DNA from: Bradyrhizobium icense
GTDB taxonomy: Bacteria; Pseudomonadota; Alphaproteobacteria; Rhizobiales; Xanthobacteraceae
DNA: 64,000 bases
Direction: 5' to 3'
NCBI RefSeq assembly: GCF_001693385.1
Contig: NZ_CP016428.1
Span: 4,402,001 to 4,466,000, forward strand
Both the position numbers and the translations under genes were made by a program. Of this stretch, positions 1 to 64,000 are shown piece by piece. The number at the start of each line of letters is the position of its first letter. The stretch's first letter is position 1. The notes beneath the pieces were generated by a model. It was not told the DNA's origin. It worked only from the letters and a program-made list of their open reading frames with translations, and did not search any database.

Positions 1-1
1 C

Positions 2-493
2 GAGCCGATCCGCGAACAGAAACTGGTCAAGGCCAATGGCTCTGGCTTCATGGCAGCCATCCTGCCGACCGGCTTGCGGGCGCTCTCGACCGAGATCTCG
101 CCGGAAACCGGCGCCGGCGGCTTCATCCTGCCCAACGACCGTGTCGACGTCATCCTCTCCAAGCGCGAAAAGAATCCAGACAGCAAGGGGCTCGACGTCG
201 TCCAGTCGGAAATCATTCTCTCCAACATCCGCGTGTTGGCGATCGATCAGGCGCCGAAAGAAAAAGAGGGCAGCAACTCCCTCGTCGGCCGCACCGCCAC
301 ACTCGAACTGAAGCCCGAGCAGGCCGAGACGCTGGCGCGTGCGCGCCAGAGCGGCACGCTATCGCTCGCGCTGCGCAGCATCACCGATGTCAACGCGGCC
401 GAAGGCCGGTCCGAAGACCAGGTTCAACAACGAAACGAGAGCGTCAACGTGGTTCGCTACGGAGTCGCCAATCAAACGACGGCACAGAAGTGA
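2..493 (+). CDS. cpaB: CpaB/RcpC Flp pilus assembly protein, C-terminal part
   Basis: The frame is open from base 2 to the TGA at 491-493, so the gene begins upstream and about 163 C-terminal residues are seen. The stretch FILPNDRVDVIL, preceded by an Ala/Thr-rich segment ending STEISPET, is typical of the RcpC/CpaB domain. CpaB is a membrane-anchored periplasmic protein that works with the CpaC secretin in Flp/Tad pilus assembly (family knowledge). cpaC, cpaD and cpaE follow in the usual order, which supports the call. The stop codon overlaps a GTG that could be read as a cpaC start, but a better cpaC start lies 18 bases downstream. Confidence 0.9.
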   Translation, partial: EPIREQKLVKANGSGFMAAILPTGLRALSTEISPETGAGGFILPNDRVDVILSKREKNPDSKGLDVVQSEIILSNIRVLAIDQAPKEKEGSNSLVGRTATLELKPEQAETLARARQSGTLSLALRSITDVNAAEGRSEDQVQQRNESVNVVRYGVANQTTAQK

Positions 494-510
494 CCGAAAG
501 GACTCCCGAT

Positions 511-1971
511 ATGAAGTTTGGGGAAAATCAGTCAGCGACGCGAACCGTGGCGGCGCGCACCTTGTTATTGTCGGCCGTCGCCGCGCTGACGCTCGGCCCG
601 TTGCTGCCCGTCGTCGCAGCCGAATCCGAGAAGGATCCGGTGACGACGTCTGCCATCGGCCCGGTCAAGATGCGTTTCCTCTCGCTCGGCATCGGCAAGT
701 CGGTGGTCGTCGACCTGCCGCGCGACGTGAAGGACGTGCTGGTCGCCGATCCGAAGATCGCCAACGCCGTCATTCGCTCCCCGCAACGCGCCTATATCAT
801 CGGCGGCGCCGTCGGCCAGACCAATGTGGTGTTTTTCGACGGCGACGGCCAGCAGATCGCTTCCTACGACATCGCGATCAAGCGTGACCTCAACGGCGTG
901 CGCGCCGCGCTGCGGCAGTCGTTGCCGGGAATTCAGATCGAGGGCGTCGGCGACAGCGTGCTGCTGACCGGCTCGGTCTCTAGCCCGGTCGAAGCCCAGC
1001 AGGCCGGCGAGATAGCCGCGCGGCTGGTCGGCGGGTCCGAGAAGGTAGTCAACTCGATCGTCGTTCGCGGCCGCGACCAGGTGATGTTGAAGGTCACTGT
1101 CGCGGAGGTCCGGCGAGATGTCGTCAAACAGATGGGTGTCGATCTCAGCGCCCAATTGAATGTCGGCAATACGACTGTGAATTTCAACAATACCAATCCC
1201 TTCACTGCAAACAACGCCCCCCTCGTGCCTGGCAATGGCCTTGGCATAGCAGCCGGCACCATGCCGTCGGTCCAGGCCGTGCTTCGCGCGATGGAAAAGG
1301 CCGGTGTCGTGAAGACGCTCGCCGAACCCAATCTGACAGCGATCTCCGGCGAATCCGCAACGTTTATCTCAGGTGGTGAATTTCCCATTCCGACCGGCGT
1401 GAGCTGCCAAACAACAACAGGCGGTGGCATCGGAAATTGCGTCCAGACAGTCGCGTTCAAGAAATTTGGCATCTCGCTCAACTTCACGCCGGTCGTACTG
1501 TCTGAGGGTCGGATCAGCTTGCGGGTGATGACGGAAGTTTCGGAAGTCTCGACCGAAAACTCTCTGACTGGCGGCCAAGGTGGGACAACCATTCCCTCGA
1601 TCAAGACCCGCCGCGCCGAGACGACGCTGGAAATACCCTCCGGCGGCTCGATGGCGATGGCCGGCCTGATCCAGGAGCAAACCAAGCAGGCCATCAACGG
1701 GCTGCCGGGGCTCGATCAATTGCCGGTGCTGGGCGCGCTGTTCCGCAGCCAGGACTTCGTCAACAACCAAACCGAGCTGATGGTCATCGTGACGCCCTAC
1801 GTCGTGCGCGCGGTCGCGCAGAAGGAGCTGTCGCGGCCCGACGACGGGTTTGCGCCGGCATCCGACTCCCAATCCACGCTGCTCGGGCGCATCAACCGGA
1901 TCTACGGCGTCGCCGCTCGCATCGATCCCGTCAGCGACCTTCAGAGCAATTTCGGCTTCATCATCGATTGA
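511..1971 (+). CDS. cpaC: CpaC/RcpA outer-membrane secretin of the Flp/Tad pilus
   Basis: This is a 486-residue secretin-family protein. The ATG at 511 is chosen because GAAAGGA lies 8 bases upstream and the protein then begins directly with a signal peptide (hydrophobic LLLSAVAALTLGPLLPVVA, cleavage near AA-ES). The next domain is the N-terminal CpaC domain (SLGIGKSVVVDLPRDVKDVLVADP), then a BON-like segment (VLLTGSVSSPVEAQQAGEIA), then the secretin domain with VKTLAEPNLTAISGESATF and the C-terminal signature PVLGALFRSQDF...ELMVIVTPYVV. It forms the outer-membrane channel through which the pilus passes. A GTG at 490 would add seven residues but has no ribosome-binding site. Confidence 0.95.
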   Translation: MKFGENQSATRTVAARTLLLSAVAALTLGPLLPVVAAESEKDPVTTSAIGPVKMRFLSLGIGKSVVVDLPRDVKDVLVADPKIANAVIRSPQRAYIIGGAVGQTNVVFFDGDGQQIASYDIAIKRDLNGVRAALRQSLPGIQIEGVGDSVLLTGSVSSPVEAQQAGEIAARLVGGSEKVVNSIVVRGRDQVMLKVTVAEVRRDVVKQMGVDLSAQLNVGNTTVNFNNTNPFTANNAPLVPGNGLGIAAGTMPSVQAVLRAMEKAGVVKTLAEPNLTAISGESATFISGGEFPIPTGVSCQTTTGGGIGNCVQTVAFKKFGISLNFTPVVLSEGRISLRVMTEVSEVSTENSLTGGQGGTTIPSIKTRRAETTLEIPSGGSMAMAGLIQEQTKQAINGLPGLDQLPVLGALFRSQDFVNNQTELMVIVTPYVVRAVAQKELSRPDDGFAPASDSQSTLLGRINRIYGVAARIDPVSDLQSNFGFIID

Positions 1972-2012
1972 GACCGCAGAACTGTTCATCGAGTGGGGAC
2001 GAGGAAAGAACG

Positions 2013-2753
2013 ATGACAACGAAAATTCCGCTCCATCGCGTCAAGGCTTTGGGCATTCTTGGTGCCCTCCTCGGCCTTTCGGCGGCGCTCGGCGCCTGTA
2101 CGCCGCAGACCACTGAAATCGTGACTGCCAGCGTATCCGATGATTACCGCCACCGTCATCCGATCGCGGTAACCGAAGCCAACCATTCGATCGTCGTGTT
2201 CGTGGGTCATGCCCGCGGCGGCCTCTCCGGGCCGCAACGCACCGACGTCATGGGCCTGGCGCGGACATGGGCGCGCGAAGGCACCGGCGCGATCATTGCG
2301 GACGTCCCGATAGATACGCCCAACGCCCGCGCGGCTGCGGCGACGTTTCGGGAAATCCAGTCGGTGCTGGTGGCGGGCGGCGTGCCCTCGCGCGCCATCA
2401 CGCTGCATCACTACCGTCCCGACGATATCAGGACCTTGCCGACGATCAGGCTGAGTTATCCGAAGATCAAGGCAGTGGCCGGTCCGTGCGGCCTGTGGCC
2501 GCAAGACCTCGGCCCGAACATCGACAACGTCACCTACAACGAAAACCGCTCCTATCACAATTTTGGCTGCGCCACCCAGCGCAACCTGGCGGCGATGATC
2601 GACAATCCGGCCGACCTCGAGCAGCCGCGCCCCGAGACGGCCGCCTACACGCCGCGGCGCAATATCGCCTTTGACAAATATCGCAAGGGCGTTGCGACCG
2701 AGACCACCTACCCCGAAGCCGACAAGGCCAAACTCAGCGATACAGGCAAATGA
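2013..2753 (+). CDS. cpaD: CpaD pilus assembly lipoprotein
   Basis: The 246-residue protein starts at ATG 2013, with GAGGAAAG at 2001-2008. An in-frame TTG at 1968 would place the signal peptide internally and is less likely. The N-terminus is a lipoprotein signal ending L-G-A-C at Cys29, so it is expected to be anchored in the outer membrane. The HPIAVTEANHSIVVFVG segment and the Cys-containing CGLWPQDLG and NFGCATQRNLAAMI stretches are characteristic of the CpaD family, a pilotin-like partner of the secretin. The stop overlaps the cpaE start (ATGA), indicating translational coupling. Confidence 0.93.
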   Translation: MTTKIPLHRVKALGILGALLGLSAALGACTPQTTEIVTASVSDDYRHRHPIAVTEANHSIVVFVGHARGGLSGPQRTDVMGLARTWAREGTGAIIADVPIDTPNARAAAATFREIQSVLVAGGVPSRAITLHHYRPDDIRTLPTIRLSYPKIKAVAGPCGLWPQDLGPNIDNVTYNENRSYHNFGCATQRNLAAMIDNPADLEQPRPETAAYTPRRNIAFDKYRKGVATETTYPEADKAKLSDTGK

Positions 2754-4033
2754 TCAGCCGCGTCTTTCAAAACTCCGACGACCAACTGGACGACACGCCG
2801 GCGCAGCCCGAGGAATACATCTCGCCGGCGCCGCGCGTATCGGTGCAGGCCTTTTGCGCCAGTGTGGCGATCGCAACCGCGGTGCGCGCGGCGAGCGAAG
2901 ACCGCCGTCTCGGCAAGGCTCATCTTTCGGTTCACATGGGCGGCATTGCCGCCGCCATCGAAGCCTACCACACGGCCCCGACGCCGAACGTCATCTTGCT
3001 GGAAACCGAGCCCGGCCGCGATATCCTCGAAGGGCTCGATGAACTCGCGACCGTCTGCGACGCGGGAACGCGCGTCGTCGTGATCGGCAGCGCCAACGAT
3101 GTCACGCCCTATCGCGAACTGGTGCGGCGCGGCGTCAGCGACTACGTTACCGGACCGATCGAACCCATCGACGTCGTGCGCGCAATATGCGGCCTCTATG
3201 CGGCATCCGAAGCCGTGGCCGTCGGCCGCATCGTCGCCGTCGTCGGCGCCAAGGGCGGCGTCGGTGCATCCACTGTCGCGCATAATGTGGCCTGGACGAT
3301 TGCGCGCGATCTCGCGCTCGATTCCGTCGTGATCGATCTCGACCTTGCCTTCGGCACCGCGGGCCTCGATTACAACCAGGATCCGGTTCAGGGCATTGCC
3401 AATGCTGTCTTCCAGCAGGAACGGCCGGATTCCGCATTCATGGAGCGTCTGCTGGCGAAATGCACCGACCGCCTCAACCTCTTGGCGGCGCCGGCGACGC
3501 TGGACCAGGTCTATGATTTCGGCGCCGACGCATTCGATGCGATCTTCGATACGATGCGCATGACGACCCCCTGCATCGTGCTCGACGTTCCCCACCAATG
3601 GTCGGCATGGACCAAGCGCACGCTGGTCGGCGCGGACGACATTCTGATCGTCGCCGAGCCTGATCTCGCCAATATGCGCAACACCAAGAACATGCTGAAC
3701 GTGCTGAAGGCGGCACGGCCCAACGATCGCCCGCCGCTCTATTGCCTTAACCAGGTCGGCATGCACAAGCGTCCGGAGATCACCACGCGCGAATTCGCCA
3801 AGGCAATCGAGAGCCAGCCGATCGCGGCGATTCCATTCGATTCGAAGATGTTCGGCACCGCCGCCAACAACGGCCAGATGATCGCGCAGATCGCCGCCAA
3901 GCATCGCACCACCCAGGTGTTCCTGCAGATCGCGCAGCGCATGACGGGCCATGCCGTGACCAAGCGGTCGCGGACTTCGTTCCTGGCGCCGATCATCAAG
4001 AAGCTGCAGGGCGCGACGGCGCGCAGGGCGTGA
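2750..4033 (+). CDS. cpaE: CpaE, MinD/ParA-like pilus localisation ATPase
   Basis: The 427-residue protein has a degenerate receiver-like N-terminal domain (roughly residues 30-150) followed by a MinD/ParA-type ATPase. The deviant P-loop GAKGGVGAS is at about residue 166 and the IDLDLAFGTAGLD segment follows. CpaE family members position the Flp/Tad machine in the cell (known for Caulobacter). The ATG overlaps the cpaD stop. cpaF, tadB and tadC would be expected next, but the gene is followed by a 125-bp gap and a gene on the other strand, so the motor ATPase and platform genes are not in this window. Confidence 0.93.
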   Translation: MISRVFQNSDDQLDDTPAQPEEYISPAPRVSVQAFCASVAIATAVRAASEDRRLGKAHLSVHMGGIAAAIEAYHTAPTPNVILLETEPGRDILEGLDELATVCDAGTRVVVIGSANDVTPYRELVRRGVSDYVTGPIEPIDVVRAICGLYAASEAVAVGRIVAVVGAKGGVGASTVAHNVAWTIARDLALDSVVIDLDLAFGTAGLDYNQDPVQGIANAVFQQERPDSAFMERLLAKCTDRLNLLAAPATLDQVYDFGADAFDAIFDTMRMTTPCIVLDVPHQWSAWTKRTLVGADDILIVAEPDLANMRNTKNMLNVLKAARPNDRPPLYCLNQVGMHKRPEITTREFAKAIESQPIAAIPFDSKMFGTAANNGQMIAQIAAKHRTTQVFLQIAQRMTGHAVTKRSRTSFLAPIIKKLQGATARRA

Positions 4034-4158
4034 GCAAAGCGCAGCGGCGGTGGCCACTGATGCTGATCGCGTTTTCGAGCGAAAGCCTGCCCCAACTTGA
4101 TCCGGGTGAATTCAGGCTCTGTTGGTTCTGATTGGATCGGAACCGGTAGAGCGCTAGA

Positions 4159-4986
4159 CTAGTCGGTGCGTCGGGCCGAGGCGATCGGCATCTTGTCGGC
4201 CTCGGCCCGCGCGTTCTCCCTGTCCTTTCGCGCCAGCATCCGCTTCAATTGCGCGACGTTGGCTGCCGCTTCGGCGGGCGGCAGGTCGGCCTTCACGATC
4301 TTTTCTGCCTCGGCAAAACGGCCCTGCAGGCCGACCGCCAGTGCAAGATTGGCGCGCACGCGCGGATCGGTCCCGGCCAGGCTGTGGGCGCGGCGCAGCC
4401 TCTCCTCGGCCTTGGGCAAATCCTTCGAGAGCACATAGGACAGTCCTAGATTGGACAGCACCGACGGATGGTCGGGCACAATTTTCAGCGCGCTCGCATA
4501 GTATTGTCGCGCCTCCTCGTATCGGCCGAGTTGATCCAGTGTTGCTCCCTGCGCCGACAGCAGCCGCCAATCGGGATCGTCGGGGCTGTGGGCGCGGCCG
4601 AGCACGTCGAAGGCCTGCTGGAAATTGCCGTTATCCGCCAGCGCGCGGCCGTAGGCTGCGAGCAGCAGCTTGTTGCCCGGATGGGCGATGGAGGCCTGTT
4701 CGAGCACCGCAACCGCCTGCGACCGCTGCCCTGTCGCGCGAAGCGCCTTGCCGTATTTTAGCGCTGCGTCGGCATCCTTCGGATCGGCGCGATAGCGCTC
4801 CTGGTAAAGTTGAAGATCGCGGCGCGGATCGGCGGCCGGGTCAGTGTCGGCCTTCTCGCCGATCGAACCGGTAATGTCTGACAGACCCGAGGTCTGGCAG
4901 CCGCCAAGCCCCATCGCCAGGATCAGGGTCGATGTGCACGCAAGGAGCCGCATGACGCGGAGCGGATGGGGCAACTTCTGGAGCAT
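4159..4986 (-). CDS. TadD-like tetratricopeptide-repeat lipoprotein
   Basis: The 275-residue protein has a lipobox (GLGGC, Cys30) followed by tandem TPR repeats, for example ADAALKYGKALRATG, DWRLLSAQGATLDQLG and PSVLSNLGLSYVLS. In Tad systems the TPR lipoprotein TadD stabilises or helps assemble the secretin. It converges on cpaE, and its closeness to cpaBCDE supports a pilus role, but a generic TPR protein cannot be excluded. The start is uncertain: ATG 4953 would give a shorter signal peptide, and neither start has a strong ribosome-binding site. Confidence 0.82.
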   Translation of the reverse strand: MLQKLPHPLRVMRLLACTSTLILAMGLGGCQTSGLSDITGSIGEKADTDPAADPRRDLQLYQERYRADPKDADAALKYGKALRATGQRSQAVAVLEQASIAHPGNKLLLAAYGRALADNGNFQQAFDVLGRAHSPDDPDWRLLSAQGATLDQLGRYEEARQYYASALKIVPDHPSVLSNLGLSYVLSKDLPKAEERLRRAHSLAGTDPRVRANLALAVGLQGRFAEAEKIVKADLPPAEAAANVAQLKRMLARKDRENARAEADKMPIASARRTD

Positions 4987-5135
4987 GTAGCAGGACTCAC
5001 GGCGGCGACTGTCCAGAAGTGTTCACAGCTTAACCCTAAGTTCCGGTTAAGCTGGCCCGCTTTTGCGGTAATTGGTGACCTTTGCGGGCGGCTGCCGCCA
5101 GGTACGCGCGGTGCCGGCCCGTTTCGCCGCGCCAC

Positions 5136-5411
5136 CTAGTCGAGGAATTGCGCGCCGAGTTCGCAACCGATCCGCCAGGCCAGCTTGCACTGACGCGGCC
5201 TCCCCTCCGAAAAGATCACCGTGAATTCGGCAGGAATTTCGGGATACTCGGCGATGATCTTCACGCCGCCGTCCGACATGTCGGTAATCATGCAGTCGCG
5301 CGGCAATCCGCCGGTCGCAAACTGTATTTTCGCAAAGTTTCTGCACGCACGTCGTTCGCTTCTGCGGCGATTCGCTAACATGTCTACCCTGGCCTTGCTG
5401 GAGTGATTCAC
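5136..5411 (-). CDS. PilZ-domain protein (single domain)
   Basis: This is a 91-residue protein made of one PilZ domain. The arginine-rich N-terminal motif RRRSERRACRNFAKIQF and the downstream DMSDGG (the [DN]xSxxG motif) are the usual c-di-GMP-contacting elements. Such single-domain PilZ proteins act as c-di-GMP effectors in motility, polysaccharide or pilus control (family knowledge). Its position beside a Tad pilus cluster fits that, but the partner is not known. Confidence 0.85.
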   Translation of the reverse strand: MNHSSKARVDMLANRRRSERRACRNFAKIQFATGGLPRDCMITDMSDGGVKIIAEYPEIPAEFTVIFSEGRPRQCKLAWRIGCELGAQFLD

Positions 5412-5650
5412 CCGGAGGTGCCCTCAGCTTTACCGAAGAATTGTTGGAATTGACCTAGCGCGTCAGCTCGCAATGTAACTGTTGCATTCGAACTCCGTTT
5501 ACCGAACCCGGCGCCTCGACCTTCGAACGCCGGAAAGCCGCGCCCGCATCAGCGCCTCCGCGTCGCAATTTTCGGCAAATTAAAGGGTTGATCCCCTCTC
5601 GTCAGGCGATAGCCTGACCCCTCGACTCGATTTGGCGGAAGTTGACGCAC

Positions 5651-7336
5651 ATGGGAAGCCTCGTCCTTCTCGACCTGATGGGCGGCGTGGCGCTGCTGTT
5701 GTGGGGCCTGCACATGGTCCACAGCGGGATCCTGCGCGCGTTCGGGCCGAACCTGCGCCAGTTGCTGGCAAAAGCCCTGAGCAACCGCTCCTCCGCCTTC
5801 GCTGCCGGCCTCGGCCTGACCGCGCTGCTCCAAAGCAGCACCGCGACGGCGCTGATCACGAGTTCGTTTACGTCGGACGGGCTCGTCAGCCTGGTGCCTG
5901 CGCTCGCCATCATGCTCGGCGCCAATGTCGGCACCACGCTGATCGTCCAGATCCTGTCGTTCAACATCGCCGCCGTCTCGCCCGTGCTGTTCCTCATCGG
6001 CCTGGTCGCCTTCCGCACCGGGCCGCGCTCGCGCATCAAGGACATCGGCCGCGTCTTCATCGGGCTCGGCCTGATGCTGCTGGCGCTGCATATCCTGCTC
6101 AATACGCTGGCGCCGGCGGAGAGTGCGCCGGGCGTGCGCGTCTTCATGAACGCCATTACCGGCGATCCCGTGCTCTGCATCCTGTTCGCTGCGATCGTGA
6201 CCTGGCTCGTGCATTCTTCCGTTGCCAGCGTGCTGCTGGTGATGTCGCTGGCCTATGCGCATTTCATCACCCCCTATGCGGCGCTGGCGCTCGTGCTCGG
6301 CGCCAATCTCGGCAGCGCCATCAATCCGATCGTCGAGGGCGCGCGCCGCGGCAATCCCGCGAGCTATCGGCTTCCGCTCGGCAACCTCGTCAACCGGCTC
6401 GTCGGCGTCCTGCTGGCGGCGCCGTTCCTGCAGCCGATCGCGGAGCTTCTGATCGCGTGGCAACCGGATGTAGCCAAGGCGACCGCCTTGTTCCACATCG
6501 CCTTCAACGTTGCGACCGCAGCTCTCTTCATTGGTCTGCTCGACGGCATGGCGCGGCTGTTGAAGAGGTTGCTGCCCGAGCGCGTCAAGGAGGCCGACCC
6601 GTCAGGTCCGCGCTATCTCGACGAGAGCGCGCTCGAGACCCCTTCCCTCGCGCTGGCGGATGCCGCCCGCGAGACCCTGCACATGGGCGATCACGTCGAG
6701 ATCATGCTGCGCAAGGTGATGGCGGCGATGATGACCAACGACCGCGCGCTGGTCGACGAGGTCTCGCGGATGGACAACAGCGTCGACAGCCTCGACGAGG
6801 CAATCAAGCTCTATGTCACGAAACTCACCCGCGGCAGTCTCGACGAGCGCGAGGGACACCGGGCGATGGAGATCGTCTCCTTCGCCATCAACCTCGAGCA
6901 TATCGGCGACATCATCGACAAGAATCTGAGCGAACTGGCAACCAAGAAAATCAAGCGCCGCTTCCAGTTCTCGGCCGAGGGCGCCGAGGAGCTTTCGGCC
7001 TTTCACAAGCGCACGATGGATTCGCTGCGGATCGCGTTCGGGGTCTTCATGTCGGGTGACCTCAACGAAGCGCGAAAATTGCTGGCTGAGAAGGCCGCGC
7101 TGCGCAATGCCGAGCTCGCCGCCACCGAGCGGCACCTCGACCGTTTGCGCGAGGGCCGGCCCGAAACCATCGAGACCACGTCGCTTCATCTCGACGTGCT
7201 CCGCGACCTCCGGCGCATTCACTCGCACATCTGCTCGGTCGCTTATCCCGTACTGGATGCGGCCGGCGAACTCGCCGCGCATCGCAGCGCCGAAAGCGAG
7301 TTGCCCACGCTATCCGCGCCGGCGCCGAGCCGCTGA
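5651..7336 (+). CDS. Na/Pi cotransporter family protein with C-terminal PhoU-like domain
   Basis: The 561-residue membrane protein has the two inverted Na/Pi-cotransporter repeats, marked by QSSTATALITSSF near residue 60 and VHSSVASVLLVMS near residue 190. A helical PhoU-like region occupies about residues 330-545 (ETLHMGDHVEIMLRKVM, then INLEHIGDIIDKN). It is expected to carry sodium-driven phosphate uptake, or to act as a phosphate-responsive membrane protein like YjbB. ATG 5651 is chosen because GGAAG at 5637-5641 is correctly spaced for it and not for the TTG at 5642. The gene stands alone and converges on the lipid A cassette. Confidence 0.92.
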   Translation: MGSLVLLDLMGGVALLLWGLHMVHSGILRAFGPNLRQLLAKALSNRSSAFAAGLGLTALLQSSTATALITSSFTSDGLVSLVPALAIMLGANVGTTLIVQILSFNIAAVSPVLFLIGLVAFRTGPRSRIKDIGRVFIGLGLMLLALHILLNTLAPAESAPGVRVFMNAITGDPVLCILFAAIVTWLVHSSVASVLLVMSLAYAHFITPYAALALVLGANLGSAINPIVEGARRGNPASYRLPLGNLVNRLVGVLLAAPFLQPIAELLIAWQPDVAKATALFHIAFNVATAALFIGLLDGMARLLKRLLPERVKEADPSGPRYLDESALETPSLALADAARETLHMGDHVEIMLRKVMAAMMTNDRALVDEVSRMDNSVDSLDEAIKLYVTKLTRGSLDEREGHRAMEIVSFAINLEHIGDIIDKNLSELATKKIKRRFQFSAEGAEELSAFHKRTMDSLRIAFGVFMSGDLNEARKLLAEKAALRNAELAATERHLDRLREGRPETIETTSLHLDVLRDLRRIHSHICSVAYPVLDAAGELAAHRSAESELPTLSAPAPSR

Positions 7337-7339
7337 CGG

Positions 7340-7678
7340 TCAGCGATCGAGCGTCTTCGAGGCGGTGCCGCGGTTCTTCACGATCAGCATGATGTTTCTG
7401 ATGTAGATGATGGTGGCCAGCGACTGGCCGACGATGATCACGGGCTCGCGCTTGGCGATGCCGTAGATCAGCGTCATCATGCCGCCGCCCATCGAGAAGA
7501 ACCAGAACGCCATCGGCACCACGCTCTGCCCGGCGCGCTCGCTCGTGATCCACTGCACCAGGAAGCGCGCGGTGAAGAACAATTGCGCGATCAGCCCGAA
7601 GGCCAGCCAGAAGTCGAACTTGGCGACGAACACGTCGTAGAGATAGTCGCCGAGCGCCTGCCCGTATTGAATCAGCAT
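7340..7678 (-). CDS. LAB_N-domain small membrane protein
   Basis: The 112-residue protein has about three transmembrane helices and matches the LAB_N domain (named from the N-terminus of some lipid-A-disaccharide synthases): FDFWLAFGLIAQLFFTARFLVQWITSE, PMAFWFFSMGGGMMTLIYGI and YIRNIMLI. ATG 7678 overlaps the stop of the upstream glycosyltransferase (ATGA), so it is the last gene of the cassette and is translationally coupled. Stand-alone LAB_N proteins usually accompany lipid-linked sugar transferases; the biochemical role is not established. Confidence 0.85.
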   Translation of the reverse strand: MLIQYGQALGDYLYDVFVAKFDFWLAFGLIAQLFFTARFLVQWITSERAGQSVVPMAFWFFSMGGGMMTLIYGIAKREPVIIVGQSLATIIYIRNIMLIVKNRGTASKTLDR

Positions 7679-8421
7679 CAGGAAACCTCGATCGCAACGG
7701 GCGTCGACTTCTTGCGGCGGATCAGCCACCACACGCCGGCAAGATCCATGATCCCGATCCATAACCGGTCAAAGAAGCCGTAATTGGACACGCCGGACTG
7801 GCGCGGGCGGTCGATCACGTCGACGTAAGCGATGTCGAAACCTTCGCGGCGCACCAGCGCCGGCAGGAACCGATGCAGCCCGTCGAAGTAGGGCATCGAG
7901 AGGAACACCTCGCGCGGGAACGCCTTCAGCCCGCATCCGGTGTCGCGGGTACCGTCGCGCAGGATCGCGTTGCGCACGCCGTTGGCGATCCGCGACTGCA
8001 GTTTCTTGAAACCGGTGTCCTTGCGCCCGACCCGCTGACCGGCGGCGAGGCCGACGCGGCCATCGCCTTTCTCAACCGCCGCAATCAGGTCCGGCAGGAA
8101 CGCCGGATTGTTCTGTCCGTCGCCGTCGAGCGTCGCCACGATGGCGCCGCGCGCGGCCCGCACGCCGCTGCGCACCGCTGCCGATTGCCCCGTTGAGGCG
8201 GCGTGCTTCAGTTGCCGAAGCTGCGGATACTGTTTCATCATCGCCGCCAGCCGCTCTGCGGTTGCATCCGTCGAACCGTCGTTGACATAGATGATTTCGT
8301 AGGCCCAGCGGCTGCCGAGCGCGCTGACGATTTCCGCAATCAGCGGCGCGACGTTGTCCGCCTCGTTGCGCACCGGCACAACGATTGAAACGGCGACCGC
8401 ATCTCTGTCGGCAGGTATCAA
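7678..8421 (-). CDS. Family 2 glycosyltransferase, DPM1-like
   Basis: The 247-residue GT2 enzyme has SIVVPVRNEADNVAPLI at the N-terminus, the nucleotide-binding DGSTDAT, the DXD-type motif DGDGQNNP, and a C-terminal hydrophobic segment before RRKK. The family transfers a sugar from a nucleotide donor to undecaprenyl or dolichyl phosphate. With the downstream ArnT-like transferase this would supply the lipid-linked sugar used in the periplasm. The sugar itself cannot be told from sequence. In rhizobia, RgtE makes an undecaprenyl-phosphate galacturonate donor in a comparable arrangement. Confidence 0.88.
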   Translation of the reverse strand: MIPADRDAVAVSIVVPVRNEADNVAPLIAEIVSALGSRWAYEIIYVNDGSTDATAERLAAMMKQYPQLRQLKHAASTGQSAAVRSGVRAARGAIVATLDGDGQNNPAFLPDLIAAVEKGDGRVGLAAGQRVGRKDTGFKKLQSRIANGVRNAILRDGTRDTGCGLKAFPREVFLSMPYFDGLHRFLPALVRREGFDIAYVDVIDRPRQSGVSNYGFFDRLWIGIMDLAGVWWLIRRKKSTPVAIEVS

Positions 8422-8492
8422 ATCGGTACTCGTCTGGTTGGTTTGGAAGGACCCGGAACCGGGCCTATCGGGCCGTCGGGCGGCGTCCGCTT

Positions 8493-9338
8493 TTATGGGG
8501 CGAAAGCGCCCCGGGCAACCCTTTTGAGGCGTCCGGACGAGGGCCCGACAAGGGACACGATGCTGCCGTCGTGCTGGATCGCAAATCCGAGCCGACGGGC
8601 CGCAAACCAGTATCGCACGAACATCGCACCGACGATGCCGACCAGGGCGCCGGCAACCACGTCACTTGGATGGTGGGCGACCAGCACCAGACGGGTCGCC
8701 GCAATGATGAGGGCATAGACGGCCATCGCAAGGCGAGCATTCGGCCAGATGACCGACACCGCGAAGGCGAGCGCAAAGGCTGTCGTGGCGTGGCCGGAAG
8801 GAAAGCTGTAATAGGCCGGGTTGCCCGCGAAGTGCGAGAAGTGGAAAGCGTTGGCCTCGCCGCCGACAAATGGCCGCCCGCGGCCGATGCTGTATTTCAG
8901 CACTTCGGTGACCAGACTGGGCACGGCAACGGCGCAGAATATGAACTGCAGCCGCGTTCCGAGACCGAGCAACAATGATCGTCTGATGCCATGCAGGGCC
9001 GGTGCAGCGATCGCGACCGCGATCAGCGATACGCCCAGCACCGCCAGCACATATTCGTCCTTGCCGAAATCGGTGACAATGCGGACCCACCACAGCGAGG
9101 GCGTACCGCGCTTTGGCATCTGGGCGATTTCCCACGCGTCGATCGTATACATCAGCACCACGATCGCGGCGCCGAGACCCGCCGAGATCCACAAGACGTG
9201 ACGCGCCGCGCGGCGAGCGGCTTCGGCCCGCCGCGAGTGCGACGGCGACCGCACGAGCTGCGCCAACGACAGCCACGCCAGCGTGGCGAAACGCGAATGA
9301 TAGTTTTTGGAATCGACGACAGAAGGGCTCGCAGCCAT
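8493..9338 (-). CDS. PAP2-family membrane phosphatase
   Basis: The 281-residue protein has about five to six membrane segments and all three PAP2 motifs: KYSIGRGRP (Kx6RP), PSGH, and TRLVLVAHHPSD (Rx5Hx3D). It should remove a phosphate from a lipid phosphate or pyrophosphate such as undecaprenyl pyrophosphate or lipid A. ATG 9338 is chosen because GGAG lies 6 bases upstream and it begins one base after the stop of the ArnT-like gene; an ATG at 9371 would overlap that gene by 32 bases. The cassette position suggests a role in lipid A dephosphorylation or carrier recycling. Confidence 0.9.
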   Translation of the reverse strand: MAASPSVVDSKNYHSRFATLAWLSLAQLVRSPSHSRRAEAARRAARHVLWISAGLGAAIVVLMYTIDAWEIAQMPKRGTPSLWWVRIVTDFGKDEYVLAVLGVSLIAVAIAAPALHGIRRSLLLGLGTRLQFIFCAVAVPSLVTEVLKYSIGRGRPFVGGEANAFHFSHFAGNPAYYSFPSGHATTAFALAFAVSVIWPNARLAMAVYALIIAATRLVLVAHHPSDVVAGALVGIVGAMFVRYWFAARRLGFAIQHDGSIVSLVGPSSGRLKRVARGAFAP

Positions 9339-9339
9339 C

Positions 9340-11082
9340 TTACTCCGTGCCTTCCGAGCGGAAGATGGCAATCGAGATCGCCTTGCCCTGCGAGATGTTA
9401 TAGCCCTCGATTCGCTTCGCTACATTGTAGCGCAGCCCGATCGCTTCGGCGCGCTGGACGAAGGCGCGCTCGGTGCGCCATTCGACCAGCGCGAAGCGGC
9501 AACTGCCCTGCCCGAGGAAATCGGCCGCACCCGATCCGTCGGTGAGCAGCGTGCCGGTGCCGGTCATGAATACGAGGCTCGGCTCGTGAAAGCCCGCGGC
9601 CGCCGCCTTTGGCCCGACGCAGACCACGTTGCGAAGCGCGCGCGCGATCTCGGCGCTTGGAAACATGGCCGTCAGCGACGGCATGACGATGCCGTAGATT
9701 CCGACCGCCAGAAACATCGCCGCGACCACGGCATTCAGCAGCGAGCGCTCGGCGCGGCTGTCCTCGAACATCCACCACGCGATCAGGCCGAAGATCATCG
9801 CTGCCGCCAGGAAGGGCCAGGCCGGAAATGCCGGGTAATGCGTCAGCTTGATGGCGCCGATGACGGCGATCACGGATGCCCCGGCCGGAATGACAAACCA
9901 CCAGGCCGCACCGCGCATCAGCCAGGATCGCGACAGCACGCGGCGCTCCAGCGCGCCGGCGGTGAGGATCGCAATCGCCGGATAAAGCGGCAGCACGTAA
10001 TGCGGCAGCTTGGTCAGTACCGCCTCGAACACGATCCATGACGGAACCAGCCACGCCAACAGATATTGCGCGCCGGGCTCCCGCCGCGCGCGCCATACCG
10101 CTGGCGCCGCCATTCCCGCCAGCGCCGCGCCCGGCCAGAACGTTACCCAGAACAGCAGCAGATAGAGGCCGGGCGGCGCGCCATGGGACTCCTGTGCCCC
10201 GAGCTTGCTCAGCATGTCGCCGCCGAGCGAATTGGAGAAAAAGGCCTCGCCCGCGCGCCAGAAGATCGCAACGAACCATGGCAGCACCAGCACCAGCGTC
10301 CACATCAGCCCCCAGACCGGGCGCAGCCGCCACAGCCATGCCGCCGAGCGGTCCAGGATCGCGAGCGCCATGATGGTCAGCCCGACGAACATCAGGATCA
10401 GCGGCCCCTTGAGCAGGATGCCGCCGGCCAGGGCCGTCCAGAAGATCGCGGGCGCGGCCCAGGGCGGACGCACCGGATCCTCGCCACGCTGCCAGGACAA
10501 ATAGACCCGCGCCATCGCCCCCATCGCGGCGACGACGGTCAACAGCAGCATCGCATCCGTTTTGGCCAGCCTTGCTTCGGCGCCGAGCAGGACGGAACTG
10601 CACATCATCAGCGCCGCCAGCGCGGCGCCTCGTCGCGTGACAAAGGCCAGCGCCGCCCAGTAGGTCAGGAGAACCGCGCCGATGGCGCCGATCAGGGAAG
10701 GAATCCGGTAGAGCCAGATGCGCAATTGCGCGCGCGGCAGGCCGAGCGATGAGGCGGTTTCGACCACGGCGGCCTGCAGCCAATAGATGCCGACCGGCTT
10801 CTTGTAGCGGACGTCGTCCTGGAAGCGGATATCGACGAAATCGCCGCTCTCGACCATCTGCTTGGTCGCCTGCGCGAAGCGCGCTTCGTCGCGGTCGATC
10901 GGCGGAATATTGAAGAATCCAGGCAGGAACAGCACGATGCCGCACAGCACCAGAAACACGATGGCGCGAAAGTGACTCGCGGTGGCGAAGTCGAACACAG
11001 CCGCCACCCTGCGGCCGGAATGCGCAGGTTTTACAGGCTGTTGGCCCGCTCCAAAGCGTGGGGGCTGCAAGGTTTCCACCAT
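9340..11082 (-). CDS. ArnT-like glycosyltransferase (PMT/GT39 family)
   Basis: This is a 580-residue polytopic membrane protein. Its first periplasmic loop carries the signature PPIDRDEARFAQATKQMVE followed by YKKPVGIYWLQA, as in ArnT and other lipid A glycosyltransferases that use a polyprenyl-phosphate sugar. About twelve hydrophobic segments follow and there is a soluble C-terminal domain. It is the first gene of the cassette ArnT-like / PAP2 / GT2 / LAB_N, all on the minus strand with short spacing or overlap. The likely role is decoration of lipid A or another envelope glycan at the outer face of the inner membrane. Confidence 0.9.
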   Translation of the reverse strand: MVETLQPPRFGAGQQPVKPAHSGRRVAAVFDFATASHFRAIVFLVLCGIVLFLPGFFNIPPIDRDEARFAQATKQMVESGDFVDIRFQDDVRYKKPVGIYWLQAAVVETASSLGLPRAQLRIWLYRIPSLIGAIGAVLLTYWAALAFVTRRGAALAALMMCSSVLLGAEARLAKTDAMLLLTVVAAMGAMARVYLSWQRGEDPVRPPWAAPAIFWTALAGGILLKGPLILMFVGLTIMALAILDRSAAWLWRLRPVWGLMWTLVLVLPWFVAIFWRAGEAFFSNSLGGDMLSKLGAQESHGAPPGLYLLLFWVTFWPGAALAGMAAPAVWRARREPGAQYLLAWLVPSWIVFEAVLTKLPHYVLPLYPAIAILTAGALERRVLSRSWLMRGAAWWFVIPAGASVIAVIGAIKLTHYPAFPAWPFLAAAMIFGLIAWWMFEDSRAERSLLNAVVAAMFLAVGIYGIVMPSLTAMFPSAEIARALRNVVCVGPKAAAAGFHEPSLVFMTGTGTLLTDGSGAADFLGQGSCRFALVEWRTERAFVQRAEAIGLRYNVAKRIEGYNISQGKAISIAIFRSEGTE

Positions 11083-11159
11083 GCTGTTCGCATACGATGA
11101 AACCGCACTGCAAACAACACCGTAAGACCCTTAAGTCGCGGTCATCAGAGCGTTTTTCC

Positions 11160-13379
11160 TTACTGTACCCGGATGACCACGGTATCGGCAGCGCCGGTCG
11201 CGTCGATCACCGTCAACCGGGCAAAGCCCGGTCCCGGCGGGTCGACCAGGCGCTGACGCCGGCTGTCGATCTCGCCGACGGAGGCGCCGTTCATCATGAT
11301 GGTCAACGGTAGTACGCCGCCGGCAACTTTGACCGGCATCGCGGCGGCCTGGCCGTTACCCGAACGGTCGACGTCGATGCGCGAACCGTTCAGGGGAAAT
11401 TGAATGCGCGGAGTGGAATCGCTGCCGGTCCGCATCAACTCGCCGACCGGACGGAACCGCCGCAACGGCAACGGCAGCTTGGCATTGCCAGCGATCAGCG
11501 CACCTTTCGGCGGCTTCGGCAGCGCCGCCGGGATTTTTCCGGTGCGGGCAAAGGCGTCGAACAGGATCGGCGCGGCGGCAGTGCGGCCGATCAGGCCGGG
11601 CACCGGCGCGCCGTCGGGACGCCCGACCCACACGCCGATGGTGATGCGGCCATCGAAGCCGACCGACCAGGCGTCGCGATAGCCGTAACTGGTGCCGGTC
11701 TTGAAGGCGATTTTGTTGTGCACGCCGTTTTCCGGCGGCGGCGTGCCGAGCAGCACGTTGCCGACCTGCCAGGCGGCGGCCTGGTCCATCAGCCGCAGCG
11801 GCTCGCGCTCGTCGCTGGTGAGCATGATTTCACGCAGCGGCTTCGCCGCGCCGAGCCGCGCCAGTCCGGCATAGAGCTGCGCCAGATCCTGCAAGGTGAC
11901 GCCGACGCCCCCAAGACCCATCGCAAGGCCCGGCGCCTCGTCCTTCGGCAGCACGAGGTTGCCGCCCGCCTGCTTCAGCCGTGACGACAGCCGGCTGGAG
12001 CCGACGCGATCGAGCAGCGCGATTGCCGGCACGTTCAGCGAAAGCTGCAGCGCCTTGCGCACCGGCACCGTGCCCTGGAACGTCATGTCGAAATTTTCCG
12101 GCGCATAGGAGCCGAAGCGGATCGGACGGTCGTCGATCAGGCTCTCGGGATGCACAAAGCCATCCTCGAAGGCGAGGCCGTAGATGAATGGTTTTAGCGT
12201 CGATCCCGGCGACCGCACCGCGCGGGTCATGTCGACCTGTCCGGCGCGGCGCTCGTCGAAATAGTCCGACGAGCCGACGCGCGCCAGCACGTCGCCCGTT
12301 TCATTGTCGACCGCGATGATGGCGACCGAAATGTTCGGACCCTGCGCCACGGCACGGTCGCGCGCCAACGCTTCCAGCGTTTTCTGCAAGCCGGAATCAA
12401 GCGTGAGCTTGATCAGCGGCGTATCCTTCACCGTCGCCGTTGCGGCATCGGAGGAATGCGGCGCGAGGATCGGCATCGGCTTGCGCAGCCGCGGCACCGC
12501 GACCGCCTTGGCCTGTGCCGCGTCCGCTTGCGACACGACGCCATCCTCGACCATCCGCGCCAGCACACGGTCGCGCGCGGTATGGGCCGCTTCCGGATGA
12601 CGGTCGAGCCGGCGGCGTTCCGGCGATTGCGGCAGCGCGACCAGGAGTGCGGTCTCCGCAAGCGAAAGCCGTTTCGGCTCCTTGCCGAAATAGGCGATGG
12701 AAGCAGCGCGGATGCCTTCGAGATTGCCGCCGAATGGCGCCAGCGCCAGATAGAGATCGAGGATTTCGTCCTTGCTCAGTTGCCGCTCGAGCTGGACCGC
12801 GCGCACCATCTGGCGCAGTTTTGCATACACCGAGCGCTCGCGCCGCGGCTCCATCAGCCGCGCCAGTTGCATCGTAATGGTCGAGCCGCCGGAGACGATG
12901 TGGCCGCGCGTTAAGAACTGCAGCGCAGCCCGCCCCAGCGCCAGCGGATCGACGCCGCCGTGCGACCAGAAGCGGCGATCTTCATAGGCGAGTAGCACCT
13001 TCAGATAGCCGGGATCGACTGCCGTCTTCGCATCCACCGGCAGCCGCCAGCGTCCGTCGGCCATCGCATAGGCGCGCAGCAGCTTGCCGTTGCGATCGAC
13101 GATGGTGGTGGATACTTTTCGTGCCTCTTCCAGCGGCAACGGCCCGAGCGAGTAGACCCAGCCAGCGAATGCGGTGGTGACTACGATGAAGACGAAGGCG
13201 AGCGTTACGGCGATCCGGAAAAAGCGATGAGGTCCAACACAACCGTCATGGCCGGGCTTGTCCTGGCCATCCACGTCTTTGCTTCCTCGAATGGAGGAAG
13301 ACGTGGATGCCCGGATCAAGCTCGGGCATGATGACCGAGATTGCGCTGACGCCGCGTCGCTCATCTCATCTTCACTCAT
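11160..13379 (-). CDS. pbpC: Penicillin-binding protein 1C
   Basis: The 739-residue bifunctional class A PBP has an N-terminal membrane anchor at about residues 55-75. The GT51 transglycosylase follows (EDRRFWSHGGVDPLALGRA, then GGSTITMQLARLMEP), then the transpeptidase with STLK (in SPGSTLKPF), the SLN of LSLNVPA, and KTGTS, and finally a BiPBP_C domain. ATG 13379 overlaps the stop of the alpha-2-macroglobulin gene (ATGA). Residues about 16-49 are encoded by a palindromic intergenic-type repeat (see 13243-13337); no other ATG lies between it and the anchor, so the repeat is probably translated. PBP1C with periplasmic A2M is a known pair (PbpC/YfhM). Confidence 0.93.
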   Translation of the reverse strand: MSEDEMSDAASAQSRSSCPSLIRASTSSSIRGSKDVDGQDKPGHDGCVGPHRFFRIAVTLAFVFIVVTTAFAGWVYSLGPLPLEEARKVSTTIVDRNGKLLRAYAMADGRWRLPVDAKTAVDPGYLKVLLAYEDRRFWSHGGVDPLALGRAALQFLTRGHIVSGGSTITMQLARLMEPRRERSVYAKLRQMVRAVQLERQLSKDEILDLYLALAPFGGNLEGIRAASIAYFGKEPKRLSLAETALLVALPQSPERRRLDRHPEAAHTARDRVLARMVEDGVVSQADAAQAKAVAVPRLRKPMPILAPHSSDAATATVKDTPLIKLTLDSGLQKTLEALARDRAVAQGPNISVAIIAVDNETGDVLARVGSSDYFDERRAGQVDMTRAVRSPGSTLKPFIYGLAFEDGFVHPESLIDDRPIRFGSYAPENFDMTFQGTVPVRKALQLSLNVPAIALLDRVGSSRLSSRLKQAGGNLVLPKDEAPGLAMGLGGVGVTLQDLAQLYAGLARLGAAKPLREIMLTSDEREPLRLMDQAAAWQVGNVLLGTPPPENGVHNKIAFKTGTSYGYRDAWSVGFDGRITIGVWVGRPDGAPVPGLIGRTAAAPILFDAFARTGKIPAALPKPPKGALIAGNAKLPLPLRRFRPVGELMRTGSDSTPRIQFPLNGSRIDVDRSGNGQAAAMPVKVAGGVLPLTIMMNGASVGEIDSRRQRLVDPPGPGFARLTVIDATGAADTVVIRVQ
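13243..13337. repeat. Palindromic interspersed repeat inside the pbpC 5' coding region
   Basis: The two arms can pair: CATCCACGTCTT (13268-13279) with AAGACGTGGATG (13298-13309). The pairing extends imperfectly outward through GCCGGGCTTGTCC and GGATCAAGCTCGGGC to CATGG/CATGATG ends. This type of dispersed palindrome is normally intergenic in bradyrhizobia. Here it is read in frame and supplies a Ser-rich, then Asp/Gly-rich, segment ahead of the membrane anchor of PBP1C. Confidence 0.8.
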
Positions 13380-16300
13380 TTCGCCGGACGCACCTCAACC
13401 GAACCGGTGCCGGTACGGCCGTAGCGCGAGGGGTTGTACATGTCCTCGACATAGGCCTGCGGCAGCACGTATTTGCCGGGCGAGACCGCGCGCGCGATGT
13501 AGGCCACCGTGAACACCGCCTGGTCGTTGCTGGCGCGATCGATCGCCGCCGTGAAGCGGTCGTCGCGGAACTCGGTATGCTCCGGCTCCTCTCCGTCCTC
13601 GATCCAGTCCAGCGTGCCGGAGTCACCGGACGACACCAGGCGCGGGTTGTCGATCTCGAGGCCGGCCGGCAGATAGTCGGCCACCATGATGTGCCCGTGT
13701 TCCGGCTTGGCCTCGGTGATCTTCAACACCACCGCGAAGCGATCGTTCTGCTTGGCCTTGGTGACGTCGGCGGGCTTGCCGTCGAGCGTGAAATAATTCC
13801 GCTCGATCTTGAAGCCGTTGGAAGCTGCCGGCTCGGGGGTAACCGGCGAGCCCGAGACCGAGACCACTGCCTGCACCGGCGCATCGCCGGTGTTGGTGAT
13901 CTTGACCGGCTTGCCGGCTACCGCCTCGGCCTTGTAGCTGCGATAGACGGCGGCCTTGACCGGCGATCCGTCGATATCGAGCGCCAGCGTTTCCTTCGAC
14001 AGCGCCCGCGCGGCCAGCACCATCCACGCATTCTCCTGCGTCGAGGTGTAGGGCGTAAGCCCGCGCGCCGCTTCGACCCGCTGGACGGCCTGCGTCAGCG
14101 TCGCCCGCGGCGCGTTGCCTTCGCTGGCGAGCGAGACCAGCGCTGCCGCGTCGCGCAGGGCCGAGCCGTAATCGACGCGGCCGAATTCGAGCACCGGTTT
14201 TGGCGCCAGCGCATCGAGCGCTGCCGCGTAGACCCGTTCCGCCCGCGTCTTGTCGCCGACGAGCGCCAGCGCCGCGGCGAGCTGCGATTTCGCAATCGGC
14301 GTCGCGAGATTGTTCAGCTTGGTGTCGGCAAGATAGCGCAGGTCGCCGATCGGCGCTGCGCCATTGCGGGCAAGCACGTAAAGGCCATAGGCCAGATCGC
14401 GACCGCCGTCCTTTTCCGGCTCGTCGGCATTGACCACCGAATTTCGGATGCGATCCAGCGCGCTCTTGAACAGCACGTCCGGCACCGCAAAACCCTTTTC
14501 GCGGGCGCGGGTCAGGAAGTCGGTCACATAGGCGTCGAGCCAGGCGTCTTCACCGCCGGCCGACCACAGGCCGAACGAGCCGTTCGAGCCCTGGCGGGCC
14601 AAGAGCCGTTCGATCGCATCCTTGATGCGCTGGTCGACTGCGGTATCCATCGCCAGATGCGCGCCGGCCGCCAGATCGTTGACGTAGAGCAGCGGCATCG
14701 CGCGGCTGGTGATCTGTTCTGAACAGCCGTGCGGATAGCGATCCAGCGCCTTCAAGATGGTCGCCGCATCGAGTGCGGTGGACAGGCTCACCGACAGCGA
14801 CACGCTGCCGGTGCCCGACACCAAGTCGGAGAACATGTCCGGGGTCAGCGTCAGGCTTTCGCCTTTGGCCAGTGTCCGGATCGAGCGCCGCGCCAGCACC
14901 TGCGTCGCCGCCTTGACGTCGAGCGCATAGTGCCGCGCCAGCGTCAGGCCGTTCGGGCCCTTGATGTCGACGTCGAGATTGGCGGTGCCTGCGCCGCCGG
15001 CATCGAGCGCCAGCGACATCGAGGTCCGCTGCTTGGCCGCTAGTTTGACCGTCGTGCTGGGATTACCCGTCACCTTCACGGGTCCCGAGGTCTTCACGCT
15101 GATGCTGTAGTCGCCGGGCGCGCCTTCGACATTGTCGAGGTCGAAACTCATGGTGCCCTTGTCGCCATTGAGCAGGAAGCGCGGCAGCGTCGCCGTCAGC
15201 ACGACGGGATCGCGCACCGTGACGTCGATGGTGGCACGGCCGAGCTTGGTCGCAGTCCACGCCACCGCCATCACCCGCGCGGTGCCGGCGAATTCCGGAA
15301 TGTCAAAACCGATCTCGGCGGTGCCGTCGGCGCCAACTGTGACGATGCCGGAATAGAGCGCGAGCGGCTTCTGCGTGGGCGGCGAGCCTTGCAGCTCGGC
15401 GCCGGCGGCGTCGCCGCCGGTCCTGATCTGGCCGCGCGTGCCCTGCATGCCGTCGATCAACTGGCCGTAGAGGTCACGGATTTCAGCCGTGAGGCGGCGC
15501 TGACCGAGATAGTAGTCATCAGGCGCCGGCGGCTTGTAATTGGTCAGGTTGAGAATGCCGACATCGACCGCGGCCACGACGACCTTGGCGTCCTCGCCGG
15601 GATTGAGCCCGCCGAGCTTGACCGGAATCTTCAAGCTGGTGCCGGGTCGAACCAGCGGCGGCGGCGACAGCGCGACGGCAAGCGTGCGCGCCTTCTTGTC
15701 GATGCCGAACCATTTGAGCCCGATCGCCCGTCCGGGCATCCGCAACGCCGCCGCGTCCAGCGGTCGCCGCAGCGTCGCCAGCACATAGGCGCCGGTGCCC
15801 CAGTCCTTGCCGACCGTCAGCTTGACCTGCTGCGTGCCTTCCTTGACGTCCACGGTCTGCGTCGTCAGCAGGCGGTCGCCGAGCACGTTGACCGTCAGCT
15901 TGCCGGACGTGCGCGCATTGACCGACACCACCATGGTATCGCCGGAGGCGTATTCCGGCCTGTCGATCGAGGTCTCCAACAAATCAGGCGTATCGGCGCT
16001 GCCGTCGGAATACCAGCCGACGTCGAACTGCACCGAGGTGATCGGGCCATCCGCCTCGTTCGATTTTACGTCCAGGCGATAGCGGCCGGGCTCCGGTGCG
16101 ACCGATACCCGCGCCGCCTTGTCTGATGTCAGCGTCAGGTCGCCATCGGCAACGCGTTTGGTGGATTTGACCGGCTCATATTCCCAGGACGAGTACTGGC
16201 GATACCACTGATAGCGCGACTCCATTTTCAGCAGTTCGTAGCGCAGGCCGTCGCGCGACAGTTGCTTGCCGTCCGGGCTGACGAACACCACGTCGAATTC

Positions 16301-18589
16301 GGCCTTGTCGCCCTCGGCGACGCTCTTGTCGCCGAACAGCGGCTTGATGCCGATCAGCGCCGCCGTTGGCGCTACCGGAAGCACCAGCTTGCGTTCCACG
16401 GCGCGGCCGCCGGTCTCCACCATCCGGATGAAGATCTGCGCCTCCTGCGGCTGGGTCGAGGTCGGTGCCTTTGCCAGCGATACCGGGAAGGTCGCGACAC
16501 CGTTGGCGTCGGCCTCCGGCAGGTTCTCGATCGGGGTGCGCTCGTTGGAGGCGGTTTCCTCGTCCGCCACGCCGAACTGGTAGCCGGGATAGCCGGGCCG
16601 CCCGGAGGCAGCGGGGGCGACCAGCACGTCGCCTTCGAGCTGCAGGCCCGACGCCGGCGCGCCATAAAGGAATTTTCCTGCGACCTTCAGTTCAAGCGGA
16701 GTCTCCGGCCTGATTGCCTTCTCCTTGGCGGATACCTCGAATTCGATCCGCTCGGGAATGTAATCCTCGACCATGAAGGTGGTCTCGCCGACGGACGAAC
16801 CCTTGGGGTCGGTAAAGGCGCGCACCCGCCAGGTCCCGGTCGGCACCGCGGAATTGAGCGGCAGCGCAAGAGAGCGGCCACCTGCGCCCTGGTCGGGGAG
16901 CTGGGCGCGGCGGAATTCGACGCCGTCCGGCCGCTCGATCACCAGCGTCAGCGGCCCGCCGGCCATGGCGTTACCCTGCCCGTCTCGGAGCAGCGCGGTC
17001 AGGTAGACCGTCTCGTTCGACCGGTAGACGCCGCGCTCGGCATAGACGAAGGCGTCGGCGCCGGCCGGCACCGCCCGCCCGGACACGCCGCGGTCGGTAA
17101 GGTCGAAGGCGCTGGTCTTCAGGCTGAGGAAGGCGTAGTCCGCCTTCTCGCTCATGACCGTCAGGAGCGCCGGCGACAGCCCGCCTTCGCCGCGCGCAAG
17201 CCCGGCCTCGAACAGCACATGGCCGGCATCATCGGTCTTGCGGGTCGCCAAAATCTCGTTGTTGCGCGCGACCAGCCGCACCTCGGCCTTCGATACGGCT
17301 TCGGTCGAAGCCAGCGAATTGACGAAGACATGGATGCCGTCATTGCCGGAAAACGCTGTTAGCCCCATGTCGGAGACGATGAACCACTGCGTCGCCAGCG
17401 AGCCGTCATCGTCGCCGCCGCTGCCGGGGCCCTTGGCCGCCGCCGTCATCACATAAACGCCGGGTTGCAAATCGCCGAGCGCCTGGTCGACCGGGAAAGC
17501 CGTCACGACGTCCTGGTTCAGCGTGGAGGCGGTGGCAAGCTCGCCGGACCAGACCTTGACGCCACGCTCGTTGCCGAGATCGGAAAGCTGGTAGCTGGAG
17601 AGTGTCTTCTGGAAATCGCTGTCGACCACCGTGTTGATCAGGTTACGGTCGCCGATCCGGAATACGTTGACGTTCACCGAAGGCGTATTGACGCTGACCA
17701 GCGGAATGCCGCGCTGGCCGGTGCGCGGCAGCACGTAGGCCCGCCCGGTGAAACGCACGAACGGCTTGCGGTCGCGCACATAGATGTTGAACTCGGCCGA
17801 TTTGGGCAGGCTCTCCTTCACCGTGGACGGCAGGCCGGCGCGCAGATTGACGTTGTAGCGCTCGCCATGCTTCAGCCCGTCGACGCAGAGCTGCTTGCCT
17901 TCGCTCGTCAGCGCCGGCTTGTCGGTGCCGGCCTGCGCCACGAACGGCGCGAAATCGACCCGCTTGGCGAGGTCTTCGGAGAACTGGAAACAGGCGCGCG
18001 GCGAGGCGCCGTCGGAATCCACGGTATAATCGAGCAGCCGGAAGCCGTGCTGGTCGCGCATCTTCTCGTACTGCCCGCGGACCTCGGCGACCTCGCGCAT
18101 GTCGAGCGACAGCCGTAGCGCATCCAGCGCCGGCCGCCACAGCTTGCGTTCGGACATGGCGCGGCCGAGCACGGCCAGCGCATCGGCCTCCTCGGCCTGG
18201 TTGCCGGCGCGCTGATAGGCGATGTAGGCCGCGGTCGAGGCGCGCTCATACAGGAAGGTCTGTTCGCTGGAGCTGGCGGCGCGGATCTGGAAGATGGTCT
18301 TGGCGAGCCGCAGCCAGTTGGCGCTGTCTTCAGGCGTGGTGGCGGCGATCTGGCCGAGGATCTGCAGGCCCACCCGGAAGTCGGCGCGCTTGAAGGCGGC
18401 GTCGGCGTCGTTGCGCAGCGTCGCGGAGGATTTGGCCACCGGCCCCGCCTCGCTCTTGATCTGGGCCTCCAGCTTGACCGCCGAATCGGCCAGCTCGTCG
18501 CGCTTGAACGCCTTGTCCGCAGCCCCCGCCGCCGTCAGGCCAAGCGCCAGCGTGGCGCAAATCACTGTGGCGCGAACCAAACCGATCAT
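13376..18589 (-). CDS. Bacterial alpha-2-macroglobulin (YfhM-type, thioester-containing)
   Basis: The 1737-residue periplasmic protein has the MG1-like region, a repeated macroglobulin fold, and the thioester motif GCSEQ at about residue 1287 followed by the TED helices (DLAAGAHLAMDTAVDQRI). The start at 18589 is chosen from AAGGAG six bases upstream; it then begins with a signal peptide (VRATVICATLALGLTAAGA). There is no lipobox, so it is probably soluble, unlike the E. coli lipoprotein. Bacterial A2M traps attacking proteases, and its gene is coupled to pbpC as in many proteobacteria, which suggests protection plus cell-wall repair. Confidence 0.94.
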   Translation of the reverse strand: MIGLVRATVICATLALGLTAAGAADKAFKRDELADSAVKLEAQIKSEAGPVAKSSATLRNDADAAFKRADFRVGLQILGQIAATTPEDSANWLRLAKTIFQIRAASSSEQTFLYERASTAAYIAYQRAGNQAEEADALAVLGRAMSERKLWRPALDALRLSLDMREVAEVRGQYEKMRDQHGFRLLDYTVDSDGASPRACFQFSEDLAKRVDFAPFVAQAGTDKPALTSEGKQLCVDGLKHGERYNVNLRAGLPSTVKESLPKSAEFNIYVRDRKPFVRFTGRAYVLPRTGQRGIPLVSVNTPSVNVNVFRIGDRNLINTVVDSDFQKTLSSYQLSDLGNERGVKVWSGELATASTLNQDVVTAFPVDQALGDLQPGVYVMTAAAKGPGSGGDDDGSLATQWFIVSDMGLTAFSGNDGIHVFVNSLASTEAVSKAEVRLVARNNEILATRKTDDAGHVLFEAGLARGEGGLSPALLTVMSEKADYAFLSLKTSAFDLTDRGVSGRAVPAGADAFVYAERGVYRSNETVYLTALLRDGQGNAMAGGPLTLVIERPDGVEFRRAQLPDQGAGGRSLALPLNSAVPTGTWRVRAFTDPKGSSVGETTFMVEDYIPERIEFEVSAKEKAIRPETPLELKVAGKFLYGAPASGLQLEGDVLVAPAASGRPGYPGYQFGVADEETASNERTPIENLPEADANGVATFPVSLAKAPTSTQPQEAQIFIRMVETGGRAVERKLVLPVAPTAALIGIKPLFGDKSVAEGDKAEFDVVFVSPDGKQLSRDGLRYELLKMESRYQWYRQYSSWEYEPVKSTKRVADGDLTLTSDKAARVSVAPEPGRYRLDVKSNEADGPITSVQFDVGWYSDGSADTPDLLETSIDRPEYASGDTMVVSVNARTSGKLTVNVLGDRLLTTQTVDVKEGTQQVKLTVGKDWGTGAYVLATLRRPLDAAALRMPGRAIGLKWFGIDKKARTLAVALSPPPLVRPGTSLKIPVKLGGLNPGEDAKVVVAAVDVGILNLTNYKPPAPDDYYLGQRRLTAEIRDLYGQLIDGMQGTRGQIRTGGDAAGAELQGSPPTQKPLALYSGIVTVGADGTAEIGFDIPEFAGTARVMAVAWTATKLGRATIDVTVRDPVVLTATLPRFLLNGDKGTMSFDLDNVEGAPGDYSISVKTSGPVKVTGNPSTTVKLAAKQRTSMSLALDAGGAGTANLDVDIKGPNGLTLARHYALDVKAATQVLARRSIRTLAKGESLTLTPDMFSDLVSGTGSVSLSVSLSTALDAATILKALDRYPHGCSEQITSRAMPLLYVNDLAAGAHLAMDTAVDQRIKDAIERLLARQGSNGSFGLWSAGGEDAWLDAYVTDFLTRAREKGFAVPDVLFKSALDRIRNSVVNADEPEKDGGRDLAYGLYVLARNGAAPIGDLRYLADTKLNNLATPIAKSQLAAALALVGDKTRAERVYAAALDALAPKPVLEFGRVDYGSALRDAAALVSLASEGNAPRATLTQAVQRVEAARGLTPYTSTQENAWMVLAARALSKETLALDIDGSPVKAAVYRSYKAEAVAGKPVKITNTGDAPVQAVVSVSGSPVTPEPAASNGFKIERNYFTLDGKPADVTKAKQNDRFAVVLKITEAKPEHGHIMVADYLPAGLEIDNPRLVSSGDSGTLDWIEDGEEPEHTEFRDDRFTAAIDRASNDQAVFTVAYIARAVSPGKYVLPQAYVEDMYNPSRYGRTGTGSVEVRPAK

Positions 18590-18907
18590 GATGGGCTCCT
18601 TGCCGCGGACAGATGCCGCGTAACGACCAAAAAAGGCGCGAAAAGGTGACGGACTGATGGCGGAGGTGAAGGCTTGCGATAGGATCGCATGCATGGCGCT
18701 GGCAGTCCAAACGGTCCCGCCCGCCCTGACCGGCGGATCGCCGGCGGGTAGGCATGTGTGTCAGGGCGGACTATATGAGACAGCCCGCCGTCTGGCTTTG
18801 TCGCCCCCTTGAGGAAATCGGTTCGACCGTCTTGGCGGGAAAGCGGATTTTTCATATTGGCAGTGCTAGAGAGGCCAAGGCGATGGCCAGTTGTCTATCG
18901 CCCGGAC
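18590..18907. other. Intergenic region between the A2M gene and tRNA-Arg
   Basis: The only supported element is the A2M ribosome-binding site next to 18590. The upstream promoters of the A2M gene (minus strand) and of the tRNA (plus strand) must lie here, but I cannot place them with confidence. I see no coding potential. Confidence 0.5.
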
Positions 18908-18984
18908 GGTCCCGTAGCTCAACTGGATAGAGTAGCGGATTTCTACTCCGCGGGTTGCAGGTTCGAATCCTGCCGGGATCGCCA
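18908..18984 (+). tRNA. tRNA-Arg(UCU), CCA encoded
   Basis: The cloverleaf folds by eye. The acceptor GGTCCCG pairs with CGGGATC with one G-T pair. The D-arm is in TAGCTCAACTGGATAGAGTA, the anticodon stem GCGGA/TCCGC encloses loop TTTCTAC (anticodon TCT), and the T-arm carries GGTTCGAATCC. The discriminator is G at 18981 and CCA follows at 18982-18984. The 3' half, from the anticodon stem onward, is duplicated at 35876-35927, so this gene is the integration target of the element to its right. The left copy is a complete, presumably functional tRNA. Confidence 0.96.
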
Positions 18985-18988
18985 CTAC
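18937..18988 (+). repeat. attL: 52-bp direct repeat in the tRNA-Arg 3' half
   Basis: The 52 bases are identical to 35876-35927 and the flanking bases differ on both sides (C versus A before, T versus C after). The repeat begins at the GGA of the anticodon stem and ends four bases after the CCA. This is the usual target footprint of tyrosine recombinases that use the anticodon-to-T-arm part of a tRNA gene. Confidence 0.95.
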
Positions 18989-19271
18989 TTCTGATGATCA
19001 ATCAACAACTTGGCGCGTTCCGCCGTTCGTTCTAGCACGCGAACCGTGTTGCGCGGCGTTACACGTCGCTGACAGCGATTTCAACGCCTTACAAGCAGCT
19101 ACAAGCAGCTCCACGCAACACGAGCGCAACACGGCCTTTCCTGCTTCGTTCGCATCTGAGGGGGATACCGACGCCATCGGACTTGTCGTTCTGATTGTCG
19201 CAATCGTCGCGCTATTCATTGCCGCCAAGCTGCAGCCGTGTGGACCGAAGAAGGGCCCGCCGACGTGAATG

Positions 19272-19502
19272 TCACGGCACGTTGCTGACCTTCCTGCTCT
19301 CGCCAATGCTGTACGGCTTATTGAGAAAGTAATCGCGATTGCCTAGCGCCTTCTCCGCGTACTGATCGATGGCGACCATGATGGCCTGGACGTGCTGATA
19401 GCAGTAGCCTTCACGTGTCGCCCGCTGGCGCACTTCGGCAAGCGCCCTGATCCACGGCGAGCTGTCGGCTTTCTCGTCGTACCACTGCAGCGGCTCCGGC
19501 AT
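19272..19502 (-). CDS. Small conserved-looking hypothetical protein
   Basis: The 76-residue protein has a high content of charged and aromatic residues (WYDEKADSSPWIRALAEVRQ, then AIDQYAEKALGNRDYF). No domain is recognised. The start ATG at 19502 is preceded by a weak AGAGAG. A GTG-started frame from 19609 runs into it out of frame; its first 36 residues also look protein-like, so a short upstream coupled gene or an ancient frameshift is possible. It is the first gene inside attL. Confidence 0.55.
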   Translation of the reverse strand: MPEPLQWYDEKADSSPWIRALAEVRQRATREGYCYQHVQAIMVAIDQYAEKALGNRDYFLNKPYSIGESRKVSNVP

Positions 19503-19708
19503 TTCAATTCTCTCTGGATTGTCCGGTAAAGGCCTTCGGCCCCGCGCCCGAGCTGGTCGTACAGGCGAAGGCGTCTGAAAAGGATCTCGATTTCACGGTC
19601 GTTTCTCACGATGAGGCAAATAGTACAAAACGTGAACGAGATGACAAGCCGCTAGGAATAGGCTGTGCTAGCGCGGAACACCCAAGATCATTGCCCGAGT
19701 AGATTTTA

Positions 19709-19999
19709 TTGCCCTGGTCGACCTCGTTTGAGGACCCAATACCGCTTCCAAATGGCCGGCGGCTCCTCACCCTGAGGGATGCCGCCAGCCACATCATGAA
19801 GTTGCCGCAGGCCGAACACTCCGCGCCGGAATGGCAGGCCGCCATGGAGGCGCTGATCCTTGTTGCTGAGAAAGGTGGCCCGACGATGTTGGCCAGGATC
19901 GGCGTCATGCGGGCGTTGAACCGTCATGTCGAGCGGGTCTTCAACCCCGATCTCAAGAAGCATCACTGGGGCAAGCGTAAGCTGAAGAGGGATCAATGA
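19709..19999 (+). CDS. Small protein of a Bradyrhizobium-type family, paralogue of 38022-38321
   Basis: The 96-residue protein starts at TTG (19709); the preceding in-frame codons include a stop, so no earlier start exists. It shares the pattern LP.G....TLRDAA..I..LP..E....EW..A...L..AAE/VAE..GP...AR.G..RAL with the chromosomal protein at 38022-38321. Function is unknown. Its stop overlaps the ATG of the next gene (ATGA), so the two are probably co-translated. The same family occurs inside the element and in the flanking chromosome, which suggests exchange between them. Confidence 0.75.
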   Translation: MPWSTSFEDPIPLPNGRRLLTLRDAASHIMKLPQAEHSAPEWQAAMEALILVAEKGGPTMLARIGVMRALNRHVERVFNPDLKKHHWGKRKLKRDQ

Positions 20000-20160
20000 C
20001 GACGGTCTGGATATACGTCGACACCAGCAAGGAAGTCGGCGACGTTGACCACCTTAAGGTCTTTGCGAGCCAAGACGTTGCCGAAGCCTGGTTTAAGGAG
20101 AACGATCCGGAAGGCGTGGCCTTCGAATATGAAGTCCTCGATGAAGAGGCCGCCAACTGA
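19996..20160 (+). CDS. 54-residue small protein coupled to the upstream gene
   Basis: Reads MTTVWIYVDTSKEVGDVDHL and continues with DVAEAWFKENDPEGVAFEYEV to a TGA at 20158-20160. GAAGAGG lies just before the ATG, and the ATG overlaps the preceding stop. The composition is clearly protein-like (acidic, alternating hydrophobic residues), suggesting a small compact alpha/beta fold. Similar short proteins are, to my recollection, common in Bradyrhizobium genomes, but no function is known. It is easily missed because of its length. Confidence 0.8.
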   Translation: MTTVWIYVDTSKEVGDVDHLKVFASQDVAEAWFKENDPEGVAFEYEVLDEEAAN

Positions 20161-20174
20161 GGCGGCCCTACTCT

Positions 20175-20393
20175 CTATTTTGCCAAATTCCTTACGGCTT
20201 GCGGGGGTTGCAGTCCGGGTGATGTCAGCCACTCGTTGATATGGGCGGCGGTATCGAGCTGACCGATCTTTTTGAGGAGCCTGTCTAACTGAGGGCCGGG
20301 TTTGAGCTTGGCGGCCTCTGCTTCCAGCTTGGCCTTTTCGGCGGCGATATTCTCTTCGAATGTGTGGGGCTCTGGTCGACGGCGACGTTGCAT
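20175..20393 (-). CDS. Small basic/coiled-coil hypothetical protein
   Basis: The 72-residue protein starts at ATG 20393, chosen because AGGAGG lies 7 bases upstream; the ATG at 20435 has nothing similar. The N-terminus is basic (MQRRRRPEPHTFEENIA), followed by a charged helix (EKAKLEAEAAKLKPG) and a C-terminal INEWLTSPGLQPP. No named domain is recognised. It converges on the pair 19709-20160. Confidence 0.75.
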   Translation of the reverse strand: MQRRRRPEPHTFEENIAAEKAKLEAEAAKLKPGPQLDRLLKKIGQLDTAAHINEWLTSPGLQPPQAVRNLAK

Positions 20394-20480
20394 GACACAA
20401 CCTCCTGCTACGGGTCCTAACCGTTGGGTTTGCAAGTCCGTCTCTTAATATGCCGATGCCCGGGCGTCGGTTCCCTTGTG

Positions 20481-20545
20481 AACTTTCAAATCAGGCCACT
20501 GTGATTTTCAAAACCGGCCACCGTGACTGGAAACCGGCCAGTACC
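20481..20545. repeat. Short imperfect repeats resembling an IS21-type terminus (remnant)
   Basis: GGCCACTGTGA (20494-20504), GGCCACCGTGA (20516-20526) and GGCCAGTAC (from 20536) are spaced by about 20-22 bp, with AAACCGG before the last two. Multiple ~20-bp terminal repeats are typical of IS21-family ends. No transposase is nearby, so if correct this is only a relic. The assignment is tentative. Confidence 0.3.
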
Positions 20546-20626
20546 ACCTCACCGAATGAGAACAAATTAAGAAATGAGAACGGAAAAGGCCCGCCAGCGT
20601 GAACCGGCGGGCCTAAAAGGATCATC

Positions 20627-21790
20627 TCAGCTCAGCGTGGCTGCTGCCTTGCCAAGCCCGTCTATCAACGGCTCCAAATGCTGCTCGCAAAGCAATTCGG
20701 GGTCGCGTCGGCGTGCCTTGGCCAAGTGGATCAAGAAAGACAATAGCCCAGCCATTGTTGTTGGCACCGTCTCAATCAGATTATCCACCGCGTCCGCTTC
20801 CGCCGATGCCGGGCCATTAACTACAGCGTCAAGGTCTCCATACACCGCATCTCGGGCCTTCTCGATTTCGTCCAGCTTCTGGCAAAAACCCTCTCTCAAT
20901 TCCCTGTTCTCGTCGCCCGGGAGATACACCTCAACATGGCGGCTGGTCCAGGCCTCAACAAACTCTATCCCGTCCTGCTCATAGGCAACGGGTAGCTTGA
21001 AAAAGTCGTCGTCAATATCGGCGCCCGCGCGAAGATCTGGGATCACCACCATGCGCTTGCCGGCAATCTTGTCCGCCAGATCTTGCAGTCGGTCCGATTC
21101 GGCGCAGGCCGCGCGTACCTCTACATAGGCTTTTTCGTGCGCTTCGATCGCGGCATAAACCGGATCGGGCAAACGGGCAGCAACTGGCCGCAGCGCTGGC
21201 GATCCCCTTTCGGCAATATCGTCGGCAAGCGACACGGCAACTTCCCGGTGTCGGTCGTGGTCCTCTATCAGCGTACGCAGCCGCAAGACTGCGGCCTTGG
21301 CCTGCATGCCATCCGCCCCCAACGCAGGGACTACCACTAGCGTTGCTATATAGTCGTCTCGCTCGCGCTCACGTGCGTGATAATCGGCGCGGCTATCGGC
21401 ATCGTCGCCGAATTTGTCGTGCAGGTCGCTAATGGCTTGATCGGCGGCCCGTACACCACGCGCGGCCTGCACTAGCTCTGCATCTTGCGATGCCTGATCG
21501 GTGGCGTTCGATGGCGCGGCTGGAGTGGTCTCAGGGAAAATTGATGCGCCCGCGACGGCCGCGCTTCCAACGAACATGTTCATGATAGTCCTCCTACTGA
21601 CTGCAGCCCCGTCCGAACGAATCTCCGAACCGGAGGATGGTTCTGGCTCGTTTTTGACTCCCTGCCCTGCATGGGCGTGGCTGGTCGGAATCACTGGAGG
21701 TGAAGACAATTGAACGGCGCCTGGGGCGCTGGGTATCGATGAAGACGCAGAAGATCGTGGCGTGCTATGCACGCTGTCAGCCTTGGGCAT
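20627..21790 (-). CDS. Hypothetical protein with internal Tat-like signal
   Basis: The 387-residue protein starts at ATG 21790 with AAGGAAG upstream. The first ~65 residues are Ser/Pro-rich and look disordered. SRRTIMNMFVGSAAVAGASIF at about residues 65-85 resembles a twin-arginine signal or membrane anchor. The rest is a charged helical region (QDAELVQAARGVRAADQAISD, then HARERERDDYIATL). No domain is recognised. The buried Tat-like motif suggests the true start might be nearer residue 60, but no ribosome-binding site supports this. Confidence 0.7.
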   Translation of the reverse strand: MPKADSVHSTPRSSASSSIPSAPGAVQLSSPPVIPTSHAHAGQGVKNEPEPSSGSEIRSDGAAVSRRTIMNMFVGSAAVAGASIFPETTPAAPSNATDQASQDAELVQAARGVRAADQAISDLHDKFGDDADSRADYHARERERDDYIATLVVVPALGADGMQAKAAVLRLRTLIEDHDRHREVAVSLADDIAERGSPALRPVAARLPDPVYAAIEAHEKAYVEVRAACAESDRLQDLADKIAGKRMVVIPDLRAGADIDDDFFKLPVAYEQDGIEFVEAWTSRHVEVYLPGDENRELREGFCQKLDEIEKARDAVYGDLDAVVNGPASAEADAVDNLIETVPTTMAGLLSFLIHLAKARRRDPELLCEQHLEPLIDGLGKAAATLS

Positions 21791-21873
21791 GGGTCGCTTC
21801 CTTGCTTGGGGTTAGAGCCGGGCAGGATGTTTCCGCACTTGCCCGGCTTGCTATTTTATGACATCATGAATTT

Positions 21874-22068
21874 ATGAAGTCAAGAATAAATAACGTTAAA
21901 AAATCGCGCGGCCGCCCCCCTGTGGAGAGCGAGGCCGTGACTGTGCGCATAACGACTGATGGCCTGCGACAGATCGACGACTGGCGACGGCAGCAGGGCG
22001 ATCTGCCTGGGCGGCCAGAAGCCATCCGCCGGCTTGTAGAGCTGGGGCTGAAGGCGAAGGCGAAATGA
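21874..22068 (+). CDS. Ribbon-helix-helix (CopG-like) small DNA-binding protein
   Basis: The 64-residue protein has a basic N-terminal arm (KKSRGRPPVESEA), a beta strand VTVRITTDGL, and helices RQIDDWRRQQ and PEAIRRLVELGLKAKAK. This is the usual RHH layout with an alternating-residue strand that enters the DNA major groove. No toxin partner is adjacent: the next gene downstream is the HigB-like toxin 160 bp away with its own antitoxin. It may be an element-encoded regulator. Confidence 0.8.
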   Translation: MKSRINNVKKSRGRPPVESEAVTVRITTDGLRQIDDWRRQQGDLPGRPEAIRRLVELGLKAKAK

Positions 22069-22229
22069 GCGACTAGAACGCACAAAATTGCAACGAGTAA
22101 CACTTTGAATTTGCTTTGGTAATTTGTCAGTAAGCAGGTTCAATTGAGTTCCATCGTTAACGTTTGTGTAAGACCGACTTGCAAAATATGGTCTTGAAAC
22201 CATATGGCGTCCTGTGCATTAGTTAGTCC

Positions 22230-22598
22230 ATGGCATGGGATGTCCTTCTGGCAGATGAGTTTGAGGGGGAGTTCGCTGGACTCCCTCCTGACATTCAGGA
22301 CGAACTGTTGTCACGCCTCAAGCTGTTGGAGCAATTCGGCCCCCAACTGGGCCGTCCAAACGTGGACACCTTGGACCATTCCTCCTTCCCTAACATGAAG
22401 GAGCTTCGGTTTCGGCTCGACGGGCTGTGGCGATTCGCATTCGCCTTTGATACGCAAAGGCAGGCCGTCATTTTGGTTGGCGGCGATAAAGAAGGAGAGA
22501 ACCAAGACCGATTCTATCGCGACTTAATCAAAACAGCCGACGAGAGATTTGGAAATCACCTAAAGCGACTGAAGCAGAGTGAGAGTAAAAGGGGATAG
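22230..22598 (+). CDS. higB: HigB/Gp49-like toxin (RelE/ParE superfamily)
   Basis: The 122-residue protein fits the phage-derived Gp49/HigB type. It opens with WDVLLADEFEGEFAGLP, then DELLSRLKLLEQFGPQLGRP, ELRFRLDGLWRFAFAFD and AVILVGGDKEG. Members are ribosome-dependent mRNA endonucleases whose toxicity is blocked by the downstream HTH antitoxin. The antitoxin gene starts two bases after this stop, and the toxin-first order is typical of the HigBA arrangement. The gene is cargo in the left half of the element and may stabilise it. Confidence 0.88.
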   Translation: MAWDVLLADEFEGEFAGLPPDIQDELLSRLKLLEQFGPQLGRPNVDTLDHSSFPNMKELRFRLDGLWRFAFAFDTQRQAVILVGGDKEGENQDRFYRDLIKTADERFGNHLKRLKQSESKRG

Positions 22599-22600
22599 CC

Positions 22601-22993
22601 ATGAAAAACATCAATCAAATCATCCGGGACTTGCCGCCCCAGAGGCGTGCGAAGATTTCCTCGCGAGCCAATGAATTGATTGGCGAGGAAATGGCTCTTC
22701 AGCATGTGCGCAAAGCGCTTGATCTCACGCAAGAGCAAATGGCGAAACTGCTCGGCATAGGACAAGATAGCGTGTCTCGGATCGAAAGCCGAAGCGATAT
22801 GCTCATTTCAACGCTTCAGAGCTATATTGAGGCTATGGGCGGTTCGCTGAAGGTCATCGCCGAATTCCCTGACGGAAGAGTATCTCTCTCAGGATTAGGA
22901 TGCGAACAGACAAAAAGATCCAAACGACCGGCCCCAACAAAAAGGCCAACTCAGCCTCGCCGCAAACTCAGGTTGGCTCACGCAGAAGCTTGA
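22601..22993 (+). CDS. higA: HigA-like XRE-family antitoxin
   Basis: The 130-residue protein has an XRE helix-turn-helix (LDLTQEQMAKLLGIGQDSVSRIE) at about residues 45-70, followed by ISTLQSYIEAMGGSLKVIAEFPDG, the usual HigA-type continuation. A basic, proline-rich tail ends the protein. Antitoxins of this type bind the toxin and repress their own promoter. It lies directly downstream of the toxin and is followed by a strong intrinsic terminator. Confidence 0.88.
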   Translation: MKNINQIIRDLPPQRRAKISSRANELIGEEMALQHVRKALDLTQEQMAKLLGIGQDSVSRIESRSDMLISTLQSYIEAMGGSLKVIAEFPDGRVSLSGLGCEQTKRSKRPAPTKRPTQPRRKLRLAHAEA

Positions 22994-23015
22994 TCAAAAC
23001 CAAAGTCGAACACAG

Positions 23016-23039
23016 AGACCGCCTTCGGGCGGTCTTTTT
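23016..23039 (+). terminator. Rho-independent terminator after the toxin-antitoxin operon
   Basis: AGACCGCC-TTCG-GGCGGTCT forms an 8-bp GC-rich stem with a stable tetraloop, followed by TTTTTG. It lies 23 bases after the antitoxin stop. Confidence 0.93.
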
Positions 23040-23105
23040 GTTTGAGTGACCGCATTGACTCAACCGCCGCGGGAAGGTGGAATGGGGCTTTTGGGGAGTT
23101 GAGTT

Positions 23106-24293
23106 ATGCGTATATTGTTGTGCGTTGCTTTTTTGCTGACGGTCATATTCAGCCACCATCATTCCGCGTCGGCGGCCACAGTGTTAATCAACGCTTCTGT
23201 CGGCGGCACAACGATTTTTTCTAATAACTGTCCGGGTCCGTCATCGTGCACGCCGGATGGATACCTGACGCCTCTTTACCAAGTGAACCAAGGAGATGTT
23301 GTTGACCTCGGATCTGTGGAATTAGGACCAGCCTTCACAGGGCCTGGACGTAGCCAGTTTCCTATCTACAGTTCTTATCAGGGCGTCCTAGGCTTCAGCT
23401 GGGGGCCGCTAGCCTTCAGCGCTACTGGGCCCCTCTATGCCAGCTGTTTTGGCGATGGATGCATACCCGACACGCCTCCCACTCTTGTCGAAAGGCTGCT
23501 CTTTCTCGTTCCCGCGGGAGCGACAGAACTGCAGCTGGCCTTCACGGGGCCCTACTCCTACCAGCCGCCGAACGTTACGGCTGCGGTACCAGAAGCCTCA
23601 ACTTGGGCGATGATGATCCTTGGATTTGCTTATTTTGGATATCTGACGCATCGCCGCCGCAAGATCTCCCGTCGTGCGCAAGTAGGCGGAACGCTCCCCA
23701 TTCCGTTTGTTACGAGATCGCTGCTGCTAGCTATCCCAATTGCAATAGGATCTTGTCTGTGCGGGCCGGCCACTGCGGCTACATACAATATTGATGCGTT
23801 TGCTCCTGGCGGCTTGCCAGGCTCCGCCCGTACTTGGCAAATAGACGGCGCTGGGGCCTTCGACGGCTATAATGGCTATCAAACTGCATTCTACGAATTT
23901 CTCCCAGGCGACCATGTGAATTTCGGGTTCATTATCTTCGCACCCGAAATCATCAATGGACGATATCAAAACTACGTCAGGCGCGGCTCTGTTGGAGTTC
24001 AATATTCATTTCCTGGAGAGTTTCAGCAACCTTATGATGTTCTCGCGTCCTGCTGGCTGTGGGACGCCGACTGCGCAATAAGCGACAGCTATCCCAACCT
24101 AACCGTTGGGTTAAATTTTCTGTTGCCGCCCGGAGCAAATGGAATCCAAGTGTTTTGGAGTGGCACGTACTCGTATGCGCCACCCGTTCCAGAACCTTCA
24201 ACATGGGCAATGCTGTTGATCGGGTTCGCTGGTTTAAGCATTCTTGGAAGATCTCGCCGCAAAACCTCCACAGCTCAACTCCCTATCACATAG
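23106..24293 (+). CDS. Tandem double PEP-CTERM protein (two secreted modules fused)
   Basis: The 395-residue protein starts at ATG 23106 with GGGGAG upstream. The signal peptide (LLCVAFLLTVIFSHHHSASA) is followed by a beta-rich domain and a complete PEP-CTERM tail at about 162-190 (VPEASTWAMMILGFAYFGYL then HRRRK). A second hydrophobic signal-like stretch (SLLLAIPIAIGSCLCGPATA) follows, then a second homologous beta domain and a final VPEPSTWAMLLIGFAGLSIL with RSRRK. PEP-CTERM tails are normally terminal and processed by exosortase/archaeosortase-type enzymes. Two full copies in one frame are unusual. No exosortase is in the window. It is cargo of the element. Confidence 0.85.
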   Translation: MRILLCVAFLLTVIFSHHHSASAATVLINASVGGTTIFSNNCPGPSSCTPDGYLTPLYQVNQGDVVDLGSVELGPAFTGPGRSQFPIYSSYQGVLGFSWGPLAFSATGPLYASCFGDGCIPDTPPTLVERLLFLVPAGATELQLAFTGPYSYQPPNVTAAVPEASTWAMMILGFAYFGYLTHRRRKISRRAQVGGTLPIPFVTRSLLLAIPIAIGSCLCGPATAATYNIDAFAPGGLPGSARTWQIDGAGAFDGYNGYQTAFYEFLPGDHVNFGFIIFAPEIINGRYQNYVRRGSVGVQYSFPGEFQQPYDVLASCWLWDADCAISDSYPNLTVGLNFLLPPGANGIQVFWSGTYSYAPPVPEPSTWAMLLIGFAGLSILGRSRRKTSTAQLPIT

Positions 24294-25618
24294 GCTCGTG
24301 CGGCTACCGCTTGCCGCTGCACCGCCCCGATATCTTGATAGCCCGTCGAAGCGCTGGACACAGGCAACGCCCCCAACATGCCAGCCTCTGCAGCCGGCGA
24401 CGATGAGCTGATAGCGAAATTGTTGGAGCCTGGATTAACCAGCAGCGGATCACTAGAGGATTCCGTGCTGTTGAGAGTGAAGCCGGACACCCCACTGTTT
24501 GCGTCAGCACTATTGTAAAACACGTTGTTGGAATGCATCGACACAAGCTGCCCTGAGCCGGCCGCCCACTTTGCCGTTGCAACGCCGGTCAATGTGGATT
24601 GGATGATATTGTTGACCAGGAGAACGACGCTATCTGCGTCAGCAACTTCAAACCCGGAGTTGCCGTTGCCGTAAATTGTGTTTCCATACACAAGCAAAGC
24701 ATGGCTTTGAGCGGTCGTGGACCCCGAGAAATAGATGCCGCGGCCGGTATTCCCTTCAATAACGTTCCCGACGATCGCCACGCCTGGCCCGGTGCCGCCT
24801 TCGGTGATTCCGTCCACCGTGCAATCGTGGATGTAGTTGCCCACGATGAGCCCCATGGTCACGCTGCTCTGCGGGTTGATCCCGCTGCCAATGACAGGCC
24901 CAATCTCGCAGCCCTTTATGACACTGCCGTTGCCGGCCATTACAATGCCGTGCTGTATCGAGCCGCCGCTCGAACCAGAGATTTTGAGATTGTAGACGTG
25001 AGCACCAGCCGAAAGCTGCATAATTGCTCCGTTTGCTGTGCTGGTAATTTCCAAGTTCTCGAAATGCCACCCAGCATGGCTTACGCTGATCGGAGAGACG
25101 CCCGCACCCGTGTTCGCGAGCACTGGCCGCACCCCAGATCTACCGATGACCCGAATGCGGCCACTTGTATTATCACCCGCAACGTTAGACGTGATGTAAG
25201 TCGAGGTTTTGCCCGACGGCGTATTGTTGAACTGAAGGGTATCACCAGCCCGCAAAGCATTGACGATTACGTTCGCAGTGTTGGACGATGGGAAGACATA
25301 CTGACCCCCAATCCGCCAGGAGTTTGTGGTCATGCCGGTAGGGGCCACGTCCAAAGTGACTTGCGGCGTAGCGCCACCAGACCCCGAAACAGCCGTAATC
25401 CAAAAGATCGTTCTATTAGTGTTGGTCGCTCCAGCGATGTTGATTGTTGACTGGCTCGCGCCCGATGTCTCCACGGAGGAGAGATCAGTTCCGGAGTCGA
25501 GCTGTACGGTCGTGCCAGAAACGAAGGTAGCGCTCGTGCCGGTGAGCGTTGCCGACGCGCTATCAGTCGATCCAGAGTTTGCGGGATTGCCGCCAGTGTC
25601 AACGTAGAGTGTTCCCAT
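24275..25618 (-). CDS. Right-handed parallel beta-helix protein, tail-spike-like
   Basis: The 447-residue protein has no obvious signal peptide. Its central part contains repeated short strands with N/G/V periodicity (LIVGNYIHDCTVDGI, VAIVGNVIEGNTGRGI, LLVYGNTIYGNGNSGF, VLLVNNIIQSTLTG), the pattern of pectate-lyase-like parallel beta-helices. The Gly/Ser/Thr-rich N-terminal 120 residues resemble phage appendage proteins. Position at the end of the phage-type gene run favours a tail spike or capsule depolymerase. Its 3' end overlaps the convergent PEP-CTERM gene by 19 bp. Confidence 0.7.
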   Translation of the reverse strand: MGTLYVDTGGNPANSGSTDSASATLTGTSATFVSGTTVQLDSGTDLSSVETSGASQSTINIAGATNTNRTIFWITAVSGSGGATPQVTLDVAPTGMTTNSWRIGGQYVFPSSNTANVIVNALRAGDTLQFNNTPSGKTSTYITSNVAGDNTSGRIRVIGRSGVRPVLANTGAGVSPISVSHAGWHFENLEITSTANGAIMQLSAGAHVYNLKISGSSGGSIQHGIVMAGNGSVIKGCEIGPVIGSGINPQSSVTMGLIVGNYIHDCTVDGITEGGTGPGVAIVGNVIEGNTGRGIYFSGSTTAQSHALLVYGNTIYGNGNSGFEVADADSVVLLVNNIIQSTLTGVATAKWAAGSGQLVSMHSNNVFYNSADANSGVSGFTLNSTESSSDPLLVNPGSNNFAISSSSPAAEAGMLGALPVSSASTGYQDIGAVQRQAVAARAYVIGS

Positions 25619-25635
25619 CTTCTATCCAAGTACTG

Positions 25636-25980
25636 TCAGGCAATGCCCAACGATTGATATTTCAGCGCCCGATTGAAGGGCGCGTCTGACTTCCGCCAAT
25701 TCGCGAGCGCCATTCGCTTTGCGATCTGCAGGGCCGTCTCTCCAGGCTGCAAAACGTATGAACTTGCTTTGCCGCCGATCGGCTTTCCCTTTTCGTCCGT
25801 CAGCGTCACAGTGTTCTCTTCAACGATGAAATGAACATCGATCACGGCGCCGGGGTCGCCGGCCTCGCTGTCCGCAAAACGAGTCTGGGCCCACGTCGTT
25901 TGCACCTCAGGCTTAGGCTTGCGCGCCGCCCGTTGCTTGCTCGCGCCATGCGCTCTGATCTTCTGTGCCCAGCTTGCCAT
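25636..25980 (-). CDS. Hypothetical protein of the phage-like run
   Basis: The 114-residue protein has a basic N-terminus (MASWAQKIRAHGASKQRAARKPK) and then a beta-rich region (AVIDVHFIVEENTVTLTDEKG, SSYVLQPGETALQIAKRMA). No domain is recognised. The ATG directly abuts the stop of the upstream DUF7694-like gene, so it belongs to the same transcript. Confidence 0.7.
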   Translation of the reverse strand: MASWAQKIRAHGASKQRAARKPKPEVQTTWAQTRFADSEAGDPGAVIDVHFIVEENTVTLTDEKGKPIGGKASSYVLQPGETALQIAKRMALANWRKSDAPFNRALKYQSLGIA

Positions 25981-26517
25981 TCAAGCGACCTCCCGCGGCA
26001 AGGACTCTTTCCAGCGCTGATAGGCCGTCTCCCAGGAGCAACCCTCCTCCCCCATGACTTGGCTGATCTGAAGCATGGCGATCGTCTCTTCAGCGAACGT
26101 CAGGTTATGCTCGCCTAGCTTCGCAATGAGTGCCAATGCCTGACCTGTTTCGAAACCCGGTACTCCCACAAGAATTGTCGGAGGCACCGGAATCTCTTCA
26201 TGCAACGGCTTCCAGAGATGCAGGCAATAGGGATGGGTCTTGACGTATTGCGAGAGCGGCGGATGCAATTGCATCACGCACTCCTCTTCATCCCAGAACA
26301 GATCCTTGACGAAGCACATCTCTTGCCAGTTCGGCGAACGTGATTGGTCTGTATTGACCGACACGTGCTCCCAACCCGCTTCAGTCGCCGAAGTGACTTG
26401 AAGCGCACAACCGCAAGGTCCCTGCACAATGAAACGGCCATCCGCGCCATGATCAGGGAAGATGCCCGTATCCCGCACGCGGCCAAGCTCTAGTATCTCT
26501 GGTAGATGGGCTCTCAT
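25981..26517 (-). CDS. DUF7694-like phage protein
   Basis: The 178-residue protein contains GWEHVSVNTDQSRSPNWQEM followed by CFVKDLFWDEEECVMQLHPP and YCLHLWKP. I recognise this block from a domain of unknown function (DUF7694) common in tailed-phage and prophage genomes. The C-terminal region (ISQVMGEEGCSWETAYQRW) is specific to this protein. The start overlaps the upstream stop (ATGA). The function is unknown; the block usually sits among small accessory genes. Confidence 0.75.
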   Translation of the reverse strand: MRAHLPEILELGRVRDTGIFPDHGADGRFIVQGPCGCALQVTSATEAGWEHVSVNTDQSRSPNWQEMCFVKDLFWDEEECVMQLHPPLSQYVKTHPYCLHLWKPLHEEIPVPPTILVGVPGFETGQALALIAKLGEHNLTFAEETIAMLQISQVMGEEGCSWETAYQRWKESLPREVA

Positions 26518-26696
26518 CAGTGCAACTGATGACCTTTGAGCGAAAGATCGGATTCGAACGCATCAAGCGCCTCGCGAGCGTCCTGCAGGCTCACGCCCAT
26601 TCGTTCGGAAATCCGTTCCGCAATGCGCCGACGCTCGGCCAGACGAGCCATCAGCTCCGGGTCAGACAATCCGCTTAGCAATCCGCCGTGCTGCAT
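26517..26696 (-). CDS. Small helical hypothetical protein
   Basis: The 59-residue protein starts at ATG 26696, which overlaps the upstream stop as ATGA; an ATG at 26747 would overlap that gene by 51 bases. The sequence (LMARLAERRRIAERISERMG, then LQDAREALDAFESDL) is mostly charged helix. It is translationally coupled on both sides. Confidence 0.65.
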   Translation of the reverse strand: MQHGGLLSGLSDPELMARLAERRRIAERISERMGVSLQDAREALDAFESDLSLKGHQLH

Positions 26697-26902
26697 CAGG
26701 CCGCCCCCCTCTCTTTCATGATCTGAAGATATTGGGCGCATTGGCATCCCCCTGCCCGAGCTGTCAGAAGGTTACGAAGGATCGCCGCCGGCACACCCGG
26801 CGTTTCCTTTGCCATCTCGACAACGCGCTCATCGATGAATGTGTTGATCTTGCTGCGGAGAGCTTCGATTTGCTCCTCAAGCGGCGGCGTGCGTAGTGCC
26901 AT
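26696..26902 (-). CDS. Small hypothetical protein
   Basis: The 68-residue protein has an N-terminal helix (LEEQIEALRSKINTFIDERV) and a C-terminal Cys-x-Cys (GGCQCAQYLQIMKERG). No domain is recognised. Its start lies 26 bases inside the upstream gene and its stop overlaps the next ATG. Confidence 0.65.
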   Translation of the reverse strand: MALRTPPLEEQIEALRSKINTFIDERVVEMAKETPGVPAAILRNLLTARAGGCQCAQYLQIMKERGAA

Positions 26903-27455
26903 TGGATCCCTCTACTGGTTTCTGGATTGCGGCCAATTCCTGCCGCGCCTTCGCGGCCTCGCCCTGCGCCTGCCTCACAGTCTTTTCGCGCTGTCGATCG
27001 TGCGCGAAGAGGTAGCGGCGGAGGATGCAGGGCAGTTGATGAAACCGCCATTTGTGCTCTTTCGGCCAGGAACGCGGCGCCTCGGCCCGGCTGTCGATGC
27101 GATCCATTGCTTCCGCGACGATCCAGGTTGCGACCGGATTTGCGAGCCCTGCAGCCTCGTGCATGTCGGCAATGTGATCGACCACCTCGGAAAGGACGTC
27201 GATACCAAGCCCCGCATTCTCCAGCGTGAACTGGGCAACGGTTGCCGGCTGTGCAGGGAAGGATCTGACGCCCTTTGCCTCGCACCAATTCACGAAGGCG
27301 GAAAGCGCGACCATCATGGCGGGCGTCTGCTCCATCGGAGCACCGCCGAACTGACGCTTGAGGCTCGCAAGGATGGCAGCCTCGTTGCGCTGATACTGTG
27401 CCGTGCGCTCTGCCAGCTTGGCGTTTTCAAGGGCCTGGTGAACCGGGCTCGTCAT
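26877..27455 (-). CDS. Hypothetical protein with an integrase core-binding-like segment
   Basis: In the 192-residue protein, FVNWCEAKGVRSFPAQPATVAQFTLE followed by DVLSEVVDHIADMHEAAGLANPVA resembles the SAM-like core-binding domain of tyrosine recombinases. No catalytic domain follows; the C-terminal part is a charged coiled coil (DRQREKTVRQAQGEAAKARQ). It may be a co-opted DNA-binding domain. The start overlaps the upstream stop (ATGA). Function is unknown; the resemblance is by eye only. Confidence 0.6.
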   Translation of the reverse strand: MTSPVHQALENAKLAERTAQYQRNEAAILASLKRQFGGAPMEQTPAMMVALSAFVNWCEAKGVRSFPAQPATVAQFTLENAGLGIDVLSEVVDHIADMHEAAGLANPVATWIVAEAMDRIDSRAEAPRSWPKEHKWRFHQLPCILRRYLFAHDRQREKTVRQAQGEAAKARQELAAIQKPVEGSNGTTHAAA

Positions 27456-27700
27456 CTGCCAGCCTTGATCAGGGCCTGGTGCACGGCTTCCAGCTTCATC
27501 CGAAGCGCCAGGTTGTCTCCGGTTTCCCGTGGCGTGCTGCCCTCGAAGCTATCGGACCCGGAATCCATCTCGTTGAGGATCTGAGCCCGCGCGCCCTGGT
27601 CATAAACCGGGAAAAACTCGGCCAGATATTGCGGGGTCGTCTCGACCCCATATCCGTTTCGAACCTGCGTCTTCGTGCGCTTCAGAAATTCGTTGGTCAT
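27452..27700 (-). CDS. Small hypothetical protein of the phage-like run
   Basis: The 82-residue protein (TNEFLKRTKTQVRNGYGVET, then PVYDQGARAQILNEMDSGS) has no recognised domain. ATG 27700 lies two bases after the stop of the upstream Ala/Glu-rich gene and its stop overlaps the next ATG. Confidence 0.65.
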   Translation of the reverse strand: MTNEFLKRTKTQVRNGYGVETTPQYLAEFFPVYDQGARAQILNEMDSGSDSFEGSTPRETGDNLALRMKLEAVHQALIKAGR

Positions 27701-27702
27701 GC

Positions 27703-28881
27703 TTAGGCCCTTCTCATCGAGGCAATGAGCGATCCAAGGTCTTTAGCTCCGCCCCGGCCGCTATCGATGTTAGCTCTCGCCCTCGCCGTCTTGGCGTTCA
27801 GACTGCTCGCCTGCCGCTCAGCGGATGATGCTGATACGCCCGGCCGCTGCACGGACGGAATGTCCCGAGCTGGGAAAGACTTTGGGGCGTTCATGATTTC
27901 GCGATAGCGCATGGCATCCAGCAAAACACGCTGGCCCAGCGCGCTGTTCACCGTCCGATCGTTCGCCAGCGCCTGCATCTCGTCAGGCCTCATGCCCAAG
28001 CTCTTGAGATACGGCTCAACCTTGGACTGGTACTGCTGCACAAGGCCGCGCTCAGCGCCCAGGCTCTCCGCCAGCTTGGCATCCTCTGCGGCCTTGAAAG
28101 TCCGAAGGTCCTGATGCTCAGCGTAGGAGCGCTGTTGCTGGTGCTGCTGCTGCGCCTGCGTGATGGCATGCACGCGGCCAAGAATGTTCATTGCCGACTG
28201 GAAAGCCGGCGGATCGATTTGCGATAAAACGGCTAGTCCCTGCTCGAATTGCAGCGGGGGCAAGCCCGCAAGGTGCGGAACCACCTCGCCCAGTGATGCA
28301 AGCGCGTACACCCGGGCATTTTCCAGGCCGGCCGTGTAGGCTTCGCGGCTCTGACTGGCGGTTTTCAGCTCGGCTTCAACAGCTTCCCTCACCTGCGGGT
28401 GCTTCAGCGCTTCCTCGAGCTTGGGATCGAGGCCGCTGGTTGGCTCGGTCGGGGCAGCCTCCGCTTCCTTAGCTGCCGGCTCTACCGGCTCGATTGCAGC
28501 CGGCTTTTCTGTCCCTAGAATGTGCTCTCGCAGGCTGTCGGCCCACGCTGCAACTTCCTCGTGGCCCCGCCGCTCGACGTCAATCTCGTGCATCAAGCGC
28601 CGATCGGCAAGCTCGTCGACAAGCTGGCGCTGGGTTAGAGCCTCTTTCGGCGCGTCCGGATCTTGCTCAACGGGTTCTTCGGCTGCTTCGGGCACCTCAG
28701 GTTCGCCGCGAAGCTCGGCGATAGATGCCGCCAGCTCCTTGGCGTCCTCGGGGCCCTTCTCAACCGGATCCTCTCTAGTCGTGTAGCCCATGCTGGCGTT
28801 GGCCGCGGCCTCGCCAGTGAGGTTGGCAGCGCCTTTGGTGAACCGGCCGGCGTCGTCGCGAGAAGCTTCAGCTTCCGACAT
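27703..28881 (-). CDS. Acidic, Ala/Glu/Gln-rich phage-type protein (scaffold-like composition)
   Basis: In the 392-residue protein, the first 160 residues are acidic and low-complexity (EVPEAAEEPVEQDPDAPKEA), followed by a helical region with ITQAQQQHQQQRSYAEHQDL and a C-terminal RANIDSGRGGAKDLGSLIAS. This composition resembles capsid scaffolding or internal virion proteins, but I do not recognise a specific family, and no capsid gene is adjacent. The ATG at 28881 overlaps the collar gene stop (ATGA); a TTG one codon earlier is possible. Confidence 0.6.
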   Translation of the reverse strand: MSEAEASRDDAGRFTKGAANLTGEAAANASMGYTTREDPVEKGPEDAKELAASIAELRGEPEVPEAAEEPVEQDPDAPKEALTQRQLVDELADRRLMHEIDVERRGHEEVAAWADSLREHILGTEKPAAIEPVEPAAKEAEAAPTEPTSGLDPKLEEALKHPQVREAVEAELKTASQSREAYTAGLENARVYALASLGEVVPHLAGLPPLQFEQGLAVLSQIDPPAFQSAMNILGRVHAITQAQQQHQQQRSYAEHQDLRTFKAAEDAKLAESLGAERGLVQQYQSKVEPYLKSLGMRPDEMQALANDRTVNSALGQRVLLDAMRYREIMNAPKSFPARDIPSVQRPGVSASSAERQASSLNAKTARARANIDSGRGGAKDLGSLIASMRRA

Positions 28882-29861
28882 CAAATGATCCTCAAAATGT
28901 AGTTGCAGACAATCGTGGGCTGCACGATTCCAAAAGCCGAGCTCGTACCGCCCTGAGCATTACCAGTGAATGTTGATGCAGACTGCGATGCACTGATAGA
29001 CGCGCTCCCGCCGCCCGCTTGGAATCCACCGCCACCAGTTGTGGTATTTGGGAAAGCCGCAGCGTTATGGCTAATGCTGATCGCGCCATTGGAGATCGTG
29101 CCGGACGGGGTATAGGCTGGCAGGTTAGCGGTAACGAGTGTCTTGGATTGACTCCCGCCCGCCTCGCCCAAACCGTCACCGAAACCAGAAACCGCGTCCG
29201 TTAAGCGGCCGGCGCTAGCGTCAAGAGCTGCCGACACGCGCCCGCGCTTGTCCGGCAGATTGAACGTGGTGGTGCCGTCTCCGGTGCCGTAGGTCGTGCC
29301 CATCGCCGCGAACAAGGTCGCGTAAGTCGTGCGGCTGATCGCCTGCCCGATCGGGAAAACGAACGAGCTGTTAGGCGCAGTGGGTAGCCAGTAATCCATA
29401 CCTGCGCCAAGCGGAACATTGTACGGATTGCCGTAGAAGTTCTGGAGATACCAAACCGCATCCGAATTGTTGTAAGTCGCAACGTAGGGCGTGCCCTGAA
29501 TAATCGTGCCTGCCTGCAATTCCACGGAGGGCGCCGAACGCAAGGGTTTCGCGCCCAGGCCGTCAACGTTGAGCGTGACCGTTGCGCCGTTCGTGGCATG
29601 GGGCACAAACGCGAGCATCGCTCCATTCATATTCGCCAGGGAGTCGAATACCTGATTGCTGGTCACGGTGAGCGCCGTGCTCGTCCCGCCCGTGGTAATC
29701 GTGCCGCTGATATCATCCCGCCATCCCGCGGCAGATGCCATCATGGCTCTCGCACTGTCGTTCACGGAAGAGGGGGCCATGCCCTCAGGCCACTGCGCCT
29801 GTGCATCCGCCGTTCCGTTTGAAGCGGCCGTCTTCGACCATTTGTAGAACAGAAGCGCCAT
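28881..29861 (-). CDS. Phage tail-collar-domain fibre protein
   Basis: The 326-residue protein has a Gly/Ser/Thr-rich N-terminal shaft. The tail-collar domain (PF07484 type) is at about residues 155-230: PIGQAISRTTYATLFAAMGTT then GDGTTTFNLPDKRGRV. The C-terminal part is Gly/Ser-rich and ends SAFGIVQPTIVCNYILRI, the conserved end of such fibres. These proteins form or attach the distal tail tip that recognises the host. Its presence without tail-tube or baseplate genes is notable. It is coupled to genes on both sides. Confidence 0.88.
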   Translation of the reverse strand: MALLFYKWSKTAASNGTADAQAQWPEGMAPSSVNDSARAMMASAAGWRDDISGTITTGGTSTALTVTSNQVFDSLANMNGAMLAFVPHATNGATVTLNVDGLGAKPLRSAPSVELQAGTIIQGTPYVATYNNSDAVWYLQNFYGNPYNVPLGAGMDYWLPTAPNSSFVFPIGQAISRTTYATLFAAMGTTYGTGDGTTTFNLPDKRGRVSAALDASAGRLTDAVSGFGDGLGEAGGSQSKTLVTANLPAYTPSGTISNGAISISHNAAAFPNTTTGGGGFQAGGGSASISASQSASTFTGNAQGGTSSAFGIVQPTIVCNYILRII

Positions 29862-30271
29862 TAGACCGCCTCGCCCTTGTCGATCACGGGGTAGCGGCGA
29901 ATGACCTTGTTGCCCTCGACAAAGGGCTGATCAGGCGCCAAGCGGTAATGCTTGTCGGGATCGAAGGGTGCGGCGTCGGCATAGATCATCGGAAGCCAGG
30001 TGCCGCGGTCGTCATCGGCGGGCTTGGCGTCGAACTTCCCAAAACCTAGGACGTTGTTGCTACCGTCAACGAGCGCCCAGGAGTCGGGGCCGGCGCCGTC
30101 CGCGTTGCCGTTGGCAGGGATGGCCGTAGGTTCGTACCCATCGGCGCGGAGAGCCCCATAGACAGCTTGGCGAATGTACTGACTCGTTAGGCCGCCTCGC
30201 TTGGCAGCCGCCTCAGCGACCATTTGTGCGGCCCTGGAGGGGAAGCGGACTTGGATAGGTCGATCGGTCAT
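29861..30271 (-). CDS. Hypothetical phage-type protein with RHH-like N-terminus
   Basis: In the 136-residue protein, residues 1-45 (TDRPIQVRFPSRAAQMVAEA, then RGGLTSQYIRQAVYGALRAD) look like a ribbon-helix-helix unit. The remainder (WALVDGSNNVLGFGKFDAKP, then PMIYADAAPFDPDKHYRLAP) resembles small phage proteins found next to tail fibres. The stop abuts the start of the collar gene. The two-part build may reflect a fusion. Confidence 0.6.
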   Translation of the reverse strand: MTDRPIQVRFPSRAAQMVAEAAAKRGGLTSQYIRQAVYGALRADGYEPTAIPANGNADGAGPDSWALVDGSNNVLGFGKFDAKPADDDRGTWLPMIYADAAPFDPDKHYRLAPDQPFVEGNKVIRRYPVIDKGEAV

Positions 30272-30273
30272 TG

Positions 30274-30630
30274 CTAAACCCTGACCACGGCAGAGAACTG
30301 CGCCGCAGCGGTGGTTGAGGACTCCCCGGCAGAGACAAAGCCCAGGGTGTCGCCCTTGTTGACTAGCGGCGGGTCGAACTGTCCGAAGTCGATTGAGTCC
30401 ACGTCGCCGGCAGCGGAGCCCGACGCGGTAACCGTCACGGTGCTGTTAGCGACGGCCACGCCGTTGATTGTCATGCTCCAGGTGCAATCGCTGCCGGTGA
30501 TACCGCCCTGGAGGCAGCTAGAAGCGCTGTACAGCTTGCCAGTGACCGGAGAGGCGACATAGGCCGTGCTCGCCGCGGAGATGTCCGCAAGGCGCGCTGT
30601 GATGTTAACGAGGTTGCTAAGAGCGGCCAT
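30274..30630 (-). CDS. Beta-rich hypothetical phage-type protein
   Basis: The 118-residue protein is Ala/Ser/Thr/Val-rich (CTWSMTINGVAVANSTVTVT, then GDTLGFVSAGESSTTAAAQF). It has the composition of virion surface or tail-associated beta proteins; no named domain is recognised. The start overlaps the upstream stop (ATGA). Confidence 0.6.
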   Translation of the reverse strand: MAALSNLVNITARLADISAASTAYVASPVTGKLYSASSCLQGGITGSDCTWSMTINGVAVANSTVTVTASGSAAGDVDSIDFGQFDPPLVNKGDTLGFVSAGESSTTAAAQFSAVVRV

Positions 30631-30902
30631 CAGGTGGCCCGCCCCGCTTCAACCGGCGGCATCGTTACCGTGTCATGCCTGCGGAAGTCGGCGCCAGCGC
30701 CATAGATCGGGGCGCCGTCCTTGGTGTAGGCCTCGATGCGAGGGGCGGCGCGTGGCCTCTCCAGGCTCTTGCCGGTGCGGGTCATATGGCCGCCGTCAAT
30801 CAGCCAGTTGAATACGGCTCTGGCCTCGGTGCCGTTGAGGCGCTGCAGCGGCGTTGCCGTCTGACATTGCCGGATCAACTCTTCTAGGTGCTGGTCAGAC
30901 AT
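30630..30902 (-). CDS. Small protein, longer paralogue of the adjacent 30895-31038 gene
   Basis: The 90-residue protein's N-terminal half (HLEELIRQCQTATPLQRLNG then TEARAVFNWLIDGG) matches the upstream 47-residue protein over the pattern EL(I/V)R..Q..TPL..L...EARAVF. The C-terminal half is extra. The pair looks like a local duplication followed by divergence. The start lies 8 bases inside the upstream gene. Function is unknown. Confidence 0.7.
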   Translation of the reverse strand: MSDQHLEELIRQCQTATPLQRLNGTEARAVFNWLIDGGHMTRTGKSLERPRAAPRIEAYTKDGAPIYGAGADFRRHDTVTMPPVEAGRAT

Positions 30903-31038
30903 CGGTCTGCTCCGTGATCTTGTAGCCGCGCTGCTGCATCAGCTCGAATACCGCCCGCGCTTCCATGTTCGAAAGCTGCGCAAGTGGCGTGTGCGCCTGG
31001 AGCATTCGGACAAGCTCGCCCAATCCATCTTCCGTCAT
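30895..31038 (-). CDS. 47-residue small protein, paralogue of the next gene
   Basis: Reads MTEDGLGELVRMLQAHTPLA, then QLSNMEARAVFELMQQRGYK and a short polar tail to TGA (30895-30897). It is homologous by eye to the N-terminal half of the 30630-30902 product. It is the first gene of the long co-oriented run downstream of the iteron-like array. Confidence 0.7.
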   Translation of the reverse strand: MTEDGLGELVRMLQAHTPLAQLSNMEARAVFELMQQRGYKITEQTDV

Positions 31039-31323
31039 CAGAAAACCCGTTCGTTTGTGCTACGGCAGATGTAGTGCAAACGACGCACAGGATCATTCAC
31101 TCGGATTGACAACATCTGCGAGGTATTGCGAAGCGCTCCCAAAAGCAGCGCATAAAACGAGGCCGGAGCAACACCAGCGCAACACAAAGGACTCAAGACA
31201 AAGGACTCAAGCCTTTGATTTCTAAGAGGTGCGAGCGGATTTTGTATCTGTTGGGCCAGATATTGGCCTCTCAGAGCGGCCTTGCTTACCTCGCTGTCTC
31301 TGCCGCTGCAGAGTCTAAAACCC

Positions 31324-31377
31324 GATAACAGCGATAACAGAAGTAACAGAGATAACACCGGTAACAGCGGTAACAGA
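31324..31377 (+). repeat. Iteron-like array: six tandem 9-bp units
   Basis: Six units in exact 9-bp phase: GATAACAGC, GATAACAGA, AGTAACAGA, GATAACACC, GGTAACAGC, GGTAACAGA (consensus about GRTAACAGM). The same unit recurs in inverted orientation at 32236-32262, at the 3' end of the RepA-like gene. Directly repeated short sites next to an initiator ATPase gene resemble replication iterons. Confidence 0.75.
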
Positions 31378-31425
31378 CGAGCCCTCGCGCGCGCGTAGTC
31401 GTTGCGTTCGTCTCACGCGTTCAAG

Positions 31426-31440
31426 CTATCAATCTGATAG
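31426..31440. repeat. Perfect inverted repeat downstream of the terS-like gene
   Basis: CTATCA-ATC-TGATAG, a 6-bp perfect inverted repeat just before the stop of the terS-like gene. On the minus strand there is no T-tract, so an operator or protein site is as likely as a weak terminator. Confidence 0.4.
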
Positions 31441-31445
31441 TTTGA

Positions 31446-32231
31446 TTAAGCAGCCGCGCTCCCCAAATAATGCGCTCTCAGGAATGTTTCGATCTTCCCG
31501 AATATCTCTTCCGGGACGGATTCAGCCTCATCGCTTGGGCATATCTGCTCTATGAGGTCTGACACACGGCCCATAGCGCTCCACAGCCTCGGTGAGAGGT
31601 CTGCAGGTGGTGGGGTTGGATTGTGGGTCAGTTGGGCGGGCGGCTGCTGTACTGGCGTCTCTGGGGCTTTGGTCTGCCCCTCGGGATATGCCGAGCGGGT
31701 TCGGCCATCAATCGATGCCATCAGGTCGGAAACTTTGGGATCAACGATAACGCGCTCGATCCGCGTCGGTGCGTCGATCACATCTTCCGGCCGCTGCCAT
31801 CTGATCACCATGTCAGACGGCGGGGCATCTAGTGCGGCTGCGTTCGCCTTGTCACCGTACTGCCGGCCGAACAGCTTGCTCATGGTCCATTTGAGCGTGT
31901 CCACCTTCAGCTTATCACGCTGCACCTTGGCGTGATTGGCAACCGCCACCGTCTTGTCGCCCTTTTGCTCAAGGACGATATCGCCGGACTCGTCAAACGC
32001 GATCTCTCGAATGAGGTCCGCGTAAAAGTCCATCATCGCTTCGCGGGCTCTGGCGTATTGCTCGCGGAAATCTTTGTTTCCTTCGAGCCAACGATACACC
32101 GTCACCCGGTTCGGCATTTCGTCGCCCCTGCAGATTTGGGTCAGGCTCTCGCCCTCCGCCATCCGCTCGCAAATCGAATTGCCCAGCTCAATTGTGTACG
32201 TCGATTGCGTGGTCATTGTGGTGCTAGTCAT
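31446..32231 (-). CDS. Phage terminase small subunit (Sf6-like)
   Basis: The 261-residue protein's N-terminal part (GNSICERMAEGESLTQICRG, then EMPNRVTVYRWLEGNKDFRE and QYARAREAMMDFYADLIREI) is the helix-turn-helix DNA-binding domain of Sf6-type terminase small subunits. It is followed by VQRDKLKVDTLKWTMSKLFG and RQYGDKA. The C-terminal ~110 residues are a Pro-rich extension. TerS recognises the packaging site and loads the large subunit; no large subunit follows. ATG 32231 overlaps the rep stop; ATG 32216 is an alternative. Confidence 0.85.
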   Translation of the reverse strand: MTSTTMTTQSTYTIELGNSICERMAEGESLTQICRGDEMPNRVTVYRWLEGNKDFREQYARAREAMMDFYADLIREIAFDESGDIVLEQKGDKTVAVANHAKVQRDKLKVDTLKWTMSKLFGRQYGDKANAAALDAPPSDMVIRWQRPEDVIDAPTRIERVIVDPKVSDLMASIDGRTRSAYPEGQTKAPETPVQQPPAQLTHNPTPPPADLSPRLWSAMGRVSDLIEQICPSDEAESVPEEIFGKIETFLRAHYLGSAAA

Positions 32232-33258
32232 CCTCGCTGTTACCGCTGTTACCGCTGTGATCGGGGTACGCCGGTTCGGTCCAGTAACACTTGCCGATTT
32301 TCTGGATTTGGCCCGCTTTGACCATTTTTCGCAGCAAAGCGCGGGTATTATTGCGCGGTTGACCCGTGGCATCGGAGATTTCCAGCGGCGTCATTGGCTC
32401 GCTGTTATCGGCCAGCGCGCCAAGGATAACAGATCGCTCATCCGATCGACGAACCTCAGACGCTCGGCCCAGGATCGACCAGGCGCCCGCGGTGAACATA
32501 ACCGCCGTCTCCTGCTCTTCGACGTCGCGGCCTCGGACATACAGCGTCCGCCCGTCCGCCTTCTGGTCCAGAACCACCGTCGTGTCTGCACAAGCCGACA
32601 AACCGTTAGAACCTGAGAGGGCTTCGAGGGGATCTTCGGCGCCTCCCTTCTTGGTGTGATGCAGGCCCAGCACACAAACTCCGTGCTTAGTTGCCCATGC
32701 CTGCAACGGCGCCCAGGTCGAATAGTCGCTTTCATAGGCGTTCTGATTTTTGTTGCCGGGTGGCTTGATGCGCTGGAGAACGTCAATGACGACGAGGCGC
32801 GGGTCTTTGACGGACGTCCGCCAATGCTCCAGCCTGTCGATAAAGCCTTGATCCAGCGACGGCGCTTCGGTCACCCAATCGAGCCGGGAAAGGTCCGGCA
32901 AGGTCTGGTCATGGGGGAATAATGATCGTATCCGCGCCTGAATGCGCCGATCGCCGTTCTCCATGTCGATGTAAAGAACATCGCCCGGCTGGCAATCTAT
33001 CGAGCCCATAGCAACCCCGCCGGTTGCCACAGCCAGGGACCAATCGATCCCCAGCCATGTCTTTCCAAGCTTCTGTCTGCCAGCGAGCACGGTAAAGCCA
33101 CCGTAGAGATAGCCGGGAACTATCGCCTTCAATGGCGCGAACGTCTTTGCCATCAAATCGTTGGTGTTGGTCCGCTTGAACCTGGGGACGAGCGAAGCGC
33201 CCGGCCCATCGTTTTGAACAACGGCCATACCGTCATCGCGCAACAGGGAGAACGTCAT
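32224..33258 (-). CDS. RepA-like AAA ATPase (AAA_25 family helicase/initiator)
   Basis: The 344-residue RecA-fold ATPase has Walker A GRQKLGKTW at about residue 56, Walker B DPRLVVIDVLQRI, and the sensor segment GVCVLGLHHTKKGGAEDPLE, as in RepA/RSF1010-type hexameric helicases and many phage and satellite replication proteins. A C-terminal winged-helix-like part (PMTPLEISDATGQPRNNTRA) precedes a tail encoded by iteron-like repeats. The start overlaps the upstream stop (ATGA). It probably drives replication of the excised element. Confidence 0.85.
   Translation of the reverse strand: MTFSLLRDDGMAVVQNDGPGASLVPRFKRTNTNDLMAKTFAPLKAIVPGYLYGGFTVLAGRQKLGKTWLGIDWSLAVATGGVAMGSIDCQPGDVLYIDMENGDRRIQARIRSLFPHDQTLPDLSRLDWVTEAPSLDQGFIDRLEHWRTSVKDPRLVVIDVLQRIKPPGNKNQNAYESDYSTWAPLQAWATKHGVCVLGLHHTKKGGAEDPLEALSGSNGLSACADTTVVLDQKADGRTLYVRGRDVEEQETAVMFTAGAWSILGRASEVRRSDERSVILGALADNSEPMTPLEISDATGQPRNNTRALLRKMVKAGQIQKIGKCYWTEPAYPDHSGNSGNSEDD
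32236..32262 (-). repeat. Iteron-like 9-bp repeats in the 3' end of the rep-like gene
   Basis: GCTGTTACC, GCTGTTACC and GCTGTGATC follow in 9-bp phase; on the minus strand the unit is GGTAACAGC, identical to units of the array at 31324-31377. Within the gene it encodes the repeated Ser-Gly-Asn near the C-terminus, so one DNA segment may serve as protein code and as binding site. Confidence 0.65.
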
Positions 33259-33554
33259 CGCGCCTCCATTCCGACCGCAATCAGGTCTTCAATGAGGGCG
33301 CCGCCGTGAGCGCTCAACAGGCTATTGGCCGTGGCGATTTCATAGAGACAATCGACCACCTCCCGCTTGCGGTGCGGGTTGCGTTGAGCCATGCCGCCCA
33401 GCAAGGCGGCCTCGATCTCGAATTGGCGAGCCATGCCGCCCAGCAAGGCGGCCTCGATCTCGAATTGGCTCAGCTTCGCGATTGCGACATTGCGGCGCGC
33501 GTCACGCATTGCCGCCGTAACGTCGTCCGTTTCGCAAATGGTGACATGTTTCAA
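33255..33554 (-). CDS. Small protein with an in-frame 14-residue tandem duplication
   Basis: The 99-residue protein starts at TTG (33554), which overlaps the upstream stop as TTGA and has GGAGGG seven bases before it. A perfect 42-bp duplication yields the 14-residue unit QFEIEAALLGGMAR twice (second copy ends MAQ). The rest (KREVVDCLYEIATANSLLSA) is helical. No domain is recognised. It sits directly upstream of the RepA-like ATPase, so a replication accessory role is possible. Confidence 0.65.
   Translation of the reverse strand: MKHVTICETDDVTAAMRDARRNVAIAKLSQFEIEAALLGGMARQFEIEAALLGGMAQRNPHRKREVVDCLYEIATANSLLSAHGGALIEDLIAVGMEAR
33386..33469. repeat. Perfect 42-bp tandem duplication inside a coding region
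   Basis: Two identical 42-bp copies (33386-33427 and 33428-33469) lie head to tail and keep the reading frame. Perfect identity implies a recent event, by slippage or recombination, and possible length variation between strains. Confidence 0.95.
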
Positions 33555-33775
33555 GCTGGCGCCCTCCAGGAACGGATGCGGCAGGGCACGCGCTTGCGGA
33601 AACGACCGCCGATCGACTCGCGCACGACAATGAAGCCGCGGCCAAACACTTGGCGCGCAAGTGCATCTGAAGCTTGAATATCGGTCGGCGGTGCTATAGA
33701 TTCCGTAGCGTCGTGGTAGACAACAGCTTTCGGATTGGGGCGGCCCTCGGGCTGCCCCTTTTCAATTTCGGACAT
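33551..33775 (-). CDS. Small hypothetical protein in the rep operon
   Basis: The 74-residue protein has a polar N-terminus (EIEKGQPEGRPNPKAVVYHD) and a basic C-terminus (RFRKRVPCRIRSWRAP). The stop overlaps the TTG start of the following gene, linking them. No domain is recognised. Confidence 0.6.
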   Translation of the reverse strand: MSEIEKGQPEGRPNPKAVVYHDATESIAPPTDIQASDALARQVFGRGFIVVRESIGGRFRKRVPCRIRSWRAPA

Positions 33776-33778
33776 GCC

Positions 33779-33979
33779 TCAAGCTACCTCCAGACCGCTC
33801 GCACGCTTCTGGTAGCCCTCGCGAATCTTGCTCTTGAGGCCAACCCAGCGGCCACCCTGCTTGAACACGCCGTACAACTCGCCCTTCTCGGCGAGATAGA
33901 AGGCTCGCCGCTCGGCAATGCCGGTGAAGCGGCTGATTGATTTGATCCCTTCTAGGAGGTCGTCTGCGATGTTATCCAT
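33779..33979 (-). CDS. Excisionase/AlpA-like small HTH protein
   Basis: The 66-residue protein starts at ATG 33979 with GGAG upstream, preferred to ATG 34021. It reads LLEGIKSISRFTGIAERRAF then YLAEKGELYGVFKQGGRWVG, the compact winged HTH used by excisionases and AlpA-type regulators (helix pair, then a wing with K-x-G-G-R-W). It lies between the MerR-like regulator and the rep operon, where excisionase or AlpA genes are expected in prophages and satellites. Confidence 0.75.
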   Translation of the reverse strand: MDNIADDLLEGIKSISRFTGIAERRAFYLAEKGELYGVFKQGGRWVGLKSKIREGYQKRASGLEVA

Positions 33980-34038
33980 GATCTCCGTTTCCGATGATTG
34001 CACTAAGTACGCATTACGCACTTACACGGACAAAATTT

Positions 34039-34515
34039 TTACTGGAGCTTCGAAAGATAGGTTTCGAGCCGAATCGCCATCACAACGTCTGGCCAGGTAG
34101 TGTCGCGCTTAGCAAAGGTCTCGCGCTGGCCGATCGTGTAGGTATAGGACCACTCGGGGGCGTCTGCCGGCCAGTTAGCTTTCCCCCTCATGAGGCGCCC
34201 CTCATATGCAAAGATGGTTTCGTGCCCTCCAGCGATGGCAAGCTCAAATTGCTCAGGAGTAGTAAGCAAAGAGGCCCGAATGATTGCAGAGATCGACAGT
34301 AATTCGCCGATTGAGATTTGCCGCTCTGCAAACGGATGAATTACACAAGCAACAATGGCTTCGCGTCGGGAGAAACGTCGATGCGTGCCGGTACCTGCAC
34401 GCTCTGTCCCCCGCTCTGCCTGTATCACCCCGGCATCCGCCCACAGCTGGATAGACCGGCGTTTTGCGCCGGTAATGTTGACCAAGTCGCCTAGCGAATA
34501 GCTTTCCATCATCAT
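34039..34515 (-). CDS. MerR-like HTH regulator of the element
   Basis: The 158-residue protein begins MMMESYSLGDLVNITGAKRR and continues with SIQLWADAGVIQAERGTERA and HRRFSRREAIVACVI. This is a MerR-type winged helix with the usual Y/W-x-x-x-G-x-I/L spacing and R-R-F/Y-S motif. ATG 34515 follows AGGA. The gene is divergent from the integrase with under 100 bp between, so it may control int and the rep operon as an immunity-like switch. The C-terminal domain is not recognised. Confidence 0.78.
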   Translation of the reverse strand: MMMESYSLGDLVNITGAKRRSIQLWADAGVIQAERGTERAGTGTHRRFSRREAIVACVIHPFAERQISIGELLSISAIIRASLLTTPEQFELAIAGGHETIFAYEGRLMRGKANWPADAPEWSYTYTIGQRETFAKRDTTWPDVVMAIRLETYLSKLQ

Positions 34516-34609
34516 AATTCCTAACATAATGCGTTTTACGTGCTTGTCAAGCGTTGCGAATTGATGTTGAATGCTTCCGGCGATTACCGGCCGCTTCAAG
34601 GGGGATTCC

Positions 34610-35818
34610 ATGGCTACCGTTCGAAAGCGCAAGTTGCCGTCCGGCCTGATCCGCTGGCAGGCTGGTTATATGGACGGGGCCGGCAAGCGCCGCTTCAAGA
34701 TGTTCGAGAGGAAGGCGGAGGCGGAAGCCTGGCTGGTCGAGGCCCGCCACGATGTCGCCCGCGGCACTCACACGCCCGGCAGCATATCCCCGACCGTGAA
34801 GGATGCGGCAGCGCTGTGGATCAAACGGTGCGGCGAGAAGCGCCTGGAGCCCATGACCGTGAAGGGGTACGAGGAACACGTCGACCTGCATATCGTCCCG
34901 TTCATCGGGGCGAGGAAGCTTTCCGAAATAACCGTTCCGGCCGTCAACGCCTTCGCCGACCAGCTCCGCGAGAACGGACGATCGGCCGAAATGATCAAGC
35001 GAGTGGTGCGCTCGCTCGGCAGCATCTTCAAGGAGGCCCGCCGGCGCGGCCTCGCCAACACGTCGCCGACGTCCGGCATCGAACTGGACTTGCCCGATCG
35101 GGAGGATCCCCGCCCCGTTATCCCGAGCAAGGCGGAGCTACAGGCGATAATCAATGCTGCGACTGGCCGCTGGCGACCGGTTATCCTTGTCGCGATCTTC
35201 TGCGGGCTGCGGGCCAGCGAGCTGCGGGGCCTCCGATGGGCAGATATCGATTTCGAGGCCAAGCAACTGAACCTCACCCAGCGGGCGGACGCCTCCCACC
35301 GGATCGGCAAGCTCAAATCTAGGGCCGCCTATCGCTCGATTCCCTGCCCTCCGATCGTGATCAACACGCTTCGCGAATGGAAGCTGGTTTGCCCCAAGCG
35401 CGACACCGGCAAGAAGGATGCGGCCGGCAAGCCGGTGGAGGTTCTGGAGCTCGCGTTCCCGAACGGGCTTGGCAAGGTGGAGAGCCATTCGAACGTTCTC
35501 GAGCGCGGCCTGGAGCCGATCCTGATCGCGGCCGGTCTGGCCGAGAACCGTCCCGTTCTGGATACTGCCGGTAACCCGGTTCTCGACAAGTCTGGAGAGC
35601 CCAAGGTGGTCATGGTCGGAAAGTACGGCATGCACTCGCTACGCCACGCCTGCGCTTCCCTGTGGATCGAGAACGGGCATAACCCAAAGCAAATACAGCG
35701 CCTCATGGGGCATAGTTCGATTAAGGTGACGTTTGACGTTTACGGCCATCTGTTCGCGGATGCCGAAGCGGATCAGCGGGCAGCCGAAACCCTGCAAAAC
35801 CGCCTGCTCGGCGCCTGA
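34610..35818 (+). CDS. int: Tyrosine recombinase integrase of the element
   Basis: The 402-residue integrase starts at ATG 34610, chosen from AGGGGG seven bases upstream. It has an N-terminal arm-binding part (RKLPSGLIRWQAGYMDGAGK), a SAM-like core-binding domain at about residues 60-160, and a catalytic domain with Arg in CGLRASELRGLRW, HxxR in MHSLRHACASLW, and the Tyr nucleophile in FDVYGHLFAD. It ends 57 bp before attR, the standard position for tRNA-targeting integrases. A segment around residues 250-330 with LDTAGNPVLDKSGEPK is an insertion relative to shorter relatives. Confidence 0.95.
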   Translation: MATVRKRKLPSGLIRWQAGYMDGAGKRRFKMFERKAEAEAWLVEARHDVARGTHTPGSISPTVKDAAALWIKRCGEKRLEPMTVKGYEEHVDLHIVPFIGARKLSEITVPAVNAFADQLRENGRSAEMIKRVVRSLGSIFKEARRRGLANTSPTSGIELDLPDREDPRPVIPSKAELQAIINAATGRWRPVILVAIFCGLRASELRGLRWADIDFEAKQLNLTQRADASHRIGKLKSRAAYRSIPCPPIVINTLREWKLVCPKRDTGKKDAAGKPVEVLELAFPNGLGKVESHSNVLERGLEPILIAAGLAENRPVLDTAGNPVLDKSGEPKVVMVGKYGMHSLRHACASLWIENGHNPKQIQRLMGHSSIKVTFDVYGHLFADAEADQRAAETLQNRLLGA

Positions 35819-35875
35819 AAGCAACACCTCGGCAACACGGGAGGGCTAAGCCATTGATGGGATTCAGCATCCAAA

Positions 35876-35927
35876 GGATTTCTACTCCGCGGGTTGCAGG
35901 TTCGAATCCTGCCGGGATCGCCACTAC
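35876..35927 (+). repeat. attR: 52-bp direct repeat, displaced tRNA-Arg 3' half
   Basis: Identical to 18937-18988. It holds the anticodon stem-loop 3' side through the CCA but lacks the 5' half, so it is not a functional tRNA. The chromosome resumes at 35928. Confidence 0.95.
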
Positions 35928-36038
35928 CATTTCGAGCTTTTCCGCAATTTCGACTTCATTCTCGTCTCGGTTTAGATATCGGCTTATGATGCCAGCCTGG
36001 GAATTGCTTCCGTTGCCCTGACAAAGGATGCGGACGTC

Positions 36039-36296
36039 ATGCCAAAGAAGGGAATCACCGGCCACGACGAGTGGGTCGTCACGGAAGCGCTGGCGACGGC
36101 GCTGGTCGCGCTCGAACAGCTCGAGCCGACCCAACAGTCGCGCCAGCAGATGGACGATATCCGCAAAATTCTGGCGGCCAATTGTCAGCCCGGGACCATC
36201 AACCTGCATCTCGCCCAGGCCAAGTGCCGGCTGAATCCTCACGCCGATCGCGCCGTCATCTATCGCGAGTACGGATTTCAGGACTGGGAGGTCTGA
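36039..36296 (+). CDS. Conserved hypothetical protein
   Basis: The 85-residue protein begins MPKKGITGHDEWVVTEALAT and continues with a helical region (LEQLEPTQQSRQQMDDIRKI) and a C-terminal AVIYREYGFQDWEV. An AAGGA-containing sequence precedes the ATG. No domain is recognised, but the composition is ordinary for a small soluble protein. It is the first chromosomal gene after attR. Confidence 0.75.
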   Translation: MPKKGITGHDEWVVTEALATALVALEQLEPTQQSRQQMDDIRKILAANCQPGTINLHLAQAKCRLNPHADRAVIYREYGFQDWEV

Positions 36297-36518
36297 ACGG
36301 CGGCCTCGTGGCAAGCGTCGCCGGATGAGGCAACGGATCGCGCATGCGCGCCCGATGGCAGGCTCCGCGACATCCCGCATTTTCGCTTGTTTTACCCCGC
36401 ATCTCGCTGCGTCCATGCGGGCTACTTGCGGCCTGTTGGAACAAGCTCGGATCGCTGGTGTTCTGTCGTGCGGAGGGGACCGCAATAATTCTGCGAGGAA
36501 GGCTGGGAGGATATCAGG

Positions 36519-36800
36519 ATGAAACTGCCGCACGCATCTGCCACGGCAATAGCTCTGATTTTGGCCGCGACGATAGCCCTACCCGCATCCGCCCGCGCCC
36601 AGACCTACGATCCGAGCTACCCCGTTTGCCTCCAGGTCTACCAGGGCTTCGTGGACTACTATTTCGAGTGCCACTATCGAACGATGGCGCAGTGCCAGGC
36701 GTCGGCATCGGGCCGCTCCGCGCAATGCGTCGTTAATCCATACTACGGCGGGCCGAATGCCGGGCGCGGCAAGCGCCAGAAGCGGTACCAGTCCTATTGA
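36519..36800 (+). CDS. DUF3551 secreted small protein
   Basis: The 93-residue protein has a signal peptide (SATAIALILAATIALPASARA, cleavage before QTYD). The DUF3551 pattern follows: YPVCLQVYQGFVDYYFECHY then TMAQCQASASGRSAQCVVNP, with four conserved cysteines. The family is abundant in Bradyrhizobium and of unknown function. GGGAGGA lies upstream of the ATG. Confidence 0.9.
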   Translation: MKLPHASATAIALILAATIALPASARAQTYDPSYPVCLQVYQGFVDYYFECHYRTMAQCQASASGRSAQCVVNPYYGGPNAGRGKRQKRYQSY

Positions 36801-36857
36801 GAACCGGTTCGCTTCGACGGAGCGGCGCTCGGCGCGGCTCCCACCTCGCCACTCTGT

Positions 36858-37133
36858 TCACCAGCCGTAGCTGCCGAGCGCCAGCGGCCTTCGTGGTGCC
36901 TTTGCCGTTCGCGTCGTATCGGGCTGCAGGCAGCGCCGCGCCGCATTGATCTCGGCATCGCTCGCGCCCTTGCTTCGCGCCCAGTGCTCTGCGGCGGGCG
37001 CACTGTATTTCGCCACGTAGTAGCGCACGACCGGACACGAAATTCGACGCAAGACACCGGATTGTTCACCCGCAAACCCGGCGCTTGGTGTTCCCAGACA
37101 CAGCGCCAGCACGCACATCCAACGTAAGCTCAT
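36858..37133 (-). CDS. Small secreted hypothetical protein
   Basis: The 91-residue protein starts at ATG 37133, with AGAGGGG upstream. It has a signal peptide (MSLRWMCVLALCLGTPSAGFA) and a mature part with two cysteines (RRISCPVVRYYVAKYSAPAA, then RRCLQPDTTRT). The motif CPVVRYYVAKYS-x6-WARSKGASDAEI is shared, as I recall, by other small periplasmic rhizobial proteins. No function is known. Confidence 0.7.
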   Translation of the reverse strand: MSLRWMCVLALCLGTPSAGFAGEQSGVLRRISCPVVRYYVAKYSAPAAEHWARSKGASDAEINAARRCLQPDTTRTAKAPRRPLALGSYGW

Positions 37134-37393
37134 CTGATTCCCCTCTGCACATGAGAGAGGGCATGGCTTTTGCCGACGCATCAAGCCCGATAGCGAGTTC
37201 CGCGAGTGGAACAGCGGGCACTGTGTTGAAGCCGCAACTGCGGCAATCCGACGGACGGCAATTCCGCCGTTGATTGCGACTTTATGCGATCATTAAAATT
37301 GATTGTTTACGAAAAATACCGAACCTGATTGCCGCCCAGGGACAATTCGGTAACCTCTGCTCGCCAGGGCTCGTGAACCGTTGGTGGCCGAGA

Positions 37394-37645
37394 ATGGAAT
37401 TCGAACGCCGGTCTGTCGCAAGGACGACGATTTCGAAAAACGCGTTGCTGTTCTTTGACGCGCAGCGCGGTGTTTTCACCTGCCGCGTTCAGGATGTCAC
37501 GAATTCCGGGGCTGGAATTGAACTTCACGACCTCAATCTGCTGCCCCTGAATTTCGAATTGACCTTCGACAATTTTCACAACGTTCGCGAATGCCGCGTG
37601 ATCTGGCGGCAAGGCGATTTCGTCGGCGTTGCGTTTCAAAACTGA
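37394..37645 (+). CDS. PilZ-like single-domain protein
   Basis: The 83-residue protein begins MEFERRSVARTTISKNALLF, the arginine-containing first PilZ element, and continues DVTNSGAGIEL (D-x-T-x-x-G in place of D-x-S-x-x-G) and CRVIWRQGDFVGVAF. ATG 37394 is preferred over an upstream start that would add 40 residues of non-conserved sequence. The S-to-T change may alter c-di-GMP binding. Confidence 0.75.
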   Translation: MEFERRSVARTTISKNALLFFDAQRGVFTCRVQDVTNSGAGIELHDLNLLPLNFELTFDNFHNVRECRVIWRQGDFVGVAFQN

Positions 37646-37821
37646 TCGATCCGCGACAAGCGCCACCCCGGAGCCGCTGCGCTGACGCGGGCGGCTCAAG
37701 CCAACTCGCTCAAGGCCACCGTCGCCCGCAATCAACTCTCCAGCCAGGATGGGAGGGCAAAGGCGCCTCTGTTGGCCGGGAACCCTGGAGGGCCGTTCAA
37801 GCTGGTTCGCAGCGCGCAAAC

Positions 37822-37902
37822 CACCTGAAGCAAAACACCTGAAGCAAAACACCTGAAGCAAAACACCTGGAGCAAAACACCTGGAGCAAAAACACCTGGA
37901 GA
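37822..37902. repeat. 14-bp minisatellite, five full units plus a partial
   Basis: Three copies of CACCTGAAGCAAAA, then CACCTGGAGCAAAA, then the same with one extra A, then a partial CACCTGGAGA. The unit length is not a multiple of three and there is no supported gene across it. The graded A-to-G change along the array points to stepwise expansion by slippage. Confidence 0.93.
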
Positions 37903-38021
37903 ATGGAACCAACAGCGAGGCTCCGCGTCGAATCTCCTGCTGCCAGCCCTCCGCCGGGGTGCGCCGCCTTCGCATATCGTCCACGCTCGGGTTGTTTGGA
38001 ATCTGTGACGGGAGTTCGAAC

Positions 38022-38321
38022 ATGTCCTGGGATCGTCCGTTCGCTCAGCCTGTGCCGCTCCCGAAAGGGCCGCCAGCACAAACATTGCGAGACGCCGCCA
38101 GCTATATCAGGACCCTTCCTCTCCCCGAACGTGACCGTCAGGAATGGCGGCTTGCCATCCAGATGCTCATTGATGCCGCCGAAGATCGCGGACCCATGCT
38201 GTTCGCGCGGGTGGGAATTGTCAGAGCCCTGGAGACGCGTATTGAAACGACGCTCGATAGGGAGCGCCAGGGCAAGCTGAAAGAAAGCAAGGTGAACGGA
38301 GACCGCGACGCCAGCATCTGA
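38022..38321 (+). CDS. Small protein, chromosomal paralogue of 19709-19999
   Basis: The 99-residue protein starts at ATG 38022, with GGGAG eight bases upstream. It reads SWDRPFAQPVPLPKG, then TLRDAASYIRTLPLPERDRQ, EWRLAIQMLIDAAEDRGPML and FARVGIVRALETRI. It aligns throughout with the protein near attL. No function is known. A member lies on each side of attR. Confidence 0.78.
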   Translation: MSWDRPFAQPVPLPKGPPAQTLRDAASYIRTLPLPERDRQEWRLAIQMLIDAAEDRGPMLFARVGIVRALETRIETTLDRERQGKLKESKVNGDRDASI

Positions 38322-38516
38322 GCACAGATCGGCGTCACGGAAGATGGTGCCGGAGAGCCTGAAGGAGTCTCAAGTCCGGCAGTCCCAAATTGAACAAGAA
38401 CTGGCGCTCGCAGCCGAAAAGAGCGACGTCCGAAGTCTTCAGGAAGCCGCCTCTTGGATCGGCCCGCAGACGCGTCGTCACCGAATGGCTGCAAGCCTGC
38501 CTACACCAAGCCCTGC

Positions 38517-38840
38517 CTACGCTACCTTCCTAATTCGGAAATCATCGATCCGCTTGCCGGACTTCAGTTTTGCAGCGAGCCAGCGAGGCGTCTTCCCTCG
38601 TCCTGCCCACGTCTCGGACGGCCGATCGGGATTCCGGAATTTCGGAACGACCGTTGGATATGGACGCCGCCCTGTCGATGATTTCGTGCGCTCAGCTTCG
38701 ACGACGCCCTTGAGTTGTTTCAAGCGATCTTCGAGAATGCGCTTCTCTGCCAGCAGGGAAGTTGCAAGCCTTGCGGCTACCTCTTCGTGGAGTGCCCACA
38801 GCTCATCCGTGGACATTGATTTGAAGTCATTCCGGTTCAC
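38517..38840 (-). CDS. H-NS-family nucleoid protein
   Basis: The 107-residue protein has an N-terminal coiled-coil oligomerisation part (NRNDFKSMSTDELWALHEEV, then LAEKRILEDRLKQL) and a C-terminal DNA-binding part (PKFRNPDRPSETWAGRGKTP then RWLAAKLKSGKRIDDF), where W-A/S-G-R-G-K/R-x-P is the H-NS AT-hook-like motif. The GTG start at 38840, with GGGGAC upstream, gives the usual N-terminus. Such proteins silence AT-rich acquired DNA, which fits its place in an accessory region. Confidence 0.88.
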   Translation of the reverse strand: MNRNDFKSMSTDELWALHEEVAARLATSLLAEKRILEDRLKQLKGVVEAERTKSSTGRRPYPTVVPKFRNPDRPSETWAGRGKTPRWLAAKLKSGKRIDDFRIRKVA

Positions 38841-39317
38841 GACCGTCCCCAATCATGATTCGATAGTTGTCATCGTTGATAGCAAAACATGAGCAGAATA
38901 AGGCCTATTCAGAACCTCCTTCAGGCCGAAAAGTTCCACACGATTTGCATCGTTTACTTCAAGCAAGCATAACGGAAACTACTTGAAGGTGCACCAAATT
39001 TCCTTTCGCCGCTTCACAACTTTTGATTGATTCAGGCGCAGAGCCCCGCAATGATGTGAAACTAATGGCCTCTCATTGACGGTTCCCTAATCGCAACTGC
39101 TTCGATCGATTGATTTGCGCGTTTGATCTCGCAAATCTCCCGCAAGGCGCGCGGCGAGAAGCAAAGCGCATCGCCGGATCACGCGACGACAGATCCGGAT
39201 TCCAACTCGGCGCAATGCCGCCCCATCCCCGCCACGCCGACGCCAAAGTCGAGACGGAACCTGCGTCTGGAACCCCCCGGCGGGCGCGAGCCCGTCCCGC
39301 AACAGAATGTTGACGTC
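38841..39317. other. Intergenic region between the H-NS-like and RlpA-like genes
   Basis: About 475 bp with a relatively AT-rich left half (about 38870-39060), which must contain the promoter of the H-NS-like gene. The right half is GC-rich; an in-frame extension of the RlpA-like gene reaches 39123, but it lacks a ribosome-binding site and does not look conserved. No RNA gene is recognised. Confidence 0.5.
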
Positions 39318-39734
39318 ATGGCAGGGTATCGCCACCGCGCAGGCCGCGGTGCTTCCAAGCTGCAGCTCGCGGCGCTTTCGCTGGTGCTGACCTCGTCGGC
39401 TGTGTGCGCGGACACATTTCAGGAAAAATGGATGGGACGGATCGCCCGGCCGCCGGCGGACGATCAGGAAGCTTCCGTTTACTGGGAAGGCAAGTGGGAC
39501 GCGCGCGGCAAGCGCTTCAAGGCCAACGAGGTCTCCTGCGCGCACCGCACCGAGGCGTTCGGCACGATCTTCGTCGTAACCAATCTCGAGAACGGCAAGA
39601 AAATCCGCTGCCCTGTGCAGGACCGCGGCCCCTACGCCCGCGGCCGGGTTCTCGACTTCTCGCTCGGCGCTGCGCGCCAGATCGGCTGCGATGGCCTGTG
39701 CCGCGTCACCGTGCGCCGCGCCGGATATGAGTAG
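39318..39734 (+). CDS. RlpA-like double-psi beta-barrel protein
   Basis: The 138-residue protein starts at ATG 39318 and has a signal peptide (LQLAALSLVLTSSAVCA). The DPBB fold of the RlpA family follows: SCAHRTEAFGTIFVVTNLEN then CPVQDRGPYARGRVLDFSLG and AARQIG. RlpA-type proteins act on or bind peptidoglycan at septa. This is a short form without a SPOR domain, so an enzymatic role is not assured. Confidence 0.82.
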   Translation: MAGYRHRAGRGASKLQLAALSLVLTSSAVCADTFQEKWMGRIARPPADDQEASVYWEGKWDARGKRFKANEVSCAHRTEAFGTIFVVTNLENGKKIRCPVQDRGPYARGRVLDFSLGAARQIGCDGLCRVTVRRAGYE

Positions 39735-40052
39735 TCGCTATGCAATTCACCCCCAAGCTGTCGTCGAAACTGGGTCCTTGGTGTGCCCACAATAGCCGAG
39801 CGCTCGTCTCCCTGGGGTAGGTGATAGGAGCGGCACCCGGCTATTCGGGCCGCGCGGCGGTGCGGCCTGAACAGGAACTCATTTATGATTTAAGGGAACT
39901 TTAAAAAGCCATTGAAACATAACGATTTTGTCGAGAACACAGATTGCTCGTATCAGCACTTTCGGGCTTCCGGGGAACCGAAACGACGTGAAAACGGGCC
40001 TGAATGACCTCGCGTGAGGAAACGTAACGCCTCCTGCACGTTTTCCCGTCTT
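39735..40052. other. Intergenic region
   Basis: About 318 bp. It holds an AT-rich stretch (39880-39950) and no gene or strong hairpin that I can support. Confidence 0.4.
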
Positions 40053-40196
40053 ATGAATTTGAACCCGTCGAGCCCGAGGGCCACCTTGAGCCTGCCACCA
40101 CCCGAATTCGATCGCGACGAGACGCTGGTGTGTATGGCGCTGGCGTTCTGCCTGGCCGGTGCATCGACCAGCATCATCTACCGCCTGCTGGGTTAA
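40053..40196 (+). CDS. Small single-helix membrane protein (tentative)
   Basis: The 47-residue protein reads MNLNPSSPRATLSLPPPEFD, then RDETLVCMALAFCLAGASTS and IIYRLLG, with one hydrophobic helix. An in-frame ATG at 40014 would add 13 residues. There is no strong ribosome-binding site for either start. The composition suggests a real protein, but the evidence is limited. Confidence 0.45.
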   Translation: MNLNPSSPRATLSLPPPEFDRDETLVCMALAFCLAGASTSIIYRLLG

Positions 40197-40648
40197 GGGC
40201 TCCGGGCCGATCATCCGGCAATTTTTCGGATCGCTTTGATCGCGGCAGCGCATGCCGACGAACGTGCCGCGCTTCCGTTTTGCGATGGAATGGTGCCGGT
40301 GGAGCGCGGCAGGCGGCGGATGCGGCTCGGCCGCGGCGATATGGAGTAGACGAGGCCCGGAGTGCCTAGGAGTCCGGGCCTCGTGGCCTCCAGTGGTAGC
40401 GCCCGTCGTGATGAACGAACGCCCTGCCCCCCGCTGCAAGCGACGGCGTTATAGATCGGCGTTTCGTGCACAGCCAATCCGTACGAGTACGGTGAGCGGG
40501 CGCCGCGCGGTTCTGTGTGACAAATTGATCAGCAAATGCGGCAGCGCGGATAACGAAGCGATATTCGGCTGGCGATTCGCTGCATTACGTCCCGCTCTAA
40601 AGGCGAGATCTGCGGCGAGCTACGACAAGCGCAGGCATTTGCCCGCGC
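40197..40648. other. Intergenic region with a strong hairpin
   Basis: About 450 bp with no gene supported. It contains the perfect 11-bp hairpin at 40351-40383. Long frames on both strands here are by-products of high GC content. Confidence 0.5.
40351..40383. repeat. 11-bp perfect stem-loop
   Basis: CGAGGCCCGGA (40351-40361) pairs perfectly with TCCGGGCCTCG (40373-40383) around an 11-base loop. There is no T-tract on either side, so it is not a canonical intrinsic terminator. It may be a dispersed palindromic element or an RNA structure at the end of the upstream small gene. Confidence 0.7.
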
Positions 40649-40951
40649 CTACCGCTTATCGAATGGAATATACTGATGGTACTCTTTCGGTACCGAGCTC
40701 CGGTAACGCGCGGGCACCGTGCCGCGGTCGATCGAACGGTCGATCTCCTGCTGCCGGGTCATCTTGGCCGGTTTCCTTTTCTTCGGCGCCGCCTTCTCCT
40801 TTTCGGCCGCGGCGGCTTCCGGCGCGGCGGGGGAAGACGTTCCCGTTGCGGCGGTGCCGCCACCCGGCGTGCCCTGCGCCAGCGCGACGGCCGGCAGGAG
40901 TACGAGAGCCGCCGCCGACGCGGCCAGCACAAGACGAGACGGCTTTTGCAT
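40649..40951 (-). CDS. Small secreted Ala/Lys/Pro-rich protein
   Basis: The 100-residue protein starts at ATG 40951, with GGAG six bases upstream. It has a signal peptide (LVLAASAAALVLLPAVALA, then QGTPGG). A low-complexity Ala/Glu/Lys/Pro part (AAAEKEKAAPKKRKPAKM) follows, and a conserved-looking tail: TRQQEIDRSIDRGTVPARYR then SSVPKEYHQYIPFDK. No domain is recognised. Confidence 0.78.
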   Translation of the reverse strand: MQKPSRLVLAASAAALVLLPAVALAQGTPGGGTAATGTSSPAAPEAAAAEKEKAAPKKRKPAKMTRQQEIDRSIDRGTVPARYRSSVPKEYHQYIPFDKR

Positions 40952-40995
40952 GGAAAACTCCAGTTTCGGCCTGCTCCGTTTCCAGCCCGATCCTA

Positions 40996-41247
40996 TTACG
41001 TCCGCAGCCGTCCGCACACCGGGAATTTGGCGAGGCGGACGGGCGTGGACCGGCTATGCTTGACCCGGCTGCAGGTCGTGAAAACGAAAGCCACCCGGCT
41101 GCACTGCCAGTCCGGACCAAGCGCTGCGCTCAAGACCGGCTCTGGCGTAGACAGGCCGAACGGAAAGAAACCGATGGCGCAGGCCAGCAACGCGATGGCG
41201 GCGGCGGCGAGAACGAGGCTTTTGCGGTTCCACCAATTGTGCGGCAT
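40996..41247 (-). CDS. Small membrane/secreted hypothetical protein
   Basis: The 83-residue protein begins MPHNWWNRKSLVLAAAAIAL, one N-terminal hydrophobic helix or signal anchor. The remainder has three cysteines (DWQCSRVAFVFTTCSRVKHS and CGRLRT). GGGAG precedes the ATG. Function is unknown. Confidence 0.65.
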   Translation of the reverse strand: MPHNWWNRKSLVLAAAAIALLACAIGFFPFGLSTPEPVLSAALGPDWQCSRVAFVFTTCSRVKHSRSTPVRLAKFPVCGRLRT

Positions 41248-41444
41248 GGCGGTCGCTCCCTGTTTCGGAAGCCCGGAAAATAGGATCGCCCCGCCGCGGT
41301 GCCTGTGAACGGCTTCACACTACACGGGTTTGTGCGCGAGCCCGATGGATGCGGAAATGGGTATAACTCACGTAAATCCGTTGCGCGCGCGCAACCCTTG
41401 ATCGACACTGCACGTTCGGGGCGAGCGCGTGTGCGGAGCGTGCA

Positions 41445-41690
41445 ATGGACGAGCAGGAAGCGGGCAAACAGGATTCCGGCAAGCAGGAAGCGAGCTACGA
41501 CTACCACCGCTACAAGCAATTGCTGGCGGAAGCGGTCGACGAGACCAAGCGGCTCGAGCTGATCGAGATCATGATCAGGGAAAAGGCCCGCGACAGGCTG
41601 GAGGCGCAGCGGATCGCGGATCGCGTAGCGATGACGGCGATGACGGTTGCACGCGTCCTCGGGCCGAGGGGACGTCGGGATAATTTCTAG
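41445..41690 (+). CDS. Small charged hypothetical protein
   Basis: The 81-residue protein begins MDEQEAGKQDSGKQEASYDY and continues with helical charged stretches (YKQLLAEAVDETKRLELIEI, EKARDRLEAQRIADRV). GGAG lies before the ATG. There is no domain, signal peptide or membrane segment. Confidence 0.7.
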   Translation: MDEQEAGKQDSGKQEASYDYHRYKQLLAEAVDETKRLELIEIMIREKARDRLEAQRIADRVAMTAMTVARVLGPRGRRDNF

Positions 41691-42005
41691 AAAAGCGATC
41701 ACTTCTCCGAAGCAGCATCACCAGCGAGCCAACCAACCCGCTCAGCGCACAGGCGCGAAGCCCATATTGAAGGACCGCCAACGCCCCGGGCGGGCTTCGG
41801 TCGCCGTTGCCATCCCGTGAAGCGACCGGCCGACGTGATCCCGCTCATCGGCATCAATTTGGGCCATTTGCTGCTCACGCAAGCCTCCCCTGCTCTACCC
41901 GCCCCTTTTCGACGCTGGCATTTTGCCTCGGGTTCACTTACCTAGGCGCCATCCCGCGCGCGTGGCGCGCCCAACCCCAAGAGTGAAAGCGACAAGGCCT
42001 CCTTT
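41691..42005. other. Intergenic region
   Basis: About 315 bp. No gene, hairpin or repeat that I can support; the promoter of the DUF6481 gene should lie at the right end. Confidence 0.4.
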
Positions 42006-42359
42006 ATGAGTGGATTCAAGGAACCTAACTTCGCGGACCGCCAGAAGGCCGCGATGCAGGCGCGGCAGAACATCCTGAACAAGTTTCGCGCCCAGCCGGG
42101 ACCCGACGATCCCGAGGTGAAGCGCCGCCAGGCCGAGCGCGAGGCCATAGCCGCCGCCCGCGCCAAGGCGAGAGAGGCCAAGGAAGCCGAAAAGGCCGAA
42201 CAGAAACGTCGCGAGGCCGAGGCCGCCGCGGCGGAAGCCGCGAGAATCGCGCGCGAGAAGGAAGAAGAGGCCGCTAGGCAGGCGGCGCTCGAGGCTGAAC
42301 AAAAGGCCAAGCGCGACGCGCGTTACGCCGCGCGCAAGACCAAGGGCAAGAAGAAGTAG
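42006..42359 (+). CDS. DUF6481-type charged helical protein
   Basis: The 117-residue protein begins SGFKEPNFADRQKAAMQARQ and continues as a long Ala/Glu/Lys/Arg helix (EAIAAARAKAREAKEAEKAE and on to KTKGKKK). The N-terminal FK-P-F-DR--AA--A-- pattern is that of DUF6481 proteins of alphaproteobacteria. It is probably a single coiled coil; function is unknown. Confidence 0.83.
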   Translation: MSGFKEPNFADRQKAAMQARQNILNKFRAQPGPDDPEVKRRQAEREAIAAARAKAREAKEAEKAEQKRREAEAAAAEAARIAREKEEEAARQAALEAEQKAKRDARYAARKTKGKKK

Positions 42360-42392
42360 GCCTGCGATCCGCGTTCGATTCTGGCGCGCTCT

Positions 42393-42474
42393 CGTCATTC
42401 CGGGATGGTGCGTTAGCACCGGACCCGGAATCTCGAGATTCTGGGCCCGGTCCTTCACCCCGGAACGACGGTGC
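42393..42474. repeat. Bradyrhizobium-type intergenic palindromic repeat
   Basis: CGTCATTCCGGGATGG at the left and CCCCGGAACGACG at the right are imperfect inverted ends. GGACC/GGTCC arms flank a perfect 14-bp core palindrome GAATCTCGAGATTC (42428-42441). It lies between convergent genes and may also serve as a transcription-end hairpin. It differs from the repeat in pbpC. Confidence 0.85.
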
Positions 42475-42477
42475 GGC

Positions 42478-42720
42478 TCAGTTTTTCTTCATGCCGTCTT
42501 CTTTTTTCATGCCGTCCTTCATCATCCCGTCGTGCTTCATGCCGTCCTTCTTCATCATCCCGTCCTCCTTCTTCATGGCGTCCTTGGACATGGACTCCTT
42601 CTTCATGCCGTCGCCTTTGCCCATTTTGTCCTGAGCGAAGGCAGCCGGCGCGAACGCGAGGCCGAGCGAAACGAGCGCGGCAGAAAGGCAGAGGCCGATA
42701 CGGGTCGTGGTGGTGGTCAT
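42478..42720 (-). CDS. Secreted MxKDx pentapeptide-repeat protein
   Basis: The 80-residue protein starts at ATG 42720, with AAGGA upstream. It has a signal peptide (LCLSAALVSLGLAFAPAAFA) and a mature part built almost wholly of pentapeptides M-x-K-[DE]-x (KKDGM, KKEDGM, KHDGM). This matches the penta_MxKDx repeat family. The role is unknown; Met/Lys/Asp-rich repeats of this sort could bind metal ions, which is speculative. Confidence 0.9.
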   Translation of the reverse strand: MTTTTTRIGLCLSAALVSLGLAFAPAAFAQDKMGKGDGMKKESMSKDAMKKEDGMMKKDGMKHDGMMKDGMKKEDGMKKN

Positions 42721-42856
42721 GGGATGGGCGTCCTTGGTTTGGGTTGGCTTCTCGAAAGCGACGTCTGCCGCTTCCCCAACGACGATGGCGCGACCGGGTT
42801 TGTTACCGACAACACCCCAGAGTTCAGCAATTCTCACGGTTAGTTGAAGCGGCAAT

Positions 42857-43576
42857 TCAAGGGGCTGACGCTCCGCGAGCGCCAAAGTCGGCCGTCGCAT
42901 CGGATATGCCCCCCACCACCTGCAACAGGTCGGTTCGCACCGCCTCTATATGCTGCTCCAGAAACCGGCAGGCCTTCTCGGTCTCCCGCATCCGACACAG
43001 TTCGATCAGGTGCGCGTGTTCTTTTTCGGCCTTCCCCATCGCTTTCGTATTTGAGAGCTGCAGGCGCGTGTAGCGATCGCTGGTTTGCAAGAGCGCCACC
43101 ACGATCGCCTTGGTACGCGGCCGCCGCGCGTGAACATACAGCGCCATATGGAAATCAGCATTGAGCTGGCCCCACTCGCTGATGTTGCCCGCCTGGATCG
43201 CCTTCTCAAACCGCTTCTGGATGTCGTCCAGCGCGGCAAAGTCTCGTTCCGTAAAATGCGGCGCCGACTGGGCCAAGAGTCGCGGCTCCATGATCCCTCG
43301 GAGATCGAACACGTCGTTGATTTCGTCCAGCGACAACTCCGAAACGATCGCGCCCTTTTGCGGGACGATGCGCACCAGCCCCTCCGCCTCGAGCTGAAAC
43401 AGCGCTTCGCGCACCGGAATGCGGCTGACGCCGTAGGCCTCACCCAGCGCATCCTGCCGCAGTTGTGAGCCGGCCGGATAAGTCCCGTCGAGAATGGACT
43501 GCCTGAGCTGGTCGACGATCGCAGCCGACAGCGTCCGGTGCTTCAGAGGGACTTTCATCTGATCTTCCGTCGTCAT
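42857..43576 (-). CDS. GntR/FadR-type regulator (FCD domain)
   Basis: The 239-residue protein starts at ATG 43576, with AAAGG eight bases upstream. It has an N-terminal winged helix (GTYPAGSQLRQDALGEAYGV, then SRIPVREALFQLEAEGLV) and a C-terminal FCD ligand domain (DLRGIMEPRLLAQSAPHFTE, then DFHMALYVHA and HAHLIELC). It is divergent from the TRAP operon and faces a perfect palindromic operator, so it probably represses that operon until a substrate-derived acid binds. Confidence 0.9.
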   Translation of the reverse strand: MTTEDQMKVPLKHRTLSAAIVDQLRQSILDGTYPAGSQLRQDALGEAYGVSRIPVREALFQLEAEGLVRIVPQKGAIVSELSLDEINDVFDLRGIMEPRLLAQSAPHFTERDFAALDDIQKRFEKAIQAGNISEWGQLNADFHMALYVHARRPRTKAIVVALLQTSDRYTRLQLSNTKAMGKAEKEHAHLIELCRMRETEKACRFLEQHIEAVRTDLLQVVGGISDATADFGARGASAP

Positions 43577-43671
43577 CGCCGGCCTTTCGGATCGAGGCGG
43601 CCCTGTTTCGCACGTTGACGTGGTCCCGCCCCAGCAAAAGCCGAAGCGCCCCACAATCTCCATTTGACAAG

Positions 43672-43690
43672 ATTGTATAAATTATACAAT
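43672..43690. promoter_or_regulatory. Perfect 19-bp palindromic operator of the TRAP operon
   Basis: ATTGTATAAATTATACAAT: 9-bp arms around a central A. FadR/FCD-class GntR regulators commonly bind T-G-T-A-T/A-C-A type palindromes. It lies between the divergent GntR gene and dctQ, 43 bases before the latter. A TTGACA at 43664-43669 with TACAAT at 43685-43690 (15-base spacing) is a possible promoter that the site would occlude. Confidence 0.85.
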
Positions 43691-43732
43691 TTCGAATGGC
43701 ACGAGAAATCTTGATGGGTAGCGGGACTCTTT

Positions 43733-44356
43733 ATGATCGAGCAGGCGATTGCGGATGCGCCGGCGCTCAGCGCCCGGGGGGTCGTTGTCAGGGCTTCGAG
43801 TCTCCTGCTCGCTTTCGAGCGCATCGCCTTGATGGGACTGATGTATCTGCTGACGGCTCTGATCATGGTGAACGTCGTCACCCGCTATTCGCACTTCCCG
43901 ATCTACTGGATCGATGAATCGGCGGTCTATTGCGTGGTCTGGCTGACCTTTATCGGCGCCTCTGCGATGACGCGGCTCAGGCTCGATTTCGCCGTCACCA
44001 TGATGACCGAGCGACTCTCGGCGCGGAATCAGAAGTTCGCGAGGATCGTCGCGACGGGCATGGTCGTCGTGTTCGGCGTGGCGCTGATCATCACCTGCTT
44101 CCTCTGGATGGATCCGATCGGGCTTGCCCGCGCCGGCTTCGACGCGCGCAAGCTTGCCGCCGAGACGTTCAATTTCCTCTACACCGAGCGCACCCAAACG
44201 CTGAACTGGCCGACCTGGGTGCTCTATCTGACGCTGCCGATCTTCGCGGTCTCCATGACCATTCATGGCCTGGCAAACCTGCTCGAAGATCTCGAACTGG
44301 TGCCACGGACACCGCCCAAAGGCTTTCAGCTCTCCGAGCTCGACGGGGTCAACTAG
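43733..44356 (+). CDS. TRAP transporter small permease (DctQ)
   Basis: The 207-residue protein has four membrane helices and the DctQ pattern: ALIMVNVVTRYSHFPIYWID, then ESAVYCVVWLTFIGASAMTR and WVLYLTLPIFAVSMTIHGLA. It pairs with DctM in a sodium-driven high-affinity importer of organic acids. The stop shares one base with the GTG start of the large permease. Confidence 0.92.
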   Translation: MIEQAIADAPALSARGVVVRASSLLLAFERIALMGLMYLLTALIMVNVVTRYSHFPIYWIDESAVYCVVWLTFIGASAMTRLRLDFAVTMMTERLSARNQKFARIVATGMVVVFGVALIITCFLWMDPIGLARAGFDARKLAAETFNFLYTERTQTLNWPTWVLYLTLPIFAVSMTIHGLANLLEDLELVPRTPPKGFQLSELDGVN

Positions 44357-45621
44357 TGATCACGTCAGCCGCCTTCATCGCGATCATGCTGGTCGGGGTA
44401 CCGATCGGCCTCTGCCTCTGCCTTGCCGGGTTCGTCTACATCATCGCGTCAGGCAATCCGGTTCTGTTTCAGTCCTACCCGCTGCAGCTTTTCGGCGGCG
44501 TCGACAGTTACGGCCTGATCGCCATCCCGCTGTTCATCCTGATCGGCGAAATCATGAACGGGGGCGGCATTACGCGGCGCATCGTCGACATGGCGATGGC
44601 CTTTGTCGGCTCGCTGAAGGGCGGACTCGCCTACGTCAACATCCTCGCCAACATGTTCATCTCCTCCATCCTCGGCTCCGCGACCGCGCAGGTCGCGATC
44701 ATGGCGCAGATCATGGTGCCGGAGATGGAGAAGAAGGGCTACGACAAGACCTTTGCGGCTGGGCTAACCGCCTATGGCGGCATGCTCGGGCCGATCATTC
44801 CACCGTCAGTGATGTTCGTCGTCTACAGCGTGCTGGCGCAAGTATCGGTCAGCGACATGCTGATTGCCGGCATCGTGCCGGGCGTGATCCTGACGGTAAT
44901 GTTCTGCATCGTCATCGCCCTGATGGGGTACATCTACAACTATCCCAAGGCCGACTATCAGACGCCGCGGCAGCGGGTCGCGACGATCCTGCGGACGTCG
45001 CCGACGTTGTTAATCCCTATCGTCATCGTTGGCAGCATTCTCGGTGGACTCGCCAACGCAACGGAGTCCGCGGCCGTCGGCGCAGTAGCCGCCGCTCTCG
45101 TCGGAAAATTCTGGACCAAGGAGTTCAGGTTTTCGCAGCTCCCACAGATGATGCTGCGCGCGGGGATCTACTCGGCCATCGTGCTGTTCCTGGTCGCGGC
45201 GGCGGCCGTGTTCTCCTGGGTGCTGGTGTTCGGCAAGGTGCCGCAGGAGACCGCCGCATGGATCCAGTCGGTCGCCAAGGATCCCGTCAGCTTCATGCTG
45301 CTTTGCAACGTGATCCTGCTGGTGATCGGCACGGTCATCGACGGCATTCCCGGCCTGATCATGACGGTGCCGATCCTGCTGCCGGTCGCGACCGAGGTCT
45401 ATCATATCGACCCGCGTCAGTTCGGCGTGGTCGTGGTGATCAACCTGGTGCTTGGATTGCTGTCGCCTCCGGTCGGTCTCTGCTTCTTCGTTGCCGCCGC
45501 CGTCACCGGCGCCAAGCCCGGCAAGATGTTCATGGTGACGCTGCCGCTGTTCGGCATCTCCTGCATCCTGCTGGTGCTGCTCTCGATTTATCCCTCCCTT
45601 TCCCTCGTCCTCATCAAGTAG
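44356..45621 (+). CDS. TRAP transporter large permease (DctM)
   Basis: The 421-residue protein starts at GTG (44356), overlapping the DctQ stop TAG by one base. About twelve helices and the DctM signatures are present: GSATAQVAIMAQIMVPEMEK, TAYGGMLGPIIPPSVMFVVY, GLANATESAAVGAVAAALVG and VINLVLGLLSPPVGLCFFV. It forms the transport channel with DctQ. Confidence 0.94.
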   Translation: MITSAAFIAIMLVGVPIGLCLCLAGFVYIIASGNPVLFQSYPLQLFGGVDSYGLIAIPLFILIGEIMNGGGITRRIVDMAMAFVGSLKGGLAYVNILANMFISSILGSATAQVAIMAQIMVPEMEKKGYDKTFAAGLTAYGGMLGPIIPPSVMFVVYSVLAQVSVSDMLIAGIVPGVILTVMFCIVIALMGYIYNYPKADYQTPRQRVATILRTSPTLLIPIVIVGSILGGLANATESAAVGAVAAALVGKFWTKEFRFSQLPQMMLRAGIYSAIVLFLVAAAAVFSWVLVFGKVPQETAAWIQSVAKDPVSFMLLCNVILLVIGTVIDGIPGLIMTVPILLPVATEVYHIDPRQFGVVVVINLVLGLLSPPVGLCFFVAAAVTGAKPGKMFMVTLPLFGISCILLVLLSIYPSLSLVLIK

Positions 45622-45647
45622 GTCCAAACCCCTTAAGGAGCATTGTC

Positions 45648-46631
45648 ATGTCGCTTTCACGTCGCCGCTTCCTTGCCGCCAGCGCGGCCGTGCCGCTGTT
45701 CGCGCCGTCGCTGGCGCTGGCGCAAGCCAAGGAATTCCGCCTCGGCCTGATTACGCCCAATGGCCATTCCTGGAACAAGGCAGCGCTAAAACTCGGCGAC
45801 GACCTCAAGGCAGCGACCAATGGCCGCCTGACCATGACGGTCTTCCACTCCGGCCAGCTCGGCAACGAGCCGGCCATGATGCAGCAATTGCAGTCGGGCG
45901 CGCTCGACATGGGCTTCATCCAGGCGGCCGAGCTCGGCTCGCGCGTGCCGCATATCGCGGCGATCAACGCGCCCTACATCGTCCGCTCGACGCCATCGGT
46001 CGCAAAGTTCGTCCGGCATCCGGCCGCGATCAAGCTGTTCGAGGTGCTGCCGCAGGAAACCGGCACGATCGGCCTCGGCTGGGGCATCACCGGCATGCGT
46101 GCCATCTTCTCGTCGAAGGATTTGACTGGTCTGCCCGATATCAAGGGCATGAAGCTGCGCATCAACCCGACGCCGGTCTACCGCGATTTCTATTCGTCGC
46201 TGGGCGCAGCACCGACACCGATCCCCACGCCCCAGGTGTTCGATGCGATGGCGAACGGCCAGGTCGACGGCCTCGAGGCGGATCTGGAGTTCTCCTGGAA
46301 CCAGCGCTTCGACAAGGTCTCAAAGGTCATCCTGCAGATGAACGCCGTCTTCATGCCAATGGCAGCCATCGTCTCCGGCCGCGTCTGGCAATCGCTGCCG
46401 GCAGCCGACCGGGAGCTGATCACCAAAACCGTCAAGTCCACGCTCGACGCGCAAATCGATGAATTGGCCGGCAATGAGCCGAAGCTGATCGAGAACTTCA
46501 AGAACGCGCCGATCCCGATCCGCCAGGTCCCGGCCGGCGATACCGAAGCGGTCATTGCCGAGTTCGACAAGATCTGGCTGCCCAAGGCCCCCGTCCTCGC
46601 CGAACTGCGAAAAGTCGGCGCGACGCTCTGA
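45648..46631 (+). CDS. TRAP transporter substrate-binding protein (DctP)
   Basis: The 327-residue protein starts at ATG 45648, after AAGGAG. It has a Tat-type signal (SRRRFLAASAAVPLFAPSLA) and the DctP fold: PNGHSWNKAALKLGDDLKAA, LQSGALDMGFIQAAELGSRV, then the conserved Arg in MKLRINPTPVYRDFYSSLGA that contacts the substrate carboxylate, and QVFDAMANGQVDGLEADLEF. The ligand is probably a monocarboxylic acid; it cannot be named. Confidence 0.93.
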   Translation: MSLSRRRFLAASAAVPLFAPSLALAQAKEFRLGLITPNGHSWNKAALKLGDDLKAATNGRLTMTVFHSGQLGNEPAMMQQLQSGALDMGFIQAAELGSRVPHIAAINAPYIVRSTPSVAKFVRHPAAIKLFEVLPQETGTIGLGWGITGMRAIFSSKDLTGLPDIKGMKLRINPTPVYRDFYSSLGAAPTPIPTPQVFDAMANGQVDGLEADLEFSWNQRFDKVSKVILQMNAVFMPMAAIVSGRVWQSLPAADRELITKTVKSTLDAQIDELAGNEPKLIENFKNAPIPIRQVPAGDTEAVIAEFDKIWLPKAPVLAELRKVGATL

Positions 46632-46657
46632 TCCCACCCATCGTCTTCAAGCCAAAG

Positions 46658-46683
46658 CCCGGCGGATGCGTCAATCCGCCGGG
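46658..46683 (+). promoter_or_regulatory. Intercistronic stem-loop between dctP and the DapA-like gene
   Basis: CCCGGCGGAT (46658-46667) pairs perfectly with ATCCGCCGGG (46674-46683) around a 6-base loop. It has no T-tract. Hairpins after binding-protein genes often protect the upstream mRNA and lower expression of the following gene. Confidence 0.75.
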
Positions 46684-46704
46684 ACAATCCCAATGGAGCC
46701 AACA

Positions 46705-47631
46705 ATGAGCCCACGTATTTCCTGGGAAGGCGTCTTCCCGGCCGTCACCACGCAATTCAATGACGACCTCTCGCTCAATATCGATGCGACCGCGAAGGTC
46801 ATGGATGGTTTGATCCGCGACGGCGTTTCCGGATTGATCGTCTGCGGGTCCGTCGGCGAGAACACTTCGCTGGAGCGCAAGGAAAAGATCGCCATCATGG
46901 AGGCGGCCAGATCGGTCGCCGCCGGCCGCGTGCCCGTGTTGTGCGGCATTGCGGAGTTCACGACCGCCTTTGCCGTCGAAACCGCCAGGGAAGCGGCACG
47001 CGTCGGCATCGACGGCGTGATGGTGATGCCGGCGCTGGTCTATTCGTCCAAGCCGCATGAGACCGCCGCGCACTTCCGCGCGGTTGCGAGCGCGACCGAC
47101 CTGCCGGTCATGCTCTACAACAATCCGCCGATCTACAAGAACGACGTGACGCCGGACATTCTGGCCTCGCTCGCCGATGTCGAAACCGTCGTCTGCTTCA
47201 AGGATTCTTCCGGCGACACACGGCGGTTCATCGACACCCGCAACATGGTCGGCGACCGCTTTGTGCTGTTCGCCGGCCTCGACGACGTCATTGTCGAGAG
47301 CGTGGCGATGGGCGCCGTCGGCTGGGTCTCCGGCATGTCGAACGCCTTCCCGCGCGAAGGCGAGACGCTGTTTCGCCTCGCCAAAGCAGGACGCTATGCC
47401 GAGGCGATGCCGCTCTACGAATGGTTCATGCCGCTGTTGCACCTCGATGCGCGTCCGGATCTCGTCCAGTGCATCAAGCTTTGCGAGCACATCATGGGCC
47501 GGGGGACTGCGCTGACACGTCCGCCTCGGCTGGCGCTGCTGCCGCACGAGAAGGCAGAGGTCGAGGCCACCATGGCCAAGGCGCTGAAGAACAGGCCGGC
47601 GCTGCCGAATGTCGGCCTGAAGGCGGCGTAG
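46705..47631 (+). CDS. DapA-family lyase/aldolase (dihydrodipicolinate synthase superfamily)
   Basis: The 308-residue protein has a TIM barrel with GSVGENTSL near residue 47, Tyr138 in PVMLYNNPP and the Schiff-base Lys166 in VCFKDSSGDTRR. ATG 46705 has GGAG six bases upstream. True lysine-pathway DapA is usually housekeeping; this copy lies in a TRAP operon, so a catabolic pyruvate-forming or deaminating lyase acting on the imported acid is more likely. Confidence 0.87.
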   Translation: MSPRISWEGVFPAVTTQFNDDLSLNIDATAKVMDGLIRDGVSGLIVCGSVGENTSLERKEKIAIMEAARSVAAGRVPVLCGIAEFTTAFAVETAREAARVGIDGVMVMPALVYSSKPHETAAHFRAVASATDLPVMLYNNPPIYKNDVTPDILASLADVETVVCFKDSSGDTRRFIDTRNMVGDRFVLFAGLDDVIVESVAMGAVGWVSGMSNAFPREGETLFRLAKAGRYAEAMPLYEWFMPLLHLDARPDLVQCIKLCEHIMGRGTALTRPPRLALLPHEKAEVEATMAKALKNRPALPNVGLKAA

Positions 47632-47636
47632 GCGGC

Positions 47637-48545
47637 CTACTTCGCGGACCGCGCCTTTGCATTCAATGCCGCCGCGACCCGGCTGACCGGCGGACGGCCG
47701 ATCAGCCCACTGACGACATTGGTCGCGGCGACCAGCTTTGCCATGTCGACCCCGGTCGCAATGCCCATACCCTCGAGCATGTAGACCACATCCTCCGTCG
47801 CGACGTTGCCCGTCGCGCCGGGGGCGTAGGGACAGCCGCCGAGACCGCCGGCTGCGGAATCGATCACGCGGCAGCCCTCTTCCATCCCGGCGTAGAGATT
47901 GGCGAGCGCCTGGCCGTAGGTGTCGTGGAAATGCATGGCGAGATTGGCCATCGGCACATGGCCGGCGACCGCGCGCAAGAGCTGCCGCGCCTTCAAGGGC
48001 GTGCCGACACCGATGGTGTCGCCGAGCGAGATTTCATAGCAGCCGAGATCCCACAGTACTTTTGCGACATCGACCACTGCCTGTGGCTTGATTTCGCCCT
48101 CATAGGGGCAGCCGAGCACGGTGGAAATGTAGCCGCGCACCCGGACGCCATCGGCCTTGGCGCGGACCAGCACCGGCTTGAACCGCTCGATCGATTCCGC
48201 GATCGAGCAATTGATGTTGGCGCGTGAAAAACCTTCCGACGCAGCGGCGAACACTGCAATCAGCTTGGCGCCGGCGGCTTGTGAAGCTTCGTAGCCTTTT
48301 TCGTTCGGCACCAACACCGGCAGTTCGCAATCCGTATGATGGCTGACGCCGCGCAACACTTCGGCCGAGCCGACCATCTGCGGGATCGCCTTGGGTGACA
48401 CGAAGGCGCCAACCTCGACCGCCTTGAGCCCTGAGCCGATCAACGCCTCGACGAACGCGATCCGGTCAGCCACGCTGACCGGGGTTTTTTCGTTCTGCAG
48501 CCCGTCGCGCGGGCCGACCTCGACGATGTGAACACTGTCGCTCAT
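47637..48545 (-). CDS. mvaB: Hydroxymethylglutaryl-CoA lyase
   Basis: The 302-residue protein begins HIVEVGPRDGLQNEKTPV and carries the catalytic Cys loop GGLGGCPYAPGATGN and the metal-site AMHFHDTYGQALAN, all diagnostic. It splits HMG-CoA into acetoacetate and acetyl-CoA, the last step of leucine degradation. The start overlaps the mccA stop (ATGA). It converges on the DapA-like gene with a 5-bp gap. Confidence 0.95.
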   Translation of the reverse strand: MSDSVHIVEVGPRDGLQNEKTPVSVADRIAFVEALIGSGLKAVEVGAFVSPKAIPQMVGSAEVLRGVSHHTDCELPVLVPNEKGYEASQAAGAKLIAVFAAASEGFSRANINCSIAESIERFKPVLVRAKADGVRVRGYISTVLGCPYEGEIKPQAVVDVAKVLWDLGCYEISLGDTIGVGTPLKARQLLRAVAGHVPMANLAMHFHDTYGQALANLYAGMEEGCRVIDSAAGGLGGCPYAPGATGNVATEDVVYMLEGMGIATGVDMAKLVAATNVVSGLIGRPPVSRVAAALNAKARSAK

Positions 48546-50551
48546 AACACAGCCGCCGGTTCGACCTCGGCGAGTTCGACGCCCTCGCCGACGATATCAC
48601 CGACCTTGCATCTGATCTTCTTCAACACGCCTGCAAACGGTGCGCGCAGGGTCTGCTCCATCTTCATGACTTCCAGCGTCAGGATTGCCGCGCCCTTTTC
48701 CAGCGTCGCGCCTTCCTCGGCCAGCAACGCCACCACGGTCCCGGGCAGCGGCGCCACGATCTTGTCCTCGCCGACCAGTTCCTCCGTCTCGCCGCCGAAC
48801 GGATCGACCCAATGCAGGTCGAAGCGGCCGTTCCGGGTGCGGAGGTAAAGCTCATGGCCTTCGATCACGGCCGTGACGCGCGATTTTATGCCTTCGATTG
48901 TCAGATCAAAGCTGCCTTCCTCCGCGGGCGAGGTCGCGAAAACGAACTCGTGCTTGCCGATGGTAAGTTTCGACGGACCATTGCCATAGTGCAGCGTCAC
49001 CTTCTGTTCGGCGCCCTGCCCCTGACGGAACGAGAGCATCCGCTTCCGCTGGCCGACCGGCATCCAGCCAAACGTCTGCCAGGGCGAATGCGCTTGCTTC
49101 CGCGCGGCCTTCTGCTCATCGACAACGATTGCCGCTACCGCGGCACAAAGCTCGAAATCCCCTGCCGTTCCCGAGAACTCCGTCAGCTTCTTCAACTCGC
49201 GCTCGATGAAGCCGGTATCGATGGTATTGGCGCGCACCTGCGGGTGCGTCACCAGCGCGGACAGGAACGGAATGTTGGTGACGATGCCGCGGACGTCGGT
49301 CTCTTCCAGCCCGCGGTTCAGCCGCTCGATCGCTGCCTGACGGGTCGGCGCCCATGCAATGACCTTGGCGAGCATGGCGTCGTAGTATGGCGACACCGCA
49401 TCGCCATCGCGATAGCCGGCGTCGATCCGCAGGCCATCGACCGCCTCGGGCGTGCGCCAGGTCCTGATCCGGCCAACCGAAGGCATAAAATTCTTCTGCG
49501 GGTTTTCGGCATAAACCCGTGCCTCGATGGCGTGGCCGTTCAGCTTGATCTCGTCCTGCTTGAGCGGCAGCTTTTCGCCGAATGCCACCCGCAACTGCCA
49601 TTCCACCAGATCGACGCCGGTGATGAGCTCGGTCACGGGATGCTCGACCTGCAGGCGGGTGTTCATTTCGATGAAGAACACCTCCTTGCCGTCGGAGACG
49701 AATTCGATGGTGCCGGCGCCGACATAGTTGACCGCAGCCGCTGCCTTGCGCGCGGCCGCGCAGACCGCTTCGCGTTGCCTGGCGTCGAGCGTCGGCGATG
49801 GCGCCTCCTCGATCACCTTCTGGTGCCGCCGCTGCAGCGTGCATTCGCGCTCACAGAGCGAGAGCAGATTGCCGTGGCTGTCGCCGATGATCTGCACCTC
49901 GATATGCCGGGGGTTTTGCACGAATTTTTCGATCAGCATGCGGTCGTCACCGAACGCAGCCTTCGCTTCGCGCTTGGCGCTGACGATCGCAGCCGCCAGC
50001 TCTCCGGCCGAATTCACCACCCGCATGCCGCGCCCGCCGCCGCCGGCGGAAGCCTTGACCAGCACGGGGAAACCGATCTTCTCGGCGGCCTTCGCAAGCG
50101 TCGCGTCGTCCTGCGCCTCGCCGTGATAGCCGGGCACCAATGGCACGCCAGCCTTTTCCATCAGCGCTTTCGAGCCGGACTTCGAGCCCATCGCCGTCAT
50201 CATCTCGGCCGTGGGGCCCACGAACACCAGCCCGGCATTCAGGCAGGCTTGCGCGAACTCGGCATTTTCAGACAGAAAGCCGTAGCCGGGATGCACCGCC
50301 TCGGCGCCGGTCTGGCGCGCCGCTTCGATGACGCGCTCGACGTTGAGATAGCTGTCGCGCGCCCGCGCCGGCCCGAGCAGCACGGCCTCGTCGGCCATGG
50401 CGACATGCATGGCATCACGATCAGCCTCGGAGTAGACGGCGACGGTACGCAGGCCCATGGCCCGTGCGGAGCGGATCACACGGCAGGCGATCTCGCCGCG
50501 GTTGGCGATCAGGAGCGTGCGAAAACGCCGGTAAAGTTTCGAGCGGTCCAT
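48542..50551 (-). CDS. mccA: Methylcrotonyl-CoA carboxylase biotin-containing alpha subunit
   Basis: The 669-residue protein has a biotin carboxylase domain (LLIANRGEIACRVIRSARAM, VKASAGGGGRGMRVV, ERECTLQRRHQKVIEEAPSP, EMNTRLQVEHPVTE), a BT linker region, and a C-terminal biotinyl domain with EVMKMEQTLRAPFAG. The ATG at 50551 is preferred; a GTG at 50557 overlaps the mccB stop. Context with ivd, mccB and mvaB favours 3-methylcrotonyl-CoA over acetyl- or propionyl-CoA as substrate. Confidence 0.93.
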   Translation of the reverse strand: MDRSKLYRRFRTLLIANRGEIACRVIRSARAMGLRTVAVYSEADRDAMHVAMADEAVLLGPARARDSYLNVERVIEAARQTGAEAVHPGYGFLSENAEFAQACLNAGLVFVGPTAEMMTAMGSKSGSKALMEKAGVPLVPGYHGEAQDDATLAKAAEKIGFPVLVKASAGGGGRGMRVVNSAGELAAAIVSAKREAKAAFGDDRMLIEKFVQNPRHIEVQIIGDSHGNLLSLCERECTLQRRHQKVIEEAPSPTLDARQREAVCAAARKAAAAVNYVGAGTIEFVSDGKEVFFIEMNTRLQVEHPVTELITGVDLVEWQLRVAFGEKLPLKQDEIKLNGHAIEARVYAENPQKNFMPSVGRIRTWRTPEAVDGLRIDAGYRDGDAVSPYYDAMLAKVIAWAPTRQAAIERLNRGLEETDVRGIVTNIPFLSALVTHPQVRANTIDTGFIERELKKLTEFSGTAGDFELCAAVAAIVVDEQKAARKQAHSPWQTFGWMPVGQRKRMLSFRQGQGAEQKVTLHYGNGPSKLTIGKHEFVFATSPAEEGSFDLTIEGIKSRVTAVIEGHELYLRTRNGRFDLHWVDPFGGETEELVGEDKIVAPLPGTVVALLAEEGATLEKGAAILTLEVMKMEQTLRAPFAGVLKKIRCKVGDIVGEGVELAEVEPAAVL

Positions 50552-50553
50552 CG

Positions 50554-52158
50554 TCACATCCTGAACAAGCCAAACTTCGTGGGTTCAATCGGCGCGTTGG
50601 CCGCCGCCGACAAGCCGAGGCCGAGCACCAGTCGCGTGTCGGCAGGGTCGATGACGCCGTCGTCCCATAGCCGCGCGGTGGCGTAATAGGGATTGCCCTG
50701 GCTTTCATATTGCGCGCGGATGGGGCTGCGGAATTTTTCTTCCTCTTCCGCCGACCACGTCTCGCCCTTGGCCTCGATATTGTCGCGGCGGACCTGGCTC
50801 AGCACCATCGACGCCTGTTCGCCTCCCATCACCGAAATGCGGGCATTTGGCCACAACCAGAGAAAGCGCGGAGAGTAGGATCGCCCGCACATGCCGTAAT
50901 TGCCGGCGCCGTAGGAGCCGCCGATCACGACGGTGAATTTCGGCACGCCGGCGGTTGCCACCGCCGTCACCAGCTTGGCGCCATCGCGCGCGATGCCGCC
51001 GGCCTCGTATTTCTTGCCGACCATGAAGCCGGTGATGTTCTGCAGGAACACCAGCGGAATGTTGCGCTGGCAGCACAATTCGATGAAGTGCGCGCCCTTC
51101 AGCGAACTCTCGCTGAACAGGATGCCGTTGTTGGCGATGATGCCGACCGGGTAGCCCCAGATGTGGGCGAAGCCGCAAATCAGCGTCGTGCCGTAGAGCT
51201 TCTTGAACTCGTCGAACTCGGAGCCGTCGACGATCCGCGCGATGATGTCGTGGACGTCGAACGGTTTTCTGCCGTCGGCGGAGACGACGCCGTAGATTTC
51301 CTCGGCCGAAAACAACGGTTGCCGCGGTTCGCGCATGTTGAGCGCAGCGCGCGTCGGCTGCTTCAGGGTGGAGACGATGCGCCGGGCGATCCCGATCGCA
51401 TGGGCATCGTTCTGCGCATAGTGATCGGTGACGCCGGAATGCCTGGAATGCACGTCGGCGCCGCCGAGTTCTTCCGCCGTCACCACCTCGCCGGTCGCGG
51501 CCTTCACCAATGGCGGTCCGCCGAGGAAGATGGTGCCCTGGTTGCGCACGATGATGCTCTCGTCCGACATCGCAGGCACATACGCGCCGCCGGCGGTGCA
51601 GGAGCCCATCACGATCGCGATCTGCGGAATGCCCTGCGAGGACATCTGCGCCTGGTTGTAGAAGATGCGGCCGAAATGCCGCTCGTCCGGAAAGATCTCG
51701 TCCTGCATCGGCAGGAATGCGCCGCCGGAATCGACCATGTAGACGCAGGGCAGATTGTTCTGCCGCGCGATGTCCTGCGCCCGCAGATGCTTCTTCACGG
51801 TCATCGGGTAATAGGTGCCGCCCTTGATGGTGGCGTCGTTGGCGACGATGACGCATTCGCGGCCCGAGATGCGCCCCACCCCGGTAATGACGCTCGCAGA
51901 ATGGACGTCGCCGCCATAGAGACCGTTGGCCGCGAGCGGCGACAGTTCGAGAAAGGCGGTGCCGGGATCGACCAGGAGATCGACGCGCTCACGCGCCAGC
52001 ATTTTGCCGCGCGAGGTATGCCGCTTGCGCGACGCCTCGCCTCCACCGCCGGAAACCACCTTCAGCTTCTCCCGAAGCTCCGCCACCAGGCCGCGCATTA
52101 CGTCGGCATTGCGGGCAAACTCGGAGGATGTGGGATCGATGGTGGAATGAAGCGGCAT
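50554..52158 (-). CDS. mccB: Methylcrotonyl-CoA carboxylase beta subunit (carboxyltransferase)
   Basis: The 534-residue carboxyltransferase contains [80 protein letters not shown] and [20 protein letters not shown], the last typical of MccB. It forms the holoenzyme with MccA. The start codon at 52158 gives the usual N-terminus ([19 protein letters not shown]); a longer open frame upstream is the shadow of ivd sequence. Confidence 0.95.
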
Positions 52159-52268
52159 GGTCGGTGTTTTCTTTGAATGCTCAGGAGCCGTTGAGATGGC
52201 TTCAGGACGGTCGGAACCGCACCTTCGGGGACGCGACAGCCTGTACCATCTTCGGCCGAATGTGAAGT

Positions 52269-53441
<1,173 letters not shown>

Positions 53442-53625
53442 CTTTTCCCCCTTAGAGTCTCTTCGGAATTAAACGATCATACGTTTTTTTATTATCTCTG
53501 CAAGCGGAACCTGTCGAGGCTCAAATCCTGCTTACAGACAATTGAAATCACTATCATTTCGTGTCAGAATTATACGATCGATCGCTCGTTTCCATAGCGA
53601 CGAATTGCCTACTCTTAGAGGCCTC
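53442..53625. promoter_or_regulatory. Divergent promoter region, candidate TetR operators
   Basis: It lies between ivd and the TetR gene and is AT-rich relative to its flanks. AAACGATCATACGTTT (53471-53486) is an imperfect palindrome. A second site around 53571-53590 (ATACGATCGATCGCTCGT) shares ACGATC with it. Both are plausible operators for the divergent TetR protein. Confidence 0.5.
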
Positions 53626-54291
53626 ATGGCGCGGACGATCGGCTCACACGGCCCCAAGACGATGGAGGCGATCCGCAAGGCCGGGCTGCGCCTGATCTTC
53701 GAGCACGGCTACGCCGCCATGAGCCTGCGCCAGCTTGCGGCGGAAGTCGGGATCCAGTCGGGCTCGCTCTACAATCATATCTCGACCAAGCAGGAATTGC
53801 TGTTCGTACTGGTACGGGATCACATCAACGAGCTGCTGCGCCAGCTCGATCGAGCCCTGCAAGGCAAGCAACAGCCGGCCGACAAGCTCCGCGCCTTCGT
53901 CGCGTTCCATGTCAGCTACCACATGACCAGGAAGCGCGAAGTCTTCATCGCCAATTCCGAGCTGCGCAGCCTGGAACCGAAGAATTACGAGGAGATCGTG
54001 GCGCTGCGCGGCGCCTATGAGCGGCGGCTTGCAGAAATTCTCACCGAGGGTGTCGCGGAAGGTGAGTTCGAGGTCGTTGACATCCAGGTGGCGACGTTTG
54101 CGATCCTGTCGCTCCTGACCGGCCTCACTGCCTGGTACCGGCCAGGCGGGAGGCTCACCAAGGAGGCCATCGTCGCCGCCCATGAGAAGCTGGTGCTATC
54201 GGGCGTCGCCCCTGGCGCGAAGCCTGACCAGGCGCGAAGCAGCCGCGCGCCCTTCGCTGACATCGCGGCCCGCGACGGGTCAGAGAGCTGA
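53626..54291 (+). CDS. TetR-family regulator, probable regulator of leucine catabolism
   Basis: The 221-residue protein has a TetR HTH at about residues 12-58 (AGLRLIFEHGYAAMSLRQLA, then AEVGIQSGSLYNHISTKQEL) and a helical ligand domain of the TetR_C class seen near acyl-CoA genes (EVFIANSELRSLEPKNYEEI). ATG 53626 follows AGAGG; an earlier frame start adds non-conserved residues. Its divergent position with ivd suggests it represses the leucine operon. Confidence 0.85.
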   Translation: MARTIGSHGPKTMEAIRKAGLRLIFEHGYAAMSLRQLAAEVGIQSGSLYNHISTKQELLFVLVRDHINELLRQLDRALQGKQQPADKLRAFVAFHVSYHMTRKREVFIANSELRSLEPKNYEEIVALRGAYERRLAEILTEGVAEGEFEVVDIQVATFAILSLLTGLTAWYRPGGRLTKEAIVAAHEKLVLSGVAPGAKPDQARSSRAPFADIAARDGSES

Positions 54292-54295
54292 CGAG

Positions 54296-54769
54296 ATGCC
54301 GATGACGGAACGTCAGCCTCTCGACGAAATCGACCTGAAAATCCTGTCCGAATTGCAGAATGATGGACGCATCCGCAACAACGAGCTGGCGGAGAGGGTC
54401 GGCCTCTCGGAGCCTCCGTGCCGGCGGCGCGTTCGGTCCTTGCGCGAACGCGGCTATGTCAGCGCTATCAGAGCCACGCTCGACGAAAAGCTGCTGGGTT
54501 ACGAGGTCATTTCCTACGTATTGATCCAGTTGCAGAGCCAGGCCCAGGCGACGTTGCAGGCCTTCGAAAAATCGATCGCGGCAATACCGCTGGTCCAGCA
54601 GAGCTGGCGGATTTCGGGCGACGCCGATTATCTGCTCAAATGCGTGGCGCGAAACGTCGAAGGCATGCACCAGCAGCTTCTGCAATTTTCTGCGATGGCC
54701 GAGGTCCGCAACATCAGAACCTTCCCGGTGCTCGGCGTCGCCAAGGATGCGCCGCTGCCGATCCCTTAG
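54296..54769 (+). CDS. Lrp/AsnC-family regulator
   Basis: The 157-residue protein has an N-terminal HTH (LDEIDLKILSELQNDGRIRN, then NELAERVGLSEPPCRRRVRS) and a RAM effector domain (LLGYEVISYVLIQLQSQAQA, then SGDADYLLKCVA). It starts five bases after the TetR stop, so the two are probably one operon. Lrp-type proteins sense amino acids, often leucine, which fits the neighbouring catabolic genes. Confidence 0.88.
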   Translation: MPMTERQPLDEIDLKILSELQNDGRIRNNELAERVGLSEPPCRRRVRSLRERGYVSAIRATLDEKLLGYEVISYVLIQLQSQAQATLQAFEKSIAAIPLVQQSWRISGDADYLLKCVARNVEGMHQQLLQFSAMAEVRNIRTFPVLGVAKDAPLPIP

Positions 54770-55004
54770 ATCAGGCGGCATCTCTTCCGGTGCAACCGGC
54801 CCATAGAACGCGTCCATCGCCGACTGCCTCGGCCAGGACCGGCTTCGGGTGATCACGGGCAGCGCTCGGCCCGGCACCGCCTGCGACGTGGCCTCATCAT
54901 TGCGCCGAGCCTCGACGTGAACAACCTACGATTCTATCCAGCCAATATCTTTACTCTGGGTAGCTGCATCGTTAGGTTGTTGCCGCCCCCAGGAGCCCCT
55001 ACTC

Positions 55005-55769
55005 ATGGAACGCACAGAGAGAGACCATTGCCCGGTTTGCGAGCACGTCTCATTCACCACAAGCCTTTCGGTCCACCGCGCCGCCGAAGATTTTCACATC
55101 GTGACCTGCACGGCGTGCGGCCATGTCTTTGTCGCCGATCCGCCTGCCGATACCGCCAACCACATCGACATCAACCGGATCGATTGGGCGTTCCGACCGC
55201 GGCATCACCAGATCCGGCGCCTGATCCTTTCACAGCTCAAGCCCGGCGCCAGTGTGCTGGAAATCGGCTGCGGTCGAGGCGAGGTCGGATACTTGATGCG
55301 CAACGACCCTCTGACCTATGTCGGCTATGAACCGGCCCGCGGCCTATCCGATTTCGGCATCCGCGAAGGCGTGCCGATCCTCCGGCAGGTTTACCAAGGC
55401 GGCAGGAGGGCCGATGCCATCGTCATCGACAATGTTCTTGAGCACGTCGCCGAGCCTCGAAAGCTGGTCGAGATTGCGGCGGGTTCGCTTAATCCAGGCG
55501 GGCTGATGATTGTGATCACGCCGAACGTCCACGATATTCGGGCCGTGCTGTCGCGGAGCTGGCGTAACCGCCATCTCTGGATTCCGCCCGACCACATCAA
55601 TTTCTTTTCGGCGAAGGATATCAATCTCATCTTTAGATCGGTGGGTCTGAACTCGCGGCGATTTCGGTTTTCACCACTGCGTCTGTCGGACTACCGGTTC
55701 TTCCCTCGCGCAATCGCGGAAACGATGGGTCTCTCGATATTCGGCCATAACGTCTACGCTATTGGTTAG
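55005..55769 (+). CDS. SAM-dependent methyltransferase with N-terminal zinc-ribbon-like motif
   Basis: In the 254-residue protein, two Cys pairs at the N-terminus (CPVCEH and CTACGH) may bind zinc. The class I methyltransferase core has SVLEIGCGRGEVGYLM (motif I), the acidic DNVLEHVAEPRKL and GGLMIVITPN. This type is common in polysaccharide or nodulation-factor-like clusters acting on sugars. Neighbours OpgC and the NodU-like protein suggest a glycan substrate, but this is inference. Confidence 0.85.
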   Translation: MERTERDHCPVCEHVSFTTSLSVHRAAEDFHIVTCTACGHVFVADPPADTANHIDINRIDWAFRPRHHQIRRLILSQLKPGASVLEIGCGRGEVGYLMRNDPLTYVGYEPARGLSDFGIREGVPILRQVYQGGRRADAIVIDNVLEHVAEPRKLVEIAAGSLNPGGLMIVITPNVHDIRAVLSRSWRNRHLWIPPDHINFFSAKDINLIFRSVGLNSRRFRFSPLRLSDYRFFPRAIAETMGLSIFGHNVYAIG

Positions 55770-55830
55770 AGATTGGGACGAGGGAACTGATCTCCCGGCG
55801 ATGGGAGACCGGAAAGCCCCCGTCAGGCTC

Positions 55831-56136
55831 CTAATGAGTCCAAGGCTCGACGCGCTTGAAGGCGAAATTGTCGGCGTAAGCGGCCGGCCGGCGCGCCGAA
55901 TCCTTGGGCTCGATCACCTGGTAGGCAATGCCCTTGCGCTCGCAATAGGCAATCGCGTCTTCCTTGGTGTCGAAGCGCAAGGTGAGCTGCTGCTTCATGT
56001 CGGAGGACGAGGTCCAACCCATCAGCGGCTCGATCGCCCGCGGCTGCTCGGGCTCGTAGTCGAGCTGCCATTCCTGGGTCTTGGCCCTTCCCGATTGCAT
56101 CGCGTTCTTGGCAGGTTTGAAAATGCGGGCGGTCAT
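55831..56136 (-). CDS. ETC complex I accessory subunit (NDUFS4-like)
   Basis: The 101-residue protein matches the PF04800 pattern: ARIFKPAKNAMQSGRAKTQE, then WQLDYEPEQPRAIEPLMGWT, SSDMKQQLTLRFDTKEDAIA and YCERKGIAYQV. It is the alphaproteobacterial counterpart of the mitochondrial 18-kDa subunit of NADH:ubiquinone oxidoreductase. It is usually unlinked to the nuo operon, as here. Confidence 0.92.
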   Translation of the reverse strand: MTARIFKPAKNAMQSGRAKTQEWQLDYEPEQPRAIEPLMGWTSSSDMKQQLTLRFDTKEDAIAYCERKGIAYQVIEPKDSARRPAAYADNFAFKRVEPWTH

Positions 56137-56356
56137 GGGATGGTCGGGTCCTCAAGCGATATGGAAGCGTTTGGTGGGAACGGCCGGGATAGTATAGAGA
56201 CCTTTCAGGAATTTGATCGGTGATTCCAGAAACCCGGATGTACCATTTCCGTACCGGTATAGTCATTATGCCGTACTGTGACAATCCAGGGCTATCCGGC
56301 GCCCGGGACCCGGTCTTGCGGCGCGATCTTCCCGAAAGCATCACGAAGCGGCACCC

Positions 56357-57502
56357 ATGAAAATAAATGCCACCCTGCCAGACAAAGGACGCGACCTCCG
56401 GCTCGACCTGTTCCGCGGGGTCGCGAACTGGTGGATCTATCTGGATCACATCCCGGATAACGTCGTAAACTGGATCACCGTCCGCAATTACGGGTTTAGT
56501 GATGCCGCCGACCTGTTCGTCTTCATTTCCGGCTATACCGCCTCGTTTGTCTATGCGCGGATGATGCTCGAACGCGGCTTCATTGTCGGCGCTACGCGGC
56601 TGACCAAGCGGGTCTGGCAGCTCTATGTCGCCCACATCATCCTGTTCGTGATCTATATCGCCTCGATCAGCTACCTCGCCTTGCGCTTTGGCGACTCGGA
56701 GCTGGTCAACGATTTCAACGTCGCCGTCCTGGTCGACAATGCGACCGAAACGCTGCGGCAGGGCTTGTTCCTGAAGTTCAAGCCGGTCAATCTCGACGTG
56801 CTGCCGCTCTATATCGTGCTGATGGGGCTGTTCCCGCCGGTGCTGTGGATCATGCTGCGGCAGCCCAATTGGACCCTGGCGGCCGCGATCATACTGTGGC
56901 TGGTGTCGCGGCAGACAGGATGGAACCTGTCCGCCTATCCGGTCGGAACCTGGTACTTCAATCCGTTCGCCTGGCAGGTGCTGTTCGTGTTCGGCGCGTG
57001 GTGCGCGCTCGGCGGTGCCCGCAAGAACATGCACATCATCAACTCGCCGATTACGCTGTATGTGTGCGTGGCCTATCTGATCCTGGCGCTGGTCATGACC
57101 ATGGCCGGCAAATTTCCGGCTTTCGGCGACATGTTCCCGCAGTGGCTCTATTCGACCTTCAATCCCAACGACAAGACCAACCTCGCGCCCTACCGCTTCC
57201 TGCACTTCGTGGCGATCGTGATCCTGGTGATCCGCTTCGTGCCGAAGGAATGGCCGGGGCTGGAGTGGAAGATCTTCGATCCGCTGGTGGTCTGCGGCCA
57301 GCAATCGCTCGCGGTGTTCTGCGTCGGCGTGTTCCTGTCGTTCGTCGGGCATTTCGAACTCTCGATGAGCTCGGGCTCACTGTTCGCGCAGATCTTCGTC
57401 AGCGTGACCGGCATCGCGATCATGACCATCGTCGCCTACTACATTTCCTGGTCGAAGCGGCAGGACAAGCCGCTGAAGCCGGCAGCGCCGAAAGCCGCCT
57501 GA
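56357..57502 (+). CDS. opgC: OpgC-family membrane protein (glucan modification)
   Basis: The 381-residue protein has about ten membrane helices and the OpgC opening RDLRLDLFRGVANWWIYLDH, then GFSDAADLFVFISGYTASFV. The family (OpgC/MdoC) transfers succinyl or other acyl groups to periplasmic glucans; bradyrhizobia make cyclic beta-glucans substituted with phosphocholine and succinate. It is convergent with the carbamoyltransferase, 30 bp apart. Confidence 0.9.
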   Translation: MKINATLPDKGRDLRLDLFRGVANWWIYLDHIPDNVVNWITVRNYGFSDAADLFVFISGYTASFVYARMMLERGFIVGATRLTKRVWQLYVAHIILFVIYIASISYLALRFGDSELVNDFNVAVLVDNATETLRQGLFLKFKPVNLDVLPLYIVLMGLFPPVLWIMLRQPNWTLAAAIILWLVSRQTGWNLSAYPVGTWYFNPFAWQVLFVFGAWCALGGARKNMHIINSPITLYVCVAYLILALVMTMAGKFPAFGDMFPQWLYSTFNPNDKTNLAPYRFLHFVAIVILVIRFVPKEWPGLEWKIFDPLVVCGQQSLAVFCVGVFLSFVGHFELSMSSGSLFAQIFVSVTGIAIMTIVAYYISWSKRQDKPLKPAAPKAA

Positions 57503-57509
57503 GCGGCTT

Positions 57510-57531
57510 CCGGCTGAATCGCGGCAGCCGG
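57510..57531. terminator. Possible bidirectional stem-loop between convergent genes
   Basis: CCGGCTG (57510-57516) pairs with CAGCCGG (57525-57531) around an 8-base loop. It has no T-tract; the position between two convergent stops is the main support. Confidence 0.35.
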
Positions 57532-57532
57532 T

Positions 57533-59347
57533 TCAGGCCGGTTGCGCAGTCGATGCCACCAGCGTCCGCACGTCGGTGTAGATGTTGACCAGCGGTGCGA
57601 CCACCTTGTGCATCTTGTTCTTCGATACGATGGTGTCGTGCATGACCAGATGATCGACGCCGGTGGTCAGAAAGCAGTTCACGGCATCCTGCGGCGTTTC
57701 CACGATGGGCTCGCCCTTGATGTTGAATGAGGTGTTGATCAGTACGGGGACGCCGGTCAGCGCCTCGAATTCCTTCAGCAGACGATAGAGCATCGGATTG
57801 GTTTGTTCGCGCACGGTCTGGACGCGCGCGGTGCCGTCGACGTGCACGATTGCGGGGATCTTATCGCGCCATTCAGGGCGAACCGGCTTGGCGATCAGCA
57901 TGAACGGCGAATCCTCCTCGCCTTCAAAAATTTCCGTCATGCGTTCGGCCAGCACGATCGGCGCGAACGGCCGGAACGCCTGCCGGTGCTTCACGCGGCT
58001 GTTGAGGATGTCCTTCATCCCGCCCTTGCGCGGATCGGCCAGAAGGCTGCGGTTGCCGAGCGCGCGCGGCCCGAATTCCGAGCGGTCCTGAAACCAGCCG
58101 ATCACCTTTTGATCGGCGAGCAGCTTTGCGGTGTCGCGGCATACATTCTCGCTTCTGACGGCATCGACCTGGATCCGCACCAGAAATTTCTGCAGCTCCT
58201 TGGCGGCGTCCTGGTCGCTGTAACGCCTGCCGACATAGGCGTGATCCATGACGAAGCCGCGGCGTTGCTTCAGGATTTCGAGCCAGCCGTAATAGGCGCA
58301 GCCGATTGCAATGCCATCATCGCCCGCCGCAGGCTGGATCCAGACGTTCTCGAAGCCGGCCTCGCGGGCAAGGCGCCCGTTCGCCACGCAATTCAGTGCG
58401 ACGCCGCCGGCCATGCAGAGGTTCTTCGCGCCGGTGGTCTCGCGCAGCCAGCGGGCACGGGCGAGCAGCACGTTTTCGGTATCGTCCTGTGTGCGCCAGG
58501 CAATGTCTTCCCAATGGCGCATCGCGGGGTGCTTTTCCCAATTGCCGGCGACGTCGAAGACGTAAGGCTGCTTGAATTCAGCCGTCCAGTGCGGCACCTG
58601 CAGCTTGCCATCGTCGGTCAGTTCGAGCAGGTGCTTGACTTGGTCGCGGCGGCCGTAAGGCGCCAGTCCCATCAGTTCGCCGCACTTGTTCCAGTCGCCG
58701 AAGATGTAGGTCGAGGCGCGGCTATAGAGCGCGCCGAGCCCGGGCATGTTGTAGAACTCATCGCTGAGAAAGCCGCGGTCTGGCTCCATCCAGACCTTTT
58801 TCAAGCATTCCAGTGTCGTGCCGCTGAACTTGTAGTAGCTCTCCGATTCGCGTGCGAGCGGCGTCGCCGCGTAGCTGGCGGGAAACGATTCCATGACGTC
58901 GGACCGGTAGCTACCGACACCGTCGACGATCATCACGACGCCATCCTCGAACGGCGACACCGCGAACGCGCTGTAGGCGTGCGCGAGGTGATGGGAGATC
59001 GTGACCACCTTGTCCGAATGCTTCAGATACAGCGGATGCTTGGCTGCCTCGTCGCGCTCGAATTCCGGCAGGAAGCCCGGCGCGTCGAAATAGACCAGCC
59101 GTTCTTCCATTTCCGGGACCGGCAGGATGTAGCAGTTGCGCACCACCAGATCGACGTCGTCGAGCGTAATGCCTTCGGCTTCGAGGCAATAGTCGATCAC
59201 TTCCTTGTAGAAGCCCGAGGCGTGCTTGGCCCGCGTGATCCGCTCCTTGGCGATCGCAAATGCGATGGCGCCGTCGCGCAACAGGCAGGCGCTGACATCA
59301 TGGTCATAGGTGTTCAGGCCAAGGACATAAGTGTGTTTTTTGGGCAT
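57533..59347 (-). CDS. NodU/CmcH-family carbamoyltransferase
   Basis: The 604-residue protein's N-terminal ASKHA-type domain has VLGLNTYDHDVSACLLRDGA, ISHHLAHAYSAFAVSPFEDG and DGVGSY. The C-terminal domain has FGPRALGNRSLLADPR and INTSFNIKGEPIVETPQDAV, characteristic of the family that uses carbamoyl phosphate to O-carbamoylate a sugar or antibiotic. True NodU acts on Nod factor, but no nod genes are here, so the acceptor may be a surface glycan. Confidence 0.9.
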   Translation of the reverse strand: MPKKHTYVLGLNTYDHDVSACLLRDGAIAFAIAKERITRAKHASGFYKEVIDYCLEAEGITLDDVDLVVRNCYILPVPEMEERLVYFDAPGFLPEFERDEAAKHPLYLKHSDKVVTISHHLAHAYSAFAVSPFEDGVVMIVDGVGSYRSDVMESFPASYAATPLARESESYYKFSGTTLECLKKVWMEPDRGFLSDEFYNMPGLGALYSRASTYIFGDWNKCGELMGLAPYGRRDQVKHLLELTDDGKLQVPHWTAEFKQPYVFDVAGNWEKHPAMRHWEDIAWRTQDDTENVLLARARWLRETTGAKNLCMAGGVALNCVANGRLAREAGFENVWIQPAAGDDGIAIGCAYYGWLEILKQRRGFVMDHAYVGRRYSDQDAAKELQKFLVRIQVDAVRSENVCRDTAKLLADQKVIGWFQDRSEFGPRALGNRSLLADPRKGGMKDILNSRVKHRQAFRPFAPIVLAERMTEIFEGEEDSPFMLIAKPVRPEWRDKIPAIVHVDGTARVQTVREQTNPMLYRLLKEFEALTGVPVLINTSFNIKGEPIVETPQDAVNCFLTTGVDHLVMHDTIVSKNKMHKVVAPLVNIYTDVRTLVASTAQPA

Positions 59348-59681
59348 GGGTACTCGTGAAGGCGGGGGCGTCTTGCGCTGAGAAATGGAAATCGTGTCGA
59401 CATCAAGTTGCTGGCGTGGCTTTGCGGAATTTTTTCAATTCGAACTTCTGCAGTGCACAATCTTAAGTGTTCATCCCGCATTCAGATAGATGAACGGTGC
59501 AAGAACCCTCGACAGACCGGCCGCAACTTGACCTTACCTGCCCTTCTTAATAAAGTCCCAAGAGCTCGAAAGAACCTTGTGAAAATATTGTGTTAGCGCA
59601 TCTGAACTGAAAACTGTCTCGCGCGTCTAAGTGAGATAGCGCCGAAGTCCAGATGTTTGGAAGTGACCGGGAGATTCTCGA
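59348..59681. other. Divergent intergenic region
   Basis: About 334 bp with a moderately AT-rich central part (about 59420-59600). It must contain promoters for the carbamoyltransferase and the Gly/Arg-rich secreted protein. I cannot assign definite -35/-10 elements and see no small gene. Confidence 0.45.
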
Positions 59682-59972
59682 ATGGCTAAACGCTACAATA
59701 TCCTGACGCGCTGCCTCGCAGCGTTGGCTTTGTTGTTCGTCTACGTCGCCAGCACGTCAGCCGTTCTGGTGAGTGGGACGACGTCGGCGGAAGCTCAGCG
59801 CGGCCGAGGCAGAGGCAGAGGCTATGCCCGCGGATACGCGCGCGGTTATGGCCGGGGTCGCGGACGGGGCTATTATGGCCGAGGTTATGGCTTCTATGGC
59901 GCGCCCCTCGTTGTTCGCCCGGGTCCGCGCTGCTACTGGAATCCCTACGGCGTCCGCGTCTGCAGGTGGTGA
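59682..59972 (+). CDS. Secreted Gly/Arg/Tyr-rich repeat protein
   Basis: The 96-residue protein has a signal peptide (LAALALLFVYVASTSAVLVS) and a mature part of R-G-R-G, Y-A-R-G and Y-G-R-G repeats, ending with PGPRCYWNPYGVRVCRW. That end, with two cysteines, is frequent in small rhizobiales envelope proteins. Such a basic, flexible protein might bind nucleic acid or polyanionic glycan outside the cell; this is speculation. Confidence 0.8.
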   Translation: MAKRYNILTRCLAALALLFVYVASTSAVLVSGTTSAEAQRGRGRGRGYARGYARGYGRGRGRGYYGRGYGFYGAPLVVRPGPRCYWNPYGVRVCRW

Positions 59973-60082
59973 TCTAGGCGCGATCGTCGTCGCCTCAGGC
60001 GGATCCGAGACAAGATTCAGGCGTGCCGGGCAACCGGCGCGCCTTGCTCTTTTGGAGCATTGATTGTTGATGCCCTCGATCA

Positions 60083-60859
60083 TCAGCCGTCGAGAATGGC
60101 GACCGCGCGTGTCCAGCCCGCGGATGCGCGCTCGATCTTCACCGGGAAGCACGACACCATGAAGCCGGTCGGCGGCAATTGCTCGAGATTGTGCAGCTTC
60201 TCGAGGTGGCAATAGCCGATGTGGCGGCCGGCCTTGTGGCCTTCCCAGATCAGGCTGGCGTCCTTCGTCTCCGCATATTTCTTCGCGGTATAGACGAACG
60301 GCGCATCCCAACTCCAACCGTCGGTGCCGGTCAGCCGCACGCCGCGCTCCAACAGGTACATAGTCGCCTCGTAGCCCATGCCGCAACCGGAGGTGACGTA
60401 ATCGGGCCTTCCGTATTTGGCGCCGGCGCTGGTATTGACCACGACGATCTCCAGCGGCGACAGCGTATGGCCGATACGCTTGAGCTCGGCCTCGACATCC
60501 TTGGCGGTGGCGACATAACCGTCCGGCAAATGCCGGAAGTCGAGTTTTACGCCCGGCTGAAAACACCATTCCAGCGGCACCTCGTCGATGGTCCATGCAC
60601 GCTCGCCGCGGTTCATGGTGGGATGAAAGTGCCACGGCGCGTCGAGATGCGTGCCGTTGTGGGTGGAGAGCGATACCTGCTCCACCGCCCAGCCCTGTCC
60701 GTCAGGCAGATCTTCGGCCTTCAGCCCGTCGAAGAACTGCAGCATGCGCGGCAGGCCCTGCTGGTGATCGATGTACTGGATGGTCGGGTGATTGCCGGGC
60801 GGGTCGGCCGGCACGTCGTTTTGCAGGGGAACGGAGATGTCGATTAGTTTGCGCGCCAT
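60083..60859 (-). CDS. Cyclase-family hydrolase (kynurenine-formamidase-like)
   Basis: The 258-residue protein carries the metal-binding signature HNGTHLDAPWH (HxGTHxDxPxH). GAGGAAA precedes the ATG. The family includes kynurenine formamidase, isatin hydrolase and other amide or lactam hydrolases. Its neighbour is an FAH-family gene and a divergent ABC importer, so it probably opens a ring or amide of an imported aromatic or heterocyclic compound; the substrate is unknown. Confidence 0.88.
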   Translation of the reverse strand: MARKLIDISVPLQNDVPADPPGNHPTIQYIDHQQGLPRMLQFFDGLKAEDLPDGQGWAVEQVSLSTHNGTHLDAPWHFHPTMNRGERAWTIDEVPLEWCFQPGVKLDFRHLPDGYVATAKDVEAELKRIGHTLSPLEIVVVNTSAGAKYGRPDYVTSGCGMGYEATMYLLERGVRLTGTDGWSWDAPFVYTAKKYAETKDASLIWEGHKAGRHIGYCHLEKLHNLEQLPPTGFMVSCFPVKIERASAGWTRAVAILDG

Positions 60860-60906
60860 GGCGTTTCCTCGCTGATGTTCTTTTTGTGTAGCGTTGTCGC
60901 GAACGG

Positions 60907-61890
60907 CTATTGCCGTTCGACCCGGTTCTTCAAAATACCGATCTTTTCAACTTCGAGTTCGATCGTGTCGCCGTGCTCGAGATACCAGCCGAGTTCCAGG
61001 CCGCAGCCATTGCCGACGGTACCGGATCCGATGAATTCGCCGGGCATCAACGTCTCGTCCTTGCTGACATGGGCGATGATCTCCTCGAACGAGAACAGCA
61101 TGCCTTCGGTCACCCCTTGCGAGCGCGTCTTGCCGTTAACGCGCGCTTCCATCTTCAATTTGTAGGGATCGCCGATCTCGTCCGGCGTGACGATCCACGG
61201 CCCCATCACGTTGCCGCCGTCAAAGCTCTTGCCTTTCGCCGGCCCGAGCCGCCCCTCCATTTCAATGCGCTGGGCATCGCGCGCGGAAAAATCGTTGAAG
61301 ATCGTATAGCCAAAGATGTGATCCCTGGCCTTGGCGGCGGAAATGTTGGCGCCCTTGTTCCTGGTGATGATGCCGAATTCGAGCTCGTAATCCATCACCT
61401 GGCTGTAGCGCGGCCACTTCACCGTGGTGTTGGTGCCGCGCACGCTGAAGCGGTTGGTAATGTAGTAGATCGGCTGCTTGCGATAGACCTCCGGCAGTTC
61501 GCCGAGCGGCTCCGCCTCGATCCGCGCTAGTTCCGCCATGTCGCCCTTGGCGCGTGCGGCGAGCTTGAGCTGCCCGCGCGGTGCCTGAAGGATATGCAGA
61601 GGGAACGACATGCCGTCCCGCATCTGCCGCGGCTCGGGGACCGGCGCGAGAATCTCGGCCGTCTCGGTCTTGATCGACAAGCTTTCGTCCTTGCCGTGCT
61701 TGTCGAACACCCTCGCCGCCTGCTCGAGCGCGGTGTCGCCGGCGTCGATCAATGCCAGCATCGATGCGAAGGCCGGATTGATGCTCCCGCTCCGGTCAGC
61801 GGCGGCCGCAAGATCGAACAGAAGCGTATCGCCCGTATGCACGACTCCGATCTTTTCCTGTCCGCCGGATTTGAATGTTGCGAGTTTCAC
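60907..61890 (-). CDS. Fumarylacetoacetate hydrolase family protein
   Basis: The 327-residue protein starts at GTG (61890). The FAH fold has the metal-site region YELEFGIITRNKGANISAAK then HIFGYTIFNDFSARDAQRIE, KSFDGGNVMGPWIVTPDEIG and EFIGSGTVGNGCGLELGWYL. Members hydrolyse or decarboxylate acylpyruvate-like or dicarboxylate intermediates. Together with the cyclase it suggests a ring-cleavage degradation path. It lies 47 bp upstream of the cyclase gene on the same strand. Confidence 0.88.
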   Translation of the reverse strand: MKLATFKSGGQEKIGVVHTGDTLLFDLAAAADRSGSINPAFASMLALIDAGDTALEQAARVFDKHGKDESLSIKTETAEILAPVPEPRQMRDGMSFPLHILQAPRGQLKLAARAKGDMAELARIEAEPLGELPEVYRKQPIYYITNRFSVRGTNTTVKWPRYSQVMDYELEFGIITRNKGANISAAKARDHIFGYTIFNDFSARDAQRIEMEGRLGPAKGKSFDGGNVMGPWIVTPDEIGDPYKLKMEARVNGKTRSQGVTEGMLFSFEEIIAHVSKDETLMPGEFIGSGTVGNGCGLELGWYLEHGDTIELEVEKIGILKNRVERQ

Positions 61891-61977
61891 TGGGTGACCC
61901 CTTGTTTTCCGATGAAATATATGATCAAAAAAAATATCGATAAACAAGACAGAAAAATGTGTCATGGGGAGATTGCC
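61891..61977. promoter_or_regulatory. Short divergent promoter region
   Basis: Only 87 bp between the FAH and binding-protein start codons, and strikingly AT-rich (about 61913-61957) in a GC-rich genome. TGATCA and ATCGAT palindromes flank an A-tract and could be the site of the adjacent GntR regulator. The binding-protein ribosome-binding site (GGGGAGA, 61966-61972) is at the right end. Confidence 0.5.
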
Positions 61978-62901
61978 GTGAAAAAGGTCCTTGCCGCCCT
62001 TGTGGTCAGCGCGGCGCTGACCGGTACCGCCTTTGCGCAGGCCAAGATCCAGGTCGGCTGTACGGCAACTTCGGACTGCGCCTCCGCGATGGTGGCAGTC
62101 GACGAAGGCATTTTCAGAAGGCACGGCCTTGTGGTCGAGATGACGCCGATCGGCATCAATTCGAATATCCCGGCGGCGATCCTGTCGAACTCGATCCAGA
62201 TCGGCGGCCCGACCTCGACCGTGTTCCTGCAGGCGGTCGATGGCGGGCTCGATCTTGTCGCGATTGCCGGTGCGACCGTGATGAGCCCGGTGTCGAACGG
62301 CAACATCACCGCATTCGTCCGCAACGGCATCACCATCAAGGAGCCGAAGGATTTCGTCGGCAAGAAGGTAGGCGCGCCCGGCCTGAACGCCTTCCTCCAC
62401 GTGCTGTTCGTGAAGTGGCTGGTGGAGAAAGGCGTCGACCCCAAGAGCGTCAACTTCGTCGAGGTCACCTTCCCGACCATGGCCGACATCATCAAGTCCG
62501 GCGGCGTCGATGCCGTGCTGACCGCCGAACCGTTCGTGACCCGCATGACCAATGCCGGCCTCGGGTCGGTCGGCGCACGCTACGCGGTCGAACTGGCCCG
62601 CACCGATCCCATCATTTTCTACGCGGCCTCGCGCGAATGGGCCGACAAGAACGCCGCGGCGATCAAGAAATTCCGTGACGCGATCGCCGAGTCCGCCGTC
62701 ATCGTCAACAACGACCGCGAAAAGGCATCGAACTCGATCTCCAAATTCACCAAGCAGCCGATCGAACTCGTCAAGGCGACGCCGCCGAACCGCTCCGAAC
62801 CGGTACTGAAGCCCGAGCAGCTCTCCTGGTGGATCGAGGTGATGTCGTCGCAGAAGATGCTGCAATCGAAGCTCGATACGTCGAAACTGGTTTTGAAGTA
62901 A
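61978..62901 (+). CDS. NitT/TauT-type ABC transporter substrate-binding protein
   Basis: The 307-residue protein starts at GTG (61978) after GGGGAGA. It has a signal peptide (VLAALVVSAALTGTAFA) and the NMT1/SsuA-like type II binding fold: DEGIFRRHGLVVEMTPIGIN, SNSIQIGGPTSTVFLQAVDG, VGKKVGAPGLNAFLHVLFVK. It binds a small anion or heterocycle for an ABC importer; the ATPase gene begins at 63614 and the permease must lie beyond the window. Confidence 0.9.
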   Translation: MKKVLAALVVSAALTGTAFAQAKIQVGCTATSDCASAMVAVDEGIFRRHGLVVEMTPIGINSNIPAAILSNSIQIGGPTSTVFLQAVDGGLDLVAIAGATVMSPVSNGNITAFVRNGITIKEPKDFVGKKVGAPGLNAFLHVLFVKWLVEKGVDPKSVNFVEVTFPTMADIIKSGGVDAVLTAEPFVTRMTNAGLGSVGARYAVELARTDPIIFYAASREWADKNAAAIKKFRDAIAESAVIVNNDREKASNSISKFTKQPIELVKATPPNRSEPVLKPEQLSWWIEVMSSQKMLQSKLDTSKLVLK

Positions 62902-62910
62902 CGGATTGCG

Positions 62911-63609
62911 ATGCCAGCCTCCGAGCGCCAACCGAACCGACTGATGACCGAGGCCGCCACGCTGAGCGAGCGCGCGGCCCTGCTGGTCGAGCAGGATATC
63001 CTTGCCGGTCATCTGGCGCCGGGATCACGCCTCGGCATCATTGACCTCGTGCAACGCTACGAGATCGGCGCCACGCCGCTGCGCGAGGGCCTGTCACGGC
63101 TGATGTCGCGCGGGTTGATCGTGGGCATCGGACAGCGCGGGTTTCGCGTCGCCGACATCAGCCGCGAGGATCTGCTCGATATCACCACCATGCGTACCGC
63201 GGTCGAGATCGAGGCGATCAGGCTCGCGATCGTCAACGGCGACGATGCCTGGGAGGCCGGCATCCTCAGCGCATTGCACCAGATGCGCCGCCACATCGAG
63301 CGGACCGGCGATGAGTTCCGCGAAGGCGCGGAGGATTTCGACCGGCTACACAAGGGCTTTCACACCGCCCTGCTGGCGGCGTGCGGCTCGAAGCGCTTGC
63401 TGGCAGCCCATTCCGATCTCTACGATCAGGCCTACCGCTACCGCCGCGTGATGATGCGTTCCGTCGACAGCGGCAAGAAGTTCGTCCGCGCCCATCAATT
63501 GCTGGCTGATCGGATCATCGCGCGCGATATTCCCGGGTCTCAGGCCATGCTGACGTCCCATCTGCGTTCGACCATGGACTTCGTCTATCCCCCAGGCAAC
63601 GAGAGCTGA
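62911..63609 (+). CDS. GntR-family regulator (FCD domain) in the ABC operon
   Basis: The 232-residue protein has a GntR winged helix (ATLSERAALLVEQDILAGHL, then DLVQRYEIGATPLREGLSRL) and an FCD domain (TTMRTAVEIEAIRLAIVNGD, then DFDRLHKGFHTALLAACGSK). It sits in the transporter operon, nine bases after the binding-protein gene. It probably controls this operon and the divergent hydrolase genes from the 61891-61977 region. Confidence 0.88.
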   Translation: MPASERQPNRLMTEAATLSERAALLVEQDILAGHLAPGSRLGIIDLVQRYEIGATPLREGLSRLMSRGLIVGIGQRGFRVADISREDLLDITTMRTAVEIEAIRLAIVNGDDAWEAGILSALHQMRRHIERTGDEFREGAEDFDRLHKGFHTALLAACGSKRLLAAHSDLYDQAYRYRRVMMRSVDSGKKFVRAHQLLADRIIARDIPGSQAMLTSHLRSTMDFVYPPGNES

Positions 63610-63613
63610 CATC

Positions 63614-64000
63614 ATGGCAAGCGCCGCCAAACGCCTCGAAGCCGTCTCCGGCACTGCCGCACCGCAGATCGCCTTTGACGCGGTCACGCTGCATCTCGGC
63701 GGCAAGACCATCATCGAGAATCTGAGTCTCGGTGTGCGACCCGGCGAATTCCTCTGCATCGTCGGCGCCTCCGGATGCGGCAAGACCACGGCGCTGCGGC
63801 TGGCGGCCGGTCTTTACCGGCCGACCAGCGGCAAGGTGAATTTCGACGGCCAGCCGATGCGCGAGCCGCGCCGCGAGATCGCGATCGTATTCCAGGACTA
63901 TGGCAAGGCGCTGCTGCCATGGCGCACTGCGGCGGGCAACGTCTCGCTGGCGCTGGAAGCGGGCGGCATGCCGTCGACCGAGCGCCCCGCCCGCATCGAG
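63614..64000 (+). CDS. ABC transporter ATP-binding protein, N-terminal part
   Basis: The frame is open from ATG 63614 to the window end, giving 129 residues. Walker A GASGCGKTTALRLAAGL and a Q-loop in IAIVFQDYGKALLPWRTAAG are present; the latter, with LLPWRT, is typical of the SsuB/TauB nitrate-sulfonate class. The signature motif and Walker B lie beyond the window. It starts five bases after the GntR stop. Confidence 0.92.
   Translation, partial: MASAAKRLEAVSGTAAPQIAFDAVTLHLGGKTIIENLSLGVRPGEFLCIVGASGCGKTTALRLAAGLYRPTSGKVNFDGQPMREPRREIAIVFQDYGKALLPWRTAAGNVSLALEAGGMPSTERPARIE

Follow-up and report, generated by a model that had tools for sequence, protein, structure and literature searches.

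Gene content and borders of the element

The window, which is the whole stretch of 64,000 nucleotides of the Bradyrhizobium chromosome analysed here, contains an integrated element of 16,939 bp spanning positions 18937–35927 (window coordinates throughout). Its borders are two copies of a perfect 52-bp repeat, and the empty site in two close relatives, L125 and L126, agrees with both of them. The original prediction had placed a satellite-like element at 24275–35818. Its satellite-like nature was upheld, but the borders were not, and because the repeats lie at 18937–18988 and 35876–35927, approximately 5.3 kb on the left had been overlooked. The features are listed below by coordinates and strand, with percentages given as identities, G numbers denoting genomes, and packaging module types I to III as described further on.

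18908–18984, tRNA-Arg(TCT) gene, its 3′ part overlapped by attL
18937–18988, +, attL: 3′ part of tRNA-Arg(TCT) plus 4 bp; repeat identical to attR
19272–20160,., attL-proximal module o76, o96 and o54 (72–88% to satellites G087, G125, G057 and G042; o96 also 64% to G223)
20627–21790, −, 387-aa protein with a twin-arginine-like motif by eye; no Pfam family; no homologue in the compared loci
21874–22068, +, small protein, RHH-like by eye; no Pfam family; 93% over 46 aa to G057
22230–22993, +, cargo: HigBA-like pair (Gp49, PF05973 1.3e-18; HTH_3, PF01381 6.7e-8)
23106–24293, +, cargo: protein with two PEP-CTERM motifs (PF07589 8e-13, two stretches)
24275–25618, −, right-handed beta-helix protein (PF13229 1.6e-8), tail spike or cargo; no homologue in the compared loci
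25636–25980, −, s114, present in satellite types I, II and III
25981–26517, −, DUF7694 protein (PF24746 5e-25), 62% to satellite G223, in which s76 and TerL flank it
26517–26747, −, s76, immediately preceding TerL in the type II satellites G087, G178 and G187
26696–26902, −, s68, of the scaffold-s82-s192 cassette
26877–27455, −, s192, of the scaffold-s82 cassette
27452–27700, −, s82, after the scaffold in satellites and E clusters
27703–28881, −, head scaffolding protein homologue, 392 aa
28881–29861, −, tail collar fibre (PF07484 5e-15; phrog_9116 7e-21)
29861–30271, −, s136, satellite protein, RHH-like N-terminus by eye
30274–30630, −, s118, possible capsid cement/decoration protein
30630–30902, −, s90, resembling s47 by eye; 58% to G125
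30895–31038, −, s47, conserved small satellite protein (93% to G057, 70% to G125 and G087)
31324–31376, +, iteron cluster B, six tandem 9-bp units RRTAACA(G/C)
31446–32216, −, terminase small subunit (TerS), Sf6 type (PF20901 6e-36; phrog_1482 2e-37)
32224–33258, −, RepA-like AAA_25 ATPase with C-terminal winged HTH, putative replication protein (PF13481 3.4e-30; HTH_IclR 2.4e-6)
32237–32253, −, iteron cluster A, two matches 9 bp apart
33255–33554, −, Orf99, no assigned role; 69% to type III satellite G057, where the homologue has 85 aa
33779–33979, −, Orf80-group small protein, judged excisionase-like by eye only
34039–34509, −, MerR-like regulator, divergent from int (PF13411 22.0 bits, cut-off 21.6)
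34571–35818, +, tyrosine integrase (PF00589 9.2e-17)
35876–35927, +, attR, right border, second copy of the repeat

The integrase, the divergent MerR-like regulator, the RepA-like ATPase with iterons and the terminase small subunit named in the original prediction were all recovered by the profiles listed; its tail fibre proved to be a collar fibre, and its spike-like gene encodes a beta-helix. The integrase is 76–77% identical to those of the G042 and G223 satellites, both of which occupy a tRNA-Arg gene. The Orf80-group protein matches the same two satellites at 91% and 85%, and the regulator matches its G042 counterpart at 50%. The ATPase is 68–71% identical to its four best matches in other Bradyrhizobium elements. 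No primase domain was recognised in a profile scan of the element's proteins. The Orf99 gene contains a perfect in-frame 42-bp duplication (33386–33469).

The two iteron clusters flank terS, and 11 of the 12 matches to the iteron pattern in the 64 kb fall within 2.5 kb of the ATPase gene, a region that we consider a putative replication origin. A weaker array is present in G125, and none was seen beside nine other AAA relatives (G189, G078, G004, G218, G012, G190, G058, G145 and G148). Judging from these two cases, iterons may accompany the AAA/TerS pair rather than the AAA gene alone.

The small protein s118 is 50% identical over 109 aa to a protein of the G136 phage, whose family lies directly downstream of the major capsid protein (MCP) gene in G020, G010, G043 and G158 and two genes away from it in G136. 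Its AF2 model (pLDDT 87) is all-beta. We grade a capsid cement role as possible because the Foldseek matches are C1q-like jelly rolls with TM-scores of about 0.5, the top ones are non-phage, and the phage KHP40 cement protein ranks 29th, the last of the 29 matches at E ≤ 0.001. The s136 family was found in 11 matching rows, the window included, all of them satellites; it also occurs in type III.

Packaging and head genes

The absence of capsid genes formed part of the original prediction. Among 29 window proteins scanned, no TerL (terminase large subunit), portal or capsid gene was recognised; 20 were compared with Pfam and PHROGs, and eight left-side proteins and s68 with Pfam only, s47 being represented by the overlapping frame 30884–31096. 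Of the proteins longer than 250 aa, only the 387-aa protein (Pfam only) is without assignment, and no lysis gene was recognised in the element. The whole genome, G000, likewise gave no match to the phrog_2 TerL or to the P-phage portal and MCP alignments, the three families that made up the genome-wide search. For TerL, portal and MCP the claim agrees with these scans, but it had overlooked the head-scaffold homologue and the possible cement protein.

Five prophages (G020, G049, G136, G010 and G043) have a homologue of the scaffold between their portal and MCP genes, and G103 and G107 show it there too. In G043, profiles identify this triplet as portal (phrog_1216 1.7e-142), scaffold (phrog_3927 9e-15) and MCP (phrog_1328 1.4e-85). 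The window scaffold itself matches no PHROG family and just one Pfam DUF, below the cut-off. Its structure model is all-helical, and four of the five BFVD entries that it matches at E ≤ 0.001 bear the name scaffold or scaffolding protein, the Foldseek TM-scores being only 0.24–0.31. A C-terminal motif, PxVxxPG, occurs in the scaffolds of P phages (5/5), phage-like E clusters (23/24), satellites (12/15) and databases (15/16), and in 3 of 495 other proteins longer than 200 aa. It is missing from three of the 15 satellite scaffolds and from all five type III scaffolds, a sixth "III" row being an unrelated 311-aa protein. The identification of the window scaffold rests on homologues, motif and model together. 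In the scaffold tree, the P scaffolds group together (SH-aLRT 100), as do the E scaffolds in a group of their own (99); the satellite scaffolds stand apart from both, yet not as one clade. In the tree and the motif counts, the G033 scaffold is labelled E although it groups with the satellites.

Related elements and prophages

A search of other genomes for the same gene order had been suggested. It did find relatives, as mosaics of three packaging-module types, in at least 18 of 242 Bradyrhizobium genomes. Both ends were mapped in 14 of the 18, at tRNA genes, and these 14 measure 14,898–17,334 bp (mean 15,891, CV 4.3%). Type I, that of the window element, has TerS and the scaffold, the window TerS being 57% identical to that of type III satellite G057. 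Type II has TerL and the scaffold with another TerS, and type III, with five sister elements, has TerS, scaffold and MCP. No portal was seen in any of the three types, and type III shows no TerL. We know of no characterised satellite with TerS and TerL but no capsid gene, or with MCP and scaffold but no TerL or portal. A similar 15.8-kb element occurs in another genus; type I is probably also found in Tardiphaga. Two further loci in other genera were kept out of the counts: G375 has scaffold-s82-s192-s68 near tRNA-Lys with no integrase or TerS seen, and G335 has scaffold and s82 only.

The 49 genomes with scaffold matches comprise 41 whose loci were read (13 satellites, the G033 fragment, 5 P and 22 E) and eight with short partial matches. 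Since these 13 satellites were found by their scaffold, its presence in all of them is no evidence, and we use the TerL-based count instead: eight of the nine satellite-type elements found via TerL carry a scaffold, the ninth being the scarred G081. Sf6-type TerS and satellite TerL were never found together (TerL absent in 9/9, Sf6 TerS absent in 8/8; G215 at a contig edge, G081 and the G033 fragment set aside), a partition with a Fisher probability of 4e-5 if the elements were independent, which related ones are not. The loci read were 11 of 28 for the AAA gene, 15 of 24 for PF20901, 13 of 21 for satellite TerL and 15 of 46 for viral TerL. Viral contigs gave one match to the window scaffold and two to TerS, one of them weak; in genome contigs, query A5 gave no loci and query A3 gave four.

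No resident helper was found in G000 among the three families searched. The P-phage MCP and portal are missing from all 13 scaffold-bearing satellite genomes; an exclusion between satellites and MCP phages is unsupported (MCP in 0/13 vs 38/229 genomes, Fisher 0.23). A TerL partner for an Sf6-type TerS does exist, because four prophages (G099, G057-C170, G108 and G119) pair such a TerS (41–45%) with an F39-type TerL (46–48%). However, the P phages have the scaffold homologue and no Sf6 TerS, and no P portal, scaffold or MCP family was found in the Sf6-TerS prophages; therefore, no single phage was found to match both modules. Two P phages are 41.9 and 45.4 kb long, and neither of two mapped P-phage attachment sites is the tRNA-Arg repeat.

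Proposed mechanism and alternatives

According to the broad definition, a phage satellite is a non-phage element whose mechanisms or signals promote its packaging into particles that phages supply in full or in part (PMC11389934). The element carries no recognised gene for TerL, portal or MCP and encodes, by homology, packaging and capsid-directing functions in TerS and the scaffold homologue. That it is an integrated satellite of tailed phages, of a type so far undescribed in Bradyrhizobium, is well supported. It is likely, in our judgement, that it replicates by means of RepA, that its TerS diverts a helper TerL, and that its scaffold makes small heads from helper coat protein. Infection by a suitable tailed phage, probably a podophage, would be the trigger, upon which the regulator would release the element. 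It would then excise and replicate from the iteron region using its own RepA, TerS would bring the helper TerL to satellite DNA, and the satellite scaffold would compete with that of the helper for coat protein. The expected result would be smaller heads, for about 16 kb rather than the 42–45 kb of the phages, bearing the satellite's own cement and fibre. Head redirection is what we infer from the gene content.

A satellite may also dispense with head remodelling: full-size helper heads would be filled with concatemers by way of TerS, and the scaffold would, for example, block helper head assembly. PICMIs are described as packaging concatemers without capsid remodelling genes (PMC10803314), and the 16.8-kb satellite AH14b is reported to occupy full-size heads, probably as trimers (PMC4936722). 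We nevertheless hold this to be rather unlikely for an element whose scaffold is full length and retains the C-terminal motif common to phage scaffolds, whose relatives found by TerL nearly all carry a scaffold, and whose type III sisters pair it with their own MCP.

At first glance, the scaffold, fibre and TerS could be the leftovers of a prophage whose TerL-portal-capsid block was deleted, since scaffold-s82-s192-s68-collar forms a block in the E clusters too. Decay does occur among the relatives: G081 is such a deletion derivative, in which the primase and TerL genes are short and the scaffold is missing (L157 has equal gene sizes), and transposase-like genes, recognised by eye, interrupt the gene run of G178. 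However, satellites that have a collar carry it ahead of the scaffold, whereas in E clusters it comes after s68, and satellite TerL (F31) clusters apart from P-phage TerL (F39). Because its gene order differs and its scaffold lies outside the P and E groups, the window element is not a deletion derivative of the P, E or Sf6-TerS prophages found; such an origin had been named in advance as grounds for abandoning the prediction, as had a diverged TerL, portal or capsid gene, and none was recognised. The narrow size shared by the mapped elements, the open genes of the window element and the similar element in another genus also make decay improbable. The HigBA-like pair, the PEP-CTERM cargo and the failure to find a resident helper would suit a domesticated, no longer mobile island whose phage-derived proteins serve the host, with toxin-antitoxin, PEP-CTERM and beta-helix cargo. 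This reading appears very improbable in view of the empty sites in two close relatives, the intact integrase and attachment sites, and the mosaic exchange that links it to its sisters at several tRNA genes.

Comparison with known satellites

The element resembles PICIs, including SaPIs, which are described as about 15 kb long with an integrase, a divergent regulator (merR or alpA in Gram-negative hosts), replication genes with an origin and sometimes terS (PMC6092414; PMC12409344). Its 16,939 bp and its specific site in tRNA-Arg(TCT) with a known empty counterpart correspond to this scheme. Of the genes described for PICIs, which include a primase and a replication initiator, it has an integrase, a MerR-like regulator, terS and a RepA-like ATPase whose iterons may mark an origin; no primase domain was seen. 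PICI attachment sites are also described as never occupied by prophages. A plain PICI is not supported, because structural-type proteins, which PICIs are described as lacking, are encoded: the scaffold homologue, the collar fibre and the possible cement protein. Sister elements carry TerL or an MCP. SaPIs redirect heads by a scaffold mimic (CpmB, Rcm; PMC6092414; PMC12409344), whereas the candidate for that role here is homologous to a scaffold over its full length rather than being a small switcher.

The type III relatives, with scaffold and MCP, recall cf-PICIs (PMC12409344; PMC10803314), which are reported to encode all proteins for their own small capsids and packaging (PMC12409344). Unlike cf-PICIs, the window element has no recognised MCP of its own, no portal was seen in the elements, and type III is without TerL. 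PLE (TcaP) and P4 (Sid) encode a scaffold for small heads (PMC10945586), a role attributed here from the genes; TcaP and Sid are external scaffolds, whereas the protein here has its homologues in the head scaffolds of the phages themselves. In Pseudomonas sp. ANT_H14, the satellite AH14b, of similar size, encodes a primase and a homologue of tail assembly protein I; its authors report that they found no terminase in it, and the text mentions no scaffold (PMC4936722). Mulch and Flayer similarly carry encapsidation machinery and are described as without key replication genes (PMC10690885), whereas the window element has a replication-type ATPase and no MCP. PICMIs sit next to fis and, in the account cited, are without capsid remodelling genes (PMC10803314), unlike this element in tRNA-Arg with its scaffold homologue.

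The element extends phage satellites to rhizobia. In mostly non-subscription literature, "phage satellite" and "Bradyrhizobium" were mentioned together only in a review on bacterial adaptation to plants, and no title or abstract opening among the matches listed concerned Bradyrhizobium satellites. The family addresses the open question of how capsid-forming satellites arose: because relatives on overlapping backbones carry three different partial head-and-packaging kits, each step is open to direct comparison, module by module. The family may show how phage parasites come to seize virus shells or to make them. We see an even chance that these elements form a Bradyrhizobium satellite superfamily of about 16 kb, with related backbones, exchangeable capsid modules (scaffold alone, or with its own TerL or its own MCP), no portal seen, and a full-length phage-type scaffold as size switch. 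If so, it would provide a natural series between satellites that redirect helper heads and those that build their own.

Boundaries and gene content of the element

A perfect 52-bp direct repeat occurs within an intact tRNA-Arg(TCT) gene (18937-18988) and again at 35876-35927, with a spacing of 16,939 bp. The window corresponds to positions 4402001-4466000 of contig C1 in an 8.3-Mb single-contig genome (G000), and a search of 41 genomes with the right flank of the element returned strong matches beyond G000 in G001, G024, G023 and G019. In G001 (locus L125) and G024 (L126), the left flank runs through the att site into the beginning of the right flank without interruption, and the joined flanks (1-1565) match at 90.6% and 89.9%, respectively; G023 and G019 are uninformative on the empty site because their match begins past att and no tRNA was found there. 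Therefore, the element is a precise 16.9-kb insertion. The original prediction had placed a satellite at 24275-35818, which covers the right two thirds of the element, but the repeat sets the true borders at 18937-35927. The GC content of the element is 53-63%, compared with approximately 65% on the left side. A tandem array of a 14-bp unit lies a short way beyond the element (37816-37905).

At the right end, the integrase gene (plus strand) is divergent from a MerR-like regulator. The minus-strand run that follows encodes Orf80, Orf99, an AAA_25/RepA-like ATPase, the small terminase subunit (TerS), the small proteins s47/s90, s118 and s136, a collar fibre and a head scaffold homologue, and continues with s82, s192, s68, s76, a DUF7694 protein, s114 and a beta-helix protein. 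In the left third, genes for a PEP-CTERM protein and a HigBA-like pair are accompanied by those for small proteins and by an attL-proximal module (o54, o96 and o76) that is also present in sister elements. A single open frame at 23106-24293 has one PEP-CTERM motif midway and a second at its end, as though it arose from the fusion of two genes.

Features of the element (window coordinates)
27703-28881, minus strand: scaffold homologue, 392 aa
31324-31376: iterons, six tandem 9-bp units
32237-32253: iterons, two inverted matches
33386-33469, minus strand: perfect in-frame 42-bp tandem duplication in Orf99

Because the homologue in G057 is shorter by 14 residues, the duplication in Orf99 is probably a recent copy event.

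A family of related elements in Bradyrhizobium

Among 242 Bradyrhizobium genomes, matches were found to the AAA ATPase in 28, the scaffold in 49, the major capsid protein (MCP) of the group P prophages described below in 38, the PF20901 TerS in 24 and the satellite large terminase subunit (TerL) in 21. Gene order was read in part of these matches (scaffold, 41 of 49; AAA, 11 of 28; TerS, 15 of 24; TerL, 13 of 21), and at least 18 elements share a common plan, including one in G215 that is truncated by a contig edge.

Packaging modules of the elements
Type I: Sf6-type TerS and scaffold; window, G125, G198, G078b
Type II: TerL and scaffold; G087, G042, G093, G223, G193, G034, G187, G178
Type III: Sf6-type TerS, 311/312-aa scaffold and MCP; G057, G134, G066, G079, G013

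None of nine elements with an Sf6-type TerS has a satellite TerL, and all eight elements with a satellite TerL lack an Sf6-type TerS (Fisher's test, 4e-5, with related elements counted as independent). Seven of the eight type II elements have a TerS candidate of family F32, which matches PF18932/DUF5681 in the one genome profiled, G042. The type III profile matches, obtained on G057, are to phrog_3927 (5.5e-32) and phrog_1328 (5e-98). No portal was detected in type I and II genomes (0 of 13 with the portal alignment, which matched 6 of 6 controls) or, as judged from gene order and size, in type III elements.

Both ends were located in 14 of the 18 elements, which measure 14,898-17,334 bp (mean 15,891; CV 4.3%) and are inserted at tRNA-Arg, -Ser or -Lys. 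Their att repeats measure 45-53 bp (eight elements), 18 bp (four) or 14-15 bp (G125 and G087, less certain). Another genus, probably Tardiphaga (G321), has a type I-like element that is 15,829 bp long and flanked by 20-bp repeats, and the scaffold and satellite TerL are both present on two viral contigs (L155 and L156, the latter 15,091 bp). Moreover, among the relatives listed for the window TerS (at least 120), twelve have a longest contig of 14.5-18.1 kb, approximately the size of a satellite; metagenomes may thus contain complete elements in free or packaged form. In G134 (L220 and L221), a single tRNA-Ser gene hosts two integrative elements in tandem: a type III satellite and, beside it, one of 12.3 kb that encodes an integrase of its own and a primase-like gene.

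The closest relatives of the window genes are spread over several satellites. The integrase and Orf80 are closest to G042/G223 and the DUF7694 protein to G223; TerS (57%), s47 (93%), Orf99 (69%) and a small RHH-like protein (93%) are closest to G057; the scaffold, s82 and s76 are closest to G087; and s90 is closest to G125, the only other element tested that shares the iterons. Satellites therefore exchange backbone and capsid modules with one another.

The scaffold homologue and other virion-like proteins

The window scaffold homologue matched no PHROG family and, in Pfam, only a DUF below the cut-off, and two of its 46 database relatives (P0025 and P0028) carry the UniRef name "Scaffolding protein". 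Its homologues lie between portal and MCP in five full prophages, hereafter group P (G020, G049, G136, G010 and G043), and likewise in G103 and G107. The order was tested with profiles on G043, which matched portal (phrog_1216, 1.7e-142), head scaffolding (phrog_3927, 9e-15) and major head protein (phrog_1328, 1.4e-85). An AlphaFold2 model of the window protein (14-row alignment, mean pLDDT 72) is all helical with a helix pair at the C-terminus. Five BFVD models match it at E<=0.001, and four of these are named scaffold(ing) protein; the matches have low TM-scores, which is what one would expect of helices that are long and flexible. A C-terminal PxVxxPG motif is present in scaffold rows of group P (5/5), of the group E clusters described below (23/24), of satellites (12/15) and of the database (15/16), compared with 0/5 type III scaffolds and 3/495 other proteins longer than 200 aa. 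A quick tree built from 60 rows places the P scaffolds in one group (support 100) and the E scaffolds, together with a single database row, in a second (99); satellite scaffolds are diverse and do not form a single clade.

The protein s118 shares 50% identity over 109 aa with a phage protein of G136, and its family lies directly downstream of MCP in G020, G010, G043 and G158, one gene off in G049 and two in G136. Its confident model (pLDDT 87) is all-beta; Foldseek ranks an endospore appendage protein and C1q-like jelly rolls highest, and the phage KHP40 cement protein comes at rank 29. It is possible that s118 is a capsid cement protein. The collar fibre is 66% identical to that of satellite G079 and 63% to that of a G220 group E cluster.

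Group E is a phage-like cluster found in 22 of the 242 genomes (L079 with L118, L085, L086 and L088-L106; e.g., L090:69-15668). An MCP family (in 20 of 22) is followed first by families of the tail/ejection type and then, distally, by scaffold-s82-s192-s68-collar as a block, and 21 of the 22 loci as displayed adjoin at least one common host-like family (F16 CoA-transferase, F8 or F25). The G183 cluster, whose scaffold homologue matches phrog_3927 (1e-12), has additional genes and gaps around portal and ahead of MCP. Group E may represent a domesticated prophage or a gene-transfer-agent-like locus.

In other elements, a window-like ATPase (approximately 70%) precedes different head genes (L064:14480-17441, L067:12278-16444 and L066:12036-16457). 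G189, a 10.5-kb tRNA-Trp element, and G004 encode major head proteins (phrog_617, 3.7e-23, and phrog_10, 1.9e-30) that we take to be HK97-like, and G078 (15.6 kb, tRNA-Glu) has a weak head-protease match downstream of the ATPase. These are possibly further small capsid-bearing elements.

Candidate helper phages and proposed mode of action

The scaffold, MCP and s118 families all occur in group P phages, and 22-bp repeats beside the integrase bound two of the five tested (G010 and G020; 41.9 and 45.4 kb). An Sf6-type TerS (41-45%) is paired with an F39-type TerL (46-48%) in prophages of G099, G057 (contig C170), G108 and G119, whose portal and MCP were not picked up by the families used here; in G057, such a prophage is co-resident with a type III satellite. 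No single phage was found that matches both TerS and scaffold of the window element. In 13 scaffold-bearing satellite genomes, neither P MCP nor P portal was detected (controls, 38/242 and 6/6), and G000 has no phrog_2 TerL match (11 of 14 control genomes were positive). Therefore, the helper is probably an infecting phage.

The sequences establish where the element is inserted, which genes it holds, their homologies and the family to which it belongs. Beyond this, we propose that an infecting phage would induce the element, which would replicate via RepA and the iterons. The satellite TerS would direct packaging using the helper TerL, and the satellite scaffold would compete with that of the helper and thereby redirect head size. 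We lean towards this scaffold-driven redirection. SaPI CpmB and Rcm are described as mimics of the helper scaffold (PMC12409344), which provides a precedent for competition, and TcaP and Sid are described as redirecting head size as external scaffolds (PMC10945586). Alternatively, satellite DNA might be packaged as concatemers into full-size helper heads, as described for PICMI (PMC10803314) and AH14b (PMC4936722), and we regard this as rather unlikely for the present element.

Comparison with known satellites

We are confident, short of certainty, that the element is a phage satellite. It is not a cf-PICI, because no MCP was recognised in it. The original prediction likened the gene order to that of PICI-type satellites, and the element would work in the manner of a PICI, but it should not be classified as one: the features of PICIs, as described in PMC6092414, include the absence of structural genes, whereas the window element carries a scaffold homologue, a collar fibre and a possible cement protein.
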